A stretch of DNA of 64,000 nt from the NCBI RefSeq assembly GCF_014205215.1, contig NZ_JACHNC010000001.1:7684501-7748500 (forward strand), read 5' to 3'. This document shows positions 1 through 64,000 of the stretch, in pieces. Positions within the stretch are counted from its first letter, which is position 1. Every line of letters starts with the position of its first letter. The position numbers were made by a program, and so were the translations under genes. The notes below the pieces were generated by a model. That model saw only the letters and a program-made list of their open reading frames with translations, was not told where the DNA came from and did not search any database. This stretch comes from Actinoplanes lobatus. GTDB lineage: Bacteria; Actinomycetota; Actinomycetes; Mycobacteriales; Micromonosporaceae.

Positions 1-212
1 TTCTTCTTCCCGTGCTTCGCCTTCTTCTTGCGGCGCCACCGCTTCCAGCTCGGCTTTTTCCAGGTGAATCGGGGCAACCGCCACGACACCCACGCCGGAT
101 GCCAGTACCAGAGCGCCGCGACCAGGCCGGTCACCGCGAGCAGGATCAACAGCATCAGGCCGGGCGGGATCACCTCGAAGACCCGGCCCAGGAACTCGTC
201 GTACCCTCTCAT
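1..212 (-). CDS. Membrane-anchored protein, N-terminal part (probable DUF4129 family)
   Basis: Only the first 70 or so codons are inside the window; the frame runs off the left edge. The visible part has a short cytoplasmic or external head, one hydrophobic helix (about residues 17-36, PPGLMLLILLAVTGLVAALW) and then a strongly basic stretch rich in Lys, Arg and Trp. The ATG overlaps the stop of the gene upstream (ATGA), so the two are translationally coupled. Actinobacterial DUF4129 proteins share this head, single helix and basic linker and usually sit beside a polytopic membrane protein, as here. The DUF4129 domain itself would lie outside the window, so this assignment is an inference. Confidence 0.6.
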   Translation of the reverse strand, partial: MRGYDEFLGRVFEVIPPGLMLLILLAVTGLVAALWYWHPAWVSWRLPRFTWKKPSWKRWRRKKKAKHGKK

Positions 213-1060
213 CGCTTGGCCACCACCAGTGCCGCCGTCCCGTCCTCGCCGCGGCTGCGGGCCCGGCCCACCGCGATGTCCAGCCCTTCGGTACGAATCC
301 GTGTCTCCGCCACCAGCACCGCGTCCAGGCAGGCCAGCGCCGCGTAGGCGATCGTGTTGGCGAACGCCCACGCGGCCGGCACCGCCCACACCATCCACGT
401 CTGCGACCCCGGGATCGTGCCCAGCGTCTCGGCGACCGCCGTCCAGCCGGTGCCCAGCGCGAACCGGATCGCCAGCCACACGCCGTAGCCGAGCAGCCGC
501 AACCCACCGGCGCGCATCCCGGCCCGGGTCGACAGGGCCGCGGACCGGCCGACGGCGATCATCGGGTTCCGGGCCCGTTCGAACGTGAGCACGGCCGGGG
601 CCAGCCCGAACAGCGCCCAGATCAGGATCAGCCCGAGGAAGCCGCCGAACGTGGCCGCGTACGCCACGGCGCCCAGCACGAGGGCGAGCGGGATCGCCGC
701 CAGCGGCCGGTAGCGGCGCCAGACCTCGAAGTGCGAGACCGTCCGGCCGAGCAGCGCCGGGCCGGCGGCGGCGCCCGCGTACGCGCCGAGCAGCGCGATC
801 ACGAACGCCTCCATGGCGAACCCGGCGGAGATCATCATCCACCAGGGCAGGGACGGCTCGTCCGGCCAGTAGATCGGCGGGTCCAGATCCAGCATCGCCC
901 GCCAGACGAACAGCACCGCCTGCTCGAGAATCGCCAGGGGCGCGGCCACGGCGAGCAGCGGCAGTGCCCGCTGCCGAAGCAGCGCCACCGCGGCGTCCAG
1001 GGTCTCGCCCCCGGTCATCGCCCTCATGGGAACGATTGCCGTCTCCCCGTTCGCCCGCAT
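209..1060 (-). CDS. Polytopic membrane protein of unknown function
   Basis: The product is 283 residues with five to six hydrophobic stretches, including a Gly/Ala-rich pair near residues 75-105 and a long one near 125-165. I see no catalytic motif. The start at 1060 is chosen because AGGA lies eight bases upstream; an in-frame ATG at 1027 would also leave the first helix intact. The gene overlaps the next gene by ATGA and probably forms a two-gene operon with it. Proteins of this type beside DUF4129 genes are often annotated only as hypothetical or as glycerophosphodiester phosphodiesterase membrane-domain-like; I cannot choose. It diverges from the F420 oxidoreductase gene, with a perfect palindrome in the short shared gap. 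Confidence 0.75.
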   Translation of the reverse strand: MRANGETAIVPMRAMTGGETLDAAVALLRQRALPLLAVAAPLAILEQAVLFVWRAMLDLDPPIYWPDEPSLPWWMMISAGFAMEAFVIALLGAYAGAAAGPALLGRTVSHFEVWRRYRPLAAIPLALVLGAVAYAATFGGFLGLILIWALFGLAPAVLTFERARNPMIAVGRSAALSTRAGMRAGGLRLLGYGVWLAIRFALGTGWTAVAETLGTIPGSQTWMVWAVPAAWAFANTIAYAALACLDAVLVAETRIRTEGLDIAVGRARSRGEDGTAALVVAKR

Positions 1061-1087
1061 GGCGGGCATCCTAGGTGAACCGCGCCG

Positions 1088-1103
1088 CCACCCGTACGGG
1101 TGG
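1088..1103. promoter_or_regulatory. 16-bp perfect palindrome in a divergent promoter gap
   Basis: CCACCCGTACGGGTGG is a perfect palindrome in the 61-base gap between two divergent genes, ending 18 bases before the ATG at 1122. Its position suits an operator acting on one or both promoters. No regulator gene is adjacent, so the binding protein is unknown. Confidence 0.4.
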
Positions 1104-1121
1104 TCTGGCAAGGTTTCGATC

Positions 1122-2003
1122 ATGCGACTCTCGATCTGGCCCAGCGCGTCCCAGCCGTACGCCGGCATCCTGGAGGTGGCCCGGCATGCGGCCGACACCG
1201 GCTGGGACGGCGTCTACATCGCCGACCACTTCATGCCGAACCTGCCGATCGGCCAACGGCCCGAAACTCCGATGCTGGAGGCCGGTTCGCTGGCCGCCGC
1301 CCTGGGCGCGGCGATCCCGCGGGTGCGCATCGGCACGCTCGTCTACGGCAACACCTACCGGCATCCGGCGGTGCTGGCGAACATGGCCGCCACCGTCGAC
1401 CACATCACCGGCGGCCGGTTCGTCTTCGGTGTCGGCGCCGGCTGGCAGGTCAACGAACACCACCAGTACGGCATCGACCTGCCCCCGGTGAAACAGCTGC
1501 TGGACCGGTTCGTCGAGGCGTTGCAGGTGTGGCACGGCCTGCTGCGCACCCCGACCACCGACTTCACCGGCGAGTACTACCAGCTCACCGGCGCGGTCTG
1601 CGAACCCAAGCCGGTCCAGGACCCGTTGCCCATCCTGATCGGCGCCAAGGGCGAGAAACGGATGCTCAAGGTCGTCGCCGAATACGCCGACCTGTGGAAC
1701 ACGTGGGGCCTGCCGGACACGATCGCCCACAAGTCGCGGATCCTCGACGAGCACTGCGCCACCGTCGGCCGCGACCCTCGCGCGATCGGCCGGACCGCGC
1801 AGGCGCTGGTCGTCGCCGACGGCCCGCTGCCGCAGCACCTGCCGGTCCCGGTCTACGGCGGCTCCGCCTCCGAGATCGCCCGCACCGTCGACGGCTACCG
1901 CGCGATCGGCCTCGACGAGCTGATCATCCCGGACGGCCTGCTCGGCACGGGCGCCGAGCGGCTCAAGGCCCTCGACACCATCCAGGCCGTCGTGCGTTCC
2001 TAA
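1122..2003 (+). CDS. LLM-class F420-dependent oxidoreductase
   Basis: This is a 293-residue TIM-barrel protein of the luciferase-like monooxygenase superfamily, in the actinobacterial branch that normally uses deazaflavin F420 to transfer hydride. The sequence has the family features: an N-terminal strand followed by ARHAADTGWDGVYIADHF, the segment RVRIGTLVYGNTYRHPAVLANMAATVDHITGGR and the glycine-rich VFGVGAGWQVNEH, then PILIGAKGEKRMLKVVAEYADLWN. The ATG at 1122 follows AAGG with an eight-base gap. Longer in-frame starts upstream would run through the palindrome and the divergent gene's start and are unlikely. The substrate cannot be told from sequence, and F420 rather than FMN use is inferred from the family. 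Confidence 0.88.
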   Translation: MRLSIWPSASQPYAGILEVARHAADTGWDGVYIADHFMPNLPIGQRPETPMLEAGSLAAALGAAIPRVRIGTLVYGNTYRHPAVLANMAATVDHITGGRFVFGVGAGWQVNEHHQYGIDLPPVKQLLDRFVEALQVWHGLLRTPTTDFTGEYYQLTGAVCEPKPVQDPLPILIGAKGEKRMLKVVAEYADLWNTWGLPDTIAHKSRILDEHCATVGRDPRAIGRTAQALVVADGPLPQHLPVPVYGGSASEIARTVDGYRAIGLDELIIPDGLLGTGAERLKALDTIQAVVRS

Positions 2004-2005
2004 AA

Positions 2006-2112
2006 CCTTTCTCCGGTACGGGCTACGCGAACCCGCCGTACAAGATTCGCGATCGTCTGCCCGGCGGGCCTTGTGCCGCGCCCGCCGGGCAGACCTGCCA
2101 CGCGAGCTCACC
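2006..2112 (-). repeat. Dispersed non-coding repeat, copy D (with perfect hairpin)
   Basis: On the minus strand this reads as a member of a repeat family found elsewhere in the window: a CCCGGCGGGCGCGGCAC module followed by a GCGTAGCCCGTACCGG-type end module. It holds a perfect 14-bp stem at 2056-2069 and 2080-2093 with a 10-base loop. A 26-bp segment at 2015-2040 is identical, inverted, to 31077-31102. It fills the gap between two convergent genes, so it may also act as a bidirectional terminator. Confidence 0.75.
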
Positions 2113-2134
2113 CCGAACGAAAGTCGTGCGCTGA

Positions 2135-2470
2135 TCAGCCCCGGGCGGTCCAGGTGGACAGCCACGTGGTCAGGGCGGTGTGGTCGGCCAGGCGGAAGTC
2201 GCCGTGCGGGTCCCAGCGGATCCAGTCCGGACTCAGCAGGCCCAGGGTGACCAGGGGACGGCTGTCGACGTCGTGGAGTTCGAGCCACAGGTCGGGCCAC
2301 TGCATCCAGTCCATCACGTCAGCGTGCGGGTCGGCGCGCAGGGCCTCGACCAGTGAGGTCACGGCCTCGTAGCGGGTGAGGTCGGCGAGTGGGGTGGACG
2401 GATCGGTCAGGACGCGGACGCGGCCGGTGTCGCGGATCAGGTGGGCGAGGTCGGCTGCGGTCGGGTGCAT
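2135..2470 (-). CDS. Small hypothetical protein
   Basis: The product is 111 residues, acidic and rich in Trp (MDWMQWPDLWLELHD, PDWIRWDPHGDF). No family is recognised with confidence and no transmembrane segment or signal peptide is visible. The start at the ATG ending at 2470 is tentative: there is no clear ribosome-binding site, and an in-frame GTG lies nine codons upstream. The gene is flanked by repeat copies D and E in opposite orientation, so the gene and its two repeats form an inverted-repeat-bounded unit. Confidence 0.6.
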   Translation of the reverse strand: MHPTAADLAHLIRDTGRVRVLTDPSTPLADLTRYEAVTSLVEALRADPHADVMDWMQWPDLWLELHDVDSRPLVTLGLLSPDWIRWDPHGDFRLADHTALTTWLSTWTARG

Positions 2471-2564
2471 TCGATCATGGTGGCAGGCCTGGACCACCGA
2501 TTCGCGCCGGTGGGCGCGCCGCGGCCCGCCGGTGGCAGGTGCTCGCGGGTCTGGTCCCGGTAGA

Positions 2565-2595
2565 GCGCGTAGCCCGTACCGGAAAGGGTTTGCTT
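2565..2595 (+). repeat. Dispersed repeat, partial copy E
   Basis: GCGCGTAGCCCGTACCGGAA and the following AGGGTTTGCTT match the terminal module of the repeat family seen at 2006-2112 (opposite orientation). The rest of the element is missing. It lies ten bases before the GTG at 2606, in a divergent gap. Confidence 0.6.
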
Positions 2596-2605
2596 AGATC
2601 GGCGG

Positions 2606-4009
2606 GTGACGATCAAAAGCCGGGTGCGCCGCGCCTATCGGGCCGGTACGCGCCTGGATCTGGCCGGCCGGACCGTGGAGGCGGCGTTTCTGGCCGGGCT
2701 GTTGCGGGGGCCGGGCCGCCTGGATCTGGCCAATGCGCGGATCACCGGCGCCCTGGATCTGACCGGCATGCGGATCGAGGCGCCGGTCCGGTTGCGGCGG
2801 TGTGTGTTCGAGCGGGAGTTGTGCCTGGATCACGCCGAGCTGTTGTCGGTGAACCTGGACGAGTGTGTGCTGCCCGGGATCGAGGCCGACGGGCTGCGGG
2901 TGGCGGGTGACTTCGCGGGCCGGGATCTGAGCGTCGGTGGCGACATCTGGATGTTGCCGGCCCGTATCGACGGGACCGTGGAGCTGGATCGCAGTGTCGT
3001 GCAGGGTTCGGTCTATCTGCAGCGGGCCGAGGTCGGCGGCGGTGTGATCATCCGGGACGCGACGGTCGGGCAGGGGTTGCGGCTGGCCGGTTCCCGGGTC
3101 GGCGGGAACGTGGATCTGACCAGGTCGAGGTGTGGTGCGGCGGCGGACACCGGGGCGGCCGTCAATGCCGGCGGGATGGTGGTCGGGGGTGGGTTCTTCA
3201 GCCACGATCTGGTCGCTGACGGCGAGGTCAACCTGATCGGTGCCCGGGTGGCCGGCAGTATCACGTTGCAGCGGGCGGTGCTGCGCGGCCGTGCGGGCCG
3301 GCATGCGCTGCTGCTGATCGAGACGCAGGCGCGGATGCTGACGTTGCGGCCGGCGGCGGAGTCGACGGGGACGATCAGTCTGCGTGACGCCCGGGTGGGG
3401 CGGCTGGTCGACGATCCGGTGAACTGGCCTAGCGGTTGCCGGGTGGAGCTGGACGGGCTCACCTATGAGCGGTTGACCCGCCGGTCGGAGGATGTGGACG
3501 GGTGGACGGCCGGGCAGCGTCTGGACTGGATGGCGCGGTTCACGACGGGGGCCGCGCTGGGGCCGTACGACCAGTTGGCGGCGGCGTTGCGGCGCGACGG
3601 CCGGGAGCAGGAGGCCCGGCAGGTGCTGGTGGTGCGCGAACGGCTGCGGCACCGGGCGAAGGGCCGGCTGGGCGCGCTGTGGGGTGCGGTGCAGAACGTG
3701 ACGATCGGGTTCGGTTACCGGCCGGGCCGGGCGCTGTTGTGGCTGCTGGCGGTGGTGGCGGCGAGTACCGGCTGGTTCGCCTGGTCGGGTCCGTTGCGGG
3801 CGGTGAAGCCGGACGAGTCGCCGACCTGGGATCCGTTCCTGTACAGCGTGGATGTGCTGGTGCCGCTGGTGGATCTGGGTCATGACAAGGCGTGGGATCC
3901 GGTCGGCGTGGACAAGGCGGTGACGCTGGCGGTGATGGCGGCCGGCTGGATCCTGGCGACCACCGTGGTGGCCGGTGCGGGCCGGGCGATCAACCGCGGC
4001 GGCCAGTAG
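2606..4009 (+). CDS. Beta-helix/pentapeptide-like protein with C-terminal membrane anchors
   Basis: The product is 467 residues. From about residue 15 to 290 it is a run of short, regularly spaced repeats with alternating Leu/Val and Gly/Asn (for example LDLANARITGALDLTGMRIE and VGQGLRLAGSRVGGNVDLTR), the pattern of a right-handed beta-helix or bactofilin-like fold. A charged helical segment follows (DQLAAALRRDGREQEARQVL), then two hydrophobic helices near 370-390 and 435-460. Similar actinobacterial proteins are often labelled membrane-associated oxidoreductase with no biochemical support. A scaffold role at the membrane is my inference. GTG start; the upstream GGCGG is a weak ribosome-binding site. 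Confidence 0.75.
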   Translation: MTIKSRVRRAYRAGTRLDLAGRTVEAAFLAGLLRGPGRLDLANARITGALDLTGMRIEAPVRLRRCVFERELCLDHAELLSVNLDECVLPGIEADGLRVAGDFAGRDLSVGGDIWMLPARIDGTVELDRSVVQGSVYLQRAEVGGGVIIRDATVGQGLRLAGSRVGGNVDLTRSRCGAAADTGAAVNAGGMVVGGGFFSHDLVADGEVNLIGARVAGSITLQRAVLRGRAGRHALLLIETQARMLTLRPAAESTGTISLRDARVGRLVDDPVNWPSGCRVELDGLTYERLTRRSEDVDGWTAGQRLDWMARFTTGAALGPYDQLAAALRRDGREQEARQVLVVRERLRHRAKGRLGALWGAVQNVTIGFGYRPGRALLWLLAVVAASTGWFAWSGPLRAVKPDESPTWDPFLYSVDVLVPLVDLGHDKAWDPVGVDKAVTLAVMAAGWILATTVVAGAGRAINRGGQ

Positions 4010-4010
4010 G

Positions 4011-5942
4011 TCAGCGCAAGGATGCCCAGGCGGCGATGGCGGCCCGGTTGGCCAGGCCGAGTTTCGCGCCGATGTTGCGGATGTGGGTGTCGACGGTACG
4101 GGCGCTGATCCGTAGCCGTGCCCCGATCCGGGCGCTGGTGAGCCCTTCGGCGACCAGGCCGGCGATCTCTCGTTCGCGGGTGGTGAGGCCGCCGCCGGGT
4201 GGGGCGGACGCGCGGCGGGAGACGGGTTCGCCCAGCGCGATGCGGATGGCGTGGTCGTGGCCCTGTTCGCCGGCGGCCGTCTCGGCGGCGGTGGTGTCCG
4301 GGCCGAGCAGCGTCTCGATGCGGTCCCGGGCCCGGGTGCGGGCGTCGTCGAGTGCCCGGATGCCGGTCAGGTCGATGCCGAGGCCGCGGTGCCGGGCGGT
4401 GGCGGCGCCGAGCAGCCAGGCGGCTCGGCCGGCCTCGTCGGTGTCGTCGCCGCGGGCCGCGATGATCCAGGCGGCGAGTTCGATGCTCCACGCCTGGCCC
4501 CACCGGTCGTCGAAGGACCGTTGCGTGTCGAGGCACGTCGTGAGCAGCCCGGCGGCGGTGTCCTGGTCGCCGTCGCGGTGGCAGGCCAGGGCGGTGGCCC
4601 ACAGCGCCCAGGTCAGGGCCACCGGGGAGCCGGCCGTCTCGGCTCGTCGCCGGCAGTCGGCGGCGAGATCGCGCGCGTTCGCATCGCCGGTGAAGGCGGC
4701 GCCGATCGCGGCCAGCAGCGGGGCGGTGTGCCGGTCGCCGGCGAAGACGGCGCGGGCGGTGGCGAGCGGGTCGCCGTCGAGGTCGCGGGTGCGGCCCAAC
4801 TGGGTGACGGCGACGTCGAGGAACCCGAACACGAACGGGGCGCGGGTGCGGATCAGGTCCCGGGCCAGGGTGTGGGCGTCGTGGTCGGCGCCGGTGGCGA
4901 GGCTGTGGTCGATGGCGGCGACGATGTCGGGCAGTTCGTCGCGTACGGCGGTCAGCACGCTCAGTTCCCGGGTGCCGAACCAGCTGTCGGCGGCGGCGGC
5001 CAGGGTGTCGCGGACGTGGTCGCGGTGCCGGTCGCGGGCGGCGCCGGCGGTGTCGCCGAGTTGTTCGAGGCCGTAGGCGCGCAGGGTGCGCAGCATGGTG
5101 AACCGGGCCGGGTGGGTGTCGGTGGCCGCGGTCAGCACCGACTTGTCGACCAGCCCGTCGAGGTCGCCGGGTGCGGCGGCCGCGGTGAACGGGGCGGCGA
5201 ACACCGAGCAGGCGGCCCACAGTTGCCGTTCCTGCGGGGTGCACTGCCGGTGGCTGAGGTCGACGGCGGTGCGCAGGCCGGGCAGCAGGGTGAACCGGTC
5301 GGCGGTGTGTTCGGTGAGTTCGGTCAGGGACATGGTGCGGGCGCGGTCGGCGGCGAGTTTGATCGCCAGCGGCAGTCCGTCGAGTTCGGTGCAGAGCCGT
5401 TCGACGGCCGCCCGGTCGGTCAGCGCGGTCGCGGCGACGCCGCCGGCTTCGGCGAGGTCGAGGAACAACCGGACCGCGTCCGGCGGACCCAGCGGGGGTA
5501 CGGGCAGTGCGTACTCGCCGTCGATGCCGAGCCGCCGGCGTCCGGTGGCCAGGATCCGCAGCCCGGGTGCGGCGCGCAGCAGCGCGGTGGTGGCGTCGGC
5601 GGCCCCGGGGATCCGGTCGCAGGAGTCCAGGATGAGGACGGTGGGCAGCCCGGCGAGGTGCGCGAAGACCGCGTCGGGGTGGGCGGTGTCGTGGTCGGGG
5701 ATGCCGAGGGCGGCCGCGAGGTGTGCCCACAGTGGGGCGCCGGTGGCGAGGTCGGCGTAGCGGACGCGGCCGAGCCGGACGGCGGCGCGCAGGGCCAGCC
5801 GGCTCTTGCCGACGCCGGCGGGACCGGTCAGAGTGAGCAGCCGGGTCCGGCGCAGTCGCTCGGTCACGGCGGCGAGCAGGTCGTCGCGGCCGACGAACGG
5901 GCTCAGATCGAGCGGCAGTTCGCCGCTGTGGTCCCCGATCAT
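4011..5942 (-). CDS. LuxR-family transcriptional regulator with NTPase domain (AfsR/MalT-like architecture)
   Basis: The product is about 643 residues. An N-terminal STAND-type NTPase is visible: a LSPFVGRDDLL entry motif, Walker A GPAGVGKS, and a Walker B-like strand TVLILDSCDR followed by RILATGRRRLGIDGE. A winged-helix or TPR-like middle follows, then a C-terminal LuxR/FixJ helix-turn-helix (LTTREREIAGLVAEGL, SARTVDTHIRNIGAKLGL). Such proteins switch on target genes when nucleotide and an inducer are bound. The ATG at 5942 gives a product that begins just before the NTPase domain; the longer frame to 5981 adds 13 basic residues and is less likely. Convergent with, and only one base from, the preceding gene. 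The target genes are unknown. Confidence 0.88.
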   Translation of the reverse strand: MIGDHSGELPLDLSPFVGRDDLLAAVTERLRRTRLLTLTGPAGVGKSRLALRAAVRLGRVRYADLATGAPLWAHLAAALGIPDHDTAHPDAVFAHLAGLPTVLILDSCDRIPGAADATTALLRAAPGLRILATGRRRLGIDGEYALPVPPLGPPDAVRLFLDLAEAGGVAATALTDRAAVERLCTELDGLPLAIKLAADRARTMSLTELTEHTADRFTLLPGLRTAVDLSHRQCTPQERQLWAACSVFAAPFTAAAAPGDLDGLVDKSVLTAATDTHPARFTMLRTLRAYGLEQLGDTAGAARDRHRDHVRDTLAAAADSWFGTRELSVLTAVRDELPDIVAAIDHSLATGADHDAHTLARDLIRTRAPFVFGFLDVAVTQLGRTRDLDGDPLATARAVFAGDRHTAPLLAAIGAAFTGDANARDLAADCRRRAETAGSPVALTWALWATALACHRDGDQDTAAGLLTTCLDTQRSFDDRWGQAWSIELAAWIIAARGDDTDEAGRAAWLLGAATARHRGLGIDLTGIRALDDARTRARDRIETLLGPDTTAAETAAGEQGHDHAIRIALGEPVSRRASAPPGGGLTTREREIAGLVAEGLTSARIGARLRISARTVDTHIRNIGAKLGLANRAAIAAWASLR

Positions 5943-6117
5943 CGGCGCACCATACCGGCTACTACGTAGACGCGGTGGCACCCCCTAGGTGATTGGCCAG
6001 ATGCGACAGTCATCATGATCAAGCAATATGGCGTCAGCTCGCCGCGGCCGGTGCCGCCGGCCGCCCCCTTGAGTACCTGGGCCGTCCGGTACCGGCCGCG
6101 GCGCCGTGGTGAGGTGT

Positions 6118-6157
6118 CAAAAAGGGGCTTCCCCATTCGGGGAGGCCCCTTTTTTCG
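6118..6157 (-). terminator. Strong Rho-independent terminator downstream of MCP 1
   Basis: A stem of AAAAGGGGC-T-TCCCC pairs with GGGGA-G-GCCCCTTTT around a four-base ATTC loop. T runs on both sides make it usable in both directions. It begins about ten bases after the stop of the MCP gene at 6169. The rest of 5943-6168 holds no gene I can support. Confidence 0.85.
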
Positions 6158-6168
6158 TCGAACCGGTG

Positions 6169-7761
6169 TCAGAACCGGAACTTCGCCACCAGCGTGCGCA
6201 GTTCCCCGGTGACCTGCCCGAGTTCCTGTACGGCCTGGTCGGACTGGTTGACCAGGTCGGTGGTGTTGCGGGCGACCGATGCCACGTTGCCGATGTTGGC
6301 GGCGATCTGGCCGGAGCCGCCGGCCGCCTCGGAGACGCTGCGGTTGATCTCGTTGGTGGTGGCGGTCTGCTCCTCCACCGCGGACGCGATCGTGGTCTGG
6401 TACTCGTTGATCTGCTCGATCACCTCGGCGACCTCGCTGATCGCGGTGACCGCGCCGGCGGTGTCGGCCTGGATGGCCTGGACCCGGCGGGCGATGTCCT
6501 CGGTGGCCCGGGCGGTCTCCTGGGCCAGGTCCTTGACCTCGCCGGCGACGACCGCGAAGCCCTTGCCGGATTCGCCGGCCCGGGCGGCCTCGATGGTGGC
6601 GTTCAGGGCCAGCAGGTTGGTCTGCTCGGCGATGCTGGTGATCGTCTTGACGACGTCGCCGATCTCCCGGCTGGAGGCGCCGAGCCGCGACACCGAGGCG
6701 GTGGTGGTCTGCACCGCGGTGACGGCGCGGGAGGCGACGATGGCGGCCTCGTTGGCGCTGGTGGAGATCTCCCGGATGGAGGCGCCCATCTCCTCGGAGC
6801 CGGCGGAGACCGTGTGCACGTTGCGTGACACCTCGTCGGCGGAGGCGGCGACCAGGTCGGCCTGCATCGACGATTCCCGGGCGCCGTCGGCGAGCTGCAC
6901 GGACAGCCGGCCCATGCGCTCGTTGGTGATGGCCAGGGTGTCGGTGCCGTCGGCGAGGCCGCGCATGGCGGCGCCGATGGAGTCCAGGGCGGTGTTCATC
7001 GACCGGCTCATCTGGCCGACCTCGTCGGCGGACCGGTTGTCGAGGCGCTGGGTGAGGTCGCCGTCGGCGACCGAGGCGAGCACGTCGACGGCCTGGCCGA
7101 GCGGGCGGGTGATGCTGCGGGTGACCCACCAGGCGATCGCGGCGGCGACGGCCATGGCGGCGGCCAGCAGCAGGATCATCAGCGTCCGGAAGTCGTCGCC
7201 GATGCCGCGGGCGGTGGCGGTCTCCTGCTGGTTCATCGACTCCTCCAGGTCGATGAACACGTTGATCACGCGGAGCCATTCGGTGAAGGCCGGTTTGGCC
7301 TCGGCGTTGAGCAGGGCGACGGCCTTGGCCGTGCGGCCGGTCTCGCGCAGCTCGGTGACCTGGTCGACCAGGGGGAGGGTCTGTGCCTGGACCTCGTTGA
7401 TCCCGTCGAGGGCGTCCTTCTCGGCGGGGCTGACCATCGACTCGTCGGCGAAGATGTCGTTCATCTTCGTCTCGGATTCGGCGTATTTGGCGGCCAGCTC
7501 CTCGATCTCGGTCTTCTCGGCGGCGACCTCGCCGTTCGCGGTGGCATGGACGAGGTCGCGCAGCGCGATCGCACGGTCGTGCACGCTTCCCCGGAAGTTG
7601 ATGGCGTACCGCTGTTTGACGGCGTTCTGGTCGTTGATGACGGTGAGCTTGTCGTTGATCTTGTTAACTTGCACGACACCGGTCACCACCAACGCGACCG
7701 TGGTGAGCACGACGACGGAGAATCCGACTCCGAGTCGCCTTCCGATGGTCAAGTTCCTCAT
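6169..7761 (-). CDS. Methyl-accepting chemotaxis protein (MCP 1)
   Basis: This is a 530-residue transmembrane chemoreceptor: a first membrane helix at about 10-31, a helical periplasmic-type sensor of about 160 residues (a four-helix-bundle 4HB/TarH-like region), a second helix at about 193-213, a HAMP domain ([20 protein letters not shown]) and a long signalling coiled coil. The hairpin tip, which binds CheW and CheA, is present ([20 protein letters not shown]). It would pass ligand signals to the CheA kinase and so to the flagella. GGAGG lies just upstream of the ATG. A FliA-like promoter sits immediately upstream. No che or flagellar structural genes are in the window. Confidence 0.95.
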
Positions 7762-7767
7762 GACCCT

Positions 7768-7794
7768 CCATCGGCATGTACCGGTCGGACTTTA
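7768..7794 (-). promoter_or_regulatory. Putative FliA (sigma-28-type) promoter for MCP 1
   Basis: On the minus strand TAAA, a 15-base spacer and GCCGATGG match the sigma-28 pattern TAAA-N15-GCCGATAA at ten of twelve positions. The -10 box ends only six bases before the ATG, so the transcript would begin at or next to the start codon and be almost leaderless. That is the main weakness of the call. Confidence 0.5.
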
Positions 7795-7802
7795 AGCTCT
7801 AT

Positions 7803-7822
7803 GGTTCTTTGGTGAAGTAACC
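7803..7822. promoter_or_regulatory. Putative YtrA-type GntR operator
   Basis: GGTTCTTTGGTGAAGTAACC is an imperfect inverted repeat with GGTT/AACC ends, 16 bases before the ATG of a YtrA-like GntR gene. YtrA regulators commonly bind their own promoters at such sites. It also lies next to the MCP 1 promoter on the other strand. Confidence 0.45.
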
Positions 7823-7838
7823 AACCGAAGGGGCTGAG

Positions 7839-8210
7839 ATGTTCGACGATCGCAGCCCGATCTATCGGCAGATCGCCGACCAGATCAAGGACGACGTGCT
7901 GCGCGGGGTGCTCGCCGACGACCAGCAGGTGATGTCCACCAACCAGTACGCGGCCTACTACCGCATCAACCCGGCCACCGCCGCGAAGGCCTTCCAGCAG
8001 CTCGTCGACGAGGGCGTCATCTACAAGCGGCGCGGCGTCGGCATGTTCGTCTGCGCCGGAGCCCAGCGGCGGCTGCGTGACCGGCGGCGGGAGCGCTTCT
8101 TCGGCGAGGTGCTCGAGCCGATGATCGCCGAGGCCCGCGCGCTGGGCATCCCGGTCGCCGACATCGTGGCCCGCATCCACCAGCTCACCTCCCCGGGAGA
8201 CGGCCGATGA
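7839..8210 (+). CDS. GntR-family transcriptional regulator (YtrA subfamily)
   Basis: The product is 123 residues, the short YtrA form with a winged helix-turn-helix and no large effector domain. The DNA-binding part is clear (SPIYRQIADQIKDDVLRGVL, then YYRINPATAAKAFQQLVDEG and a VIYKRRGVGMFV wing), followed by a short helical tail for dimer formation. GAAGGGG lies six bases before the ATG. It overlaps the ABC ATPase gene by ATGA and heads an operon of GntR, ATPase and permease, the standard YtrA arrangement. It probably represses this operon by binding its own promoter; the inducer is unknown. Confidence 0.92.
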   Translation: MFDDRSPIYRQIADQIKDDVLRGVLADDQQVMSTNQYAAYYRINPATAAKAFQQLVDEGVIYKRRGVGMFVCAGAQRRLRDRRRERFFGEVLEPMIAEARALGIPVADIVARIHQLTSPGDGR

Positions 8211-9070
8211 TCACCACCACCGACCTGTGCGTGCGCTACGGCGAGACCACCGCCCTGGACGCCCTCGACCTGGATCTGCCCGCCGGGCGCATCTACGGCC
8301 TGCTGGGCCGCAACGGCGCCGGCAAGACCACCCTGCTGTCCGCCCTCGCCGGGTTCCGCAAACCCAGCTCCGGCCGGGTGCTGCTGGACGGCGAGCCGGT
8401 CTTCGAGAACCCGCGCGCCACCTCCCGGATCTGCCTGATCCGCGAGGACGGCGGCCTCGGCGACGGCATCGACCGGCTCGGCGACATCCTCGACATGGCC
8501 CGGGCACTGCGCAAAACCCATGATCAGGGGTACGCGGCCGCGCTGCTCGACCGCTTCGGCCTGTCGCGCCGGCAGACGCTCGGCAGCCTGTCGCGTGGGC
8601 AGCGTTCGGCCTTCGGCATCGTCGTCGGCCTGGCGTCGCGTGCCCCGCTGACCATGTTCGACGAGGCCCATCTGGGCATGGACGCGCCCGGCCGGCGGAT
8701 CTTCGCCGACGAGCTGCTGGCCGACTACGTGGCCCATCCGCGCACGTTCCTGCTGTCCACCCATCTGATCGAGGAGCAGAGCCCGCTGTTCGAGCAGGTG
8801 CTGATCCTGCACCGGGGCCGGTTGCTGCTGCGCGAGGACGTCGACGATCTGCGCACCCGCGGGGTGGCGGTGACCGGCCCGGCGACGCTGGTCGACGACT
8901 TCGTCACCGGCCTGACCGTGCTCGGCGAGCGCAGCCTGGGCCCGACCAAGGAGGTCACCGTCTACGGCGCGCTGGCCGAACAGGACCGCCAGGCGGCCCG
9001 CCTGCACGGTCTGCAACTGGGCCCGGTGGCCGTCCAGGACCTGTTCATCCACCTGACCGGAGGTGTCTGA
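8207..9070 (+). CDS. ABC transporter ATP-binding protein
   Basis: The product is 287 residues. It has Walker A (GRNGAGKTT near residue 35), a signature motif in variant form (LSRGQ in place of LSGGQ), a Walker B strand ending LTMFDEAHLGMD, and a switch histidine (LLSTHLIEE). It would energise the membrane protein encoded next. The start overlaps the GntR gene, with GGGAG seven bases upstream. YtrA-linked ABC systems are usually small exporters answering cell-envelope stress or peptides; that role is inferred from context only. Confidence 0.92.
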   Translation: MITTTDLCVRYGETTALDALDLDLPAGRIYGLLGRNGAGKTTLLSALAGFRKPSSGRVLLDGEPVFENPRATSRICLIREDGGLGDGIDRLGDILDMARALRKTHDQGYAAALLDRFGLSRRQTLGSLSRGQRSAFGIVVGLASRAPLTMFDEAHLGMDAPGRRIFADELLADYVAHPRTFLLSTHLIEEQSPLFEQVLILHRGRLLLREDVDDLRTRGVAVTGPATLVDDFVTGLTVLGERSLGPTKEVTVYGALAEQDRQAARLHGLQLGPVAVQDLFIHLTGGV

Positions 9071-9071
9071 G

Positions 9072-9764
9072 GTGAACCGCTGGCCGATCCTGCGTCATCT
9101 GCTGTCCAGTCACACCGTCGTGCTGGTGGGCTTTCTGCTCGGCGTCTACCTGCTGGTCGCCGTGATCGTGGCGGTGGCCGCGATGTTCACCGAGGTCACC
9201 GTGTCGGCGGTGGACATCACCGGCCAGGTGCTGCCGTGGCTGGCCGCCGGCTACGGCTACAGTGCCGCCGCCCTGCTGTCCACGGTGCTGACCCACGGCC
9301 GGACCCGCCGGGAGTTCCTGGCGCAGCACCCGGTCTTCCAGCTCGTGACGGCGGGCCTGCTCGCCGTCGTGGTCACCGGCGCGTACGCGGTGGAGGCGGT
9401 GGTCTACCGCGCGGCCGGCTGGGCCCGTACGTTGCAGGATCAGCGGGTGTTCGAGGCCGGCGATTACCCGATGATCCTGCTGGCGTATGTGAGCATGCTG
9501 ACGGTCTGGATGATGACCGGCGCGCTGCTCGGCGGCGCCTTCTACCGGGACGAGGGCGGTGGTCTGCTGGCGCTGCTGCCGGCCGCGGTGCTGCTGAGCG
9601 TCAGCGGGGGAGCCAACGGTTTCCTCAGCCTGCCGTTCACCCGGTGGGGGCTGACCAGCGCGCCCGAGATCGCCGCGGTCACGGTCGTGGCGGTGGCGGC
9701 CGGCTGGGCGCTGCTGTGGGCGGTGCTGCGTGACGTGCCGCTGCGGGTCAGGGTGGCGGCGTGA
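9072..9764 (+). CDS. ABC transporter permease subunit (membrane protein)
   Basis: The product is 230 residues with about six hydrophobic helices (for example VVLVGFLLGVYLLVAVIVAV and LALLPAAVLLSVSGG). I chose the GTG at 9072, eight bases after GGAGG; an in-frame GTG at 9063 would overlap that site. It follows the ATPase gene by one base and overlaps the next gene by TGATG. Position and topology make it the membrane partner of the ATPase; there is no recognisable family motif. Confidence 0.8.
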   Translation: MNRWPILRHLLSSHTVVLVGFLLGVYLLVAVIVAVAAMFTEVTVSAVDITGQVLPWLAAGYGYSAAALLSTVLTHGRTRREFLAQHPVFQLVTAGLLAVVVTGAYAVEAVVYRAAGWARTLQDQRVFEAGDYPMILLAYVSMLTVWMMTGALLGGAFYRDEGGGLLALLPAAVLLSVSGGANGFLSLPFTRWGLTSAPEIAAVTVVAVAAGWALLWAVLRDVPLRVRVAA

Positions 9765-10576
9765 TGCGGCGGCTGCTGGTCACCGGCGCCACCGGGTCCC
9801 TCGGCCGGCGGGTGATGGCCCGTGCGGCGGCCGCCGGTTTCGATCCGGTCGGCGCGTCGCTGACGGCGTCGCCGGTGCGCCTGGACATCCGGGATCTCGC
9901 CGACGTACGGCGGGTGGTGGCGCAGGTGCGCCCGGACGCGATCGTGCACACCGCGGCCGGCCGGGACCGCAACGACTGGCCGGCCACCGCCGACGGGGCC
10001 GCCCATGTGGCGCTGGCCGCGGCCGGGATCCGGCTGGTGCACGTGTCCAGTGACGCGATCTTCTCCGGCCGGCAGGGGGAGTACGACGAGCAGGCGCTGC
10101 CCGATCCGGTGTACGCGTACGGGGCGGCCAAGGCGGCGGCCGAGACCGCGGTGCGTGCCGTCGATCCTCAGGCGGCGATCGTCCGTACCTCGATCATCCT
10201 GGGCGACGGGCGCGGCGCCCATGAGATCCTGACCCACGACCTGATCGCGGGCCGCGTGGCGGGCGCGCTGTTCACCGACGAGATCCGTAAGCCGGTGCAC
10301 CTCGACGATCTGGCCGACGCGCTGCTGGAGCTGGCCGCCGGTGACTACGCCGGGGTGCTCAACGTGGCCGGGGCCGATGTGATCAGCCGCTACGACCTGG
10401 GGGTGCTGGTGGCGCGGCGCGACGGCCTGGATCCGGGCGCGATCCCGGCGGCCGGTCTCGCCGAGCTGGGCCTGCGACGGCCCGCCGACCTGCGGCTGGT
10501 CACCGACCGGGCGGAGAAACTGCTGAGCGTGCGGCTGCGCGGGGCCCGGGAATTCGTTCGAGCGGAGCTCCGGTGA
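9764..10576 (+). CDS. NAD(P)-dependent sugar-nucleotide reductase-like protein (RmlD/SDR family)
   Basis: The product is an extended short-chain dehydrogenase of 270 residues. An N-terminal dinucleotide-binding motif (LVTGATGSLG), the RmlD-like VRLDIRDLADVRRVV and PDAIVHTAA strands, a VHVSSDAIFSG segment and a YAYGAAK catalytic Tyr-Lys pair are present. These are the marks of the dTDP-4-dehydrorhamnose reductase group, though no rhamnose genes are nearby, so the substrate is open. The ATG overlaps the permease stop (TGATG), placing it last in the GntR/ABC operon. Confidence 0.85.
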   Translation: MRRLLVTGATGSLGRRVMARAAAAGFDPVGASLTASPVRLDIRDLADVRRVVAQVRPDAIVHTAAGRDRNDWPATADGAAHVALAAAGIRLVHVSSDAIFSGRQGEYDEQALPDPVYAYGAAKAAAETAVRAVDPQAAIVRTSIILGDGRGAHEILTHDLIAGRVAGALFTDEIRKPVHLDDLADALLELAAGDYAGVLNVAGADVISRYDLGVLVARRDGLDPGAIPAAGLAELGLRRPADLRLVTDRAEKLLSVRLRGAREFVRAELR

Positions 10577-10592
10577 GGCCGATACTGGCGCG

Positions 10593-10946
10593 ATGAGCAC
10601 CAGCCGCACGATCCGCGTCACCGTTCGCGGATCCTTCGACAACCTGTCCGACGCCCAGAAGGCCGAGCTGATCGCCGTCGGTGACCAGCACGCCGACATC
10701 CTCGCCGTGGAGTACACCGAAGACGGTCATCTCACCTACGACCTGGCCGCGCGGCCGTTCTTCTGCTTCCGGTTCGCCGAGCAGGTCGACGACGAGCGGG
10801 AGGTCGCGAAGGTGACGGCGCGTTCCGAGGCCAAGGCGGCGGCGTGGATGACCGAGCGCGGGTACGGCTTCAAGCGGATCACCTCGCAGACCGTCGACAT
10901 GTCGGAGATTCCGCTCGGCAAACGCGGCCGACAGCGTCAACTTTGA
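10593..10946 (+). CDS. DUF6204-like protein
   Basis: The product is a small soluble protein of 117 residues with an N-terminal TIRVTVRGSFDNLSDAQKAE and a central HLTYDLAARPFFCFRF, a pattern I associate with actinobacterial DUF6204. No catalytic residues are evident and function is unknown. The ATG is 16 bases after the previous stop. A GCCGATAC sequence just upstream resembles a FliA -10 box but has no convincing -35. Confidence 0.7.
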   Translation: MSTSRTIRVTVRGSFDNLSDAQKAELIAVGDQHADILAVEYTEDGHLTYDLAARPFFCFRFAEQVDDEREVAKVTARSEAKAAAWMTERGYGFKRITSQTVDMSEIPLGKRGRQRQL

Positions 10947-10952
10947 GTTGAC
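10936..10952. promoter_or_regulatory. First GTCAACT/AGTTGAC palindrome
   Basis: GTCAACT-TTG-AGTTGAC is a perfect 7-bp inverted repeat overlapping the 3' end of the previous gene. It shares the GTCAAC/GTTGAC half-sites of the larger palindrome that follows, so both probably bind the same regulator. Confidence 0.6.
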
Positions 10953-10958
10953 GACCGT

Positions 10959-10987
10959 CATGCCGTCAACCTAAGGTTGACGGCATG
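10959..10987. promoter_or_regulatory. Second palindrome covering the start codon of the HTH-ClpN gene
   Basis: A perfect 14-bp inverted repeat (CATGCCGTCAACCT and its complement, one base between) ends exactly with the ATG at 10985-10987. Together with the palindrome at 10936 it looks like a tandem operator for autoregulation by the helix-turn-helix protein encoded immediately downstream. Confidence 0.65.
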
Positions 10988-11689
10988 ACGACGACGGTAC
11001 GCCTCGACGACCTGATCACCGCGATCAACACCAACCACCCCGACGACCCGCTCGACCGCCTCACCGGCGCCGTCGTGCTCGGCGACTACCTCGGTGAGCT
11101 GTCCGACCACCTGATCGGCCACTTCGTCGACCAGGCCCGCCGCTCCGGCGCCTCCTGGACCGACATCGGCCGCAGCCTCGGCGTCAGCAAGCAGGCCGCC
11201 CAGAAACGGTTCGTGCCGCCCAAGGACGGCCCCGACCCGTCCGCCGGCTTCCACCGCTACACCGACCCCGCCCGCGCCGCGGTGGTCGCCTCGATGGCCC
11301 ACGCCGCCCGGCTGCGCCACCCCGAGATCACCCCCGGCCACCTGGTCCTCGGCCTGCTCGACCAGCCCGGCTCGCTGGCCGCGGAGGCCGTCACCGCCCA
11401 GGGCCGCAGCCTCGACGAGGTCCGCGCCGCGGTCACCGCACCGCCCGGCGACGCCGAACCACGGCCACTGATCCCGTTCGACGCCCGCGCCCGCAAGGCG
11501 CTCGAGCTGACCTTCCGCGAGGCCCTGCGGCTGGGCCACGACCGCGTCGGCACCGGGCACATGCTGCTCGCCCTGCTCGAGGAGCAGGAACCCGAGGGCG
11601 GCCCCCTCGACCTGTTCAAGGCCGCCGTCGAGGAGGTCGTGATCGCCGGCCCCCAGGAGCCGTCGGGCGCACCCACCCCGGCGCGGTGA
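10985..11689 (+). CDS. HTH plus Clp N-terminal-domain regulator
   Basis: The product is 234 residues. Residues 45-80 form a helix-turn-helix (GASWTDIGRSLGVSKQAAQKRF). The remainder contains two Clp-N repeats like the substrate- or adaptor-binding domain of ClpA/ClpC: first RAAVVASMAHAARLRHPEITPGHLVLGLL, then RARKALELTFREALRLGHDRVGTGHMLLALL. No AAA ATPase follows, so this is not a chaperone. Such fusions probably sense Clp substrates or adaptors and control genes. The start codon lies inside a palindrome, and the mRNA is likely to be leaderless or very short-leadered. The domain calls are firm; the role is inferred. Confidence 0.85.
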   Translation: MTTTVRLDDLITAINTNHPDDPLDRLTGAVVLGDYLGELSDHLIGHFVDQARRSGASWTDIGRSLGVSKQAAQKRFVPPKDGPDPSAGFHRYTDPARAAVVASMAHAARLRHPEITPGHLVLGLLDQPGSLAAEAVTAQGRSLDEVRAAVTAPPGDAEPRPLIPFDARARKALELTFREALRLGHDRVGTGHMLLALLEEQEPEGGPLDLFKAAVEEVVIAGPQEPSGAPTPAR

Positions 11690-11717
11690 CGGCGCGAACG
11701 CCGACTTGAGAAGAAAG

Positions 11718-11767
11718 TACGGGTGCACCCGAGCGGCAACCGAGAGTGCCCGCAAGCTGCACCCGTA
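11718..11767 (+). promoter_or_regulatory. Long-range inverted repeat upstream of the sigma factor gene
   Basis: TACGGGTGCA at 11718-11727 is matched by TGCACCCGTA at 11758-11767, a perfect 10-bp inverted repeat separated by 30 bases. It may fold in the leader of the sigma-factor mRNA or end transcription from the gene before it. No U run follows. Confidence 0.5.
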
Positions 11768-11780
11768 GCAACGAAAAGTT

Positions 11781-11810
11781 CCCTGTGTCAGCCGGTCAGC
11801 CGACACAGGG
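11781..11810 (+). promoter_or_regulatory. Hairpin overlapping the sigma-factor ribosome-binding site
   Basis: CCCTGTGTC and GACACAGGG form a perfect 9-bp stem around a 12-base loop. The right arm supplies the AGGG of the AGGGGG ribosome-binding site that precedes the ATG at 11820, so the folded form would hide it. Confidence 0.6.
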
Positions 11811-11819
11811 GGATTCGAA

Positions 11820-12674
11820 ATGACCGCCACCGCCCAGCCGAAGTCCGTCACCCGCGACCAGGAGCAGCTCATCCGCGACAACATGGCGCTGGTCGGTCAC
11901 GTGGTCCGCGAGATGCTGTTCAAGGTGCCGCCGCACGTGCACCGCGACGATCTGGCCTCCGCCGGTTACGCCGCGCTGGTCACCGCCGCCCAGGCGTACG
12001 ACGCCGAGCGCGGCATCCCGTTCGGCCGGTTCGCCGCGGTCCGGGTGCGCGGCGCCCTGCTCGACGAGCTGCGCAGCATGGACTGGGCCAGCCGGTCGGT
12101 ACGGGCCCGGGCCCGCCGCGCCGACGTGGCACGCGAGGAGCTGACCCGGCAGCTGGGCCGTACCCCGACGCCGGAGGAGCTGGCCGAGCTGCTCGGTGTC
12201 GCGGTCGGCGAGCTGTCCAGCGTCGACGACGACGTGCAGCGTGCCGCCGTGCTGTCGTTGCAGGGTTTCACCACGGGCGCCGACGACATGGTCACCGAGA
12301 CCGCGATGAACCCGGAGGAGCTGCTGCTGCACCGGGAGCGGCTGGGCTACCTGCACGACGCGGTCGCGGTCCTGCCGGAGCGGCTGCGGCGCGTGGTGGA
12401 GGCGACGTTCCTGCAGGAGCGGCCGCTGTCGGAGGTCGCCGTCGACCTGGGGGTGACCGAGTCACGGGTGTCGCAGCTGCGCACCGAGGCGCTGGCGCTG
12501 CTGCGCGACGGCTTGTCCCGGCACATGGAGCAGACCGACGCCCCGGCCGGCAGGGACGGCTGCGCGGCCCGCCGCCGGGCCGGCTACGTCGCGCAGATCG
12601 CCGCGCGCAGCACGATGAGCAGCCGGCTGTCGGCCACCGACCTGCACGGGCAGCGCCTGGCCGCCGCCGCGTGA
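11820..12674 (+). CDS. RNA polymerase sigma factor, FliA/WhiG family
   Basis: The product is 284 residues and has the sigma-28 layout: region 2 (DDLASAGYAALVTAAQAYDA, then a GIPFGRFAAVRVRGALLDEL segment typical of FliA/WhiG), region 3 (LGRTPTPEELAELLGV) and region 4 with its helix-turn-helix (PLSEVAVDLGVTESRVSQLR). The C-terminal tail of about 45 residues is longer than usual. In Streptomyces WhiG starts sporulation; in motile-spore genera FliA factors drive flagellar and chemotaxis genes. Three promoters of the matching type lie in this window on MCP and binding-protein genes. Its own ribosome-binding site is in a hairpin, which hints at translational control. Confidence 0.9.
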   Translation: MTATAQPKSVTRDQEQLIRDNMALVGHVVREMLFKVPPHVHRDDLASAGYAALVTAAQAYDAERGIPFGRFAAVRVRGALLDELRSMDWASRSVRARARRADVAREELTRQLGRTPTPEELAELLGVAVGELSSVDDDVQRAAVLSLQGFTTGADDMVTETAMNPEELLLHRERLGYLHDAVAVLPERLRRVVEATFLQERPLSEVAVDLGVTESRVSQLRTEALALLRDGLSRHMEQTDAPAGRDGCAARRRAGYVAQIAARSTMSSRLSATDLHGQRLAAAA

Positions 12675-12684
12675 ACAGGATCCA

Positions 12685-12723
12685 CCCGCCGGGGCCGCCG
12701 CACTGATCAGGTGCGACGGCCCC
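12685..12723. terminator. Bidirectional GC-rich terminator hairpin
   Basis: A 16-base arm (GCCGGGGCCGCCGCAC) pairs with the complementary arm at 12708-12723 with one mismatch and a 7-base loop. It lies between the convergent sigma-factor and acetyltransferase genes. There is no U run, as is common in high-GC actinomycetes. Confidence 0.65.
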
Positions 12724-12732
12724 GGCGGCGCT

Positions 12733-13236
12733 TCAGGCCGCCGGGCGCAGCCAGACGTCTTCGAGACCGTCCTCCGGGTCCCACTGCTCACCGACCTTGC
12801 GGAAGCCGAATCCGGCGATCACCGCCCGGGAGCCGGCGTTGTCCGGCCGGATGCTGGCCCGGACCGCGGAGACCCGCGGGTCCTCGTCGGCGCGCGCCAG
12901 CAGTGCGGCGAGCATGGCCTTGGCGTGCCCGCGCCGCCGGTGGGCCGGATCGACCGAGTACGCGACCTCGACCACCCCTTCGCCGTCGGGTGGCCCGTGG
13001 AACCCGCCGTGCCCGACGACGATCCCCTCGGGTTCGGCGACGGCGGCGCGGGCGATCCAGTCGGCGGCCTCCGGATCACGGCCGATGTCGTCGAGGCGTA
13101 TCTCCCAGAGCCAGCTCTCCTCGACGAGGTAGTGGCTCAGCGGGTGACCGGCCGCCGTGCTGGCGGCGTCGAGGTCTCCGGCCACCAGTGCGGTCAGCAC
13201 GGTGGGGGAGAGTTTGAGGAAGCGGATGGACGACAT
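12733..13236 (-). CDS. GNAT-family N-acetyltransferase
   Basis: The product is 167 residues. The acetyl-CoA site is visible as VVEVAYSVDPAHRRRGHAKAML, followed by a VRASIRPDNAGSRAVIAGFGFRKVG segment and a C-terminal strand, as in RimJ/RimL-like enzymes. The substrate is unknown. The start at 13236 begins at MSSIRFLKL; longer in-frame starts lead into the OhrR promoter region and are unlikely. Confidence 0.9.
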   Translation of the reverse strand: MSSIRFLKLSPTVLTALVAGDLDAASTAAGHPLSHYLVEESWLWEIRLDDIGRDPEAADWIARAAVAEPEGIVVGHGGFHGPPDGEGVVEVAYSVDPAHRRRGHAKAMLAALLARADEDPRVSAVRASIRPDNAGSRAVIAGFGFRKVGEQWDPEDGLEDVWLRPAA

Positions 13237-13277
13237 GGCCGCATGATCACACACGGTGGTGACAGGCGGCACCATTC

Positions 13278-13291
13278 AGTTGTGCACAACT
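13278..13291. promoter_or_regulatory. Putative OhrR operator
   Basis: AGTTGTGCACAACT is a perfect 14-bp palindrome 25 bases upstream of the ohrR start, in the place expected for peroxide-responsive repression by OhrR. The size and T/A-rich ends resemble known OhrR boxes, and the central GTGCAC is what a high-GC host would be expected to carry. Confidence 0.65.
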
Positions 13292-13315
13292 AAGTTGGGC
13301 ACTACTGTTCCTGGC

Positions 13316-13762
13316 ATGCGTGAGAGCACCGCCCTGGACCAGATGATCTGCTTCCAGCTCTACGCGGCCAGCCGCGCCATGACCTCCCTCTACCGCCCCC
13401 ACCTCGACCCGCACGGCCTCACCTACCCCCAATACCTCGTCCTGCGCGTGCTCTGGCACGACGGCCCCACCACCGTGCGTGACCTCGGCCGCACCCTGCG
13501 CCTGGACAGCGGCACCCTCTCGCCACTGCTCAAACGCCTCGAAACCCAGGGCCACATCCGCCGCGAACGCGGCACCCACGACGAACGCACCGTCGTCATC
13601 CACCCCACCGACACCGGCCTCGCCCTCCAAGAGGCCGTCGGCGACCTCACCCAGCAACTCGTCTGCGCCACCGGGCTCACCCTCGACGAGCTCACCCAAC
13701 TGCACCACCTGCTCAGCCGCGCCCGCGGCCGGGCCACCACCCCTCCGAAAGGCGAACAATGA
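13316..13762 (+). CDS. ohrR: Organic hydroperoxide sensor, MarR family (OhrR)
   Basis: The product is 148 residues. A conserved reactive cysteine sits in the expected N-terminal helix (QMICFQLYAASRAM), and a winged helix-turn-helix follows (TVRDLGRTLRLDSGTLSPLLKRLE, then RRERGTHDERTVVI). Oxidation of this Cys by organic peroxides releases OhrR from DNA. It overlaps the ohr gene by ATGA, and a palindrome precedes it, so it probably represses its own two-gene operon. Confidence 0.93.
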   Translation: MRESTALDQMICFQLYAASRAMTSLYRPHLDPHGLTYPQYLVLRVLWHDGPTTVRDLGRTLRLDSGTLSPLLKRLETQGHIRRERGTHDERTVVIHPTDTGLALQEAVGDLTQQLVCATGLTLDELTQLHHLLSRARGRATTPPKGEQ

Positions 13763-14184
13763 CCGCCCTCTACACCGCCTCCGCCACCGCCACCGCGACC
13801 GGCGACGGCCGCAGCGGCCACGTCCGCTCCAGCGACGGCGTCCTCGACCTCGACCTCGCCATCCCGAAGGAGCTCGGCGGCCCCGGCGGCCAGCTCACCA
13901 ACCCCGAGCAGCTCTTCGCCGCCGGCTACGCCGCCTGCTTCCACAGCGCCCTCAAGCGCGTCGCCGCCAACCAGAAAATCACCCTCACCGACACCGCCAT
14001 CACCGTCGACGTCGGCATCGGCCCGCTGCCCACCGGCGGCTTCGGCCTCACCGCCACCATCGAAGCCGAACTGCCCGGCCTCGACGAGACCACCGCCAAG
14101 GCCCTGCTCGACGCCGCCCACCAGCTCTGCCCCTACTCCAACGCCACCCGCGGCAACGTCGACGTCCAGATCACCCTCGCCTGA
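13759..14184 (+). CDS. ohr: Organic hydroperoxide resistance protein Ohr
   Basis: The product is 141 residues of the Ohr/OsmC fold, which reduces organic hydroperoxides with a thiol pair. Both catalytic cysteines are in their family contexts: the first in EQLFAAGYAACFHSALK, the second in LDAAHQLCPYSNATRGN. It is translationally coupled to ohrR and followed by a strong terminator. Third codon positions are almost all C, as in the next few genes. Confidence 0.95.
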   Translation: MTALYTASATATATGDGRSGHVRSSDGVLDLDLAIPKELGGPGGQLTNPEQLFAAGYAACFHSALKRVAANQKITLTDTAITVDVGIGPLPTGGFGLTATIEAELPGLDETTAKALLDAAHQLCPYSNATRGNVDVQITLA

Positions 14185-14198
14185 CCGCCCTCTCTCCC

Positions 14199-14234
14199 AT
14201 GCCGGGCCGCGCACCTGCGCGGCCCGGCATTTTT
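14199..14234 (+). terminator. Rho-independent terminator of the ohrR-ohr operon
   Basis: A perfect 15-bp stem (ATGCCGGGCCGCGCA and its complement, two bases between arms) is followed directly by a run of five T. It begins 15 bases after the ohr stop. Confidence 0.9.
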
Positions 14235-14326
14235 CCCTGCGAAATCCCGGCCCCGAATGTCGTATCCGGCCCAGCCCGTTCGTGTAGACCACGAAAGAGC
14301 CCGCACACACGACGAGGAGCCACACC

Positions 14327-14674
14327 ATGCGCCAGTACCTGCTCGCCATGTACCAGCCCGTCGGCGACCCGCCCCCACCCGAAACCCTCGAACCGATCAT
14401 GAAAGAACTCGCCACCCTCAACGACGAGATGAAAGCCACCGGCGCCTGGCTCTACACCACCGCCCTGCACCCCACCGCCACCGCCACCGTCGTCCGCGAC
14501 AACAACGGCGAACCCCTGCTCACCGACGGCCCCTACGCCGAAGGCAGAGAACACCTCGGCGGCTTCACCGCCATCAACGCCCCCGACCTCGACGCCGCCC
14601 TCGCCTGGGCCGCCCGCATGGCCCGCATCACCGGCCTGCCCATCGAGGTCCGCCCCATCGCCTTCACCGGCTGA
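14327..14674 (+). CDS. YCII/DGPF-domain protein, partner of the ECF sigma factor
   Basis: The product is 115 residues with the DGPF signature (LLTDGPYAEGREHLGGFTAI) of the YCII-related fold. Such genes are typical neighbours of ECF42 sigma factors, as seen here: the sigma gene starts 18 bases after this stop. GAGGAG precedes the ATG. Its biochemical activity is unknown; the conserved linkage suggests a function regulated by, or acting with, the sigma factor. Confidence 0.9.
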   Translation: MRQYLLAMYQPVGDPPPPETLEPIMKELATLNDEMKATGAWLYTTALHPTATATVVRDNNGEPLLTDGPYAEGREHLGGFTAINAPDLDAALAWAARMARITGLPIEVRPIAFTG

Positions 14675-14691
14675 AACCCGCGGACACGGCC

Positions 14692-15888
14692 ATGACCGAC
14701 ACCCTCGCAACAATCTTCACCACCGAGTACGGCCGGGCCGTGTCCGTCCTCATCCGCACCTTCGGCGACATCGACCTCGCCGAAGACGCCGTCCAGGACG
14801 CCTTCACCACCGCCCTGCACACCTGGCCCCGCGACGGCATCCCACCCAGCCCCGCCGGCTGGATCATCACCACCGCCCGCCACCACGCCATCGACCGGCT
14901 ACGCCGCGACACCACCCGCCGGCACAAACACACCCAGGCCCACGAACTCTGGCCCACCGAACCCGACGACAACGCCGCAGCGGTACCCGACGACCGGCTC
15001 CGGCTCATCTTCACCTGCTGCCACCCGGCCCTCGCCCCGGCCGCCCACATCGCCCTCACCCTCAGGCTGCTCGGCGGCCTCACCACACCCGAGATCGCCC
15101 ACGCCTTCCTCGTCCCGGAGACCACCATGGCCCAGCGCCTCACCCGCGCCAAAGCCAAGATCCGCGACGCCGGCATCCCCTACCGCGTCCCCGAAGACGC
15201 CGACCTGCCCGCGCGCCTTCCCGCCGTACTCCTCGCCCTGTACTTGATCTTCAACGGGGAACGCACCGCAACCGAGGCGATCCGCCTGACCCGCATCCTC
15301 GCCGACCTCATGCCCGACGAACCCGAAGTCACCGGCCTGCTCGCCCTCATGCTGCTCACCGAAGCCCGCCGCCCCGCCCGCACCACCACCGACGGCGACC
15401 TCGTCCTGCTGGCCGACCAGGACCGCACCCGCTGGAATCCCGCCATGATCGACGAAGGACACCGGCTCGTCCGCACCTGCCTACGCCGCGACCGGCCCGG
15501 CCCCTACCAACTCCAGGCCGCCATCAACGCCGTCCACACCAGCAGCGCCCCCACCGACTGGCCCCAGATCCTCACCCTCTACGACCACCTCCACACCCTC
15601 ACCCCCACACCGGTCGTCGCCATCCACCGCGCCATCGCCGTCGCCGAAGTCCACGGACCCCAAGCCGGCCTCGACGCCCTCCCCGAACTCGACCGCTACC
15701 ACGTCTACCACGCCACCCGCGCCCACCTGCTGCGCCAACTCGGCCACCACACCGAAGCCGCCACCGCCTACCGGCGCGCCGCCGAACTCACCACCGACCC
15801 CGCCCAGCGCCGCCACCTCACCCGGCAGGCCGCTGAACTCACCGACGGAGGCCGCAACCCCGAAGGCTCCACCGCCACGATTGACTAG
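14692..15888 (+). CDS. ECF42-like RNA polymerase sigma factor with C-terminal TPR-like extension
   Basis: The product is 398 residues, about twice the size of a plain ECF sigma factor. Region 2 is visible (GDIDLAEDAVQDAFTTALHTWP) and so is region 4 (LTLRLLGGLTTPEIAHAFLVPETTMAQRLTRAKAKI). The C-terminal 210 residues are helical repeats (DUF6596/TPR-like, ending in YHATRAHLLRQLGHHTEAATAYRRA), the hallmark of group ECF42, which has no anti-sigma factor. The DGPF partner lies just upstream. Codons end in C almost without exception. Confidence 0.9.
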   Translation: MTDTLATIFTTEYGRAVSVLIRTFGDIDLAEDAVQDAFTTALHTWPRDGIPPSPAGWIITTARHHAIDRLRRDTTRRHKHTQAHELWPTEPDDNAAAVPDDRLRLIFTCCHPALAPAAHIALTLRLLGGLTTPEIAHAFLVPETTMAQRLTRAKAKIRDAGIPYRVPEDADLPARLPAVLLALYLIFNGERTATEAIRLTRILADLMPDEPEVTGLLALMLLTEARRPARTTTDGDLVLLADQDRTRWNPAMIDEGHRLVRTCLRRDRPGPYQLQAAINAVHTSSAPTDWPQILTLYDHLHTLTPTPVVAIHRAIAVAEVHGPQAGLDALPELDRYHVYHATRAHLLRQLGHHTEAATAYRRAAELTTDPAQRRHLTRQAAELTDGGRNPEGSTATID

Positions 15889-15893
15889 CGCCC

Positions 15894-16367
15894 ATGCCCT
15901 CGCTCATCCCGCCCACCACCCGCATGCACACAGCCTTCCTCGACTGCCGCCACGACTGGGGACCCGGCCAGCACGAAGACGGCTTCGGCATCACCGCCAC
16001 CGACGACGTCGACACCCCCGACGGCTTCACCACCTGGATCCACCGCATCACCGGCGACAACCACCCCGCCACCCCACGCTGGATCACCGACGACGGCCAC
16101 CTCCTCGGCGCCATCACCCTGCAACACCACCTCAACCCCAAAACCGGGCACATCGGGTACGGCGTACGCCCGGCCGCCCGCGGCCGCGGACTCGTCACCT
16201 GGGCCCTCGCCGAAACCCTCACCCTCGCCCAGAACCTCGGCCTCGACCGCGTCCTGCTGCTCTGCCTCACCGCCAACCACGCCTCAGCCCGCACCATCGA
16301 ACGCAACGGCGGCACCCTCACCACCGACGACGGCCACCTCCGCCACTACTGGATCACCCTGAGGTGA
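15894..16367 (+). CDS. GNAT-family N-acetyltransferase
   Basis: The product is 157 residues. The acetyl-CoA motif GHIGYGVRPAARGRGLVTWAL and the downstream LDRVLLLCLTANHASARTIERNGG define the fold. It starts five bases after the ECF sigma stop and shares its extreme C-ending codons, so it probably belongs to the same transcript. The substrate is unknown. The 398 bases that follow hold no gene on this strand: repeat copy A and a terminator fill most of the space. Confidence 0.88.
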   Translation: MPSLIPPTTRMHTAFLDCRHDWGPGQHEDGFGITATDDVDTPDGFTTWIHRITGDNHPATPRWITDDGHLLGAITLQHHLNPKTGHIGYGVRPAARGRGLVTWALAETLTLAQNLGLDRVLLLCLTANHASARTIERNGGTLTTDDGHLRHYWITLR

Positions 16368-16557
16368 CCCCCGGCCGCGGCGGTGGCACTCCCACACGAG
16401 AGGCCGTGCGAGCGCGACTACCCCGGTCATAGCCGACGCCATCGTGTGCGCCTACCCGCCCTCCGATGACGGCCACGCGGGCGGCAGGAGATCAGTGGGC
16501 AGCGCCGAAGCGGCGGCACACGCCGGCGCGACGGCCGGCTGGGCCTGCCCGGCCACC

Positions 16558-16663
16558 GAGCTCAGCCCGGCGGGCGCGGCACAGGCGGGAGTGCCCGCCG
16601 GCTCGCGCGGCAGGGCGGAACGGTCCTGAAAACAACGGGACCGCATCACCCGTACCGGAAAGA
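16558..16663 (+). repeat. Dispersed non-coding repeat, copy A (longest)
   Basis: The first 36 bases (16558-16593, GAGCTCAGCCCGGCGGGCGC and on) are identical to 53392-53427, and similarity continues through GGCAGGGCGGAACGGTCCTG and AACGGGACC to the end module CACCCGTACCGGAAAG. The element contains a 9-bp CCGGCGGGC/GCCCGCCGG stem. It lies between convergent genes. Bases 16368-16557 show nothing else I can name. Confidence 0.85.
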
Positions 16664-16736
16664 AAGAAGCGGAAGCGAAACGCGGACATCGCCCACCGGC
16701 GCTCGCCGCGGGCCGGCAGCGCCACCTCGATACAGA

Positions 16737-16766
16737 AACGGGGCGCGGCCTAAGCCGCGCCCCGTT
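16737..16766 (-). terminator. Terminator hairpin after the acidic lipoprotein gene
   Basis: A perfect 13-bp stem, AACGGGGCGCGGC with GCCGCGCCCCGTT and a four-base loop, touches the stop codon of the minus-strand gene at 16766. There is only a weak T run on that strand. Confidence 0.7.
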
Positions 16767-16915
16767 CAGTCGTCTTCCTCATCGCCGTCATCGTCATCGT
16801 CGTCGTCCTGATCGCCGCCAGGGCAACCCGTCAACGTCAGCAACGTCGCCGCGCCACCGGCCACCAACAGCACCCGCCCGAACAGAGACCGCCGGCTGAA
16901 CTTCACCTCGTCCAT
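16766..16915 (-). CDS. Tiny Tat-type lipoprotein with an aspartate tail
   Basis: The product is 49 residues. It starts MDEVKFSRRSLFGRV (twin-arginine motif SRRSLFG), has a hydrophobic core and a perfect lipobox LTGC at residues 28-31. After lipidation and cleavage at Cys31 only 19 residues would remain, of which 13 are acidic (seven Asp in a row from 37). The gene lies 12 bases after the recombinase stop and is probably cotranscribed with it. The Tat call rests on the RR motif alone; Sec export is possible. No known family is recognised, and the role, perhaps cation binding at the outer face of the membrane, is speculation. Confidence 0.7.
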   Translation of the reverse strand: MDEVKFSRRSLFGRVLLVAGGAATLLTLTGCPGGDQDDDDDDDGDEEDD

Positions 16916-16927
16916 GCCCGGATTCTG

Positions 16928-17875
16928 TCACACCAGCTCACCCAACACCCTATTCGTCCGGTTCGCTGCCACCGCCGCACGCTGCTGCTCCGCCGTCACC
17001 TCGATGTACGACTGCGACGTCGCCAACGACGCATGCCCCAGCAACCGCATGATCTCCGACGCGTTCGCCCCGTCCTCCGCCAACCGCGTCGCGAACGTGT
17101 GCCGCAACGCATGCAACTGCGCACCCCGCGGCACCCGGTCACTCACACCGGCCCGCCGGTAACACGACCGCACCAGATATTGCAGGCCACCCCGCCGCAA
17201 CTGCTCACCACGCCGGTCCACCAGCAGGGGAGCGGTCGCACCCACCCGACCGAACCGCACCCGCCGGCTGTCCAGATAACGCCCCACCGCCGAACTCAGG
17301 CCATCCTCGATCGGCACCGTCCGCGGCCGCCCACCCTTGCCGGCCACCTCCACCCGCCGCTCACCGTCACGACCCATCACCGACCCGACCCGCAACGCCA
17401 GCATCTCCGACAGCCGCAGACCGGCGCACAACGCCAGGGCCAGCACCACCACATCGCGTTCCGGCCACGGATCGCGCTGCGACTCGTCCGTCTTGCTCAC
17501 CGCACGTAACAACAGCTCCGGCGTGTCCTCACCCCGCAACGGCTTCGGCACCAGCACCGACTGCCGTGGCTTGTCCACCGCGGACATCGGATTTCCCGCC
17601 ACCACCTGCTCGGTGACCAGGAATGTGAAGAACGCATTCCACGACGACCAGGCCCGCGATACCGAGGCGGGGGAGCGGGAGGCCGCGAACCGCGCGAACG
17701 CGGCCCGCAACACGCGGGGGGAGAGGTCACTCACGGTGAGGGGAGCGGGCTCGGCCAGTCGCAACACCAGATGCAGATCCCGACGGTACGCCGAGAGCGT
17801 GTGCACCGAGGGTTTGCGGGTGGCACGGGCATCCAGGAACTCGTCGATCAACTCAGGAACCGATTCGTGCTGCAT
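16928..17875 (-). CDS. Tyrosine recombinase (XerC/XerD-like integrase)
   Basis: The product is 315 residues. An N-terminal SAM-like core-binding domain (STLSAYRRDLHLV-type helix, here VHTLSAYRRDLHLVLRLAEP) precedes the catalytic domain with the R-K-H-R-H-Y set: Arg in ALCAGLRLSEMLAL, Lys in GKGGRPRTVPI, HALRHTFATRL, LGHASLATSQSYIEV with the nucleophilic Tyr. The size fits Xer proteins and small integrases. There is no excisionase or obvious att site nearby. The ATG at 17875 follows an 11-bp palindrome, which suggests autorepression. A second such enzyme at 47751 is a better candidate for the housekeeping XerC. Confidence 0.9.
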   Translation of the reverse strand: MQHESVPELIDEFLDARATRKPSVHTLSAYRRDLHLVLRLAEPAPLTVSDLSPRVLRAAFARFAASRSPASVSRAWSSWNAFFTFLVTEQVVAGNPMSAVDKPRQSVLVPKPLRGEDTPELLLRAVSKTDESQRDPWPERDVVVLALALCAGLRLSEMLALRVGSVMGRDGERRVEVAGKGGRPRTVPIEDGLSSAVGRYLDSRRVRFGRVGATAPLLVDRRGEQLRRGGLQYLVRSCYRRAGVSDRVPRGAQLHALRHTFATRLAEDGANASEIMRLLGHASLATSQSYIEVTAEQQRAAVAANRTNRVLGELV

Positions 17876-17878
17876 AAG

Positions 17879-17889
17879 GCATATTATGC
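17879..17889. promoter_or_regulatory. 11-bp palindrome at the recombinase start
   Basis: GCATATTATGC is a perfect palindrome (one central base) four bases upstream of the recombinase ATG, in a short AT-rich patch that would also serve as the -10 region. An autoregulatory or recombination-linked site is possible. Confidence 0.4.
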
Positions 17890-17934
17890 ACGAATTATCC
17901 CTTTCCGCGACAGTGCCACCGAGCGGGGAGACCG

Positions 17935-18774
17935 TCAGGCGCCACCGTTGATCGCGCCGGTCTTGAGCCCACCCTCGGTGATGTTCCACTTCTTCAACAA
18001 CTCGTCATAGGTGCCGTCCCGGAACAACGCGAACAACGCCGACTGGACCGCGGTCCGCAACCCGGCGCGCTCCTTGGCGACGGCGATCCCGTACGGCGCC
18101 GCCTCGATCTGCTCACCGACCACCTTGAGCTGCGGATCCTTGTTCGCCGCCACCACCGCGATCGGATAGTCGTGCAGATAGGCGTCCGCCTTGCCGGCAT
18201 GCACCGCCGCCTCGCTGTCCGGCACCACCACCAGGCGCATCCGCCGGCCCGCCGGACACCGCTCGGCCTGACCGCCCGCCAGCTCCTCGTAGATCGACTC
18301 GGCCTGGACCGCCACCCGGTACCCACACAGGTCCGCCAGCGTCGTCACCGCCGCCAGATCGGCCCGCACCACGATCGACGACCCGACATTGAGGTAGTCG
18401 ACGAAATCGACCTCCTCCTGCCGCTTGGCGGTATCGGTCATCGACGCCATCACCATGTCGACACCACCGCTGATCACCTGCGGACGCAGGTCCTCCCAGG
18501 CCGTCTGCACGAACTCCAGCCCCAGCCCGAGCCGGTCGGCCACCGCCGCCGCCAGGTCGACGTCGAACCCCTTCTTCTCGCCGCCCTCCACGTACTCCAT
18601 CGGCTCGAACATCAGGTCGGACCCGACGGTCAGCTTGCCCGCCGCCCGGATGTCCTCCGGAACCAGCGCACGCGCGGCGGCGAGCGGGTCCTCGGCTGCG
18701 GGCGCGGCGGTCGTGCCGCATCCGGCCAACGCGAGAACGACGGCGAGGCCGGTCAGGCTGGCAAGTTTTCGCAT
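17935..18774 (-). CDS. Orphan solute-binding lipoprotein (amino-acid type, SBP family 3)
   Basis: The product is 279 residues. A lipoprotein signal ends at LALAGC (Cys about residue 19). The mature part has the family-3 binding fold: GKLTVGSDLMFEPMEYVEGG, a KGFDVDLAAAVADRLGLGLEFV lobe, GGVDMVMASMTDTAKRQEEVDF, and the return lobe DGTYDELLKKWN. These proteins bind polar amino acids outside the membrane. No ABC permease or ATPase is adjacent. GGAGAG lies six bases before the ATG. The gene diverges from an MCP gene and has its own FliA-like promoter, so it may serve chemotaxis rather than uptake. Confidence 0.92.
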   Translation of the reverse strand: MRKLASLTGLAVVLALAGCGTTAAPAAEDPLAAARALVPEDIRAAGKLTVGSDLMFEPMEYVEGGEKKGFDVDLAAAVADRLGLGLEFVQTAWEDLRPQVISGGVDMVMASMTDTAKRQEEVDFVDYLNVGSSIVVRADLAAVTTLADLCGYRVAVQAESIYEELAGGQAERCPAGRRMRLVVVPDSEAAVHAGKADAYLHDYPIAVVAANKDPQLKVVGEQIEAAPYGIAVAKERAGLRTAVQSALFALFRDGTYDELLKKWNITEGGLKTGAINGGA

Positions 18775-18828
18775 GGGCGACTCTCCGGGTCGAGCGGACA
18801 CGCGCCGGAGGACTCCGGTCGGCTGTCT

Positions 18829-18856
18829 CTATCGCCGGGCCGGCCCGTGATCTGAG
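18829..18856 (-). promoter_or_regulatory. Putative FliA promoter for the solute-binding lipoprotein
   Basis: On the minus strand CTCA, a 16-base spacer and GGCGATAG match the FliA pattern reported for motile actinomycetes (CTCA-N15-17-GCCGATAA) at ten of twelve positions. The likely start of transcription gives a leader of about 48 bases with a good ribosome-binding site. Confidence 0.55.
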
Positions 18857-18868
18857 TCTCCCGAGAGC

Positions 18869-18896
18869 CTCAAGCCACCCCCGCCCGCGCCGATGT
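18869..18896 (+). promoter_or_regulatory. Putative FliA promoter for MCP 2
   Basis: CTCA at 18869-18872, a 16-base spacer and GCCGATGT at 18889-18896 fit the FliA pattern at ten of twelve positions. Transcription would start about 28 bases before the ATG at 18931, leaving room for the GGAGGG ribosome-binding site. It is back to back with the promoter of the binding protein. Confidence 0.6.
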
Positions 18897-18930
18897 CCCC
18901 GGGCGTCGGTTCGTCTCGGAGGGCATGTGC

Positions 18931-20505
18931 ATGCGCTTGAAACTGCGCCACCAGGTTCTGGCCTTGGCCGTCGCGGGCTTCGTGCTCGTGCTCGCCGCCG
19001 GCGGGATCGGGTATCTCGGCATGTCGCAGCTCATCGACGGCAATACCGCCGTCCGCGACGCCGCCGCGGCGCAGCGGGCCGCCCAGCGGGCCGATTCCGC
19101 GCGTACGGCGTTCCGGGCCGACGTGATGGCCGCTCTGATCACCAACTCGAGCACCGAACGTCAGGAGGTGCTGGACCGGCTGGGTGTGCACGTGGCGCAG
19201 ATGCGTGACGGGCTCGACGGGGTGCGGCGCAACCTGCCGGAGGTGGCCGGCCAGGTCGACGCGATGGGCGCCACGGTCGACGCGTTCGTGGCGCAGGGGC
19301 AGCGGCTGGTGACGTTGGCCAGCCGGACGTATTCGGATCCGCGCCGCAGCGCGGCGGCGGCCGCACGGCCGGCGTTCGAGAAGACCTATCAGGAGTTCGA
19401 CCAGGCGTTGCCGGAGCTGGAGGTGGTCATCGCGCGGCATGCTGACGAGGCGACCGGTTCGGCGAACGCGACGGCGGGGCGTGCGAAGGCTTTGACGCTG
19501 GGTACGGCGCTGGTGGCGGCGCTGGCGCTGGGTGGTGCGGCGGTGCTGGTGGTGCGGCGGCTCTCGCGGCGGATCGATGCGGCGGTACGGGCGGCGCGGG
19601 CACTGGCGTCCAAGGACCTGACCGCGGAGGTGAGCATCGACGGCAGTGATGAGCTGGCGGAGTTGTCGCGGAGTCTGGTTGCGGTGGTGGAGACGATGCG
19701 GGGTGCGGTCAGCGAGATCACTGACAATGCGAGCGCGTTGTCGGCGGCGTCGACCGAGTTGACGGCGACCAGTGAGCAGCTTTCCGAGGGGGCGCAGGTG
19801 GCTTCGGAGCAGGCGCAGCGTGCTTCGGGCAACGTGGCGGAGGTCAGTGGGAGCGTCGATTCGGCGACCCGGGCGACCGAGGGGCTGCGGTCGGTCATCG
19901 ATGACATCTCGAACGCGGTGATCGAGGCGACCACGGTGGCTCAGGAGGCGGTGTCGCTGGCTGCGGAGACGAGTCAGACGATGGCCCGGTTGCAGGAGTC
20001 GAGCGCGGAGGTGGCGGCGGTTCTCAACGTGATCAACTCGATCGCGGGGCAGACGAATCTGCTGGCTTTGAACGCGACGATCGAGGCGGCGCGGGCTGGT
20101 GAGCAGGGTAAGGGTTTCGCTGTGGTGGCCGGTGAGGTCAAGGAGTTGTCGCGGGAGACGTCGGATGCCACCGAGGACATCGACGCGAAGATGATGGCGA
20201 TGCAGGCTGATACGGCGAGCGCGATCGAGGCGATCTCGCGGATCACGGCGGTGATCGCCCGGATCGATGAGATTCAGGTGTTGATCAATCAGGCGGTGGA
20301 TGCACAGACGACGGCTTCGGAGGCGATCAGCAGCAGTGTGGCGGTGGCGGCTCAGTCGTCGGGTGACATTTCGCGTTCGATGTCGGATGTGACGGCGGCG
20401 ACCGATACGACCCATGAGGGTGCGTCGAACACGGCGTCGGCGGCCAACGAGTTGTCCCGGCTTGCGGAGCGGTTGTATTCGCTGACTACGGAGTTCAAGC
20501 GTTAG
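18931..20505 (+). CDS. Methyl-accepting chemotaxis protein (MCP 2)
   Basis: The product is 524 residues. There is an N-terminal membrane helix (about 9-30), an outer helical sensor of about 150 residues, a second helix ([17 protein letters not shown]), a HAMP region and a cytoplasmic coiled coil. The hairpin tip is conserved ([20 protein letters not shown]). I chose the ATG at 18931, seven bases after GGAGGG; the ATG at 18925 is too close to it. The gene diverges from the binding lipoprotein, with paired FliA-like promoters, which makes a shared sensing role likely. Confidence 0.95.
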
Positions 20506-21066
20506 GTGGTGGTCGGGGTGCCGCCGGTTTCCGGTTGTTGCCGGGGGTCGGCGGCGTCCGCGTGTGCGGCCCGATTCCGCGAGGTTGACATAATATCGAT
20601 TATCGACCTGGCAAATTCAGCCTGCGAGACGGCCTGTCCGGTGCCGGAATCGGCGCCCGGCCGATGATCGCCTCGGGTGGGCGGTCTACCGCAACCGCGC
20701 GAATGACGCGGCGGACTTCCTGTGGCGAGGTGCCTGGTTCTGCGCTTCCCTGCTTCCCCTTGCAGGTTCGATCGGCGTGAGGCTGCACGCCGACGCGTCC
20801 AGTGATGCGCTCCCGGTGGCATTTCGCCGGTTGCCGCGGTGAAGAATGCGGTCCTCCCGATTCAGGCACCGGCTGGCCCTTCCGCATCCGACCGCGTCGA
20901 GCCTCACTGACGCGCTCTGTCCGAAATTTCGTGACTTAGGGCCAGGTCCGCCTGTGTGGGCTGGCCCGGGCTGGCTCGGGCCGCAATGCGATACCCAAGC
21001 TTCCGCAAATGACCACCACTCCCTTCCCGGCGAGCGACGTAGCGCCGGACGCCCATGTCGGCGACG
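20506..21066. other. Gene-poor stretch, less GC-rich than its surroundings
   Basis: No frame here has credible coding character. One AT-rich patch (TTGACATAATATCGATTATC at 20584-20603) could be a promoter or protein-binding site, but no gene follows it. The stretch looks like decayed sequence between MCP 2 and a methyltransferase remnant. Confidence 0.5.
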
Positions 21067-21372
21067 TCAGCATTGAGCCGCCTTGACCTGGTTCTTCCAT
21101 GCCGGATTCGGCCAGTGAAGTCGTTGCCCCGGTGATCGGGCGGGCGGGGTTGAGTGGTCGCCGTACAGATGTACTACTCCCCTGCCGACGTCATCCTCCG
21201 TCAACGGTTGATCAACACCATCAACACGTCGGTACTGTCTGGCGCTGCAGCCGAGTTCCGGTACGTGCCCGCCGTGCCGGTTGGCGTCGGCCCGGTAGAA
21301 GTCGATCGCGGGCCCGCTGCCCGGGAACATCAGGTCGTACAGCCTCGCGTGTGAGTTGAACGCTTCGCTCAT
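21067..21372 (-). pseudogene. Truncated class I SAM-dependent methyltransferase
   Basis: A strong AGGAGG ribosome-binding site and ATG at 21372 start a normal methyltransferase N-terminus: EAFNSHARLYDLMFPGSGPA, then IDFYRADANRHGG and a HVPELGCSA in place of the expected motif I (VLELGCGTG). After about 44 residues similarity stops and the frame continues into unrelated sequence before its stop at 21067. The catalytic core is missing, so the gene cannot be active. It marks deletion or rearrangement in this gene-poor patch. Confidence 0.65.
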
Positions 21373-21419
21373 CATGTGCCTCCTCGCGGTGGACGGCAGG
21401 CATTTGTGATCATGAGTGG

Positions 21420-21839
21420 GTGAGTCAGTTTTTCAAGGTTGATGATCTGACGTTGTGGAATCCGTCGAATCGGGTGGCGCAGTTGTTCTACCGGTCGTGT
21501 GCGGCGGTGGCGCCGGTGGTCGGGTTGCCGCCGGGTGTGGTGGACAACTGCCGGGACGAGTACGAGGTCGACCTGGACGTGTTCGTGCCGTTCGTGGATG
21601 CGCTGGTGCGGGAGTACCGGGCGTCGAGTCATGCGGTGCTGCGGTCGTTGTTGGAGGGGCTTCTGCCGGCGGCGATGGTGCTGGTGCAGCGGGCAGGTGG
21701 TGAGTTGCCGTCGCTGTCGGGGCAGGTCGGTACGAGTCGGCGGGATGTTTCGGTGGGTGTCGGCGGGATCGCGCCATCAGGTGACGGTGAGCGGCTGGTG
21801 GCGCTGGCGCGGGAGCTGGCGGGGGCGATGCCGGTGTGA
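21420..21839 (+). CDS. DUF6086-like protein
   Basis: The product is 139 residues, beginning SQFFKVDDLTLWNPSNRVAQ and containing VVGLPPGVVDNCRDEYEVDL and SSHAVLRSLLEGLLPAAMVL, which matches my memory of actinobacterial DUF6086. No transmembrane segment or catalytic motif is seen and function is unknown. GTG start. It overlaps the following phosphatase gene by GTGA, so the two are translationally coupled. Confidence 0.7.
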   Translation: MSQFFKVDDLTLWNPSNRVAQLFYRSCAAVAPVVGLPPGVVDNCRDEYEVDLDVFVPFVDALVREYRASSHAVLRSLLEGLLPAAMVLVQRAGGELPSLSGQVGTSRRDVSVGVGGIAPSGDGERLVALARELAGAMPV

Positions 21840-22585
21840 CGACGGTGGTGGTGATCGGTGATGTGGGTGGTTGTTCGGCGGAGTTGGCGCGGGTGCTGGA
21901 GCCGTTGATCGGGGTGCCGGACACGGTGGTGGTCCAGGTGGGTGATCTGGTGGATCGTGGGCCGGACACGCCGGGGGTGCTGCGGATCGTCGAGCAGCGG
22001 TTGGCGCAGGGTTCGCCGCGGTGGATCCAGTTGCTGGGTAATCATGAGGCGCCGTATGTCGGTGGTGAGCCGTTCTGGCCGGAGCCGTTGTCGGCGTCGG
22101 ATGGGCGGCTGCTGGAGCGGTGGTGGTTGACGGAGCGGTTGCGGGTGGCGGCTGCTGTCCGTACCGGTGCGGGTGAGGATTTTCTGATCACGCATGCCGG
22201 GTTGTCGCCGGCGGTGTGGCGGGATCTGGGTGGTCCGGTGTCGGCCGCCACGGCGGCGGAGTTGCTGAACACGCGTCCGGAGCCGTTGTTGTGGGGTTGT
22301 GGCGGGCCGTTGTGGGTGGAGCCGCCGGAGTTGTATGGCGGCTGGCTGGCCGAGTGGATGCCGTTCTCGCAGATCCACGGGCATTCGGCGATCGTCAGCT
22401 ACCGGCACGAGAGCTGGATGTGTGAGGAGCGGATCCGGCAGCGGTCGACGGTGGACTGGGCGGCCCGGCGTACGCAGACGCGTGTGGGGGGTGGCCGGTT
22501 CATCGCGGTCGATCCGAAGCATGGCCGGACCGGGGCGGTGCGATGGTCGCCACTGGTGATCGAGGATGCGCGGTTGCTCGTGTGA
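21836..22585 (+). CDS. PPP-type metallophosphoesterase (serine/threonine phosphatase or Ap4A hydrolase-like)
   Basis: The product is 249 residues. The metal-binding motifs run in order: GDVGG (in place of the usual GDxHG), GDLVDRGPDT, GNHEAP, LITHAGLS and a C-terminal IHGHS. These bind two metal ions in the calcineurin-like fold. The GDLVDRGP and GNHE pair is typical of PPP phosphatases and symmetrical diadenosine tetraphosphatases. The loss of the first-motif His (GDVGG) is unusual and may weaken metal binding. It follows and overlaps the DUF6086 gene. Confidence 0.85.
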   Translation: MTTVVVIGDVGGCSAELARVLEPLIGVPDTVVVQVGDLVDRGPDTPGVLRIVEQRLAQGSPRWIQLLGNHEAPYVGGEPFWPEPLSASDGRLLERWWLTERLRVAAAVRTGAGEDFLITHAGLSPAVWRDLGGPVSAATAAELLNTRPEPLLWGCGGPLWVEPPELYGGWLAEWMPFSQIHGHSAIVSYRHESWMCEERIRQRSTVDWAARRTQTRVGGGRFIAVDPKHGRTGAVRWSPLVIEDARLLV

Positions 22586-22595
22586 GGATGGCCGG

Positions 22596-23180
22596 ATGGG
22601 TAAGGAATACGAGCGGATCTCGGGCCGGTTGCGGGAGTTCATCGAGGAGCAGCCGGTGTTCTTCACGGCGACGGCGCCGCTGTCCGGTGACGGGAAGGTG
22701 AATCTGTCGCCGAAGGGGCTGCGGGGTTCGTTCGCGGTTCTTGACGAGTCGACGGTGGCGTACCTGGATTTCGCCGGCAGTAACGCGGAGACGATCGCGC
22801 ATCTGCGGGAGAACGGCCGGATCACGTTGATGTGGTGTGCGTTCGCCGGGCCGCCGAACATCGTGCGGGTGCACGGGCGTGGTGAGCCGGTGTTCCGGGA
22901 TGATCCGCGGTGGCCGGATCTGATCGCCCACTTCCCCACCATCGACTACGCGCCGCACGGGCTGCGGGCGATCATCGTGGTGCGGGCGGAGTTGATCCGG
23001 GACACGTGCGGGTATGCGGTGCCGTTCATGACGTACGACGAGGATCGGGATCTGCACGCCAAGCGGTTCGCCCGGGAGGACGACGCGTCGTTGAATGCCT
23101 ACTTCGCGAAGAAGGAGCATGTGGCGGTGAGCATGGACGGGCTGCCGGGGTTGCCGCTCCCCCTGCCGCCGTCGTCCTAG
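22596..23180 (+). CDS. Pyridoxamine 5'-phosphate oxidase-family flavoprotein
   Basis: The product is 194 residues of the FMN-binding split-barrel fold. Conserved parts include an N-terminal helix (LREFIEEQPVFFTATAP), KVNLSPKGLRGSFAVLD, YLDFAGSNAETIAHLRENGRI and a C-terminal CGYAVPFM-type segment. Members of this branch are generic FMN or F420 oxidoreductases rather than true PdxH. GAGGA lies seven bases before the ATG. It follows the phosphatase gene by ten bases and converges, with a four-base overlap, on the next gene. Confidence 0.85.
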   Translation: MGKEYERISGRLREFIEEQPVFFTATAPLSGDGKVNLSPKGLRGSFAVLDESTVAYLDFAGSNAETIAHLRENGRITLMWCAFAGPPNIVRVHGRGEPVFRDDPRWPDLIAHFPTIDYAPHGLRAIIVVRAELIRDTCGYAVPFMTYDEDRDLHAKRFAREDDASLNAYFAKKEHVAVSMDGLPGLPLPLPPSS

Positions 23181-23587
23181 AGTTCGCGGTCGCGGTGCCA
23201 CCACCAGCGGGTGAGGTCTTCGCCGCCGTGCAGCGGCTGGGGTGTGGTGCGGCGGTGGAAGTTGTCGTCGAGGGGCTTCAGGAGGCGTTCGAGCTCCCGC
23301 CGTGGTCCGGGTGGCAGCAGCCGCGTCACGTCGAGGAGGGTGTCGCGGGCGGCTTCGGGTTCGAGGCCGGGGCTGATGACGGCGTCGCCATTGAGCCAGC
23401 GGCCGGGCCGGTCGAGTAGCTCGCGCCACATGGCCAGGGCTTTCGCGGTGGCGCCGGGCCGGAGGTGGACGTCTTCGACGTACCGGATGGCGTTGTTGGC
23501 CCGCTGGGACAGGCCGTTGATGTCGGTGTGCGGGCTGCCGGGCGCGGGGCTCGGGCGGCGCAGGTGGTGCGGGCGCCTACGCGGCAT
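23177..23587 (-). CDS. Hypothetical protein
   Basis: The product is 136 residues with a basic Arg/Pro-rich start and a helical body (SQRANNAIRYVEDVHLRP, ALAMWRELLDRPGRWLNGDA, PGPRRELERLLKPLDDNFHR) and a tryptophan-rich end (LTRWWWHRDREL). I recognise no family. AAAGGG just precedes the ATG. It is the only minus-strand gene inside an otherwise co-directional block, and its 3' end overlaps the preceding gene by four bases. Confidence 0.65.
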   Translation of the reverse strand: MPRRRPHHLRRPSPAPGSPHTDINGLSQRANNAIRYVEDVHLRPGATAKALAMWRELLDRPGRWLNGDAVISPGLEPEAARDTLLDVTRLLPPGPRRELERLLKPLDDNFHRRTTPQPLHGGEDLTRWWWHRDREL

Positions 23588-23635
23588 GGCCCTTTCGGTT
23601 GTCGAGCATGACCGGGATCCTGCCACAATCGCCGG

Positions 23636-24223
23636 ATGTTGTGGAACGTGGCGGCTTTCGATCTGGTCGGTGGTCCCGGTAACGAGGTGGCGGTGGGGCC
23701 GCTTCCGGCGGCGGTGCGGGAGTGGTTTCGCTACGGCGGGGACGAGCGGATGGCGGCCGTTTGCCGGGACAACCGGGTGACCCGGCTGGCCGGTCTGCGG
23801 TTTGGCGAGAATCTGCTGGTGCTGGAGTCGGATGGCCAGGGCTGCGGTGACTGGACGGTCGATGCGGGCGCGGGCGAGGACGATCCGCCGGTGTCGTTCG
23901 GCGGGTCGCGCTATGCGGACCGGTTTTCGGAGTACGTGTACGCGCGCCTGTGGGAGACGTTGCTGTGGCGGGAGCGCGACTCGGTGACGGAATTCGACCA
24001 CGGTCTGCCGGACGGTGCGCTCGCCGGGCTGGGTGGGTGGTTGCGGCCGTTGCCGACGACGTACGGGTGGGCGCTGAACCAGGGGTGTGACGCCACGTAC
24101 CGGTTCGACGGTGATGCGCGGGTGGCGGTGGCGGTGTCCGGCGGTATCGCGGTGTGGAGTGTGGTCGCGGCGGAGTCGGCTGAGGTGCGGGAGCATTTCG
24201 CCCGGATGGTCGGGGCGCTGTGA
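23636..24223 (+). CDS. SUKH-like (SMI1/KNR4 superfamily) protein
   Basis: The product is 195 residues. The central part (LRFGENLLVLESDGQGCGDW, then DDPPVSFGGSRYADRFSEYV) has the spacing of SUKH domains: a hydrophobic strand, a QG(x)W-type turn and a DPPV motif. SUKH proteins are common immunity proteins of toxin systems, but no toxin gene is next to it. The assignment is by pattern only. The stop overlaps the GTG of the HD gene (GTGA), so it is translationally coupled. Confidence 0.6.
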   Translation: MLWNVAAFDLVGGPGNEVAVGPLPAAVREWFRYGGDERMAAVCRDNRVTRLAGLRFGENLLVLESDGQGCGDWTVDAGAGEDDPPVSFGGSRYADRFSEYVYARLWETLLWRERDSVTEFDHGLPDGALAGLGGWLRPLPTTYGWALNQGCDATYRFDGDARVAVAVSGGIAVWSVVAAESAEVREHFARMVGAL

Positions 24224-24798
24224 CGCCGTTGGAGCGGGCGGTGCGCGGCGGCGCCGTACCGTTGCCGGATCTGCCGCCGGAGGCGGTGGGGTTGCTGGTC
24301 GAGCTGGGTGCTCCGGCCCGGTTGGGTGCGCATCTGCGGGCGGTGTACGCGGTGGCGTGCGACCTGACGGGCTGGTTGGCGGCGGCGCATCCGGCGGTGG
24401 TGTTCGACCGGGCGGCGGTGCTGTTCGGGGCGGCGACCCACGACATCGGCAAGGCGCTGCACCGGGAGGAGTTGTCGGTGCCCGGGTCGCGGCATGAGCC
24501 GGCCGGTGAGCGGCTGCTGCTGGGGCGTGGGGTGCCGGCGCGGTTGGCGAGATTCGCCGGGACCCACGGATCGTGGCATGAGGCGCGGGCCGGTGTGGAG
24601 GACCATCTGGTGAGTCTGGCCGACAAGATCTGGAAGGGTGCCCGGGTCGAGGATCTGGAACATCTGGTGGTGGAGCGGATCGCGGACGTGTCGGGAATCG
24701 CGGGGTGGGAGGCGTTCGTGTCACTGGACGATCGTCTGCAGGAGCTGGCGGCCGGGGCGGACGATCGGCTCGCGTTCCAGAATGGGTTTCCGGTCTGA
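24220..24798 (+). CDS. HD-domain phosphohydrolase-like protein
   Basis: The product is 192 residues. The HD signature appears as FGAATHDIGKALH after an upstream His (HLRAVYAVACDL), with later conserved residues in GTHGSWHEA and SLADKIWKGARVEDLE. HD proteins bind divalent metal and hydrolyse nucleotides or phosphate esters. It is coupled by GTGA to the SUKH-like gene and followed by a second phosphoesterase gene, so a role in phosphate-ester turnover is plausible. The substrate is unknown. Confidence 0.85.
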   Translation: MTPLERAVRGGAVPLPDLPPEAVGLLVELGAPARLGAHLRAVYAVACDLTGWLAAAHPAVVFDRAAVLFGAATHDIGKALHREELSVPGSRHEPAGERLLLGRGVPARLARFAGTHGSWHEARAGVEDHLVSLADKIWKGARVEDLEHLVVERIADVSGIAGWEAFVSLDDRLQELAAGADDRLAFQNGFPV

Positions 24799-24823
24799 GT
24801 GGCGGATCTTGGAGGATGGCCGG

Positions 24824-25564
24824 ATGCGAATTGCGGTGATCTCCGATGTGCATGGGAACCTGCCGGCGCTGGAGGCGGTGCTGGCGGCGATCGAGGACGA
24901 CGAGGTTGATCTGACGGTCAATCTGGGTGACCTGCTGTCGGGCTATGTGGATCCGGTGGGCACGGCGGACCGGCTGATCGAACTCGGTCTGCCGACGGTG
25001 GCCGGCAATCATGAACGGCAGCTGCTGACGTTCGGGCCGGAGCGGATCGGGATGGCCGACCGGGTCACCAGGGAGCTGCTGTCCGAGCGGCATTGGGTCT
25101 GGTTGCGGTCGCTGCCGCCGACGCGGTCGCCGATTGCGGGGGTGCTGGCGTTTCACGGTACGCCGGACGACGACCTGCAGTATCTGATGCACACGGTCGA
25201 AGCGGCCGGGGTGCGGGAGGCGACGGCCGGTGAGGTGCTGGCGCGGCTCGGCGACGTGTCGGGGTATTCGCTGCTGTTGTGCGGGCACACGCATCTGGTC
25301 GGGTCGATGCGGTTGCCGGGTGGGGCGCTGCTGGTGAATCCGGGCAGTGTGGGCTGGCCGGCCTATGCCGACGATGAGCCGTATCCGCACCGGATGGAGG
25401 CGGGGTCGCCGCATGCCCGCTATGCGGTGGTCGACGACGTGTCGGGGCGGTGGGAGGTGTCGTTCGCGGTGGTGGAGTATCCGTGGGAGCGGGCCGCTGT
25501 GGCGGCGGAGGGTTTCGGGCGCCCGGATGTGGCGGCGGCGATGCGGACGGGGCGGCTGGCGTGA
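24824..25564 (+). CDS. Calcineurin-like metallophosphoesterase
   Basis: The product is 246 residues of the YfcE/YvnB type. Metal motifs in order: ISDVHGNLPALEAV, VNLGDLLSGYVDP, VAGNHERQ, LLCGHTHLVG and VNPGSVGWP. The full GDxHG-like first motif (SDVHGN) is intact, unlike the phosphatase at 21836. GGAGG lies upstream of the ATG. The stop overlaps the VOC gene by TGATG. Enzymes of this kind usually cleave phosphodiesters; the substrate cannot be read from sequence. Confidence 0.88.
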   Translation: MRIAVISDVHGNLPALEAVLAAIEDDEVDLTVNLGDLLSGYVDPVGTADRLIELGLPTVAGNHERQLLTFGPERIGMADRVTRELLSERHWVWLRSLPPTRSPIAGVLAFHGTPDDDLQYLMHTVEAAGVREATAGEVLARLGDVSGYSLLLCGHTHLVGSMRLPGGALLVNPGSVGWPAYADDEPYPHRMEAGSPHARYAVVDDVSGRWEVSFAVVEYPWERAAVAAEGFGRPDVAAAMRTGRLA

Positions 25565-26268
25565 TGGCGGTGCGGTGGATGACCGGTTTTCTGGACGCCC
25601 CGGACCGGGCGGCGGTGCCGTTCTGGCAGGCGGTGACCGGTTACGGTCTGTCGGATTGGCGGGCGGACGGCACGTTCGCGACGCTGCTGCCTCCGGCCGG
25701 GGACGCGTTTCTGCGGGTGCAGGTGGTCGGGGACGGTCCGGCGCGGGCGCATCTGGATCTGCATGTCGACGATCTGCCGGCCGCGGCGTACCGGGCGACC
25801 GCTGTCGGTGCGAAGGTCGTCGAGATCGCGGAGGGGCTGACGGTGCTGCGGTCCCCCGCCGGGCTGTTGTTCTGTCTCGTGGAGTGGGCCGGGGAAAGCG
25901 TGCGGCCGGGTGGGCGGCACAGTCTGGTGGATCAGGTGTGCCTGGATCTGCCGGAGGCGGTGCATGACCGGGAGGTGGAATTCTGGGGTGCGCTGACCGG
26001 CTGGGAGCGCGGGTTCTCGGATCTGCCGGAGTTCTCCTACCTGGTGCGGCCGGACGGGATGCCGTTGCGGTTGCTGTTGCAGCGCACCGGCGGCGAGACG
26101 GCCGGCATGCATCTGGATGTGGCCTGTGACGACGTGGATGCCGAGGTGGCGCGGCATGTCGGGCTGGGTGCGCGGGTGGTGCGGCGGGTGCCGGGTGACT
26201 GGACGACGCTGGTGGATCCGGCCGGGCGGGAGTACTGCGTGACCGGTCGACCCCCGTTCCGGGCTTGA
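25564..26268 (+). CDS. VOC-family (glyoxalase-fold) protein, two modules
   Basis: The product is 234 residues with two tandem beta-alpha-beta-beta-beta modules. The first runs from RWMTGFLDAPDRAAVPFWQA to LFCLVEW, the second from SLVDQVCLDLPEAVHDREVE to YCVTGRP. Metal-ligand candidates are His at AHLDLHVDDL and His at MHLDVACDDV. Such proteins include lyases, dioxygenases and antibiotic-binding resistance proteins. Coupled to the phosphoesterase by TGATG. Confidence 0.85.
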   Translation: MAVRWMTGFLDAPDRAAVPFWQAVTGYGLSDWRADGTFATLLPPAGDAFLRVQVVGDGPARAHLDLHVDDLPAAAYRATAVGAKVVEIAEGLTVLRSPAGLLFCLVEWAGESVRPGGRHSLVDQVCLDLPEAVHDREVEFWGALTGWERGFSDLPEFSYLVRPDGMPLRLLLQRTGGETAGMHLDVACDDVDAEVARHVGLGARVVRRVPGDWTTLVDPAGREYCVTGRPPFRA

Positions 26269-26354
26269 TCACTTCGGTGTGGTGCGCTGTTGTTGTCGGT
26301 GGGTGCTGGTAGAAAGAAGCCGCTCTCATACAGGCGTACGAAGGTGGTTGGGTG

Positions 26355-27065
26355 ATGACGGCGGCAAGTGTGGAGGCCGGTGGGCTGACCGCGGAACAGC
26401 TGGAGCAGTTCCGGGAGGCGCTGGCGGCCGGGCGGAAGCCGCGGGTGCAGTTCACCGAGGCGGCAGGGCAGATATCCGGTCAGATCGGGCAGGTCGTGGC
26501 GCTGGAGGATCCGGCGGTCTCCGATGAGTGGGTGGTGGTCCGGTTCGGGCGTGACGAGCTGCCCTTCTCCCCCACCGATCTGCGGGTGGCGCCGAAGGGG
26601 GTGCCGGCGAAGAAGGCGGCCCCGGCGCCGGAGCCACCGGCCGAGCCGGTGCTGTCCGGGCCCGAGTTCCTGATCGACAAGCCGCTGCCGCCGAAACCGC
26701 CGGCCCAGCGTAAGAGTGAGGAAGCTGTTCCGGTGAGCGAAAGCAACGAGGTGGCGGCGCCACGCAAGGTGGCCCGGCCGGCGAAGGCCAAGCCGTCGCC
26801 GGGTCTGACGGTGACGCTGGCCTACGGTGAGGGCGAGTGGACGGTGGCCGCCAACCAGGGCGCCAAGGCGCTGGCCCGGCCCTATGTGATCAAGCCGGCC
26901 GAGGCGCTGAAAATGGTGTCGCTGATCGACGTGCCCGGGGTTCAGGAGGCGGTCGAGCAGATTCTGTCCGCCGAGCGGGCGGAGGCGCAGCAGCAGGCCG
27001 AGCGGTTGCGGGCCGAGCTGGCCGAGGTCGAGGCCCGGCTGGCGGAGCTGGGCGAGGTCAACTGA
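26355..27065 (+). CDS. DUF6319-like protein with coiled-coil C-terminus
   Basis: The product is 236 residues in three parts: an N-terminal domain (EQFREALAAGRKPRVQFTEA, GQIGQVVALEDPAVSDEWVV, FGRDELPFSPTDLRV) resembling DUF6319, a Pro/Ala-rich linker (about 80-155), and a C-terminal domain ending in an Ala/Glu-rich coiled coil (AERAEAQQQAERLRAELAEV). The function is unknown. The ATG at 26355 has AAGG upstream; the GTG one codon earlier is possible. Confidence 0.7.
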   Translation: MTAASVEAGGLTAEQLEQFREALAAGRKPRVQFTEAAGQISGQIGQVVALEDPAVSDEWVVVRFGRDELPFSPTDLRVAPKGVPAKKAAPAPEPPAEPVLSGPEFLIDKPLPPKPPAQRKSEEAVPVSESNEVAAPRKVARPAKAKPSPGLTVTLAYGEGEWTVAANQGAKALARPYVIKPAEALKMVSLIDVPGVQEAVEQILSAERAEAQQQAERLRAELAEVEARLAELGEVN

Positions 27066-27071
27066 CCGGTG

Positions 27072-27100
27072 GGCCGCGGCCTGGGTGACAGGCCGCGGCC
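27072..27100. terminator. Hairpin between convergent genes
   Basis: A perfect 11-bp stem, GGCCGCGGCCT with AGGCCGCGGCC and a 7-base loop, lies just after the DUF6319 stop and before the end of the exporter gene. It could end both transcripts. No T run is present. Confidence 0.65.
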
Positions 27101-27109
27101 GCCGTGGTG

Positions 27110-27424
27110 TCAGTGGAAGTACTTGAGCCCGGCGACGCCGCAGATCACCAGCAGCAGGCAGACGATGCGGGGCAGGCTGGCCGGCTCGTTGAGGGCGATC
27201 ATGCCGACCAGGGCGGTGCCGACCGCGCCGATGCCGACCCACACGGCGTAACCGGTGCCGACCGGGATGGTCCGCAGCGCGTAGCCGAGGCCCAGCATGC
27301 TGAGGGTCACCGCCACACCGAAGACGGCGGTGGGCGCCGGACGGGTGAACCCGGCGCTGCGGTCCAGGGCGATCGCCCAGACGGTTTCGAGCAGACCGGA
27401 GACGATCAGGACGAGCCAGGCCAT
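27110..27424 (-). CDS. gdx: Guanidinium/H+ antiporter of the SMR family (Gdx/SugE)
   Basis: The product is 104 residues with four membrane helices, the size of small multidrug resistance proteins. The conserved glutamate of helix 1 is present (GLLETVWAIALDRSAGF), with the Gdx pattern GTGYAVWVGIGAVGTALVG in helix 3. Gdx proteins export guanidinium as antiparallel dimers. A guanidine-III riboswitch in the leader supports guanidine as the natural substrate rather than quaternary ammonium drugs. It is a single-gene unit. Confidence 0.92.
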   Translation of the reverse strand: MAWLVLIVSGLLETVWAIALDRSAGFTRPAPTAVFGVAVTLSMLGLGYALRTIPVGTGYAVWVGIGAVGTALVGMIALNEPASLPRIVCLLLVICGVAGLKYFH

Positions 27425-27436
27425 GACGAACTCACC

Positions 27437-27486
27437 TCACGGCGGTCGTCTTGTCAGAGCCGGGTACGACACGCACTCGTCCGGGG
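27437..27486 (-). ncRNA. Guanidine-III (ykkC-III) riboswitch
   Basis: On the minus strand, 13 bases upstream of the gdx ATG, are the class hallmarks CCGGACGAG, then CGTACCCGG, then GACAAGACG, in the right order and spacing. The CCGG boxes would form the pseudoknot and GTCGT/ACGAC the other stem. The following ribosome-binding site (GTGAGGTGAG) would be controlled by ligand binding, which turns expression on. I assign it from memory of the consensus, and the adjoining Gdx gene supports it. Confidence 0.85.
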
Positions 27487-27568
27487 CGGCCGCGTCCTGC
27501 GGCTCCGCCGTCGAGCCTAGCCACCCACCGGTGCGGCACGGTTGCCGCGGGCCGGTTGGTGGCCGAAC

Positions 27569-28105
27569 TCACCGGCAGGTGATCCGCGGGTTCTCGGTGG
27601 CCAGTTCACCGGCCGGGTTGTGCCGGTAGAGCCACACGTGCAGGTCGTAGTGCACCGGCATGGGCGGGCTTGCGGGCGGCATCTCGTGACCGGCCATCGG
27701 GCCGTCGAACCGCCGGCCGAACAGGGTGGGCCGGTCCCCGCTGGTCTTCAGGCTGCCGTCGGCGTCGGCCTTGAAGTACTCGACCGCGACCAGGACCGGT
27801 GTGCCGTCCCGGCCGGGCACGTAGATCAGGACCTCGGGCAGCACCGGGTCGACCGCCTGGTCGGCGGCGTGACCCGGGTGCATCCAGTGGTGACCCATGC
27901 CGGGCACGCAGTGGTCGGTGGGCAGATAGCCGGCCGCCTTCGCCCGGCGCGGGTCCCGGAACCGGGCCGTCGCGTCGAGCACGACCCTGCGCTGGGCGGT
28001 GGTCAGCTCGGGAGCGGCGCCGTCGTCCGGGAGGGCAGCGGCGGGGGCGGTGGGCAGACAGGCCAGGGCGACAGCGGCCGCGATGCCGGCACGGAACATC
28101 CTCAT
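27569..28105 (-). CDS. Secreted conserved hypothetical protein
   Basis: The product is 178 residues with a Sec signal peptide (MRMFRAGIAAAVALACLPTA, cleavage probably near APAAALP). The mature part has conserved-looking motifs: CVPGMGHHWMHPGHA, PEVLIYVPGRDG, FGRRFDGPMAGHE and HYDLHVWLYRHNPAGE. The many His residues could bind a metal. I know similar exported proteins only as hypothetical. The leader before the ATG has no clear ribosome-binding site. Confidence 0.75.
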   Translation of the reverse strand: MRMFRAGIAAAVALACLPTAPAAALPDDGAAPELTTAQRRVVLDATARFRDPRRAKAAGYLPTDHCVPGMGHHWMHPGHAADQAVDPVLPEVLIYVPGRDGTPVLVAVEYFKADADGSLKTSGDRPTLFGRRFDGPMAGHEMPPASPPMPVHYDLHVWLYRHNPAGELATENPRITCR

Positions 28106-28170
28106 GGGGTTGAGCGTCGGTCACCGGGCGGTGCGCTGTCCGGGTTTTCCGGCCACTGCACCCTCGCCGA

Positions 28171-28200
28171 ACGCTTCACGCGTACCGGGAAAGGGGTTTT
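28171..28200 (+). repeat. Dispersed repeat, partial copy F
   Basis: ACGCTTCACGCGTACCGGGA followed by AAGGGGTTTT matches the end module of the repeat family (compare CACCCGTACCGGAAAG at 16648). The upstream module is missing. It lies in a divergent gap. Confidence 0.5.
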
Positions 28201-28268
28201 GTGCGGCGCGAAGCAGCCGCCGAGCCGGATAGAGGACGATCTCGGGGTCGTGCAATCATTCTCGCCTC

Positions 28269-29042
28269 ATGGAGACCTCACCTGTCTGGCGTGTTCCGCG
28301 GTTGTGGCGGCTGCTGCTCGCGCTGTCGCGGATCGTGGCGTTCCCGCTGGTGCGGCTGCGGGTCTCGGGTGGCCTGCCGGCGTCGTTGCAGGGCGGCCCG
28401 GTCATTCTGGCGGCCAATCACGTCAGCCCGTTCGACCCGGTGGTGATGATGGCGGCGTGCCACAAGGTGGGGATCGTGCCGCGGTTCATGGCCACCGGTG
28501 GCGTGTTCCGGGCGCCGCTGGTCGGCACGATCATGCGGCATTGCGGGCACATCCGGGTCGACCGCAACACCACCCACGTCGCCGACGCGCTGCCCGCCGC
28601 GGCGAAGGCGCTGGCCGAGAACTCGGCGGTGCTGGTCTATCCGGAAGGGCGCATCGGGCTGGATCCGTGGATGTGGCCGGAACGCGGCAAGACCGGCGCC
28701 GCGCGGATGGCGGCCATGTCCGGGGCGCCGGTGCTGCCGGTCGCCCAGTGGGGCACGCACGCGGCGATCCCCTACGAGGCGCCGAAACGGCTCGGCCGGG
28801 CGCTGGTCAAGGCGCTGCTGCGGCGCCCCGTCGTGTGGGTGCGCTTCGGTGACCGGCCGGTCGACCTGTCGGCGGCCGAGACCGGAACGCCGGGGGTGCG
28901 GGCCCTGCACGCCACCCGGCTGATCATGGACGCTATCGACGAGACCCTGACACCATTGCGCCGCGACGAGATGCGAATGCCGAGGGTGATCGACACGTCC
29001 CGTCCGCACGACCCGGCCCGGATCCGGCCACGTCCGTCCTGA
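28269..29042 (+). CDS. 1-acyl-sn-glycerol-3-phosphate acyltransferase family protein (PlsC-like)
   Basis: The product is 257 residues. The acyltransferase motifs are in order: HX4D block as NHVSPFDP, a GGVFRAPLVGTIMRHCGHI block, the EGR block as VYPEGRIGLDPW, and the VLPVAQWGTHAAIP block. It would transfer an acyl chain to lysophosphatidic acid or a related lipid at the membrane. The last 36 codons overlap the convergent MarR-GNAT gene, and the extra C-terminal tail (RMPRVIDTSRPHDPARIR) is not a normal family feature. Confidence 0.9.
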   Translation: METSPVWRVPRLWRLLLALSRIVAFPLVRLRVSGGLPASLQGGPVILAANHVSPFDPVVMMAACHKVGIVPRFMATGGVFRAPLVGTIMRHCGHIRVDRNTTHVADALPAAAKALAENSAVLVYPEGRIGLDPWMWPERGKTGAARMAAMSGAPVLPVAQWGTHAAIPYEAPKRLGRALVKALLRRPVVWVRFGDRPVDLSAAETGTPGVRALHATRLIMDAIDETLTPLRRDEMRMPRVIDTSRPHDPARIRPRPS

Positions 29043-29883
29043 CCAGCACCTTCTCGAACGCCAGCTGGTTGTAGGCGTTGTCGCTGTAGCCGCCGATGTC
29101 GTCGTAGCCGGCCGACCGGTACAGCGCCAGCGCCTCGGTCAGCAGCGGATGGGTGCCCAGCCGTACCGTGTTGATGCCGTTGTTCGCCGCGTCCACTTCC
29201 AGGCGGCTCAGCAGTTTTCGGCCGAGGCCGAGGCCACGCGCCTCCGGGGCCACCCACAGGTGGCGGATCTCGGCGACGCCCGGGCCGAGGCGCAGCCACA
29301 GGCCGCAGCCGACCGGGCGGCTCAGCTCCACGGCCAGCAGCTGGGTGCCGGTCACGTCCTCGGGACGCGTCAGCACGCCCGCGTCGAAGCCCTCCGGGAA
29401 GGTGACGTCGAGTTCGGCGGCGTACCGGGACAGGCAGTCGCGGGCCGCCGGCAGATCCGGCGGCACCGCCTCGACCACGACGGCGGCCGCCCGCAGCACC
29501 CGCCGGATCTCGTCCTGCGCGGCCAGCAGCCGGTGCCGCTGCCCACCGGTCAGCTCGCCGAGCAGTGCGGCGACCCCGGCGTCGGCGCGCACGTCCAGCT
29601 CCGCGCGCTGGCGAAGACCCGCGTCGGTCAGCTCGGCGGTCCGGTCACCCAGCACCACCAGACCCTGTACGGCCAGCGCATCCAACTGCTGCCGCACCTG
29701 GTCGCGGTCCTGGCCGAGGCGGGCGCACAGGTCGTGCAGGTCGCTGCGGACGCCGACCTCGAACAGCAGCCGGGCCTGGCCGGCAGGCCATTCGCGGCCC
29801 AGGAACCGGTCGGCGAGCGCGCTGAACCGCTGGTGGTAGTAGCGGTTGAAGTCGCGGACCCGCTCGATCTGCTCGCCCTCCAT
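28933..29883 (-). CDS. MarR-GNAT fusion protein
   Basis: The product is 316 residues. Residues 1-140 form a MarR-type winged helix (RVRDFNRYYHQRFSALADRF, then LHDLCARLGQDRDQVRQQLD). Residues 145-285 form a GNAT acetyltransferase with a clear coenzyme site (VAPEARGLGLGRKLLSRLE) and the usual end YNQLAFEKVL. A tail of about 35 residues follows and is read from DNA antisense to the acyltransferase gene. This fusion is widespread in actinobacteria; some act as regulators, others acetylate small molecules. Confidence 0.88.
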   Translation of the reverse strand: MEGEQIERVRDFNRYYHQRFSALADRFLGREWPAGQARLLFEVGVRSDLHDLCARLGQDRDQVRQQLDALAVQGLVVLGDRTAELTDAGLRQRAELDVRADAGVAALLGELTGGQRHRLLAAQDEIRRVLRAAAVVVEAVPPDLPAARDCLSRYAAELDVTFPEGFDAGVLTRPEDVTGTQLLAVELSRPVGCGLWLRLGPGVAEIRHLWVAPEARGLGLGRKLLSRLEVDAANNGINTVRLGTHPLLTEALALYRSAGYDDIGGYSDNAYNQLAFEKVLVRTDVAGSGPGRADGTCRSPSAFASRRGAMVSGSRR

Positions 29884-29937
29884 CAGCAGATGCTAGATCG
29901 CTGATCCGGACCGGTCAGACAGATCGGAACTCGATCA

Positions 29938-30282
29938 TCATCGGCGGGCGGGGGTGATGATCAACCGGTCCGGTGGCGGCAGCTCGGTGCGGTGCTCGTC
30001 GCCGATCCCGGCGTATTCGATTCCGCCGAGCACCTCACCGTGCTCGGGCTCCGCGAACGTGTAGAGGAACAGGCTGTCGTGGCCACCGTGGACCACGGCG
30101 TCCACCCGCACGATCATGCCGCGGCCCGCCCGGAAGTCGATCGACGGGCAGCCACACCCGCAGCCGCCCGTCACCTGGACGTCGACGGCCTGGCGGCGCA
30201 GGTCGGCGGCGCCGTCGACGTCGGTGGCCAGCAGGGCGTCCAGGACGGCGCGTTCCCGCTCGGTCAGGGGGCGCGCGTGCAT
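29938..30282 (-). CDS. Conserved hypothetical protein with a Gly-Cys motif
   Basis: The product is 114 residues. The N-terminal half is helical (ERAVLDALLATDVDGAADLR), followed by a short Cys-rich turn TGGCGCGCPSIDF with three cysteines and then beta strands (EVLGGIEYAGI). The Cys cluster might bind metal or be redox-active, but I cannot name a family with confidence. The ATG at 30282 is chosen because it directly precedes the conserved helix. Confidence 0.7.
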   Translation of the reverse strand: MHARPLTERERAVLDALLATDVDGAADLRRQAVDVQVTGGCGCGCPSIDFRAGRGMIVRVDAVVHGGHDSLFLYTFAEPEHGEVLGGIEYAGIGDEHRTELPPPDRLIITPARR

Positions 30283-30317
30283 GGCCGGATCCTCGCACAC
30301 CGCGGGATTCTGGCAGC

Positions 30318-30836
30318 ATGACGGCCGTGACTTCGTTCGAGACGGTGGCGGCGGCCTTCTGGGATTCCGGCGAGACCGAACTGACCCAGCCGCCACTGAC
30401 CGCCGCGATGGTCACCGCCGCCGAGGCCGGGCTCGGGGTGCGGTTGCCGGCCGGGCTGATCCAGCTGCTGCGGCTGCGTAACGGTGGCATCGTCGCGGAC
30501 GCCTGGGATGCGTGCCCGGCCGCGCCGAACTCGTGGGCCGCCGATCACGTGCCGTTCGATCACCTGCACGGCATCGCCCCGCCCGGTCGCGAGTTGTCGA
30601 TGGCGTTGCAGGACACCGGGTATCTCGTGCGGGAGTGGGGGCTGCCGTCGCCGGTGGTGCTGCTCAGCGGGGACGGGCACACCTGGGTGGCGCTGGACTA
30701 CCGTGACTGCGGCCCGGACGGCGACCCGCCGGTGGTGTATCTCGACGCCGACCTCGGCCAGGAGCTGCGGGTGGCGCACGACTTCCGGACGTTCGTCGAG
30801 AGCCTCACGCCGTCGGCGGACTTCCCGGACGACTGA
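30318..30836 (+). CDS. SMI1/KNR4 (SUKH) family protein
   Basis: The product is 172 residues with the classic SUKH pattern: FWDSGETELTQPPLTAAMV, then VRLPAGLIQLLRLRNGGIV (the helix-turn of the fold), SPVVLLSGDGHTWVALDYRD and DPPVVYLD. Bacterial members are often immunity proteins of contact-dependent or polymorphic toxins, but no toxin gene is seen within reach, so a role in such conflict is not shown. Confidence 0.85.
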   Translation: MTAVTSFETVAAAFWDSGETELTQPPLTAAMVTAAEAGLGVRLPAGLIQLLRLRNGGIVADAWDACPAAPNSWAADHVPFDHLHGIAPPGRELSMALQDTGYLVREWGLPSPVVLLSGDGHTWVALDYRDCGPDGDPPVVYLDADLGQELRVAHDFRTFVESLTPSADFPDD

Positions 30837-31076
30837 ACAGGTCCGAGGGCAGGAAGCAGCCGTAATCCGGCGGCTGCGGACGCTGATCGTCTGGCCACGA
30901 TGGGCGGGCGCACACGGAACAAGGAGTGTGGACACGAGCTGCTGCGGTAACGCTGGTGGCAGCACACGTGATGACCCGCGGGCGCGCGGGCGGGCCGGGC
31001 GGTGGGTGGAGATCGGCGTGCAGGTGGACCGGCGGGCGCGCTACGGCCGTGTGCCGGCAGGTGGCCGCGGGGATGC

Positions 31077-31102
31077 TACGGCGGGTTCGCGTAGCCCGTA
31101 CC
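31077..31102 (+). repeat. Dispersed repeat, copy G (exact 26-bp match to copy D)
   Basis: The 26 bases are identical to the reverse complement of 2015-2040; the core is GGGTTCGCGTAGCCCGTACC. Upstream, CCGGCGGGCGCG at 31030 resembles the other module of the family. It lies between convergent genes, in a 277-base gap (30837-31113) with no other recognisable feature. Confidence 0.8.
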
Positions 31103-31113
31103 CCGGATTGTTG

Positions 31114-31647
31114 TTATTCGGTACGTTGCCGCTGGCGGAGATAGGCCAGGACGGCCTCGCGGGTCGTGCGGACGCCGAACAGGGCGCGGGCTTCGGCGAT
31201 GCGGCGGTTGGCGGTGCGCAGGGAGAGGAATTCGGCGGCCGCGGCGGCGGCGATGGTGTCGCCGGCGGCGAGGCGGTCGAGCAGGGCACGCTGTTCGGGG
31301 ATCAGGTTGGCGATGACGTCGGAGCCGTCGATGCCGCGGTGGACCGGGCCGAGGCGGGACAGGTCGTCGACAAGTGCGCGACCGGCCGGGGATTCGGTGT
31401 CGCAGACGGCGACGACGGCGGCGCCGCGGGCGGCGGCCAGGACAGCGAGTTTGGCGGTTTCCAGGTCGTCGTCGGCGACCCGCCCGTGCAGGACCAGGTG
31501 GGCGGCGCCGACGTCCCAGGACGGGTCGGGCAGGGCGAAGCCGGCGCGGGGGGTCCAGCCGTCGCGGCTGAGGCGCCGCAGTACGGTGTCGGCTTCGGCG
31601 GAGGTGGATACCACGTGGCGGGGGGCGTCGTCGGGCTGTCTTATCAC
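31114..31647 (-). CDS. LuxR-type helix-turn-helix protein
   Basis: The product is 177 residues. The C-terminal part is a LuxR/FixJ-like helix-turn-helix with weak consensus (LIPEQRALLDRLAAGDTIAA, then FLSLRTANRRIAEARALFGV). The N-terminal 110 residues resemble a degenerate receiver or regulator domain (AAHLVLHGRVADDDLETAKL, RGAAVVAVCDTESPAGRALV) without a visible phosphorylation Asp. The GTG overlaps the stop of the large LuxR gene (GTGA), so the pair is translated together. Confidence 0.75.
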   Translation of the reverse strand: MIRQPDDAPRHVVSTSAEADTVLRRLSRDGWTPRAGFALPDPSWDVGAAHLVLHGRVADDDLETAKLAVLAAARGAAVVAVCDTESPAGRALVDDLSRLGPVHRGIDGSDVIANLIPEQRALLDRLAAGDTIAAAAAAEFLSLRTANRRIAEARALFGVRTTREAVLAYLRQRQRTE

Positions 31648-34136
31648 CGGCCATCCTCGCTGGTTTCGAAGGGATTGGTGGCGAAGGCCAGGGCCGCGGC
31701 CTCGGTACGGGTCCGCGCGCCGAGTTTGCGCATGCTAGCCCGGATGTGGGTGTCCACGGTCTCGGCGGAGATGCCGAGTTGCCCGGCGATGCGGCGGGTC
31801 GGTTCTCCGGCGGCGACCAGTCGCAGCACGTCGAGTTCGCGCTGGGTGAGGCGGCCGTCGGAGCGGGGGCTGCGGGTGTCGCGGTGGATCTGGTGGCGGC
31901 GCAGCCCGCGGCGGGCCCGGCCGGCCAGGACGGTGAGCCCGGCGCTGTCGGCGAGGTGTTCGGCGCGCAGCAGGGCGGTGACGGCCCGGTCGCGGTCGGG
32001 GCTGGTGAGGCCGGCGGCGATGAGGCAGCGGACCTGTTCGCGCAGGGCGACCGGCTGCCAGCTGTCGGCGGCGTCGTCGAGGCCGGAGCCGACGGCCCAG
32101 GCGGTGAGGGTGCGGCGGGCGGGTGCGGGCAGGTCGACCGGGATGGCGGCGGCCGGCGGGGTGCCCAGGTCGTGGGCGGCCCAGCGGGCGGTGATGGCGT
32201 GCAGTCCGGCGAGCAGGCCGGTGCCGGTTTCGGTGGGGGTGCGGGCGGCCCGGTCGGGTTGCCCGTCGAGCCAGGCCGCCTCTCGGGTCACCCAGGCGAC
32301 GGCCGGGTGGACGCCGGCGGTGTCGAGGCGGGCGCGGGCGGCGGCGAGCAGTCCGGTGTCGGCTTCGATGAGGGCGGTCGCGGCGATCGCGTAGGCCCGG
32401 GCCTGTTCGGGCAGGGCCCGGTCGGTGAGGTTCGCGGCCCGGCGCAGGACGCCTTCGGTGCCGTCCCAGGCGAGGGTGGCCGGGAAGTCGGGGCCGTGCA
32501 GGGCCAGTGCCCAGTCGGCGGCGGCCAGGAATCGGGTCTGCCAGCCGTAGGCGAGGTCGTCGCCGGCGGTGGCGGCGGCGCGCAGGGCTGCGCCGGCGGC
32601 GTCGACGAGCCGGCCTTCGGCGGCGAGGTGTTCGACGAGCAGCCACGCCGACCAGCGGGTGATCAGCGGGTCGCCGCCGGTGTCGGCGACGGCGGCGAGG
32701 GTGTCGTCCCAGCCGGGTTGCCGGTGGGTGGCGCGGACGGCGGCCAGTGCGGCCTGGATGCCGGGTGGTGGTTGCGGATGCCGGACGGCGATCTTGTCGG
32801 CGAGTTCGAGGGCGGTCATCGGCTCGGTGGCCAGTACGGACAGCAGCATGACCCGGTCGCGGGCGGCGACGACGCGGGCGGCGGCGGTGTCCGGGACGGG
32901 GCGTACGGTGTCGCGGGCGGTGACCGGGTCGCCGGCTTGGAGAAGCGCTTCGCCGCGCAGGACGGCGGCTTCCAGGGCGAGCGGGTCGGCGGCGCCGGGC
33001 GGGCGGGCGTCGGGGTCGGTGGTCAGGAACACGGCGGGCACGATCGGGCGCAGCACTTCGGCGGCGTCGGCGGCACGGCCGGTGGCCAGGGCGGCGTCGG
33101 CGGCGGCGAGCCGCACCCGTGGGTCGACGGTGGTCGGCAGGCCGCAGGCGAACAGCAGCAGCGCGGCGCGTTCGGCGCCGGCCATGCGGTCGGCCGCGCC
33201 GAGAGCCTTCCGGTACGCCCCGAGCGGGTCCCCGGCGGCGGCGAGGTGGCGGGCGGCTTCGGCGGGTGGGGTGAGGTCGGCGAGCCGGGCGTGCATCTCG
33301 GCCCGGGCCGGGGCGTCGAGCAGCCCGGCGGCGGTCTCGGCCACATAGGCGGACACGGGCAGCAGGGATCCGCCGGGTTCGGCGGTGACCAGCCCGGCGG
33401 CGAGCAGGTCGGCGGCGCCGGTGCCGAGCAGGGCGGGTGGGGCGGGCCGGCCGAGCAGCCCGAGCGCGGCCAGGGCGGTACGCGCGGGGCGGGGCAGGTC
33501 GGCCAGGGCGGTGGCGATCGCGTACGCCACCTGGTCGATGTCCTCGCCGATCGGCGCGCGGCCGGTGGCGGCCTGCCGGGCCAGCGCGATGATCGCCAGG
33601 GGGTTGCCGCCGGCCCTGGCCACGACGGCGGCCGCGGCCTGGTCGTCGAGGCCGCCGGCGGTCTGCCGGGCGAGGGTGTGTGCGGCGTCGGCGGTCAGCG
33701 GTGGCACCGCGATCCAGGCGGTGGCGGCCTGCCGCAGCGCGGCGTGCGCGGCGTCGGGCAGTCGATGCGGGGTACGCAGGGCGACCAGCACCCGGCAGCT
33801 ACGGGCGAGGTGCGCCACGGCGGCGAGGGTGGCCGGGTCGACGTGCTGGAGGTCGTCGAGCACGAGCAGGCCGCCGCGGACGCGGGAGCGGACGGCTTCG
33901 GCGAGCAGCGGGATGTCGTCGCCGGGCAGCCGGGCGCGGACGGCTCTCGACAGGGCGAGGGCGGGTACCGCGGCGAGCATGGCGAGGCCGCCGCCGAGGT
34001 GGGCGGGGCCGGGTACGGCGGTGGCGATGCGGCGCAGCAGGGTGGTGCGGCCGCAGCCGGGTGGTCCGGCGATCACGACGAGGGCGGGCCCTTGGCACAG
34101 CGCGGTACGGGCGGCCTCCTCTGGGTCGTCCGTCAC
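31644..34136 (-). CDS. Large LuxR-family regulator with AAA ATPase domain (LAL type)
   Basis: The product is 830 residues. The N-terminal ATPase has Walker A (GPPGCGRTTLL), Walker B (LLVLDDLQHVD) and sensor-like segments (LVALRTPHRLP). A long helical-repeat middle follows. The C-terminal LuxR domain is clear (LTQRELDVLRLVAAGEPTRR, then SAETVDTHIRASMRKLGA). The GTG at 34136 follows GGAG by five bases. It is divergently transcribed from the dynamin operon and is a good candidate regulator for it, perhaps through the palindrome at 34231. Confidence 0.9.
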   Translation of the reverse strand: MTDDPEEAARTALCQGPALVVIAGPPGCGRTTLLRRIATAVPGPAHLGGGLAMLAAVPALALSRAVRARLPGDDIPLLAEAVRSRVRGGLLVLDDLQHVDPATLAAVAHLARSCRVLVALRTPHRLPDAAHAALRQAATAWIAVPPLTADAAHTLARQTAGGLDDQAAAAVVARAGGNPLAIIALARQAATGRAPIGEDIDQVAYAIATALADLPRPARTALAALGLLGRPAPPALLGTGAADLLAAGLVTAEPGGSLLPVSAYVAETAAGLLDAPARAEMHARLADLTPPAEAARHLAAAGDPLGAYRKALGAADRMAGAERAALLLFACGLPTTVDPRVRLAAADAALATGRAADAAEVLRPIVPAVFLTTDPDARPPGAADPLALEAAVLRGEALLQAGDPVTARDTVRPVPDTAAARVVAARDRVMLLSVLATEPMTALELADKIAVRHPQPPPGIQAALAAVRATHRQPGWDDTLAAVADTGGDPLITRWSAWLLVEHLAAEGRLVDAAGAALRAAATAGDDLAYGWQTRFLAAADWALALHGPDFPATLAWDGTEGVLRRAANLTDRALPEQARAYAIAATALIEADTGLLAAARARLDTAGVHPAVAWVTREAAWLDGQPDRAARTPTETGTGLLAGLHAITARWAAHDLGTPPAAAIPVDLPAPARRTLTAWAVGSGLDDAADSWQPVALREQVRCLIAAGLTSPDRDRAVTALLRAEHLADSAGLTVLAGRARRGLRRHQIHRDTRSPRSDGRLTQRELDVLRLVAAGEPTRRIAGQLGISAETVDTHIRASMRKLGARTRTEAAALAFATNPFETSEDGR

Positions 34137-34230
34137 CTGCGCTCCCCCTTCACTGGCACGAACACGGGATCCCGGCCGCGGCGCCGTCGTCCGTAGGCTG
34201 CACGGTGTAGACCACTCCTGTTCCCGCTAT

Positions 34231-34245
34231 CGAAGGGTCCCTTCG
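34231..34245. promoter_or_regulatory. 15-bp palindrome between the LuxR gene and the dynamin operon
   Basis: CGAAGGG-T-CCCTTCG is a perfect inverted repeat halfway along the 170-base divergent gap. Its placement suits control of both promoters. Confidence 0.5.
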
Positions 34246-34306
34246 TGCCGACGACATCCGCGATACGCACATTGTCGCCGACGGTGTGCTGCGCTGACGA
34301 GTCGAA

Positions 34307-35785
34307 GTGACCGGGCCACTCACCACCGGCATCGCGACGCTCTGTAACGAGATCGTCACGACGGTGTCCTCCGATGCTGGTCAACACGTACGGCAGATCA
34401 GTAACCGTCTTCACGATCCGTTACGGGTGGCGGTCGCCGGACGCCTGAAAGCCGGAAAGTCGACACTAGTCAACGCGCTCATCGGCCGTCGCGTCGCCCC
34501 CACCGCCGCCGGTGAGTGCACCCGCGTGGTCACCCGCTTCCGGTACGGCCCGGCCGACCGCATCGACGTGGTGACCCGCGACGGCGCCCGGCACAGCCTG
34601 CCGCTGGACGAGGACGGCATGGTGCCCGCCCGGCTCGGCGTGCCGGCGGCCCGGATCGCGTACGTGGACGTGGCCCTCACCACCGACCGGCTGCGGGATC
34701 TGACCGTCGTGGACACACCCGGCCTGTCGTCGACCGACACCGCCGGCAGCGCCCGGGCGGAGGCCGCGGTCGGTATCGACGACGACTCGGCCGGGGAGGT
34801 CGCCGCCGCCGAGGCCGTGGTGTACGTGTTCACCCAGGCGGTCCGTGCCGACGACGTCCGCGCCCTGGAGGCCTTCCACACCGCGTCGGCCCGGCTGGCG
34901 ACCAGCCCGATCAACGCGATCGGTGTGCTGGCGAAGGTCGACACCCTGGTCGGCGGCCCGCAGGACCCGTGGCCGGTGGCCGGCCCGCTCGCCGTCGAGC
35001 AGGCCGGGCTGCTCGCCCGCACGGTCGGCGACGTCGTCCCGGTCGCCGGGCTGCTCGCCGAGACCGCCGAGTCCGGCCGGCTGACCGGCTCCGACCGCGA
35101 CGCCCTGGCGAAACTGGCGGTGTTGCCGGCCGCCGACCTGAGCCTGCTGCTGACCTCGGCCGACCTGTTCCGGTCCCGGCCCGCACCCGTCGGCCGCGAC
35201 CAGCGGGAACGGCTGCTGACCCGCCTCGACCTGTACGGCGTCGGCTTCTCCTGCGCCCAGCTGGCCGCCGACCCGCGACTGTCCACCGGCGAGCTGGTGC
35301 GCCGGCTGGCCGCCGCCTCCGGGCTGGCCCGGCTGTCGGCGACGGTCGACCAGACGTTCCGCTGGCGCTCGGACGCGATCAAGGCCGGGTGGGCGCTGAC
35401 CCGCCTGGAACGGCTGTCGCGGCACGGGCTGCAACGCCGCGACTCCGAGACCGTCCGCGACGCCCTGGAAGCCGCGCTGCGCGACCCGGCCTACCACCGG
35501 CTGCGGCTGCTCGACGCCGCCCAGCGGGCCGCCACCGGCACGGTGACGCTGCCGGGCGACTGGGAGCAGGAGCTGATCCGGCTGGCCACCTCCGACGACC
35601 CGCGCTGGATCCTGCGGCTGCCGCAGGCCGGTGACGGCGAACTGGCCACGGCCGCGGTGGCGGCGGCGGGACGATGGCGGGCGTACGCGGTCGACGGCGC
35701 CGGCCCCGCCCAGGCCCGCATCGCCCAGGTCGCCCATCGTGGCTTCCAGCTGCTCGCCCAGGAGGTGCGCCGGTGCGCGACCTGA
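34307..35785 (+). CDS. Dynamin-family GTPase 1
   Basis: The product is 492 residues. The GTPase motifs are G1 AGRLKAGKSTLVNALIG, G2 in the AGECTRVVTRF loop, G3 VVDTPGLSS and a G4-like VLAKVDTL. A helical stalk-like region fills the C-terminal half (RRDSETVRDALEAALRD). There is no transmembrane helix. Bacterial dynamins often work in pairs to remodel membrane, as with DynA/DynB at the Streptomyces sporulation septum and IniA/IniC in mycobacteria. GTG start; overlaps the second dynamin gene by 13 bases. Confidence 0.9.
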   Translation: MTGPLTTGIATLCNEIVTTVSSDAGQHVRQISNRLHDPLRVAVAGRLKAGKSTLVNALIGRRVAPTAAGECTRVVTRFRYGPADRIDVVTRDGARHSLPLDEDGMVPARLGVPAARIAYVDVALTTDRLRDLTVVDTPGLSSTDTAGSARAEAAVGIDDDSAGEVAAAEAVVYVFTQAVRADDVRALEAFHTASARLATSPINAIGVLAKVDTLVGGPQDPWPVAGPLAVEQAGLLARTVGDVVPVAGLLAETAESGRLTGSDRDALAKLAVLPAADLSLLLTSADLFRSRPAPVGRDQRERLLTRLDLYGVGFSCAQLAADPRLSTGELVRRLAAASGLARLSATVDQTFRWRSDAIKAGWALTRLERLSRHGLQRRDSETVRDALEAALRDPAYHRLRLLDAAQRAATGTVTLPGDWEQELIRLATSDDPRWILRLPQAGDGELATAAVAAAGRWRAYAVDGAGPAQARIAQVAHRGFQLLAQEVRRCAT

Positions 35786-37557
35786 CCACCCTGTTGGACA
35801 CCGCGGTCCGTGACACCCTGTCCTACCTGCGGACCGCCGACCCGGACGCGGCCGCCGACCTGGCCGAGCTGCGCCGCGCCCACCTCACCCGCCCTGGGGT
35901 GGTGGTCGTCGGCGAGACCAAACGCGGCAAGAGCTCGCTGGTGAACGCGCTGCTCGGGGTGCCCGGCCTGTCGCCGGTCGACGCCGCGGTCACCACCGCC
36001 GCCTATCTGAGTTTCGTGCCCGGGACGGAGTTCGCGGCGCGGGCGTGGCTGCCCGGCGGCGAGGAGATCGAGATCGACTCCCTCGACGAGTGGGCGCGCG
36101 GTAGGCAGCGGGCCCGCCGTATCGAGGTCACCCACCCGGCGCCGATGCTGCAATACCTGACGCTGCTGGACACCCCCGGCGCGGGCGGTCTCGACCCGGT
36201 GCACGCCACCATCGCCCTGGACGCGGTCCGCCGGGCCACCGCCTTGCTGTTCGTCGCCGACGCGTCCGCCCCGCTGTCGCAGCCGGAACTCGACTTCCTG
36301 GCCGCCGCCACCGAACGCGTCGACGCGGTCGTCTTCGCCCTCACCAAGATCGACGCGTTCGGTCAGTGGCGGACCATCGCCGAGGACAACCGGTCGCTGC
36401 TGCAGGCGCACGCGCCCCGGTTCGCGGCCGCACCCTGGTTCCCGGTGTCGGCGCGGATGGCCGAACTGGCCCTGACCGCCGGCGACGCCGGCACCCGCGA
36501 CGCGCTGGCGGCCGAGTCCCGGGTGCCGGCCCTGCAGCACGCGCTGGTCGAACTGGCCGGCCGCGGCCACCAGCTGCGGCTGGCCAACGTGCTGCGCGCC
36601 GCCCACCGCGACCTGACCCGGCTGCGTGACGCCGCCGAGGAACGGGTGACGGCGGCGTCGGCGGACGCGGCCGTCCAGGCCGCCACCCGCGCCGAGCGGG
36701 CCGCGCTGGCCGCCCGCAAACGCACCGAGTCCCGGCAGTGGACGCTGAAACTCAACGCCGAGATCCAGCACGCCCGGGTCGCCGTCGTCGGGCAGCTGCG
36801 GACCCGGCTGACCGAGGTGCAGCACGACTACGCCCGCCGCATCGACGGCGCCCGCGGGGAGGCGCTGGCCGCACTGCCCGACGACCTGGACACCCAGTTG
36901 CAGGCGGTCGCGGCGCAACTGTCGGCCCGGCTGGAGGACACCTACCGGGAGGTGGCCGAGAAGGTGCTGGCCGACGCGTTCGACCCGGCCCGGGTCAGCG
37001 CCACCCTGCGCCACCACCTGATCGCCGGGCCGCCGCGCGACGGCTCCGGCGAGAACCTGCTGATCGCCCTGTCCGCGGGCGGGGTGGCGCTGATCGCCGG
37101 CCGCGGCGCGGCGCTGGGTGCGGCCGCGCTCGGCGTGTCCGGCGGGCTGCTGATGCCGGTCGCCGGGATCGGGCTCGGCCTGGCCGCCGGCGGCTACGTC
37201 ATCTACCGGCGCCGGGTGCACACCGACCGCCGGCACGCCCACACCTGGCTGCGGGACGTGCTGGCCGAGGCCCGGGCCGCGCTCACCGACGAGATCGCCG
37301 GCCGGTTCACCGACCTGCAGTACGCGCTGTCGGTGGCCCTGGACGAGGCGATCGAACGGCGGCTGCGCGAGCTGGACACACTGATCGCCGAGATCGACGC
37401 GGCGGCCGCCGAGGACGCCGCGGGCCGCGCCAAACGGCGGGCCGCATCCGTCGCCGACCGGGACGCCGCCGCGTCCCGGCTGCGGCAGGCCGACGAGGCG
37501 CTGCTGCGGGCCCGTTCCCTGACCCCCACCCCGATCGACGAGGAAGGTTCGCGATGA
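35773..37557 (+). CDS. Dynamin-family GTPase 2 (membrane-anchored)
   Basis: The product is 594 residues. GTPase motifs: G1 GETKRGKSSLVNALLG, a VTTAAYLSF switch, G3 LLDTPGAGG and G4 ALTKIDAFG. Coiled-coil segments follow, then two tightly packed hydrophobic helices near residues 430-480 (LIALSAGGVALIAG and LLMPVAGIGLGLAAGGYVIY), and a further coiled coil (AIERRLRELDTLIAEIDAAA). This is the membrane paddle partner expected in a dynamin pair. GGAGG lies seven bases before the GTG. It overlaps the third gene by ATGA. Confidence 0.92.
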   Translation: MRDLTTLLDTAVRDTLSYLRTADPDAAADLAELRRAHLTRPGVVVVGETKRGKSSLVNALLGVPGLSPVDAAVTTAAYLSFVPGTEFAARAWLPGGEEIEIDSLDEWARGRQRARRIEVTHPAPMLQYLTLLDTPGAGGLDPVHATIALDAVRRATALLFVADASAPLSQPELDFLAAATERVDAVVFALTKIDAFGQWRTIAEDNRSLLQAHAPRFAAAPWFPVSARMAELALTAGDAGTRDALAAESRVPALQHALVELAGRGHQLRLANVLRAAHRDLTRLRDAAEERVTAASADAAVQAATRAERAALAARKRTESRQWTLKLNAEIQHARVAVVGQLRTRLTEVQHDYARRIDGARGEALAALPDDLDTQLQAVAAQLSARLEDTYREVAEKVLADAFDPARVSATLRHHLIAGPPRDGSGENLLIALSAGGVALIAGRGAALGAAALGVSGGLLMPVAGIGLGLAAGGYVIYRRRVHTDRRHAHTWLRDVLAEARAALTDEIAGRFTDLQYALSVALDEAIERRLRELDTLIAEIDAAAAEDAAGRAKRRAASVADRDAAASRLRQADEALLRARSLTPTPIDEEGSR

Positions 37558-38003
37558 CCGACCACTGGGATTTCGACGACCATTTCGAGGATCTGACGCC
37601 GGATGATGTGCCGGAGCCGGATGCTCTTGTCCACGACCATGTGGAGTGGGATCTCCCGGACGATACGCCGGACCTTGCGGACCTGCCCGACATCGACCTG
37701 CCGGACCTGCCCGACGTGCCGGACGCGGTGGACGTGGTCGACGACGACGCCTTCCCGCCCACCCTGGACATCGGTGAGCTGCCCGAACCCGTCGACGGAT
37801 TCCCCTGGGTGGACACCACCACCCTCGGCGCGGCGGACCCGTCCGGCTTCACCCCGCCGGTCGAGCCGGTCACCGCGGGCGAGCTCGCCGCCTACGCTGG
37901 GGTCGAGATCCCGCCCGGCGCCGACCCGTGGACGTTCCTGGCCTCCTCCGAGGACCCGGCCACCGCGGCGCTGGCCCAGTGGTGGACGCAAGGTGAACAG
38001 TGA
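37554..38003 (+). CDS. Acidic protein coupled to the dynamin pair
   Basis: The product is 149 residues and extremely acidic, with Asp-Pro-Leu repeats (DLADLPDIDLPDLPDVPDAV) and a short hydrophilic C-terminal domain (AGELAAYAGVEIPPGADPWT). No membrane helix, signal or catalytic motif is visible. It overlaps the second dynamin by ATGA, so the three gene products are probably made in fixed ratio. I suggest an adaptor or regulator of the dynamins, but the family is unknown to me. Confidence 0.8.
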   Translation: MTDHWDFDDHFEDLTPDDVPEPDALVHDHVEWDLPDDTPDLADLPDIDLPDLPDVPDAVDVVDDDAFPPTLDIGELPEPVDGFPWVDTTTLGAADPSGFTPPVEPVTAGELAAYAGVEIPPGADPWTFLASSEDPATAALAQWWTQGEQ

Positions 38004-38075
38004 TCCACATCTCCCGTTGACAGCGCCGGGGTGGCATCATGTCCGCGCACCGACCATTTTCAGGAGCGGACGTAG

Positions 38076-39461
38076 ATGGCCGTCGACGGCAACCACAGCA
38101 CCACTCTCGCACCCAGGCGGGAACGCACCGCCTGGTATTTCTACGACTGGGCGAACTCGGCGTTCTCCACCACCGTCATCACGGTGTTCCTCGGCCCGTT
38201 CCTGACCAGCGTCACCGAACAGGCCGCCGGCTGCGCCATCGACGCCGACGAGTGCACCGCGAAGGTGTACCCGCTGGGCATCCCGGTCGCCACCGGCTCC
38301 TACTTCCCCTACCTGGTGTCGCTGTCGGTGCTGCTGACCGTGTTCATCCTGCCGATCATGGGTGCCGTCGCCGACCGCGCCCCGCGCAAGAAGCCGCTGC
38401 TGGGCGGGGCCGCGTTCACCGGCGCCGCCGCCACCGTGGCGATGGCGTTCGTGACCGGGGACCGCTATCTGCTCGGCGGGATCCTGTTCATCATCGCCAA
38501 CATCGCCTTCGGCGCGGCGATCGTCGTCTACCACTCGTTCCTGCCGCTGCTGTCCGGCCCCGACGACCGTGACCGCATCTCCAGCCGCGGCTGGGCCATC
38601 GGCTACCTGGGCGGCGGTGTCCTGCTGCTGCTCAATCTGATCGCCGTGATGTCGCTGTCGGAGGACGGCAACCCGCAGCGCACCCTCGACCTGGCCCGCT
38701 GGTCGATCGTGTCGGCCGGCGTGTGGTGGGCCCTGTTCACCATCGTTCCGCTGCTGTGGCTGCGTGAGCACCCCAGCGCCTCCGCGGTCACCACCGGCAC
38801 CGACCGCGGCAACGTGCTCACCGACGGGTTCAAGCAGCTCGGCCACACCCTCAAGGGCATGCGCGCCTACCCGCTGACACTGTTCTTCCTGGGCGCCTAC
38901 CTGATCTACAACGACGGCATCCAGACGGTCATCTCGCTGGCCAGCCAGTTCGGCAGCGAAGAGCTGAAACTCGAACAGTCCACGATGATCCTCACCATCC
39001 TGATCGTGCAGTTCCTGGCGTTCGGCGGCGCCCTGCTGCTCGGCGCGCTGGCCACGAGAATCGGCGCCCGTAAGACCATCCTGATCGCCCTGGCGCTGTG
39101 GCTGCTCGTGGTGGTCGCCGCCTACTGGCTGCCGGAAGGCGAACCGGTGCCGTTCATGCTGCTCGGCGCCGGCATCGGCCTGGTGATGGGCGGCAGCCAG
39201 GCCCTGTCGAGAAGCCTGTTCTCCCAGCTCATCCCGGCCGGCAAGGAAGGCGAGTACTTCGGCTTCTACGAGATCAGCGACAAGGGCACCAGCTGGCTCG
39301 GCCCGCTGTTCTTCGGCCTGATCTTCCAGATCACCAACAGCTACCGGACCGGCATCGTCTCCCTGGTGCTGTTCTTCGTGGTCGGCGGCGTGCTGCTGGC
39401 GTTCGTGCCGCTGCGGCGCGCCATCCTCGCGGTCGGCAACACCCCGCCCAAGCTGATCTGA
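38076..39461 (+). CDS. MFS transporter (UMF1/Atg22-like)
   Basis: The product is 461 residues with about twelve membrane helices. The start RTAWYFYDWANSAFSTTVIT is a signature of the UMF1/Atg22-like branch, proposed to export amino acids. The GAVADRAPRKKPLLGG loop is the MFS motif A. AGGAG lies nine bases before the ATG. It is coupled by TGATG to a GntR gene, which may be its regulator. Confidence 0.9.
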   Translation: MAVDGNHSTTLAPRRERTAWYFYDWANSAFSTTVITVFLGPFLTSVTEQAAGCAIDADECTAKVYPLGIPVATGSYFPYLVSLSVLLTVFILPIMGAVADRAPRKKPLLGGAAFTGAAATVAMAFVTGDRYLLGGILFIIANIAFGAAIVVYHSFLPLLSGPDDRDRISSRGWAIGYLGGGVLLLLNLIAVMSLSEDGNPQRTLDLARWSIVSAGVWWALFTIVPLLWLREHPSASAVTTGTDRGNVLTDGFKQLGHTLKGMRAYPLTLFFLGAYLIYNDGIQTVISLASQFGSEELKLEQSTMILTILIVQFLAFGGALLLGALATRIGARKTILIALALWLLVVVAAYWLPEGEPVPFMLLGAGIGLVMGGSQALSRSLFSQLIPAGKEGEYFGFYEISDKGTSWLGPLFFGLIFQITNSYRTGIVSLVLFFVVGGVLLAFVPLRRAILAVGNTPPKLI

Positions 39462-39823
39462 TGGACATCACGATCGACCCGGCGTCGGCCACACCACCGT
39501 ACGAGCAGGTGCGGCTGCACATCGCCGCGCTCGCCGCCGACGGTGTGCTGCCCGCCGGCACCCGCCTGCCCCCGGTCCGCCGGCTCGCCGAGGACCTGGG
39601 GCTGGCGGTGAACACGGTGGCCCGCGCCTACCGGGAGCTCGAGCAGGCCGGCCTCGTCGAGACGCGGGGCCGGCACGGCACGGTGATCACCGCGCGGGCC
39701 GGCGCGACGCCGGTCGAGGCCCAGCAGGCGGCCGCGGCCTACGCAACGCGGATCCGCGCCCTCGGCGTGCCGGCCGAAACGGCCCTGTCGCTGGTCAAGG
39801 CCGCCTTGGAAGACCAAACCTGA
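39461..39823 (+). CDS. GntR-family regulator (short form)
   Basis: The product is 120 residues with only the winged helix-turn-helix (PPYEQVRLHIAALAADGVLP, then LPPVRRLAEDLGLAVNTVAR and a TRGRHGTVI wing) and a short helical tail. It resembles the YtrA form at 7839. It overlaps the MFS gene stop by one base and so is made from the same transcript. No clear operator is visible. Confidence 0.88.
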   Translation: MDITIDPASATPPYEQVRLHIAALAADGVLPAGTRLPPVRRLAEDLGLAVNTVARAYRELEQAGLVETRGRHGTVITARAGATPVEAQQAAAAYATRIRALGVPAETALSLVKAALEDQT

Positions 39824-39825
39824 TT

Positions 39826-39927
39826 GGTACGGGTGAACCTCGTCCCGTTCTTTTCAGGACTGTTCCGCCCGGCCGGCGCGATCGGCTGCCTGCTGCGGCC
39901 GGTGCCGCGCCCGCCGGGCGCAGATCG
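39826..39927 (-). repeat. Dispersed non-coding repeat, copy C
   Basis: Read on the minus strand it runs through CCCGGCGGGCGCGGCAC, then GGGCGGAACAGTCCTG, AAAAGAACGGGACG and TTCACCCGTACC, matching copy A module by module. It lies between the convergent GntR and secreted-protein genes. Confidence 0.85.
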
Positions 39928-39931
39928 GTGG

Positions 39932-40705
39932 TCACGCCAGCCCCGGATCCGGGGTGGTGGTGACCCGGAAGCCGACACGGCCGTTACGCAGCAGGGTCCG
40001 TTCCTGCCTGCCCCCGGTCTCGTACGTGATCAGCAGGTCGAAGGTGTAGGCGCCGGTGTCGGCGCGGAAGCTGAACAGCAGGTCCTGTTTCTCACCGTCC
40101 TCGATGAGCAGGCCCGGGTACTCCTCGAAGTACGGGCGGGTGGCGCGGCCGCCCTCGTCGGTGGACCACATCAGCGGGTCGACGTCGGCCAGGTCGAACA
40201 TCATCGGCGCGGGTTCGGCGTCGGTGCCGTGCAGCGGGATCAGGGCGGCGCGCGGGACGCATTCGGTGACGATGTTGACCGGGCGGATGTCGGTGACGCT
40301 GATCAGATGGCTGGTGACGTTCTCGAAGGTGACCTGGGCGACGGCGCCGGCGGCCGCGAACGCGCCCCGGCTCAGCACGTAGGGCACGTCGATCGGGTCA
40401 CCGACACCGGCCACGTCCGGCAGCGACCGCAGGGTCTCGGCGGAGAACGCGACGTCGTGCGGGTGATCGGCGGCCGGATATTCGCGGGTGGCGGTCCGCA
40501 GCGCGGTTCCGGTCGCGGTCACCCGGGAGCCGTGCGGGCGGGGGCAGTCGACGGGCGGGGGTGTGGTGTGCCGGGTCGTCGCCGCGACCAGGACGGGAAC
40601 CGGCGCGGATCCGGGTTCGGGGGTGGGCGGCTGGGGTCGGCAGACGGTGACGGGTATCAAAGCGAGCACGGTCCAGATGGCCAGAAACGGTCGTGGTCGA
40701 GGCAC
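39932..40705 (-). CDS. Secreted or lipid-anchored hypothetical protein
   Basis: The product is 257 residues. A hydrophobic N-terminal segment (FLAIWTVLALIPVTVC) could be a signal; Cys22 stands in a poor lipobox (VTVC). The mature part has a Pro-rich start, an immunoglobulin-like beta pattern (VTFENVTSHLISVTDIRPVN) and no catalytic motif. GGGAGG lies four bases before the GTG at 40705, which fixes the start. Function unknown. Confidence 0.75.
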   Translation of the reverse strand: MPRPRPFLAIWTVLALIPVTVCRPQPPTPEPGSAPVPVLVAATTRHTTPPPVDCPRPHGSRVTATGTALRTATREYPAADHPHDVAFSAETLRSLPDVAGVGDPIDVPYVLSRGAFAAAGAVAQVTFENVTSHLISVTDIRPVNIVTECVPRAALIPLHGTDAEPAPMMFDLADVDPLMWSTDEGGRATRPYFEEYPGLLIEDGEKQDLLFSFRADTGAYTFDLLITYETGGRQERTLLRNGRVGFRVTTTPDPGLA

Positions 40706-40809
40706 GGATCCTCCCTGCGACGTGGATCTGTGCCCGACCATAGGGCTCCGCGGATGCCCCGTCAGGGCATCGATCGGGTGTAACGGACATCCGACAGCGC
40801 GGCTGCGCC

Positions 40810-41502
40810 TCAGCCGCGCCGCTGGAGCGCCTCCCACCAGGCGGCACGGATCTCGTGGGCGCCCCACGCGTTCGGTTCGATCACCCCGCAGAACCACAGG
40901 TCACGCCCGTCCGGGCGCGCCTGCGAACAGGCCGCGTCACCGGCCGTCACGCCGTGGCCGTGGAACCGGGCGTGCACGTCGGCGAGCAGCGCACAGTGCC
41001 GGGCCGCCAGCGCGGCCAGCTCCGTGTTCAGCGCCGCCACCCACCGCGGGCCGCCCGGCCACGGCGGCAGCCCGGATCCGCCGACCTCGCCGGTGCCGTC
41101 GCTCGGGTCATAGACGGTGGTGACCACGATCGGACACGACGGGCCGGCCACCGCCCGCAGTCGCGACAGCACGCCCTCGCCCTGTGCGGCGACCCGGCCC
41201 ACGACGGCGGCGGCCGCACGGTCGTCGCCGTAGGCGCCCATCAGGTCGTTGCCGCCCATCGTCACGGTCACCAGATCCGGCGCCTCGGTCAGCTGCGGCA
41301 GCTGCCGGTCCAGGACGTCGGCGACGACGGCGCCGTCGCGGGCCAGCAGCCGCAGCGTCCAGCCGGGCAGGTCACGGCCGGCCCAGTCGGCGAAGTCACG
41401 GTCCTGGTTGCGGTGCAGCAGGCTCGCCGCGCCCCGGCCGGGGCCGCCCGCGTAGTCGTCGATGGACATCGAGTCGCCGAGCGCGACGTACAGGCCGGTC
41501 AT
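40810..41502 (-). CDS. SGNH/GDSL-family hydrolase
   Basis: The product is 230 residues. Block I is LYVALGDSMSID with the nucleophilic Ser, block III VTVTMGGNDLM with the oxyanion Asn, and a late block EPNAWGAHEIRAAWW holds the catalytic His. This makes it an esterase or lipase of the SGNH fold. There is no signal peptide, so it probably acts in the cytoplasm. The substrate is unknown. Confidence 0.9.
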   Translation of the reverse strand: MTGLYVALGDSMSIDDYAGGPGRGAASLLHRNQDRDFADWAGRDLPGWTLRLLARDGAVVADVLDRQLPQLTEAPDLVTVTMGGNDLMGAYGDDRAAAAVVGRVAAQGEGVLSRLRAVAGPSCPIVVTTVYDPSDGTGEVGGSGLPPWPGGPRWVAALNTELAALAARHCALLADVHARFHGHGVTAGDAACSQARPDGRDLWFCGVIEPNAWGAHEIRAAWWEALQRRG

Positions 41503-41545
41503 GGTCGCCGATCATGACGGATCGGCGGGCCGCCCGTCACCCGCT

Positions 41546-41938
41546 TTACCGCTGCCGGCGGCCCCACGTCTGCCCGATGAAGACCAGCAGCACGGTGATC
41601 CCGACGGTGACGGCCAGCGACCACCAGGCGCCGTAGACGAAACCCATCACGATCGACACGGGTACGCCCAGCATCAGCGCCACCATCCCGGACACCACAC
41701 CGGCGGCCTCGTCGTCTTCGTCCTCGGCCGGTTTCGTCAACTGCGGATGCGGGTCCGGCAGATCGGCGAAGACCTGCTCCAGCGCGGTACGGGTACGCGC
41801 GGCCTGACAGTCCAGCAGCCGCTGCTCGAACTCGCCGGCGTCGATGCGCTCGGCGTCCAGATGCTCCTGCAGCGCCTGGCGTGCCAGCTCCCGTTCGGGC
41901 GAGCCGATACGCAGGTCGGGCCCTTTCACGACGGTCAC
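41546..41938 (-). CDS. DUF1707/SHOCT-like small membrane protein
   Basis: The product is 130 residues. The N-terminal domain (LRIGSPERELARQALQEHLD, AERIDAGEFEQRLLDCQAAR, ALEQVFADLPD) is the DUF1707 pattern. A linker with five acidic residues in a row and two C-terminal membrane helices (VSGMVALMLGVPVSIVMGFV, SLAVTVGITVLLVFIG) follow. The GTG at 41938 is chosen because the domain begins six codons later. Such proteins are common in actinobacteria; role unknown. Confidence 0.82.
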   Translation of the reverse strand: MTVVKGPDLRIGSPERELARQALQEHLDAERIDAGEFEQRLLDCQAARTRTALEQVFADLPDPHPQLTKPAEDEDDEAAGVVSGMVALMLGVPVSIVMGFVYGAWWSLAVTVGITVLLVFIGQTWGRRQR

Positions 41939-41961
41939 GCCGCCCAGGGTAGCGGCCACCG

Positions 41962-42828
41962 TCACTGCGGCGTGTCCCGCAGCACGGCGACGGCGGCGAC
42001 GGTGGCGTAGCCGCGCCACTCGACGGCGGCCGCCGGACTGTACGCCGGGAACGTGACCGTCCAGCCGCCGTCGGCCTGCTGTCCGGCCGCGAGCCGCTCC
42101 CGGTCGGCGGCCACCGCACCCGGATCGAACAGCTTGCGCGACGCCGTACCCGGGTGCGGGGTGAAGTCCAACGGGTACAGCACCTCACCGTCGGCGCCGC
42201 CCTCGACCGGGGTCGGCCCGTCCATGCGCACGAACCGGGCCAGCCGCTCCAGCAGCTGCGGCGCGTCGACCGCGTCGAGGAACCGCAACGCGAACATCAA
42301 CTCGTACGCGTGCGGCGCCGCCTCGATCCGCTCGATCGCGCCGAGGCAGTAGCCGGTGGCGGCGGCCAGCCACGGATGCCCGCCGACATCCGGCCGGTGC
42401 CGGGCCAGCCGGTGCGCGTGCCCCGCCAGCTGCGCGGTCATCTGCAACGACGACACGCCCGGGTCGGCGCCGGCCCAGTGCGGGGCACTGCCGGTGGCGT
42501 CGGCGAACGGCAGCGCGAACGGCATCCCGCCGTCGTCGAGGCTGTGCCGCATCAGCCAGTCCAGCAGCGCGACCGGCCCTGGCCCGGTGTCGCGGACCTC
42601 GGCCATCACCTCCAGGGCGTGCATGGCGGCGACCGGCTGGCTGGTCACCGACCGCAGGTCCGGCTCCAGCGCCCACCCGTACCCGCCGTCGGGGTTGCGG
42701 TAGCCGTCCAGCGCTGCCATCACATCCTGTGCGGGCAGGTCACCGAGCAGGTGGTGCAGCCGCCGCCGGTCCAGGTTGCGGGCGTTTCCAGCCGCGAACC
42801 TGACCGCTGCCGCGAGATCGAATCCCAT
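41962..42828 (-). CDS. Prenyltransferase/terpene-cyclase-fold (alpha-alpha barrel) protein
   Basis: The product is 288 residues. It has QW-like repeats of the alpha-6/alpha-6 barrel (YRNPDGGYGWALEPDLR, LAAGQQADGGWTVTFPAYSP, HSLDDGGMPFALPF). The domain is shared by squalene cyclases, protein prenyltransferases and many uncharacterised actinobacterial proteins. There is no DxDD catalytic motif, so it is probably not an active cyclase. GAGG lies eight bases before the ATG. Confidence 0.75.
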   Translation of the reverse strand: MGFDLAAAVRFAAGNARNLDRRRLHHLLGDLPAQDVMAALDGYRNPDGGYGWALEPDLRSVTSQPVAAMHALEVMAEVRDTGPGPVALLDWLMRHSLDDGGMPFALPFADATGSAPHWAGADPGVSSLQMTAQLAGHAHRLARHRPDVGGHPWLAAATGYCLGAIERIEAAPHAYELMFALRFLDAVDAPQLLERLARFVRMDGPTPVEGGADGEVLYPLDFTPHPGTASRKLFDPGAVAADRERLAAGQQADGGWTVTFPAYSPAAAVEWRGYATVAAVAVLRDTPQ

Positions 42829-42977
42829 CCGCTCATCCTCGCACCGTCCGGCCGCTCGGTCGTGCGAGCACATACGACACCCGCTCGGGCCAGTCGTCGA
42901 GGTCGCCGGCGGCGGTGGCCGCCGGGAACGCGCCGATCAATCCACCGGATCGTCGTCGGCATCGGATTGGCTTCCTG

Positions 42978-43028
42978 CCGATGTCGGGCGTACGGCGGGC
43001 TGCGGGCCCGCCACACACCCGACATCGG
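42978..43028. terminator. Long nested hairpin
   Basis: Two perfect stems nest: CCGATGTCGGG (42978-42988) with its complement at 43018-43028, and inside them GGCGGGC with GCCCGCC. A 5x5 internal loop separates the stems. It lies 70 bases after the multicopper oxidase stop and could end its transcript, though no U run follows. The rest of 42829-43097 shows no gene. Confidence 0.55.
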
Positions 43029-43097
43029 GCCCAGGCCGAGGAGCTGATGACGCGACGGGTTCAACTTCTCGTCGACAGCCCCCTCGAACCCTCGTGG

Positions 43098-44618
43098 TCA
43101 GGACATGACCATGAGGCCGAGCATCATGCCCTCGTCCTCGTGGATGACGTTGTGGCAGTGCAGCATGTACATGTACTCGTTGTCGCTGTAGTCGGTGAAC
43201 TGCATCTTGATCACGACTGTGGTGCTCGGCGCCACCTCGATGGTGTCCCGCCAGCCGGTGTTCGCGCCGGTCGGGGCGGAGCCGCCGATGGAGACCACTT
43301 GGAACGGCACGTCGTGCAGGTGGAAGTTGTGGTAGATGTTCGTGCTGCTGTTGGTGATCGTCCACTGCTCGATGGCGCCGACCGTGGTCATGACCGCGTT
43401 GGCGTCCATGATCTCCATGGTGGTGCCGGCGATCCCGTTGATGAGCATCGTTGCGCCACTGTTGCTGAGGGTGAAAGTGCGCGTGGTCGCGTCGGTGGCG
43501 TCGATGTCGCTGATCGTGTTGAGGGTGCCGGGAAGGTTGTCCGCCGCCTCGGTCGCGGTGCTGCTGACCGTCAGCATCGAAACGGTGTACCGGGTGCCGT
43601 TGGTGGTGTTGCGGACGGTGGCCCGCAACGTGACGGCGTCGTCGGCGGCTGTCAGGTCGAGCACGATCTCGGCCCGTTCCCCGGGGCTGAGTCGCAGGCT
43701 GGAGATCGAGATCGGTTCGGCCAGCAGCCCGGCGTCGCTCGCCACCTGGGTGAGGCTGCCGCTGTCGGTGAGGGCCAGCGTGATGCTGTCGGTGATCGAG
43801 GCGTTCAACAGGCGTAGGCGTACGCGGCCGTAGGCGACCTCCAGGGTCGGTGTCTCGTCGGTGGCGCTCATGCCGTTGACCAGGAACTTCACGGTGGACG
43901 CGGAGGCGGTGAAGGTGGCGTTGGTGGTGGCGAAGGCGCCGGCGCTGGTGACCGCGGTCGATTGCATGATGAGCGGGACGTCGTTGGCGCCGTAGTCGGT
44001 GGGCAGGGCCGCGTTCGCGTCCGATCCGTCGTCGACGATGAGCAGGCCGGCCAGGCCGAGTACGACCTGCTCCGTGGTGGTGCCGAGGCCGTGCGGGTGG
44101 TACCAGAGCGTGCAGGCCTCGCCCTGGTTGATGGTCGTGGCGGCGGACCAGGTGTCGCCGTCCTTGATGAGGTTCTGCGGCCCGCCGTCGGCGGACGGCG
44201 CGATGTGCAGGCCGTGCCAGTGCACCGTGGTCGCCTCGCCGAGGCTGTTGGTCACATCGAAGCGGACCGGCTCGCCGTCGCTGACGAGCATGGTGGGGCC
44301 CAGGAGGGTGCCGTTGTAGCCGGCGGTGTTGATCGTCTCGCCGCTGACCAGTGAGGTGTTGGTGCCGGTCTGCGCCTGCAGGGTGAAGACGGAGACGCCG
44401 TCCTCGACGGTCGGGTCCAGCCGATCGGGGATGGGCAGTGTGCCACCGGCGGCGGTCGCGGTGGTGGTCGCCTCGGTCGTGCCGGTGCCGGTCTCCTCGG
44501 CGAACGAGGTGCCACCGCCGATGCGGGCCAGAGCCGCGATGGCGCCGGCTCCGAACGCTCCGGCGAGGATCCGTCGGCGGGTGAGGCTGCTGTTCGAGGG
44601 TTTGCGGGTCTTTGCCAT
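43098..44618 (-). CDS. Tat-exported multicopper oxidase
   Basis: The product is 506 residues. A twin-arginine signal (LTRRRILAGAFGAG) is followed by three cupredoxin domains. Copper ligands are intact: HWHGLH at 133-138, WYHPHG at 172-177, NFHLHDVPFQV near 430 and the C-terminal HCHNVIHEDEGMM with the type-1 copper Cys, His and axial Met. The layout is that of bilirubin oxidase, CotA and CueO-like enzymes, which oxidise phenols or metals with oxygen. The sequence is rich in Thr and less GC-extreme than its neighbours. It stands alone, with no copper regulator nearby. An AT-rich patch at 44650-44700 probably holds the promoter. Confidence 0.93.
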   Translation of the reverse strand: MAKTRKPSNSSLTRRRILAGAFGAGAIAALARIGGGTSFAEETGTGTTEATTTATAAGGTLPIPDRLDPTVEDGVSVFTLQAQTGTNTSLVSGETINTAGYNGTLLGPTMLVSDGEPVRFDVTNSLGEATTVHWHGLHIAPSADGGPQNLIKDGDTWSAATTINQGEACTLWYHPHGLGTTTEQVVLGLAGLLIVDDGSDANAALPTDYGANDVPLIMQSTAVTSAGAFATTNATFTASASTVKFLVNGMSATDETPTLEVAYGRVRLRLLNASITDSITLALTDSGSLTQVASDAGLLAEPISISSLRLSPGERAEIVLDLTAADDAVTLRATVRNTTNGTRYTVSMLTVSSTATEAADNLPGTLNTISDIDATDATTRTFTLSNSGATMLINGIAGTTMEIMDANAVMTTVGAIEQWTITNSSTNIYHNFHLHDVPFQVVSIGGSAPTGANTGWRDTIEVAPSTTVVIKMQFTDYSDNEYMYMLHCHNVIHEDEGMMLGLMVMS

Positions 44619-44744
44619 GAGCCGAGAGATTCAATGTGGATCATGGCAGGAGCCTTGGCGGGCACTATCAAAAGGTTGTGCATCTAAATATTCGCTGAAA
44701 GTGATGACAAAGCCCGGCAGGTGATCGCGTCGCCGGCCGTACCA

Positions 44745-45458
44745 TCACCGGGGTTTTCGGCAGAGAAAGACCCGCTCACGGGCGGGCCGGTCCGGAGCCT
44801 GGCGCACGTCGGCGATCTCGAAGCCGGCGCCGGTGAGCGTGTCGCACAGTTCGTTGCGGTCGCGGAACCGCAGCGTCGAATCCGACTCGAGCACCTGCCC
44901 GCCGGGGAACGTGTAGGTGTACCGGAAGCTGACCAGCGGCAGCCGCACCCCGGTGAGCCGCCGCTGCCGGCGTACCTCGCCGACGCCGGGCACCGCCCGC
45001 ACGACCGGGCCGGTGTCGCGGGCCCACTCGTCCCACACCCGGTATTCGGGCCGCCGCGTCTCGAACACCAGGTGCCCGCCCGGTACGAGAACGTCGTACA
45101 GGCCGGTCAGTGTGTCCTGCCACTGCTGGTCGGTGAGGAACACCTGGGCGACGTTGCCGGTCATCACCGCCAGGTCGAACCGCTGGTCCGGTAGCGCCGG
45201 CAGCCAGGTCACCCGGTCCGCGCCGGGTTTGCCGCGGGCGATGTCGAGCGATGCGGCCGCCGGGTCGACGCCGGTGACCGTGCGGCCGTCCGCGGCCAGC
45301 CGCAACGCCAGGCAGCCGGTGCCGCAGCCCACGTCGACGATCGTGCGCGCGCCGAGTTCGGCGACGATCCGTTGGTAGGCGTCCAGATCGTCACGGTCGC
45401 CGTCGAACGTGTCGTACAGGGCGGCGAGCCGCGGATCGGCGAAGATCGCATCGGGCAT
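44745..45458 (-). CDS. Class I SAM-dependent methyltransferase
   Basis: The product is 237 residues. Motif I is TIVDVGCGTGCLALRLAADG, followed by VTGVDPAAASLDIARGKPG, FDLAVMTGNVAQVFL and LVPGGHLVFETRRPEYRVWD. The fold and motifs are complete; the substrate is unknown. It diverges from the small hydrolase gene at 45489. Confidence 0.92.
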   Translation of the reverse strand: MPDAIFADPRLAALYDTFDGDRDDLDAYQRIVAELGARTIVDVGCGTGCLALRLAADGRTVTGVDPAAASLDIARGKPGADRVTWLPALPDQRFDLAVMTGNVAQVFLTDQQWQDTLTGLYDVLVPGGHLVFETRRPEYRVWDEWARDTGPVVRAVPGVGEVRRQRRLTGVRLPLVSFRYTYTFPGGQVLESDSTLRFRDRNELCDTLTGAGFEIADVRQAPDRPARERVFLCRKPR

Positions 45459-45488
45459 GCATCGACGTTAGCCGTTACCCTCTCGTGG

Positions 45489-45983
45489 GTGACGCGATTT
45501 CTGCTGGTGCCCGGCCGTGGGGTGCCGTTTCCGAATCACTGGTCACGGCAGTGGGTGCGGGCCCACCGCGACCACACCTGGGCGCCGGAGCCGCCCGGCC
45601 CGCCCTATGTGGCCGGCGACCGGGTGGCCGCCCTGCATACGGCCATCGCGGCCGGCGACGCTCCGGCGGTCCTGATCGCACATTCGGCGGGTTGTCTCAC
45701 GGTGGCGTTGTGGGCCGCCCAGCACACCGGCCCGGTGGTGGGCGCGCTGCTGGTGACGCCACCGGAACGCGACGACATGCCGCGCTCGCCGCTGCCGTTC
45801 CGGTCGATCGCGGTGCTGTCGCGCAACGATCCGCACGCCACGTTCGCCTACGGTGAGCAGCTGGCCGGGCAGTGGGGCGCCGAGGTCCACGACGCCGGCC
45901 CGGTGGGGCATCTGGATTCGAGTTCCGGGTTCGGCCCGTGGCCGGAGGGCGAGAAGCTAGTGGCTAGGCTGGCCGCCCCTTGA
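45489..45983 (+). CDS. RBBP9/YdeN-type alpha/beta hydrolase
   Basis: The product is 164 residues. A nucleophile elbow appears as LIAHSAGCLTVALWA, a core segment as VGALLVTPPERDDMP and the His region as GPVGHLDSSSGFGPWPEG, all typical of the short RBBP9/YdeN serine hydrolases. GTG start. The last 20 bases overlap the end of the convergent DUF3626 gene. Confidence 0.88.
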   Translation: MTRFLLVPGRGVPFPNHWSRQWVRAHRDHTWAPEPPGPPYVAGDRVAALHTAIAAGDAPAVLIAHSAGCLTVALWAAQHTGPVVGALLVTPPERDDMPRSPLPFRSIAVLSRNDPHATFAYGEQLAGQWGAEVHDAGPVGHLDSSSGFGPWPEGEKLVARLAAP

Positions 45984-46848
45984 TCACCAGGATGTGCCAC
46001 AGATATTTGATCAGCTGCGGATCGTCGCCGTCGCGGGCCGCCCGCCCGAGCAGGGCCGCGTCCAGGACCTGTTCGCCGTAGCGGGCGGCGATGCGGCGGC
46101 CCAGCGCCACCGTCTGCGGGCCGCGCAACTCGTCCGGCAATTCGTCGGCGGGCAGCCGGAATCCGCCGTGCCAGCGCAGCGGCAACCCGAGAGCACGTAG
46201 ATGCCCTTCGTACGCCGTACCGCGGAATGAGGGGTCGGCGACGACGGCCGCGACGTCGCCGCTGAGGGTGAGACGATCGTGGATCTGCGTTTCGACGTAG
46301 TCGTCGAGGGCCCGGCCGGCCCGCGTGCGGGGCGCGCCGAGCGCGGCCACCCACGCGTCTACGCTGCTCGCGCTCACTCCCAGAGCGTTTCCGGTACGGG
46401 TGACCTGCGCGAGAAGCCCCTCCCAGACGGCGCCGAACGCGCCCGCCGTGCCCAGGATGTCCGGTTCGGTGTGGCTGTCGCCGAGGCTGAACGTGGCCCG
46501 CCGCAGGCAGTGCGAGCGCAGTTCGAGATGGCAGCTGCCGAACCGTGGCGCCGCCCCGTCGGGATGCCCGGCCAGGTTGAGCGCCCCGTAGACGGGCCGG
46601 CTGCCGCTGTCGCCGAACATGCGCTGTTCCCAGCGGGGCCGGTCGCCGCCGAGCCCGCCGTTGGAGATGCCGGTCTCGTACCGGGTGCGGTAGACGCCGT
46701 CCACGGCGAGGTGCTCGATCACCGTGCGGCCGTCGGCGAGCGGCCGGTCCGGGTGGAAGTTGACCGTGATCGGCGCGCCCGGCACCGGCCCGCCGGACGG
46801 AAAAAGCGCCCGCACGTGGGCGAGCGCTTTTTCCCCGGGCGTGGTCAT
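45964..46848 (-). CDS. DUF3626 protein
   Basis: The product is 294 residues. The N-terminus (GEKALAHVRALFPSGGPVPG, then ITVNFHPDR) and the core (RFGSCHLELRSHCLRRATFS, GDSHTEPDILGT) are those of DUF3626. Conserved His residues (FHPDR, SHCLRR, DSHTEP) hint at a metal enzyme, but no activity is known to me. The ATG lies five bases after the uppP stop, so it is probably the last gene of that transcript. Confidence 0.85.
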   Translation of the reverse strand: MTTPGEKALAHVRALFPSGGPVPGAPITVNFHPDRPLADGRTVIEHLAVDGVYRTRYETGISNGGLGGDRPRWEQRMFGDSGSRPVYGALNLAGHPDGAAPRFGSCHLELRSHCLRRATFSLGDSHTEPDILGTAGAFGAVWEGLLAQVTRTGNALGVSASSVDAWVAALGAPRTRAGRALDDYVETQIHDRLTLSGDVAAVVADPSFRGTAYEGHLRALGLPLRWHGGFRLPADELPDELRGPQTVALGRRIAARYGEQVLDAALLGRAARDGDDPQLIKYLWHILVIKGRPA

Positions 46849-46853
46849 GGCCG

Positions 46854-47690
46854 CTATTTGGCGGCGATCGTGTCGGTGGCCAGCAGGAGCAGCAGCAGCG
46901 AGCCGAGCGCCACCCGGTAGAAGATGAAGATGCTGTACGAGTGCTTGGACACGAACTTGAGCAGCCACGTCACCGACGCGTAGGCGACCACGAAACTGAC
47001 CACGGTCGCGACGATCGTGTTGGTCCAGCCGACACCGGCGGCGATCCGGTCGGCCTCGCTGACGCCCTGCAAGATTGATGCGCCGGTCAGCGCCGGGATC
47101 GACAGGAAGAACGACAGTTTCGTCACGGTCACCCGGTCGATGTCGCGCAGTAGGCCGGCCGACATGGTGGCGCCGGAGCGGGAGATGCCGGGGATCAGCG
47201 CCATGCACTGCACGGTGCCGATGACCAGCGTGTCCTTCCATGTGACGTCGTCCTGATGGCGGACCTGGGTGGCGGCGTGGTCGGCGAACGCCATCACCCC
47301 GGACCACAGGATCAGCGCCCCGGCGACGAACCACAGGCTGCGCAGGGTGCCCTCGATGGCGTCCTTGAACAGCAGCGCCGCGATCACGATCGGGATGGAG
47401 CCGAGCAGCACCGCCAGGCCGAACTTGAAGTCGATGTGTTCCCGGTGAGACTTGTTGAACAGGCCCTTGAAGAAGGCGGGCACCACCCGGGCGATGTCCT
47501 TGCGCAGGAACAGGATGGTGGCGAGCACCGCACCCGACTGGATGATCACCGTGAAGGCGGTGATGTCCGGGTCGTCGATGGTGTGGCCGAACAGCTTCTC
47601 CAGGATCGTCAGGTGCCCTGTGCTGGACACCGGGAGGAACTCGGTGACACCCTCGACCGCGCCGAGGATGATCGCCTCGACGAGACTCAT
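46854..47690 (-). CDS. uppP: Undecaprenyl-diphosphatase UppP (BacA)
   Basis: The product is 278 residues of an eight-helix membrane protein that removes a phosphate from undecaprenyl diphosphate to recycle the lipid carrier of the cell wall. The catalytic motifs EGVTEFLPVSSTGH (about 14-27) and PGISRSGAT (about 167-175) are intact. It is linked to bacitracin tolerance. The ATG at 47690 is chosen; a TTG four codons upstream is a possible alternative. The gene follows xerC after 60 bases. Confidence 0.96.
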   Translation of the reverse strand: MSLVEAIILGAVEGVTEFLPVSSTGHLTILEKLFGHTIDDPDITAFTVIIQSGAVLATILFLRKDIARVVPAFFKGLFNKSHREHIDFKFGLAVLLGSIPIVIAALLFKDAIEGTLRSLWFVAGALILWSGVMAFADHAATQVRHQDDVTWKDTLVIGTVQCMALIPGISRSGATMSAGLLRDIDRVTVTKLSFFLSIPALTGASILQGVSEADRIAAGVGWTNTIVATVVSFVVAYASVTWLLKFVSKHSYSIFIFYRVALGSLLLLLLATDTIAAK

Positions 47691-47750
47691 TTCCGTGCTC
47701 AAAACACCCGCCCGCTTTCCGTAGCCGGGTTCAGAGCATAGGGGGCCGTT

Positions 47751-48689
47751 TCACCCCCTGTTGCGGCGGGCACGGGCCGCCGCGATCGTGTACGCGGGGT
47801 CACGGTCCAAGTTGTAACGGTCACGGTCGTAGCGGCGGGTGGTACGCGGATCGGCGTGCCCCATGGCGTCCTGCACGTCTTCCAGGGGTACGCCTTCGGC
47901 GCGGGCCGTGATGGCGAACGAGTGCCGCAGCGAGTGCGGCGACAACCGGTCGGCCGAGGCGATCCCGGCCTCGCCGGCGAGCCTGCGGACCAGCCGGAAG
48001 ATGGCGTGCCGGTCGACGCGGGAGCCGGTCGAGGTGACGAACAGCGGCCCCGGCGCGCTGCCGCGTTCGGCCAGGTAGTCGTCGAGGGCCGCCGCCACGG
48101 CCGGGGTGACCGCCCGGCGGCGGGCCTTGCCGCCCTTGCCGGTGAACCGGACGGTCCGGTGGCCGCGTTCGTGGCCGAGGTCGTCGAGGTTCAGCCCGAC
48201 CAGCTCACCGACGCGCAACCCCAGATCGGCCAGCACGGTGATCATCGCGTGGGTGCGGCGGCCGGCGCGCCCGGCGGCCGCGAGCAGCGCGTCGACCTCG
48301 GCCGGGGCGAGCCCGACCGTGGACGGGTGGTCCCGGTCGACCTGGGGGCGGTCCGCGCCGCCGACCGGGTTCGCCGGCACCGCCCGCAGTTTGACCAGGA
48401 AGTCGTACCAGCTGGACAGGCCGGACAGTTTCCGGGCCACCGAGGCGGGCGCCAGCGGCCGGGCCTCCAGCTCGCGGGCGTAGGCGTTGACGTCCAGGAA
48501 CGAGGCGTGCAGTGGGTCGAGGTCACGGCCGGCGCACCAGGTGAGCCAGCCGTCGACGTCGCGCCGGTACGCCGCCCGGGTGTGGTGCGACAGCCGCCGG
48601 TTGGCCAGCCACGCGTCGGTGAACTCACGCGCGGCCGTGCCGATGACGGGTTCCCGGCCCGGGTGCGGCTGCAGCGACATGCCCGTCAT
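47751..48689 (-). CDS. Tyrosine recombinase XerC-like
   Basis: The product is 312 residues. The N-terminal core-binding domain (RLSHHTRAAYRRDVDGWLTW) and catalytic domain residues are present: Arg in LADLGLRVGELVGLNLDDLG, Lys in FTGKGGKARRR, HSLRHSFAITARAEG, GHADPRTTRRYDRDRYNLDR with the nucleophilic Tyr. Size and motifs suit a Xer-type recombinase acting at chromosome dimers or a close paralogue. It starts four bases after the ABC-F stop. Two ATG codons (48689, 48680) are possible. Confidence 0.9.
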   Translation of the reverse strand: MTGMSLQPHPGREPVIGTAAREFTDAWLANRRLSHHTRAAYRRDVDGWLTWCAGRDLDPLHASFLDVNAYARELEARPLAPASVARKLSGLSSWYDFLVKLRAVPANPVGGADRPQVDRDHPSTVGLAPAEVDALLAAAGRAGRRTHAMITVLADLGLRVGELVGLNLDDLGHERGHRTVRFTGKGGKARRRAVTPAVAAALDDYLAERGSAPGPLFVTSTGSRVDRHAIFRLVRRLAGEAGIASADRLSPHSLRHSFAITARAEGVPLEDVQDAMGHADPRTTRRYDRDRYNLDRDPAYTIAAARARRNRG

Positions 48690-48693
48690 CGTC

Positions 48694-50298
48694 TCAGTTC
48701 TCGATCAACTGTCCGTCCGCGACATGCCAGTGCCGGGTGTGTCCGATCGCATCGGCGAAATACCGGTCGTGGCTGACCACCACCAGCGTCCCCCGGTAGC
48801 GGCGCAGCGCCTCCTCCACCACGTCGAGTGCGGCGAAGTCGAGGAAGTTGGTCGGCTCGTCCAGCAGCAGGATCCGCGACGGGCTGTTGACCAGCACCGC
48901 GAGCAGCAGCCGCCGCAGCTCCCCCGCCGACAGGTCCCGCATCGGCGCGTCCCGCTGGTCGGCGTCGAACTGGTGCCCGGCCAGCAGCTTCTCCGCGTCG
49001 TCGATGTAGACCGGCACCCGCGCCCGGAAGAACTCCATCACCGTCGTGGTGTCGCGCAGCCCGTCGTCGGTCTGCGGCAGCACCGCCACCTCCGGATGCC
49101 GGTCCGCGATCGCCCGCAGCAGGGTCGTCTTGCCCGCCCCGTTACGGCCGGTGATCACGATACGGTCGCCCCGGGTGACGTCCAGGTCGACGTCGCGCAG
49201 CAGCTCCCGGTCACCGTGGGTGACGTTCAGGTCGCGAACCTTGAGGACGATCTCGCCCGGGTCGCCGTCGTCGCCGGGGAAGGCGAGCGTCAGCGGCGGG
49301 CGGGTCCGCGGCCGGGCGATCCACGACACCGACGCCATCTGCCGCCGCAGCCGCCGCTCCCGGACCTTCGCCTTACGGGCCACCAGCCGGGCCACGCGCC
49401 GCAGGTGCGGGGCGGTGGCCCCGGAACGGACGGTGTTCTCGACGCCGCGGGCGTACCCCTTGGTCTTCTCGATGTCGGCTTCCAGGCGGATCCGGTCCTT
49501 CTCCTGCGCCTCGTAGTCGAGCAGCAGCTTCTCCCAGCGCCGCTGCTTCTCGGCGCGGTAGGCGGTGTAGCCGCCGCCCGGATAGTCCTGCGGCTGCTCG
49601 TCGATGCCGTCCAGCTCGACGATCCGGGTGACGACCTCGTCCAGGAACGCCCGGTCGTGGCTGACCGCCAGCACCCCGCCCTCGAAATCGCGCAGCCACT
49701 GCCGCAGCCAGGCCGCGCCCTCGGCGTCGAGATGGTTCGTCGGTTCGTCGAGCAGCAGCAGGTCGGGTTCGTCGAGCAGGGCCCGGGCCAGCATCAGCCG
49801 CGCCTGCTCGCCGCCGCTGACCGCCCGCAGCGGCAGGTCGTCGTCGAGGTGGTCGATGTCCAGACGCTGCCGGATCTCGGTGAGCCGCGTCTCGGCCCTC
49901 CAGCCTTCCAGGGCGGTCCAGCGTTCCTGGACGGCCGCGAACTCGTCCAGGACGTCCTGGCCTTCGGCCAGTCGTTTCTCCAGCTCACGCAGCCTGGCCG
50001 TGACGTCCGCGAGCTCGCCGAGGCCTCCGCTGAGAAACGCGCCGACGCTTCCGTCCGGGTCCGGCATCCGTTGCGGGACGTACGCGACGCGCGTGCCCGT
50101 GGCGAGGCCGAGGTGCCCTTCGGTGGGGGTGAGCTCGCCTGCCAGCACGCGGAGCAGGGTGGTCTTGCCGGCGCCGTTGGGTCCGACGACCCCGATCCGG
50201 TCGCCGGGGCGCAGCACCAGGTCGAGGCCGGAGAAGAGCAGGTCACCGTCGTGGGCGCGGCCCAGCCGGACGGTTTTGAGATGAGCGGACTGTTGCAA
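48694..50298 (-). CDS. ABC-F family ATPase (ribosome-associated)
   Basis: The product is 534 residues with two ABC domains and no membrane part. The first domain has [23 protein letters not shown] and [11 protein letters not shown]; the second [23 protein letters not shown] and [12 protein letters not shown] charged linker ([20 protein letters not shown]) joins them and would reach into the ribosomal exit site. ABC-F proteins rescue ribosomes or protect them from antibiotics. The start is TTG, seven bases after GGAG. A leader of about 150 bases with short open frames precedes it. Confidence 0.92.
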
Positions 50299-50350
50299 GA
50301 TCTACTCCAGGGGAGAGTGCACCGACAGGGATCTGGGGGTCGGTTGTCTC

Positions 50351-50437
50351 TCACATCGCGCTGGTGCGCTCCCGGTTCACTCGGCGGTAGGTCCGGCTCC
50401 CACCATGCCCGCCGCTCCCGCCCCGCCGCAACCACAT
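50351..50437 (-). CDS. Possible leader peptide 1 upstream of the ABC-F gene
   Basis: A 28-codon frame (MWLRRGGSGGHGGSRTYRRV and eight more residues) lies in the leader of the ABC-F gene, 52 bases before its TTG. It overlaps a second short frame. Such frames often mediate antibiotic-dependent attenuation of ABC-F genes. Coding potential is not proven. Confidence 0.35.
   Translation of the reverse strand: MWLRRGGSGGHGGSRTYRRVNRERTSAM
50377..50406 (-). CDS. Possible leader peptide 2 upstream of the ABC-F gene
   Basis: A nine-codon frame, MVGAGPTAE, with GGGAGCGGCGGGC before its ATG, lies inside the frame of leader peptide 1 in a different register. Its position and good ribosome-binding site suit a regulatory leader peptide, but this is inference. 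Confidence 0.35.
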   Translation of the reverse strand: MVGAGPTAE

Positions 50438-50457
50438 TTTCCACTCACCCTTTTCGA

Positions 50458-50463
50458 ATAATA
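50458..50463 (-). promoter_or_regulatory. Possible -10 box for the ABC-F transcript
   Basis: TATTAT on the minus strand stands out in otherwise GC-rich sequence and would start a transcript with a leader of about 150 bases. There is no good -35. Confidence 0.35.
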
Positions 50464-50505
50464 CGGCCGCCGATGCATCCCCCCTCATCCTCACCCGATT
50501 CGGAT

Positions 50506-50541
50506 ACTACGGTTGACGTTATATGACGTCGCCCGTAGTTT
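50506..50541 (+). promoter_or_regulatory. Promoter and nested operator of the PadR/membrane-protein operon
   Basis: TTGACG (50513-50518), 17 bases, and TAGTTT (50536-50541) form a promoter whose start point would lie at or near the ATG at 50548, so the mRNA is probably leaderless. Two nested inverted repeats cover it: ACTACGG with CCGTAGT, and GACGT with ACGTC. They are good candidate PadR sites. No such sequence precedes the second pair at 51928. Confidence 0.55.
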
Positions 50542-50547
50542 GTTGGC

Positions 50548-51543
50548 ATGTCTGCTTCCGACTGGCCGCACGCCGAGCCCACCCTGGAGCGCGTCTACCG
50601 CCGTCTGCTGCACGCCTACCCACGCCCCTACCGGCGCCGCCACGGTGCCGAGATCGTCACCACCCTGCTGGAGATGGCCGAACCCGGCCAGCAACGTCCC
50701 CGCCTCGCCGACTCCTGGCATCTGATCGCCTCCGGCCTACGGCAACGCTTCCGGCTCCCACACCGCCCACTGGCCTGGGCGGCCGCGGTCCTGGCCCTGC
50801 TCGCCGGCGGCGCGTTCGGTGCGGCGGCCGGCTCATGGGCGGCCGCGCAAACCCTGGCCGACCTTCCCGGCCCCGCCCAGACCCTGGCCCTGCACCAGGT
50901 CGCCGCCGGCGCCACCGGCGGCCAGGTCAGCCTGAACCTCACCTCGGGCGCCCCGATCTCCGGCCCGGAATCCTTCGCCACCACGACCTTCACCACCACC
51001 ACCCCCTGGGACACCCGGCAGGCCCAGACCCGGCTCGCCGCCGACGGCTGGCGAATCGGCCCCCCGCCACAGAACCACGCCCGGTTCGAAGCCGTCCGCG
51101 ACGGCCTCACCGTGCTGGTGTTCGGATCCTCCGACGCCACTCGAACGGCGGTGCTGACCAGCACCACCGCCCTCGACAACGGCTGGCTGCGGCCGCTGAC
51201 CGTCCTCGGCCTGCTGGCCGGCGCCACCGCCGGCTGGCTGATCGCGGCCGCCGTCACCCAGCGCCGTTCCCGCCCGGCCACGGTCGCCGCCCTGGCCACC
51301 TTCGCCGCGCTCACCCTGCCGGTCTGGGCCGTCTACGACTCCACGGTCGCCACCCTGCTGCATCCCGGCCACGGTTTCGTGGCACACACCGTCCTGTGGC
51401 CGTCGTACTTCTGGCCGGTCGAGCCGATCTGGCTCAACACCGCGTGTGCGTTCACCGGCCTGGCCCTGGCCGCGATCACCCTCGCCCTGTCGCTGGTGGG
51501 CCAGCACCCCGCGACGACCATCTCCCGGCAGGTGGCGCTCTGA
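50548..51543 (+). CDS. PadR-linked membrane protein, copy 1
   Basis: The product is 331 residues. The N-terminal cytoplasmic part (PTLERVYRRLLHAYPRPYRR, then RHGAEIVTTLLEMAEPGQQR) resembles the permease prefix domain often found in proteins encoded beside PadR regulators. Four membrane helices follow, with an extracytoplasmic loop of about 100 residues after the first. There is no FtsX core, so it is not a complete permease. It overlaps the PadR gene by TGATG. A close paralogue follows at 51928. Confidence 0.82.
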   Translation: MSASDWPHAEPTLERVYRRLLHAYPRPYRRRHGAEIVTTLLEMAEPGQQRPRLADSWHLIASGLRQRFRLPHRPLAWAAAVLALLAGGAFGAAAGSWAAAQTLADLPGPAQTLALHQVAAGATGGQVSLNLTSGAPISGPESFATTTFTTTTPWDTRQAQTRLAADGWRIGPPPQNHARFEAVRDGLTVLVFGSSDATRTAVLTSTTALDNGWLRPLTVLGLLAGATAGWLIAAAVTQRRSRPATVAALATFAALTLPVWAVYDSTVATLLHPGHGFVAHTVLWPSYFWPVEPIWLNTACAFTGLALAAITLALSLVGQHPATTISRQVAL

Positions 51544-51845
51544 TGCAGGAGCCGACGTTTCTGATCCTGACGGCGCTGGCCGCTCAGCCTTTGCACGGTT
51601 ACGGCATCGTCCAGTCCGTGATCGCCCTGTCCGAGGGCGAGGTGAAGCTACGGCCGGGAACCCTGTACGGGGCTTTGGACCGGCTTGCCGAGCAGGGCCT
51701 GATCGAGGTCGAACGTGAGGAGGCGGTCGAAGGTCGTCTTCGCCGTTACTACCGGCTCACCGACGGCGGCGCGGCCGCCCTTGCCACCGAGGTGCAGCGG
51801 CTGCGCCGCCGTGCGGCCGCCGCGGAGACCCAGCTCAAGGACCGC
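51530..51845 (+). repeat. 316-bp near-perfect duplicate, first copy
   Basis: By reading, it differs from 52898-53213 at only two positions (a Lys and a Leu codon, both silent). It spans the last bases of the membrane gene and nearly all of the PadR gene. Confidence 0.9.
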
Positions 51846-51878
51846 CGCGGCATCGTCCCCGGCCTCGGCACCGCCTGA
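51543..51878 (+). CDS. PadR-family transcriptional regulator, copy 1
   Basis: The product is 111 residues. The winged helix is clear (PTFLILTALAAQPLHGYGIV, then LRPGTLYGALDRLAEQGLIE) with a YYRLTDGG turn and an Arg/Ala-rich helix for dimer formation. It is coupled to the membrane gene upstream by TGATG. PadR proteins usually repress their own operon; the site at 50506 is the candidate. Its first 101 residues are identical to those of the second copy; only the tails differ. Confidence 0.93.
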   Translation: MQEPTFLILTALAAQPLHGYGIVQSVIALSEGEVKLRPGTLYGALDRLAEQGLIEVEREEAVEGRLRRYYRLTDGGAAALATEVQRLRRRAAAAETQLKDRRGIVPGLGTA

Positions 51879-51927
51879 GCCGGGCCACCACCCCCAGCCT
51901 CGCCCGACCCACCGAAAGTTGCCGAAC

Positions 51928-52911
51928 ATGTCTACCTCCGACTGGCCGAGCGCCGCCCCCACGCTCGAACACCACTACCGGCGGCTGTTGAACGCCTACC
52001 CGAGCCACTACCGGCGCCGCCATGGCGCCGAGATCGTCACCACCCTGCTCGAGATGGCCGAACCCGGCCAGCAACGCCCCCGCCTCGCCGACTCCTGGCA
52101 CCTGATCGCCTCCGGCCTACGGCAACGCCTCCGGCTGCCCCGCCGCCCCCTGGCGATGCTGGGCGCCGCCCTGGCCCTGCTCGCCGGTGCGGCGTTCGGC
52201 GCGGCCGCCGGCTCGTGGGCGGCCTTCCAGACCTACACCCCGCTGCCCAGCCACGATCAGGCCACGGCCGTCCACCGGCTGACCGCCGGCGTACCCGGCG
52301 CGGCGCCGTACGTGCGGACACTGCGCGGTTTCTACGACACCGGCCCGATGGTCATGGCCGACAGCAACCTGTCCGGCTGGCAGGCCGCCCCGGCCCGGGC
52401 CCGGCTCGCCGCCGACGGCTGGCAGAACCTGCCGGTGGCGCCACCCGACCGCGGCTACGAACTCCTGATGCGACGCGACGGCCTGCGCATCCACGCGGTC
52501 ACCGACGTCACCCGTTCCACCGTCTGGTCCACCGTGTCGGCCGTCGACAACGGATGGATGCGGCCGCTGGTCGTGGCCGGTCTGCTGGCCGGCGCCCTCA
52601 CCGGGTGGCTGATCGCGACCACGGTCGCCCAGCGCCGTTCCCGCCCGGCCGCGGTGACCACCGTGTTCGCCGTCGCCGCGCTGACCCTGCCGGTGGTGTC
52701 GATCGCCGACAACCTGACGAACATCTTCCACCGCGCCCACCAGGGAGCGACCGTGCATCACGTGCTGATCACATCGTCGTACTGGCCGTCCGGCCCACTG
52801 TGGCTCAACCCGGCGCTCACCGTCGCCGGTCTGGCGCTGACGGTCGTCACGGTCCTGGTGTCCCGGCTCTCCCGCCCGTCCGGGCCTTCGATGCGGGAGG
52901 TGGCGCTCTGA
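51928..52911 (+). CDS. PadR-linked membrane protein, copy 2
   Basis: The product is 327 residues, a paralogue of the protein at 50548. The N-terminal prefix (residues 26-70) is almost identical at the DNA level, while the outer loop and last helices have diverged widely. Topology is the same: four helices with a large external loop after the first. It follows the first PadR gene by 49 bases with no visible promoter and is coupled to the second PadR gene. Confidence 0.82.
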   Translation: MSTSDWPSAAPTLEHHYRRLLNAYPSHYRRRHGAEIVTTLLEMAEPGQQRPRLADSWHLIASGLRQRLRLPRRPLAMLGAALALLAGAAFGAAAGSWAAFQTYTPLPSHDQATAVHRLTAGVPGAAPYVRTLRGFYDTGPMVMADSNLSGWQAAPARARLAADGWQNLPVAPPDRGYELLMRRDGLRIHAVTDVTRSTVWSTVSAVDNGWMRPLVVAGLLAGALTGWLIATTVAQRRSRPAAVTTVFAVAALTLPVVSIADNLTNIFHRAHQGATVHHVLITSSYWPSGPLWLNPALTVAGLALTVVTVLVSRLSRPSGPSMREVAL

Positions 52912-53213
52912 TGCAGGAGCCGACGTTTCTGATCCTGACGGCGCTGGCCGCTCAGCCTTTGCACGGTTACGGCATCGTCCAGTCCGTGATCGCCCTGTCC
53001 GAGGGCGAGGTGAAATTACGGCCGGGAACCCTGTACGGGGCTTTGGACCGGCTTGCCGAGCAGGGCCTGATCGAGGTCGAACGTGAGGAGGCGGTCGAAG
53101 GTCGTCTTCGCCGTTACTACCGGCTCACCGACGGCGGCGCGGCCGCCCTTGCCACCGAGGTGCAGCGGCTGCGCCGCCGTGCGGCCGCCGCGGAGACCCA
53201 GCTCAAGGACCGC
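52898..53213 (+). repeat. 316-bp near-perfect duplicate, second copy
   Basis: Matches 51530-51845 with two silent differences. The identity stops abruptly before the final PadR codons. Confidence 0.9.
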
Positions 53214-53255
53214 ACCGTTCCCGGCTTCGGCCAGCCCGCCCCCGGCGTCGCCTGA
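52911..53255 (+). CDS. PadR-family transcriptional regulator, copy 2
   Basis: The product is 114 residues, identical to copy 1 up to LKDR and different only in its last dozen residues. The two regulators must bind the same DNA and can form mixed dimers. The reason for keeping both is not obvious; see the finding on sequence homogenisation. Confidence 0.93.
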   Translation: MQEPTFLILTALAAQPLHGYGIVQSVIALSEGEVKLRPGTLYGALDRLAEQGLIEVEREEAVEGRLRRYYRLTDGGAAALATEVQRLRRRAAAAETQLKDRTVPGFGQPAPGVA

Positions 53256-53391
53256 CACCCCGCGTGCAGTGCCGATCGTCGCCACGGGGGCGACCGAACG
53301 GCCACAGCAGGCGAAGGTCAGCATGGCTCACCGGGGCGGTGAGCGCCTGATCGACGCGGTGGAGACAGCGCTGGGGACCGGCTGGACCGGC

Positions 53392-53497
53392 GAGCTCAGC
53401 CCGGCGGGCGCGGCACAGGCGGGAGTGGGCAATCAGCTCGCGTGGCAGGGCGCAACGGCCGTGAAGAAACGGGACGGGCGTCACGCGTACCGAAAAA
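53392..53497 (+). repeat. Dispersed non-coding repeat, copy B
   Basis: The first 36 bases equal 16558-16593 exactly. Then GCTCGCGTGGCAGGGCGCAA, GAAACGGGACGG and CACGCGTACCGAAAAA follow as in copy A, with changes. It lies between convergent genes; the rest of 53256-53502 shows no gene. Confidence 0.85.
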
Positions 53498-53502
53498 TGG
53501 GG

Positions 53503-54279
53503 TCAAGGACGGTCGAGGCGCACGACGAGCGGGCGATGGTCGGAGATCGGCTGCGACGGGGTGCGCACCTGCACGACCCGGCCCAGGGCCGCCACCCCGC
53601 GCGGGTCGGCGAGCACATGATCGAGCTGGGTCTTCGGCGCCGGGCTGGGGAACGTCGCGGCGCGGGCCAGCGGCCGCCAGCCGGTGAACGCGCGCACCGG
53701 CACGGCCGGCATGTTCAGGTCGCCGAGCAGCACCCGCGGCGCCGGCAGGGCCCGCAGCGCGCGGACGGCGTGGCGCAACTGCCGCACGTTCCAGCCGGGC
53801 ACGAACGACAGATGGGTGGTCGCCACCGTCATCGGCCCCGACGGTGTCTGTACCACGGCCGCCAGCAGAACCCGCGGTTCGTCGCGCAGCAGCAGCAGAC
53901 CCCCGTCGGGCGCGAACACCGGGGAACGCACCGGAGCGCCGGGCAGTTCGGTGACCTGCCAGCGGTCGACCGGATACCGCGACACCAGCGCGATGCCGTA
54001 CTGCGGGTGGGCGATGTCGACGCCGGAGTGCCAGGGTTCCCAGGCCTGGCCGGGGGTGCCGACGACGGCGGCGGCGAACCGGTGGGTGGTGGCGTCCAGG
54101 GCGTCGGCGGCCAGCGCGGTCAGGTCGAGCAGTCCGGAGCGGGGCTGCGCGCGGTCCACCTCTTGCAGTCCCAGGACGTCGGCGTCGAGGTCGGCGATCG
54201 CGGTGCGGATCCGGCCGGCGTGTACGGTGCCGTCGGACAGTGATCTGCCGTGCAGCAGGTTGAAGGTGGCCAGGCGCAC
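53503..54279 (-). CDS. Endonuclease/exonuclease/phosphatase-family protein
   Basis: The product is 258 residues of the DNase I-like fold. Motifs in order: ATFNLLHGRS, LGLQEVDRAQ with the metal-binding Glu, a TTHLSFVPGWN strand, LLGDLNMP, LDHVLAD and ISDHRPLVV with the final Asp-His pair. These are the catalytic residues of the family, which includes nucleases, lipid phosphatases and sphingomyelinases. There is no signal peptide. GTG start, with AGGG seven bases upstream. Confidence 0.9.
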   Translation of the reverse strand: MRLATFNLLHGRSLSDGTVHAGRIRTAIADLDADVLGLQEVDRAQPRSGLLDLTALAADALDATTHRFAAAVVGTPGQAWEPWHSGVDIAHPQYGIALVSRYPVDRWQVTELPGAPVRSPVFAPDGGLLLLRDEPRVLLAAVVQTPSGPMTVATTHLSFVPGWNVRQLRHAVRALRALPAPRVLLGDLNMPAVPVRAFTGWRPLARAATFPSPAPKTQLDHVLADPRGVAALGRVVQVRTPSQPISDHRPLVVRLDRP

Positions 54280-54310
54280 CAGCCGACCCTAGCCAACCGG
54301 GGTGAGTGGG

Positions 54311-54403
54311 ATGTTTATCAAGGCAGTGTTGTGCCTCGCGTTGTTGTTCATCGCGGGTGCGTCGTTCGGGATCTGGCTGCAGAGGCAGCGGGGCCGCCGG
54401 TGA
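54311..54403 (+). CDS. 30-residue single-helix membrane microprotein
   Basis: The frame encodes [20 protein letters not shown] followed by [10 protein letters not shown]: one hydrophobic helix and a basic tail, the topology of small membrane regulators. The stop overlaps the GTG of the transporter gene at 54400 as GTGA, so the two are translationally coupled. GGGGTGAGTGGG before the ATG can serve as a ribosome-binding site. No family is known to me. A role as a subunit or regulator of the transporter is inferred from the coupling. Confidence 0.65.
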
Positions 54404-55161
54404 TCGCCACGCTGCTGGTGGCGGCCGCGGCGGCGGGCTGGGTGGACGCGGTCGTCGGCGGGGGCGGGCTGTTGCTGCTGCCGGCGCTGATGCTGGCCGC
54501 GCCGCATCTGCCGACGGCGACGGCGCTGGGTACCAACAAATTGACGGCGATCTGCGGCACGAGCACGGCGGCCGTCACCTACGCCCGCCGCACGAAGATC
54601 GACTGGCGGGTGGCGGGCCCGTCGGCGGCGCTGGCGCTGATCTGTTCCGGTTGTGGGGCGCTGCTGGCCGGTGGGATCCCGGCGACCGCGTTCCGGCCGG
54701 TGATCATCGGGGTGCTGGTGGCGGTGGCGGTGTTCGTCACCGTACGCCCGCAGATGGGGTTGATGGAGCACCCGGAGAAACGCACGCCGTGGCGCCGGGG
54801 TGTCGCGGTGGCCGTGGCCGGCGGTGTCATCGCCACCTACGACGGGCTGATCGGCCCGGGCACCGGCACCTTCCTCGTCCTGGCGTTCACCGGAATCGTC
54901 GGCGCCGACTTCGTGCACGGCTCGGCGATGGCGAAGATCGTCAACACGGCGACGAACCTGGGTGCGCTGGTCGTGTTCGCCGCGACCGGCCATGTCGCCT
55001 GGAAACTGGGCCTGGGCATGGCGGTGTGCAACGTGCTCGGTGCGGTGATCGGCGCCCGGATGGCGTTGAAACGCGGCGCCGGCTTCGTCCGGATCGTGCT
55101 GCTGGTGGTGGTGCTGGCACTGATCGCCCGGCTGGGATACCTGCACTGGCAGGAAAGCTAG
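54400..55161 (+). CDS. TauE/SafE (TSUP) family sulfite or sulfonate exporter-like protein
   Basis: The product is 253 residues with about eight membrane helices in two inverted halves. The family repeats are visible: [20 protein letters not shown] with [15 protein letters not shown] in the first half, and [19 protein letters not shown] with [20 protein letters not shown] in the second. These proteins carry sulfite, sulfonates or related anions. The GTG at 54400 is supported by its overlap with the microprotein stop; a longer in-frame start at 54250 would add unrelated sequence. Confidence 0.9.
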
Positions 55162-55170
55162 AACGACAGA

Positions 55171-55656
55171 ATGGGTTCCATGAGCGACGACCTGGACCAG
55201 TTGATCAACGACATCGAGCAGCAGGAGGCGCGGCTGGTGTTCGAGAGCTTCACCGAGGCCGACGCGTTCGCGCTGGGCTGCCTGCTGGTGAACCTGGCCA
55301 CCGAGCGGCGACTGCCGGTGGCCGTCGACATCCGCCGCGGGCCCCAGCAGCTGTTCCACGCCGGGCTGCCCGGTTCGACCGCCGACAACGACACCTGGAT
55401 CGAGCGCAAGGTCCGTGTCGTCTACCGGTTCGGCGCCTCCTCCTACCTGGTGGGCCGCCGTCTCGCCGCGAAGGGCCGCCAGCTCGACGCCTCCCAGGGT
55501 GTCGACCCGGCCCGGTTCGCGGCGCACGGCGGCGCGTTCCCGGTACGGCTCGCGAACGCCGGGGTGATCGGGGTGGTCACCGTGTCCGGGCTGCCGCAGG
55601 CCGACGACCACGCCCTGGTCGTCGAGGCGATCGAGACGTTCCTGGCCGCCGGCTGA
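55171..55656 (+). CDS. UPF0303/DUF336 (GlcG/HbpS-like) heme-degrading-domain protein
   Basis: The product is 161 residues. It contains DAFALGCLLVNLATERRLPV, AVDIRRGPQQLFHAGLPGST, KVRVVYRFGASSYLVGRRLA and GVIGVVTVSGLPQADDHALV, the pattern of the GlcG/HbpS fold in its UPF0303 branch. Related proteins bind heme or act beside glycolate oxidase. An ATG at 55180 is an alternative start. It follows the transporter by nine bases. Confidence 0.85.
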   Translation: MGSMSDDLDQLINDIEQQEARLVFESFTEADAFALGCLLVNLATERRLPVAVDIRRGPQQLFHAGLPGSTADNDTWIERKVRVVYRFGASSYLVGRRLAAKGRQLDASQGVDPARFAAHGGAFPVRLANAGVIGVVTVSGLPQADDHALVVEAIETFLAAG

Positions 55657-55719
55657 CGCCCTCTGCTGTCGGCAGAGCCGCCTGGGCGTGTCGCCACGCT
55701 GTCGGGCAGGCTCGCCGGT

Positions 55720-56685
55720 ATGCGGATTCTGGTGCTGGGTGGAAGTGGTTTCGTCGGGCGGGCCGCCGCCGAACTGGCGGTGGCCCGCGGCCACGACGTG
55801 ACGGTGTTCAACCGGGGCCTGCACGACCCGGTAGCCGGGGTGACCACCCTGGTCGGCGACCGCTCGGCCGACGGCGGCCTGGACGCGCTGCGCGACGGCA
55901 CCTGGGACACGGTGATCGACACCTGGTCGGCCGAAGCCTCAGCGGTCGGCGCGGCGGCGTCGCTGCTGTCCGGCCGGGCGGCCCATTACGTGTACGTCTC
56001 CAGCCGCTCGGTCCACCGGTGGGATCCCGGCCACCCGCCGCTGGCCGAGGACTCACCCCTGGCCGACGTCGACGACCCCGGCTACGCCGGTGACAAGCTG
56101 CGCGCCGAGATCGCGACCGCCGCGTTCGACGGCCCGGTCCTGCTGGCGCGTGCCGGGCTGATCCTCGGCCCGTACGAGGACATCGGCCGCCTGCCGTGGT
56201 GGCTCAACCGGCTCCATCAGGGTGGCCCCACCGTGGCGCCCGGCCCCCGCGACCTCGCCTTGCAGTACATCGACGTCCGCGACCTGGCCGCGTTCCTGCT
56301 CGACGCCGCCGGACGGCACGGCCCGTTCAACGTGGTCAGCCCACCCGGCCACACCACCATGGGCGAACTGCTGGACGTCGCCAACGAGGTGACCGGCGGC
56401 CACGCCGACCTGCGGTGGCTGCCGGGCGAGGACATCGTCGCCGCCGGCGTGCAGCCGTGGACGCAGCTGCCGATCTGGCTGACCCCCGAGGCCGGGTACG
56501 CGTTCATGCACCAGGGCGACGTCAGCAAAGCGATCGCCGCCGGCCTGTCCTGCCGGCCGGTCCGCGACACGGTCACCGCCACGTGGGCGTGGCTGCAAAC
56601 CCTGCCGGGCGGTGCACCGCAGCGCGCCGACCGGCCGGCGCCCGGCCTCGACCCGCAGGTCGAGGCCAAGATCCTGGCAAGCTAG
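55720..56685 (+). CDS. NAD-dependent epimerase/dehydratase family protein
   Basis: The product is 321 residues. An N-terminal Rossmann motif (LVLGGSGFVGRAAAE) and the extended-SDR features VYVSSRSVH and GYAGDKLRAE with the Tyr-Lys pair are present, followed by RLPWWLNRLHQGGPTVAPGP and YIDVRDLAAFLLDA. The substrate is probably a nucleotide sugar or a reductase substrate; none can be chosen. Confidence 0.88.
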   Translation: MRILVLGGSGFVGRAAAELAVARGHDVTVFNRGLHDPVAGVTTLVGDRSADGGLDALRDGTWDTVIDTWSAEASAVGAAASLLSGRAAHYVYVSSRSVHRWDPGHPPLAEDSPLADVDDPGYAGDKLRAEIATAAFDGPVLLARAGLILGPYEDIGRLPWWLNRLHQGGPTVAPGPRDLALQYIDVRDLAAFLLDAAGRHGPFNVVSPPGHTTMGELLDVANEVTGGHADLRWLPGEDIVAAGVQPWTQLPIWLTPEAGYAFMHQGDVSKAIAAGLSCRPVRDTVTATWAWLQTLPGGAPQRADRPAPGLDPQVEAKILAS

Positions 56686-56705
56686 CCGGTCCGTCAGAGC
56701 AGAGC

Positions 56706-58820
56706 ATGTTGGAGAGATTCTTCGGCCGCGCCGCCCAGGGGACATCGCTTCTCATGCTGGCGGACCAGAGCGGCTCGGTCGACATGCTCGACGAAGCGAT
56801 CGCGATGCTGCGACAGGGGCTCTCGACCATGCGGCCGCGAGGCGCGGCCTACGCGACATACCTGTCGAATCTCGCCGCCGCACTCCAGATGCGAAGCACC
56901 TGGACCGGTGTGCCGATCGCCGACAGCGGCAGCATCGAGACGGGCCGGCAGGCGGTGGCGGCGATGCCGGCCAGGTATCGGCTGCGTCCCCTGGCGCTGT
57001 CGAACCTGGCCGACGCGCTGTGGCGCCGCTACGACCAGAGCGGTGAACGCGCCGACCTGGACGAGGCCGCGGACCTCGCCGGGCAGGCGCTGAGCCTGGC
57101 CCGCCGGCACGACGGCAACCTGCCGCGTTTCCTGGCCGTCCGGGGCAAGGTGCTGCTGTCGTCGTACGAGTGGACCAAGGATCCGGCCGACCTCGAAACC
57201 GCGCTCGACGCGACGCAGCGGGCGCTGGATCTCACCCCACCTCAGCATCCACGGTATGCGACGACGGTCGACCTGGCCGGAGCGGTCCGCAAAGAGCTCT
57301 GGCGGGCGACGGGCCAGACACGCTTTCTCGACGACTGCATCGAGCTACGGCGCGCAGCCGCCGCATCGACCGGCGCCGACCACCCGGAGCACTACATCTG
57401 GCGGGCCAACGTCGCGGAGGCGCTCGGTGAACGCTATGCGCGCCTCGGCGACGACCGCGACGTCACCGAGGCGATCGACCTGCTGCAAGCAGACATCCGG
57501 CAGGCTCCGGCCGCCGGCTACCTGAGCTACGCGCTACGGGTGCTCGGTCAAACCTACCGGCTGCGCTACGAGGCCAGCGGTTCGGTCGGCGACCTGGCGG
57601 CGGCGGCGACAGCGCTGCGTGACGGCCTCGACGCCGCCGCACCGGCAGACCCCGAACGGGCCGGGTTGGAGATGGAGCTGTGCCAGGTGCTGCTGCTGCG
57701 CCACGAACGCGACGGCGACCGGAGAATCGTCGACGAGGCGGTGGCCCGCGCCCGCCGCGCGGCCGCCGGACTGCCGGTCGACCGCCTGGACGGGGCGATG
57801 TGCACCCTCGCGTTGAGCCGTGCCCTGCTGGCTCGCTTCCAGCACCACTACGACACGAGCGACCTGGAGCAAGCGGCCACGCTGACCGGATCGGTCTTCG
57901 ACGCCATGCCTGCCGACGGCCAGAACGGGCCGGTACTGATGGCCAACGGTCTCGCCGTGGCCAACACCCTGATCGGGTTCACCCGCGATCGTGGCTGGCT
58001 GGCCGTCGCGACACGACTCGCCGACACAGCGCTGGCCGCCACGCCGGCGGCCCACCCCGCCCGGGTGCTGGTCGCCAACAACAGCGGCCTGCTGTACCGC
58101 CACAGGTATCTGCTCGACGCCGATGCCGCCGCGCTGGACAGAGCCGAGACGTTGCTCCGCGAGGCGGCCCGGCCGGACCAGCCCGCCCCACGCCACGGGT
58201 ATGTTCCGCTGAACCTCGCGTTGACGCTGATGGACGTGTCGTCGGCGCACGGGGACACGCGACCGCTGGTGGAGGCCGTCGCGATGTTGCGCGAGATGCG
58301 CTCGGCCCGATCGGGCGGCCCGGCCGACCGGATGGTGACGGCCAACCTCGCCGTCGCCCTGTCACGGCTCCACGAGCACCGGCCGGACCTGCCCGGCGAC
58401 GAGGTGCTCGAACTGCTGCGCGAGACGGCGACCGACGACGCGGCGCCGCCGCTGCACCGGGTCGAGATGTCGGCGTTCTGGGGCCGTCTCGCGTTTCGCC
58501 GCGGCCGCCTCGACGCCAGCCTCGACGGCTACGGCAACGGTGTGCGGCTGCTGCCCAGGCTCGCCTGGCGGGGCCTGGGCCGCACCAGCCGGGAACGGCT
58601 GCTCAGCCTCAGCCCCGACGTGGTCGGCGACGCCTGCGCCGTTGCCGTTGCCGCGGCCCGGCCGCAACTCGCGGCGGATCTGATCGAACAGGGACGGGCG
58701 GTGCTGTGGTCGCAGGTGCTCGAGTCTCGTGCGGCCATGACGGACCTGCGGGCCGCCGCACCGCGGCTCGCCGCCCGGCTGAGCAGCCTGGCCGCGACCT
58801 TGGAGGAGCCCGGCAGGTAG
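56706..58820 (+). CDS. TPR-repeat protein, CHAT domain apparently missing
   Basis: The product is 704 residues made almost only of helical TPR-like repeats (for example LSNLADALWRRYDQSGERAD, AVARARRAAAGLPVDRLDGA). The end, DLIEQGRAVLWSQVLESRAA and then RLSSLAATLEEPGR, is the stretch that in many actinobacterial proteins immediately precedes a CHAT (caspase-like) protease domain of about 300 residues. Here the stop follows directly. So either a truncation has removed the protease or this is an adaptor that works with another CHAT protein. No Cys-His protease motif lies in the downstream sequence. Confidence 0.85.
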   Translation: MLERFFGRAAQGTSLLMLADQSGSVDMLDEAIAMLRQGLSTMRPRGAAYATYLSNLAAALQMRSTWTGVPIADSGSIETGRQAVAAMPARYRLRPLALSNLADALWRRYDQSGERADLDEAADLAGQALSLARRHDGNLPRFLAVRGKVLLSSYEWTKDPADLETALDATQRALDLTPPQHPRYATTVDLAGAVRKELWRATGQTRFLDDCIELRRAAAASTGADHPEHYIWRANVAEALGERYARLGDDRDVTEAIDLLQADIRQAPAAGYLSYALRVLGQTYRLRYEASGSVGDLAAAATALRDGLDAAAPADPERAGLEMELCQVLLLRHERDGDRRIVDEAVARARRAAAGLPVDRLDGAMCTLALSRALLARFQHHYDTSDLEQAATLTGSVFDAMPADGQNGPVLMANGLAVANTLIGFTRDRGWLAVATRLADTALAATPAAHPARVLVANNSGLLYRHRYLLDADAAALDRAETLLREAARPDQPAPRHGYVPLNLALTLMDVSSAHGDTRPLVEAVAMLREMRSARSGGPADRMVTANLAVALSRLHEHRPDLPGDEVLELLRETATDDAAPPLHRVEMSAFWGRLAFRRGRLDASLDGYGNGVRLLPRLAWRGLGRTSRERLLSLSPDVVGDACAVAVAAARPQLAADLIEQGRAVLWSQVLESRAAMTDLRAAAPRLAARLSSLAATLEEPGR

Positions 58821-58848
58821 GCGGCCGACCGGCCGCCCACCTGTCCGG

Positions 58849-60513
58849 TCAGAGGCTGGCGGCCGCGTGCCGCCCGGCCGCCCGGCCGGAGAACAGGCAG
58901 CCACCCAGGAAGGTGCCTTCCAGGGCGTTGTAGCCGTGCACGCCGCCGCCACCGAATCCGGCGACCTCCCCGGCCGCGTACAGGCCGGGGATCGGCGCCC
59001 CGTCGGCGCCGAGCGCCCGCGAGTTCAGGTCGGTCTGGATGCCGCCGAGCGTCTTACGGGTGAGGATGTGCAGTTTCACGCCGATCAGCGGTCCGGCCGC
59101 CGGGTCGAGGATCCGGTGCGGGGCCGCCGTACGCCCGATCCGGTCGCCGAGGTAGCGGCGCGAGTTGTGGATGCCCTGCACCTGCGCGTCCTTGGTGACC
59201 TTGTTGGCGATCTGCGAGTCCCGCGCCTCGATCTGCGTGCGCAGCGTTCCCGCGTCGAGCAGCGGCTGTTCGGTCAGCTTGTTCATGCCGGCGACCAGGT
59301 CGTCGAGGTTGTCGGCGACCACGAAGTCGGCGCCGTGCGCTTTGAACGCCTCGACCGGGGCCGGCGCGCCCTTGCCGAAGATCCGCTCCTTGAGGAAGCC
59401 GCGCCGGTCGCCGGCGGTCACGTCCGGGTTCTGCTCACTGCCGGACAGCGCGAACTCCTTCTCGATAATTTTCTGCGACAGCACGAACCAGGAGTGGTCG
59501 TAACCGGTCGACCGCAGGTACTTGAGCGTGCCGAGAGTGTCGTAGCTGGGAAAATACGGGGCCGGCAGGCGGCGGCCGAGCGCGTCGAACCACATCGGCG
59601 ACGGCGCGGACAGGATCCGGATGCCGTGGCCGGGCCAGATCGGGTTCCAGTTGCGGACACCTTCGACGTAGTGCCACATGCGGTCGCGGTTGACCAGCCG
59701 CACCCCGGCGGTCTCGGCGATGCCGAGCATCCGGCCGTCGACATACGCCGGAACACCGGTGATCATGCTCGCCGGCGGGGTGCCGAGCCGGTCCGGCCAG
59801 TACTCGCGCACCAGATCGTGGTTGGCGCCGATCCCGCCGGTCGTGACGATCACCGCCTGCGCCCGCAGTTCGAAGTCGCCGACCACCTCCCGGTTGGAGG
59901 CCACACCGCGGGCCGAGTCGTCGGCGGCCAGCAGCACCCCGCGCACCCCGACGACCGCGCCGGCCTCGACGATCAGCTCGTCGACCCGGTGCCGGTGGTG
60001 CAACCGCAGCCGGCCGGTACCGGCCGCCTCCAGCGCGGCCGCCGCGAACGGGGCGACCACGCCGGTGCCGGTGCCCCAGGTGACGTGGAACCGCGGCACC
60101 GAGTTGCCGTGACCGTCGGCGCGCAGGTCACCGCGTTCGGCCCAGCCGGCGAACGGCAGCCACCTCAACCCCATCCCGGACAGCCAGGACCGTTTCTCGC
60201 CGGCCGCGAACTCGACGTACGCCCGCGCCCACTTGACCGCCCACTCGTCCTCGGCGCCGGGGCCGAGCCGGTCGAAGCCGGCGCTGTTGCTCCAGTCCCG
60301 CCAGGCCAACTCGACGCTGTCGGTGATGCGGGCCCGCTTCTGTTCGGGGCTGCCGACGAAGAACAGGCCACCGAACGACCACCACGCCTGCCCGCCCAGG
60401 TTCGCCGGATTCTCCTGGTCGACCAGCGCCACGCTCTTACCGGCGGCGGTGAGCTCGCGGGCCGCCGCCAATCCGGCCAGGCCGGCCCCCACCACGATGA
60501 CGTCGACGTCCAC
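58849..60513 (-). CDS. FAD-binding dehydrogenase (fumarate reductase/ketosteroid dehydrogenase-like)
   Basis: The product is 554 residues. The FAD site is VIVVGAGLAGLAAARELTAA with the VALVDQENPANLGGQAWWSF loop. Later landmarks are VIVTTGGIGANHDLVREYWP and the C-terminal GLYAAGEVAGFGGGGVHGYN and LGGCLFSGRAAGRHAA. It would oxidise or reduce a lipid or ketone substrate, but that cannot be read from sequence. The GTG at 60513 is eight bases after GAAGGGG; a GTG at 60522 is too close. It diverges from the siderophore operon. Confidence 0.9.
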   Translation of the reverse strand: MDVDVIVVGAGLAGLAAARELTAAGKSVALVDQENPANLGGQAWWSFGGLFFVGSPEQKRARITDSVELAWRDWSNSAGFDRLGPGAEDEWAVKWARAYVEFAAGEKRSWLSGMGLRWLPFAGWAERGDLRADGHGNSVPRFHVTWGTGTGVVAPFAAAALEAAGTGRLRLHHRHRVDELIVEAGAVVGVRGVLLAADDSARGVASNREVVGDFELRAQAVIVTTGGIGANHDLVREYWPDRLGTPPASMITGVPAYVDGRMLGIAETAGVRLVNRDRMWHYVEGVRNWNPIWPGHGIRILSAPSPMWFDALGRRLPAPYFPSYDTLGTLKYLRSTGYDHSWFVLSQKIIEKEFALSGSEQNPDVTAGDRRGFLKERIFGKGAPAPVEAFKAHGADFVVADNLDDLVAGMNKLTEQPLLDAGTLRTQIEARDSQIANKVTKDAQVQGIHNSRRYLGDRIGRTAAPHRILDPAAGPLIGVKLHILTRKTLGGIQTDLNSRALGADGAPIPGLYAAGEVAGFGGGGVHGYNALEGTFLGGCLFSGRAAGRHAAASL

Positions 60514-60565
60514 GACACACACCCCTTCACCAATGAATACGAGAATTTATCGGATTAGCGGCGTG

Positions 60566-60577
60566 GGGGAAATCCCC
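60566..60577. promoter_or_regulatory. GGGGA-AA-TCCCC inverted repeat before the siderophore operon
   Basis: A perfect 5-bp inverted repeat with a two-base centre, five bases before the GTG of the first synthetase. It could be a regulatory site; it does not match the usual DtxR/IdeR iron box. Confidence 0.35.
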
Positions 60578-60581
60578 GAAT

Positions 60582-62132
60582 GTGATCACCACCGCTGCCG
60601 CAGTGTCCCCGCCGGACACCCACCGCCCCGACCGCGACAATAAGCACGTGCCGACCCCCACCGCCGACCCCGCCGGCACCCGAACGCAACTCGCCGACCT
60701 GCGCCCCGACCTGCTCACCGGCTACGACACCGCCCTACCCGGCGCCCACGCCGCCATCCTGGCCCGGCTGCTGCTCGCCCTCGAACACGAACCCCTGCCC
60801 GGCCTGCAAACCCGCCACCACCACAACGGCCGCACCCACCTCCGGTTCACCCACACCACCGTCACCTACCCCACCACCGCCGCAACCCCCTTCACCGAAC
60901 CACCGGCCGGCCTCACCGTGCTGGTGGACGGCCTCGACATGACCGACCCGGCGGCCCTGACCGCCCAACTGTGGCCCGGCAGCGCGTTAAGAACCGAGAT
61001 CGCCAACAGCGTCGCCAACCTGGCACTCGCCCGCGCCGCCAACCCCACCCCCGCGGTCATGGCCACACCACACGAACCCGGCCGCATCGAACAACTCCTC
61101 GTCGACGGCCACCCCCTGCACCCCTGCTGCCGCACCCGCACCGGCATGACCGTCGCCGACCTGCTCGCCTACGCCCCCGAACACCACCCCACCTTCCCCC
61201 TGCGCCGCCTCCGCGTCCCACCGAACCGCTGGTACGGCACCGCCAACCCGATCCTCTACGCCCACCCCTGGCAAGCCGCCCACCTCCTCGACCAGCACCC
61301 GTGGCTCACCGACGACGGCCCCACCACCCCCGTACGCCCCCTCATGTCCCTGCGCACCGTCGCCCCCATCGACGGCGGCCCCCACATCAAAACCGCCGTC
61401 GACATCCAGATGACCTCCGCCATCCGCACCGTCTCCCCCGCCGCCGTCCACAACGGCCCCCGCCTCTCCGCCTTCCTCAACCGGCTCACCGCCGACCTGC
61501 CACTCGACGTCCTCACCGAAACCGAAGCCGGCGCCGCCATCACCGACCACGGCCCCGACCGGCACCTCGCCCACCTCATCCGCCAAGCCCCACCACCCGG
61601 CGCCATCCCCCTCGGCGTCCTCGCCACCACCCCCGCCATCCTCGACACCATCGACGACCCCTACACCTTCTTCACCGACCTCACCACCGTCCTGTTCGCC
61701 CCCCTCGCCACCATCCTGAACCGCGGCGTCGCCCTGGAAGCCCACGGCCAGAACACCCTCATCGTGCTCTCCGACGGCCGCCCCACCAGAACCGTCTACC
61801 GCGACCTCGGCGGCATCCGCGTCCACACCGACGCCGGCGCCCCCGACCTGCACGGCGACCTACCCACCGACGACCCCGCCGAACTGCGCACCAAACTCGC
61901 CGCAGCCGCCCTCGCCACCGTCGCCCGCCAGACCATCACCGCACTGAGCCACCACCACCACGCCGAACCCGACCGGCTCTGGCAACTACTCGCCACCGCC
62001 CTGCACCACACCGACCCGAAACTGCGCACCGACCCCCTGCCGGTCAAAGCCACCACCGCCATGCGCCTGGCCGCCGACCCCCTGCACGACCAATGGACCC
62101 ACCTACCCAACCCGATGGCCGCATTCGCCTGA
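60582..62132 (+). CDS. NRPS-independent siderophore synthetase 1 (IucA/IucC family)
   Basis: The product is up to 516 residues. The IucA/IucC fold is visible: HPLHPCCRTRTGM (the ATP-site HPxHP-like loop), RPLMSLRTVAPIDGGPHIKT, AVDIQMTSAIRTVSP with ligands for the substrate carboxylates, VALEAHGQNTLIVLSDGRPT and YRDLGGIRV with the catalytic Arg/Asp. The enzyme joins a carboxylate (often citrate) to an amine or alcohol using ATP. GTG at 60582 is used; GTG at 60648 is possible and keeps the whole conserved core. C-ending codons dominate. Confidence 0.9.
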   Translation: MITTAAAVSPPDTHRPDRDNKHVPTPTADPAGTRTQLADLRPDLLTGYDTALPGAHAAILARLLLALEHEPLPGLQTRHHHNGRTHLRFTHTTVTYPTTAATPFTEPPAGLTVLVDGLDMTDPAALTAQLWPGSALRTEIANSVANLALARAANPTPAVMATPHEPGRIEQLLVDGHPLHPCCRTRTGMTVADLLAYAPEHHPTFPLRRLRVPPNRWYGTANPILYAHPWQAAHLLDQHPWLTDDGPTTPVRPLMSLRTVAPIDGGPHIKTAVDIQMTSAIRTVSPAAVHNGPRLSAFLNRLTADLPLDVLTETEAGAAITDHGPDRHLAHLIRQAPPPGAIPLGVLATTPAILDTIDDPYTFFTDLTTVLFAPLATILNRGVALEAHGQNTLIVLSDGRPTRTVYRDLGGIRVHTDAGAPDLHGDLPTDDPAELRTKLAAAALATVARQTITALSHHHHAEPDRLWQLLATALHHTDPKLRTDPLPVKATTAMRLAADPLHDQWTHLPNPMAAFA

Positions 62133-62156
62133 GCCACCCCGCGAAAAGGACCACCC

Positions 62157-63722
62157 ATGATCCGCATCGCCACCGCCGCGGCCCACACCGAAGCCGCCCT
62201 CACCGTCCACGCACCCCACCTCGTCGACGGCTTCCTCAACCACCTGCCCCACGCCGCCGACACCGTCGGCCGCCGCCTGCGCGCCGCCCTCGTCCGCGAA
62301 AACCTCACCCCACAGACCACCGGCGGCCGCACCCACGCCTTCCACCGCGTCGAATACCCGACCGCCGGCGTCGACGACCCCGTCGACCTGCTCACCGGCA
62401 TCGACACCACCGGCACCATGACCGCCGAGATCCGCAACGCCGTCCTCAACCTCGCCGTCGCCCTCGCCCGCTACGACGCGCGCATCCCCGCCGACGCCGA
62501 CCCCGACACCACCGCCATCCACCTGGAACGCCTCGCCGTCGCCGGCCACAACCTGCACCCCTGCGGCCGCACCCGCCTCGGCTGGGACACCGCCGACGTC
62601 CTCGCCCACGACCTCGAAGCCGGCCACACCGCCATCCGCTTCATCGCCGTCCAAGACCACGCCCACCTCGGCGACGACCTCAGCACCTGGCTCAACCTGC
62701 CGCAAGCACCCCCCGGCTACCGGATCCAACCCGTCCACGCCTGGCAACACGACACCGTCCTGCACCGCTACACCGACCTGTTCACCGACGGCACGCTGCG
62801 CCGCATCGACGGCCACCTCGACGCCATCCCCACCGCCGCCCTGCGCACCCTCCTGCTCCCCGGCGGCACCTACCTCAAAGTCAGCCTCGACATCCAGGTC
62901 ACCTCCACCCGCCGCAACATCAGCGTCGCCTCCACCCGCAACGGCCCCGCCCTCTCCCACCTCCTGCACAAACTCGTCGACGACGACCCCGACGGCCACC
63001 GCCTGATCCTCATGACCGAAACCGCCGGCGCCGCCGTACCCGCCGGATCCGGCCGCGACCTGTCCGCCATCACCCGCACCGGCCTCACCGGCCGCCTCCA
63101 ACCCGGCGAACACGCCATCCCCGGCGGCGCCCTGCCCGCCTACGACCCCGCCACCCACACCACCGTCCTCGCCGGCCTCGTCGACGCCACCGGCGGCAAC
63201 CCCGCCACCTGGCTCACCGACTACACCCGCCTCCTGCTCCCCCCACTACTGCGGCTCGCCACCCACGGCATCGCCCTCGAAGCCCACCTCCAGAACTGCC
63301 TGCCCACCTTCCTCGGCGGACACCCCCACCGCCTCGCCCTACGCGACTTCGCCGGCCTACGCCTGCACCCCGGCCGCCTCCACCAGGCCGGCCACACCAT
63401 CGACCTGTGGCCCGGCAGCGTCATCACCACCGACGACACCGAAATCCTGCGCGCCAAACTCGGCTACACCGCACTCCAGGCCCACCTCGGCGAACTCGTC
63501 ATCCGCCTCGGCGAAACCCACAACCTCGACGAAAACCACGCCTGGCGGCTCATCCGCGCCGTCGTCGACGAAACCTACGACGCCCTCGGCACCCACCCCC
63601 ACGCCACCGCCGACCACACCTGGCTCACCGCCCCCACCGTCCCCCACAAGGCACTCGTGCGCATGCGCCTCGCCGGCACCGGCGACATCCACATCCCCGT
63701 GAAGAACCCGCTGCATGTCTGA
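62157..63722 (+). CDS. NRPS-independent siderophore synthetase 2 (IucA/IucC family)
   Basis: The product is 521 residues of the same fold as its neighbour. Landmarks: GHNLHPCGRTRLGW, LRTLLLPGGTYLKVSLDIQV, TSTRRNISVASTRNGPALS, IALEAHLQNCLPTFLGG and LRDFAGLRLHPGR. Two such enzymes usually add two amine units in turn to a carboxylate core. The gene begins 24 bases after the first synthetase and overlaps the decarboxylase by eight bases, so all three are one operon. Confidence 0.92.
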   Translation: MIRIATAAAHTEAALTVHAPHLVDGFLNHLPHAADTVGRRLRAALVRENLTPQTTGGRTHAFHRVEYPTAGVDDPVDLLTGIDTTGTMTAEIRNAVLNLAVALARYDARIPADADPDTTAIHLERLAVAGHNLHPCGRTRLGWDTADVLAHDLEAGHTAIRFIAVQDHAHLGDDLSTWLNLPQAPPGYRIQPVHAWQHDTVLHRYTDLFTDGTLRRIDGHLDAIPTAALRTLLLPGGTYLKVSLDIQVTSTRRNISVASTRNGPALSHLLHKLVDDDPDGHRLILMTETAGAAVPAGSGRDLSAITRTGLTGRLQPGEHAIPGGALPAYDPATHTTVLAGLVDATGGNPATWLTDYTRLLLPPLLRLATHGIALEAHLQNCLPTFLGGHPHRLALRDFAGLRLHPGRLHQAGHTIDLWPGSVITTDDTEILRAKLGYTALQAHLGELVIRLGETHNLDENHAWRLIRAVVDETYDALGTHPHATADHTWLTAPTVPHKALVRMRLAGTGDIHIPVKNPLHV

Positions 63723-64000
63723 CCACGACGACCTGCTGCGCCAACTGCCGGCACCCCGCTGCGCCTACCTCTACGACACCCGGGCCCTGCGCGCACGCGC
63801 CACCCTGCTGCGAGCCGCGCTTCCCGCCAGAACCACATTCCTGTACGCGGTGAAAGCCAACGGACACCCGCACGTCGTCCGTACCCTCGCCGAGGCCTGC
63901 GACGGTCTGGAAGTCGCCTCCGGAGGCGAACTCGCCCTGGCCGTCCAAGCCGGCGCCCGCCGCATCGCCTTCGGCGGCCCCGCCAAAACCGACACCGAAC
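63715..64000 (+). CDS. PLP-dependent decarboxylase (fold III), partial
   Basis: The first 95 codons are in the window; the gene runs off the right edge. PRCAYLYDTRALRARATLLR and then TTFLYAVKANGHPHVVRTLA contain the PLP lysine motif (YAVKAN) of the ornithine/diaminopimelate decarboxylase fold, followed by LEVASGGELALAVQAGARRI. In siderophore clusters of the staphyloferrin B (SbnH) and vibrioferrin (PvsE) kinds such an enzyme decarboxylates an amino-acid intermediate. The ATG overlaps the stop of the second synthetase. Confidence 0.9.
   Translation, partial: MSDHDDLLRQLPAPRCAYLYDTRALRARATLLRAALPARTTFLYAVKANGHPHVVRTLAEACDGLEVASGGELALAVQAGARRIAFGGPAKTDTE

Follow-up and report, generated by a model that had tools for sequence, protein, structure and literature searches.

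Repeat copies in the window

The window, a 64,000-nucleotide stretch of the Actinoplanes lobatus genome, harbors seven non-coding sequences (A to G) that share a core of about 110 bp, denoted T, which reads ACCGATCTnnGCCCGGCGGGCGCGGCACnGGC ... GCGGnACGG ... CACGCGTACCGGAAAGG in an alignment of 30 copies. An earlier note on this DNA had listed the seven sequences, and all of them were found in place. Six match the improved profile described below, whereas the seventh (28171-28200) consists of the GTACC end only and is unmatched.

Copy A (2006..2112, minus strand; profile match 2008-2093) is a shortened variant whose GTACC end comes within 2-5 nt of the stop of a luciferase-like gene (1026-2003, plus strand), and it has an A. 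flavus counterpart at L154:9266-9359. The degenerate copy B (2499..2595, plus strand; profile match 2499-2587, E=0.017) is located with its GTACC end about 10-20 nt ahead of the start of the gene 2606-4009 (plus strand); the earlier note had placed this copy at 2565-2595. Copies A and B are probably two inverted arms of one pair, which we can only infer because a small called ORF (2135-2470, minus strand) sits between the arms; this ORF has neither a Pfam match nor, in the A. flavus stretch L154, a BLAST match at E<=1e-30. In the adjoining region 2594-4009 two long ORFs overlap on opposite strands. The plus-strand ORF 2606-4009 has a pentapeptide-repeat match, and 51 of the 97 substitutions relative to A. 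flavus fall on its third positions, so that it is the likelier gene.

Copy C is full-length (16553..16664, plus strand; profile match 16556-16662; A. flavus counterpart L153:5156-5261) and is flanked on its outer side by a degenerate 45-bp-type module O, GAAGCGGAAGCGAAACGCGGACATCGCCCAC, with approximate limits 16664..16700 (plus strand) as judged from the alignment of 30 copies with their flanks. A tyrosine recombinase gene (16931-17989, minus strand; Phage_integrase by Pfam) ends about 265 nt from copy C, and since about 10 kb of other DNA follows beyond the far side of the copy in A. flavus, the locus may be an integration site. Fragment D, ACGCGTACCGGGAAAGG (28171..28200, plus strand), is the GTACC end just mentioned and lies in the gap before the gene 28269 (plus strand), an acyltransferase by Pfam. 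A guanidine-III riboswitch (49.1 bits) is found at 27439-27508 on the minus strand.

The degenerate copy E (31029..31102, plus strand; profile E=0.0017) is positioned 12 nt from the stop codon of a called gene (31114-31614, minus strand). The GTACC end of the full copy F (39821..39928, minus strand) lies directly at the stop codon of a GntR gene (39461-39823, plus strand), and the A. flavus counterpart of this copy is shortened (L151:6592-6673). In the full copy G (53390..53500, plus strand; profile match 53391-53498; A. flavus counterpart L152:125-232) the distance between the GTACC end and the stop codon of the gene 53503-54279 (minus strand) is 3-5 nt. The two long identities reported earlier also exist, namely 36 bp between the copies at 16558 and 53392 and 26 bp between those at 2006 and 31077.

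Family size and placement relative to genes

In order to estimate the size of the family, 100 evenly spaced 20-kb stretches were analysed together with the window, 2.064 Mb in total. The search profile was built from 114 T copies from four species, and matches were accepted at E<=0.05. This yielded 64 T copies, six of them inside the window, from which a total of about 300 copies is estimated for the sampled 10.4-Mb genome. Similarity thus extends well beyond the seven sites of the window, and copy C (16558-16663) as query gave at least 40 matches at E<=8.5e-11 in the same genome, the best 40 of 293 candidates being scored. In the plasmid and phage collections searched copy C had no match, and searches of open-licence PubMed Central papers brought up no description of this family.

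All placement tests rest on genes called by a codon-usage script, the calls being rough (the Pfam-supported gene 28269-29039 was missed). Of the 64 copies, 61 could be classified; two others are located at stretch ends and one within a called gene. According to the earlier note, full copies lie only between convergent genes. By the gene calls the five longer copies of the window do so, but the gap at 2006 depends on the unsupported ORF 2135-2470. In the sample and window together 33 of 61 copies are convergent, 24 tandem and 4 divergent, which amounts to a strong bias and not to a rule. Outside the window, convergent gaps hold 28 of 55 copies, tandem gaps 24 and divergent gaps 3, corresponding to 21, 18 and 3 of 42 distinct gaps. 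As convergent gaps make up 18% and divergent gaps 27% of the intergenic length (gaps >=60 bp), the convergent excess is significant by copies (p=3e-8) and by distinct gaps (p=2e-6), with the window left out of both tests. Orientation of the neighboring genes is therefore not random, although exclusivity does not hold.

The orientation of T itself is biased as well. In the 33 convergent copies the median distance to the stop codon is 15 nt for the GTACC end versus 189 nt for the other end (Wilcoxon p=3.5e-5). Tandem gaps follow no clear rule, with the GTACC end pointing toward the stop in 14 copies and toward the start in 10; with the 4 divergent copies added to the latter, a total of 14 have this end toward a start by the automatic gene calls. 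A pure preference for CTAG targets was considered and rejected as the sole cause of the convergent excess: the sample contains 441 classified CTAG sites, 101 of them at stop codons, and the remaining sites include only 33 in convergent gaps against 156 in tandem and 77 in divergent ones.

Architecture of the complete unit

Gaps with two or more copies depict a common arrangement, as in 12 of 13 such gaps a minus-strand copy is followed by a plus-strand copy, with the GTACC ends directed outward; the probable pair A/B is absent from these 12 due to the small called ORF between its arms. In nine pairs examined the interiors measure 467-1474 bp, contain no called genes and have sequence in common. 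Tandem units of 70 bp were detected by TRF in four of the nine interiors, and seven aligned interiors share a central module containing a 48-bp palindrome, GATCTTGRACG...CGTYCAAGATC. The full unit can accordingly be written as O (45 bp) - T - S (70-bp tandem units) - M (48-bp palindrome) - S' - T' - O', with inverted arms. Terminal inverted repeats are present at L287 (45-nt arms), L118 (77- and 71-nt arms) and L111 (84- and 34-nt arms). The smallest version, L287:1499-1605, is 107 bp long and consists of O and an inverted O with the T end between them, the arms being 80% complementary and 17 nt apart.

Module O is found outside T in many copies and ends at a sharp outer boundary, CTAGAGATC, with the tip CTAG (30 tips aligned). 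In 14 of these 30 tips a coding stop lies within 14 nt of the tip, and in 10 it is exactly the TAG of the tip, whereas TAG accounts for 317 of 1743 stops in the sample. An O-bearing query was used to collect the 30 tips by similarity. A strict O pattern identifies 10 O-bearing copies in the sample, five of which have a called stop nearby, TAG in three cases; for the 54 sample copies without the strict pattern the numbers are 39 stops and 8 TAG. Since the TAG count under the strict pattern is low, the link between tip and stop codon leans mainly on the 30 tips fetched by O similarity.

Two loci illustrate this link. At L118 a transporter gene ends in ..EPVRQMSAL* at the tip TAG, while its A. 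flavus equivalent ends in ..EPART* and that of genome G053, in which the family model finds no match, in ..REPAAR*. At L287 the gene ends in ..LTRLGPVGA* at the tip, versus ..LTRLS* in G004 and ..LTRI* in G059, and the A. flavus end differs again. CTAG is present at both tips of L287; no syntenic empty site was found in A. flavus, G004 or G059, and since the other flank is non-syntenic the locus of these relatives does not represent an empty site.

The central palindrome also occurs on its own. The pattern GATCTTGRACG-26 nt-CGTYCAAGATC spans 48 bp in 19 of 19 sample cases (for example at L070:16195-17058, L067:2645-2692 and L031:8819-8866), with no match in the window. Of 67 Actinoplanes genomes only four contain it, namely A. 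lobatus with 84 copies, A. flavus with 33, G052 with 14 and G062 with one, and the reversed control pattern had no matches. Convergent gaps contain 13 of the 19 palindromes of the sample and make up 9 of the 14 distinct gaps concerned (p=2e-4), and for 9 of the 19 no T is found within 1.5 kb. Among 22 different 48-mers, positions 8 and 41 are occupied by G-C in 10, A-T in 8 and A-C in 4. The palindrome seems to be a second gene-end family, and one that truly forms a hairpin.

RNA folding and terminator patterns

T has almost no consensus structure (RNAalifold, -0.7 kcal/mol for 114 copies). The strongest co-varying column pair forms a standard pair in only 6 of 114 copies, and the next co-varying columns (4-7, 20 and 26-31) are linked many-to-many and therefore reflect subfamilies. 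Among the first 30 copies aligned, none of 12 pairs was changed on both sides. In 60 of these copies the z-scores of the minimum free energy average -0.53 on one strand and -0.50 on the other, 13% and 17% of the values being below -1.5. Some single sequences do fold well, namely copies F (39821-39928, z -3.3) and C (16556-16662, z -2.7), two examples of the central palindrome (-7.5 and -6.9) and, most strongly, the minimal unit L287 (-9.4), while copy G (53391-53498) reaches -1.0. The repeat is unmatched in Rfam within the window at gathering scores, where the guanidine-III riboswitch is the one match, and within L111 and L120 at E<=1.

As regards the bidirectional terminator that the earlier note had proposed as one possibility, a hairpin followed by a T-tract is not conserved among the copies; of the window copies scanned, F and G, the former has matches and the latter none. 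Terminator-like patterns number 8 versus 3.7 expected (sd 2.5) in the window at 39700-54000, two of them overlapping at copy F, and 2 versus 0.5 expected at L118:15340-16240.

Comparison with A. flavus and distribution in Actinoplanes

The genome of A. flavus NEAU-H7 (G019) was compared in blocks which are 86-96% identical to the A. lobatus genome after an 84% filter. Among 17 sites, 10 are shared, 3 are recognised only in A. lobatus and 4 only in A. flavus, and many copies are thus old and inherited. The A. lobatus-only copies are the second arms of L118 and L111 and the window copy at 2499, of which A. flavus retains the GTACC end. At L118 the interior is likewise present in A. lobatus and absent from A. 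flavus. None of the sites compared proved to be a clean empty site showing a target duplication. L078 was rejected as an empty site in A. flavus, the difference being due to a gene duplication with the T copy conserved at L166:9633-9741; here (L078:14545-15288 and L166) a gene beside T has an extra similar neighbor in A. flavus relative to A. lobatus.

Within the 10 shared pairs conservation is unevenly distributed. An 18-bp block, GCCCGGCGGGCGCGGCAC, is 96% identical and GTACCGG 89%, whereas the other seven segments are 61, 66, 69, 71, 75, 81 and 87% identical, the lowest value belonging to the segment beside the 18-bp block. Both members of each pair had been recognised by the profile, which favors the 18-bp block in these figures; in one of the 10 pairs the block is decayed.

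A sequence-only model, which loses weak matches to its filters, detects the family at E<=1e-4 in 33 of the 67 Actinoplanes genomes, 15 of which carry at least 10 copies; four genomes hold at least 61 copies each, and 34 of 67 have no family match at this threshold. Among 150 Micromonosporaceae genomes from 44 genera, Actinoplanes included, a single genome outside Actinoplanes has one weak match (E=3.7e-5). Stretches of G044 and A. aureus NEAU-A11 (G015), picked for their matches, contain 23 copies, of which 15 are convergent, 7 tandem and 1 divergent, with three inverted pairs.

Interpretation

The copies are rather probably arms and remnants of a non-autonomous mosaic repeat, largely specific to the genus and REP/BIME- or MITE-like in character, which resides at the 3' ends of genes. 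Its inverted arms, its sharp outer tip and the gains and losses between sister species support the earlier suggestion of a dispersed small mobile element tolerated near convergent gene ends. Such a repeat would spread or be exchanged between sites and would settle at or next to stop codons, where the TAG of the tip could become the stop of the gene. It would be purged from promoters and coding DNA, purifying selection presumably having shaped its placement, and once settled it would decay to single T copies. An enzyme acting in trans would have moved it. IS630 was rejected as donor, as the sole DDE_3/IS630-type gene has terminal repeats unrelated to the mosaic ends, and the proteins encoded next to T include no transposase in the 25 of 77 families listed (59 of 91 proteins scanned). 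The 10 of 17 sites shared with A. flavus, the failure to find a clean empty site with target duplication and the count of only 3 TAG stops in 10 copies with the strict O pattern also weigh against this reading. What counts against a purely passive element is the conserved 18-bp block, a putative protein-binding DNA site, which exceeds the need of a dead element. This constrained block and the stop-hugging end may leave room for a genuine gene-end function.

Such a function could be that of a factor-dependent terminator or transcription barrier between convergent genes, amplified as useful, with T read from the stop outward as stop - GGTACG - C-rich 110 nt - GCCGCGCCCGCCGGGC; we regard this as unlikely. 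It agrees with the proximity of the GTACC end to the stop codon, with the high identity of the 18-bp block in the 10 shared copies and with the excess of terminator-like patterns given above. Furthermore, of 250 stops that border on convergent gaps of 60 bp or longer, 20 are followed by GGTACG within 20 nt and 3 by its reverse CGTACC, and in RNA sense T contains 43% C, 31% G and 10% A, compared to 36%, 35% and 15% after convergent stops without T. The strongest sign beyond T itself comes from the GntR gene, where 5 of the 7 Actinoplanes orthologues inspected (out of 80 loci fetched) have GTACG no more than about 15 nt behind the stop; the profile recognises T at this position only in A. flavus among them. 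The strongest sign to the contrary is the weakness of the GGTACG excess where T is missing (6 versus 3 at 207 convergent stops, 9 versus 2 at 463 tandem stops). The nearly balanced orientation in tandem gaps, the missing conserved fold, copy G with its lack of a terminator-like match and the 34 of 67 Actinoplanes genomes without a family match also speak against it.

A transplantable gene-end cassette, in which GGTACG immediately behind the stop and a GCCCGGCGGNCGC block some 80-100 nt further on would be read by a putative protein that ends or blocks transcription between convergent genes, and would be carried between genes by a modular repeat whose tip brings the stop, appears doubtful. Equally concerned with the conserved block is the proposal, improbable in our view, that T is a putative site of a DNA-binding protein which organises the chromosome or relieves supercoiling between convergent genes and that was spread by selection; a gyrase-type role has been proposed for the BIMEs of E. 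coli. A GCCCGGCGGNCGC-like core in most of 43 aligned copies from four species, the identity of the block in orthologous copies and the convergent enrichment are consistent with this proposal, but that identity was calculated for pairs recognised by the profile in both species, and since 34 of 67 Actinoplanes genomes have no match such a role is not essential in the genus. That each copy encodes a structural non-coding RNA, as the earlier note had considered, is highly improbable: in spite of the few well-folding sequences, consensus folding, covariation and z-scores largely rule out a structured RNA for the 110-bp T.

A block that is conserved within otherwise fast-diverging DNA offers a direct way of finding the protein, if there is one, by which gene ends are read in these antibiotic-producing bacteria.

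Comparison with known repeat systems

The repeat resembles neither an intrinsic terminator, as a GC-rich hairpin with a T-tract is not conserved among the T copies, nor a structured RNA of Rfam, as no covariance model matches it in the window, L111 or L120. MITEs are characterised by terminal inverted repeats, target duplications and a cognate transposase. Like these elements, the Actinoplanes repeat is non-coding, has inverted terminal arms and exists in a minimal hairpin form of 107 bp (L287); unlike in them, no target duplication was found at the sites compared and no cognate transposase among DDE_3/IS630-type genes. BIMEs and NIME-type intergenic mosaics are modular mosaics of small inverted units between genes, and the Actinoplanes repeat is likewise modular, intergenic and built from inverted units. 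Its modules and their sizes differ, however, with 70-bp tandem units and a 48-bp central palindrome.

The closest correspondence is found with REP elements. As described in PMC3733652, these occur in convergent and unidirectional gaps near gene 3' ends and in dimers, and the terminus of GTAG REPs often supplies a TAG stop codon; REP-like gene-end repeats are described there mainly in proteobacteria, and the main text of that paper mentions neither Actinobacteria nor Actinoplanes. Like the GTAG and CGTC super-families of REP, the Actinoplanes repeat consists of many dispersed non-coding copies that border the 3' ends of genes, both in convergent gaps and in unidirectional ones; it also occurs in dimers, and its tip, like that of GTAG REPs, can supply a TAG stop. 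Unlike REP, T is about 110 bp long and has no conserved palindrome of 20-40 bp, the inverted arms belong to the composite and are joined by a common interior (467-1474 bp in nine pairs), and the outer tip CTAGAGATC (CTAG) and the T end CGTACC carry no GTAG or CGTC tag. As the repeat behaves like REP without the REP palindrome or tag, we read it as a non-autonomous mosaic element at gene ends. That a repeat of a large actinomycete is placed like REP but built differently suggests that such elements can rewrite stop codons and C-termini and that unrelated repeat families have a common niche at the 3' ends of genes.
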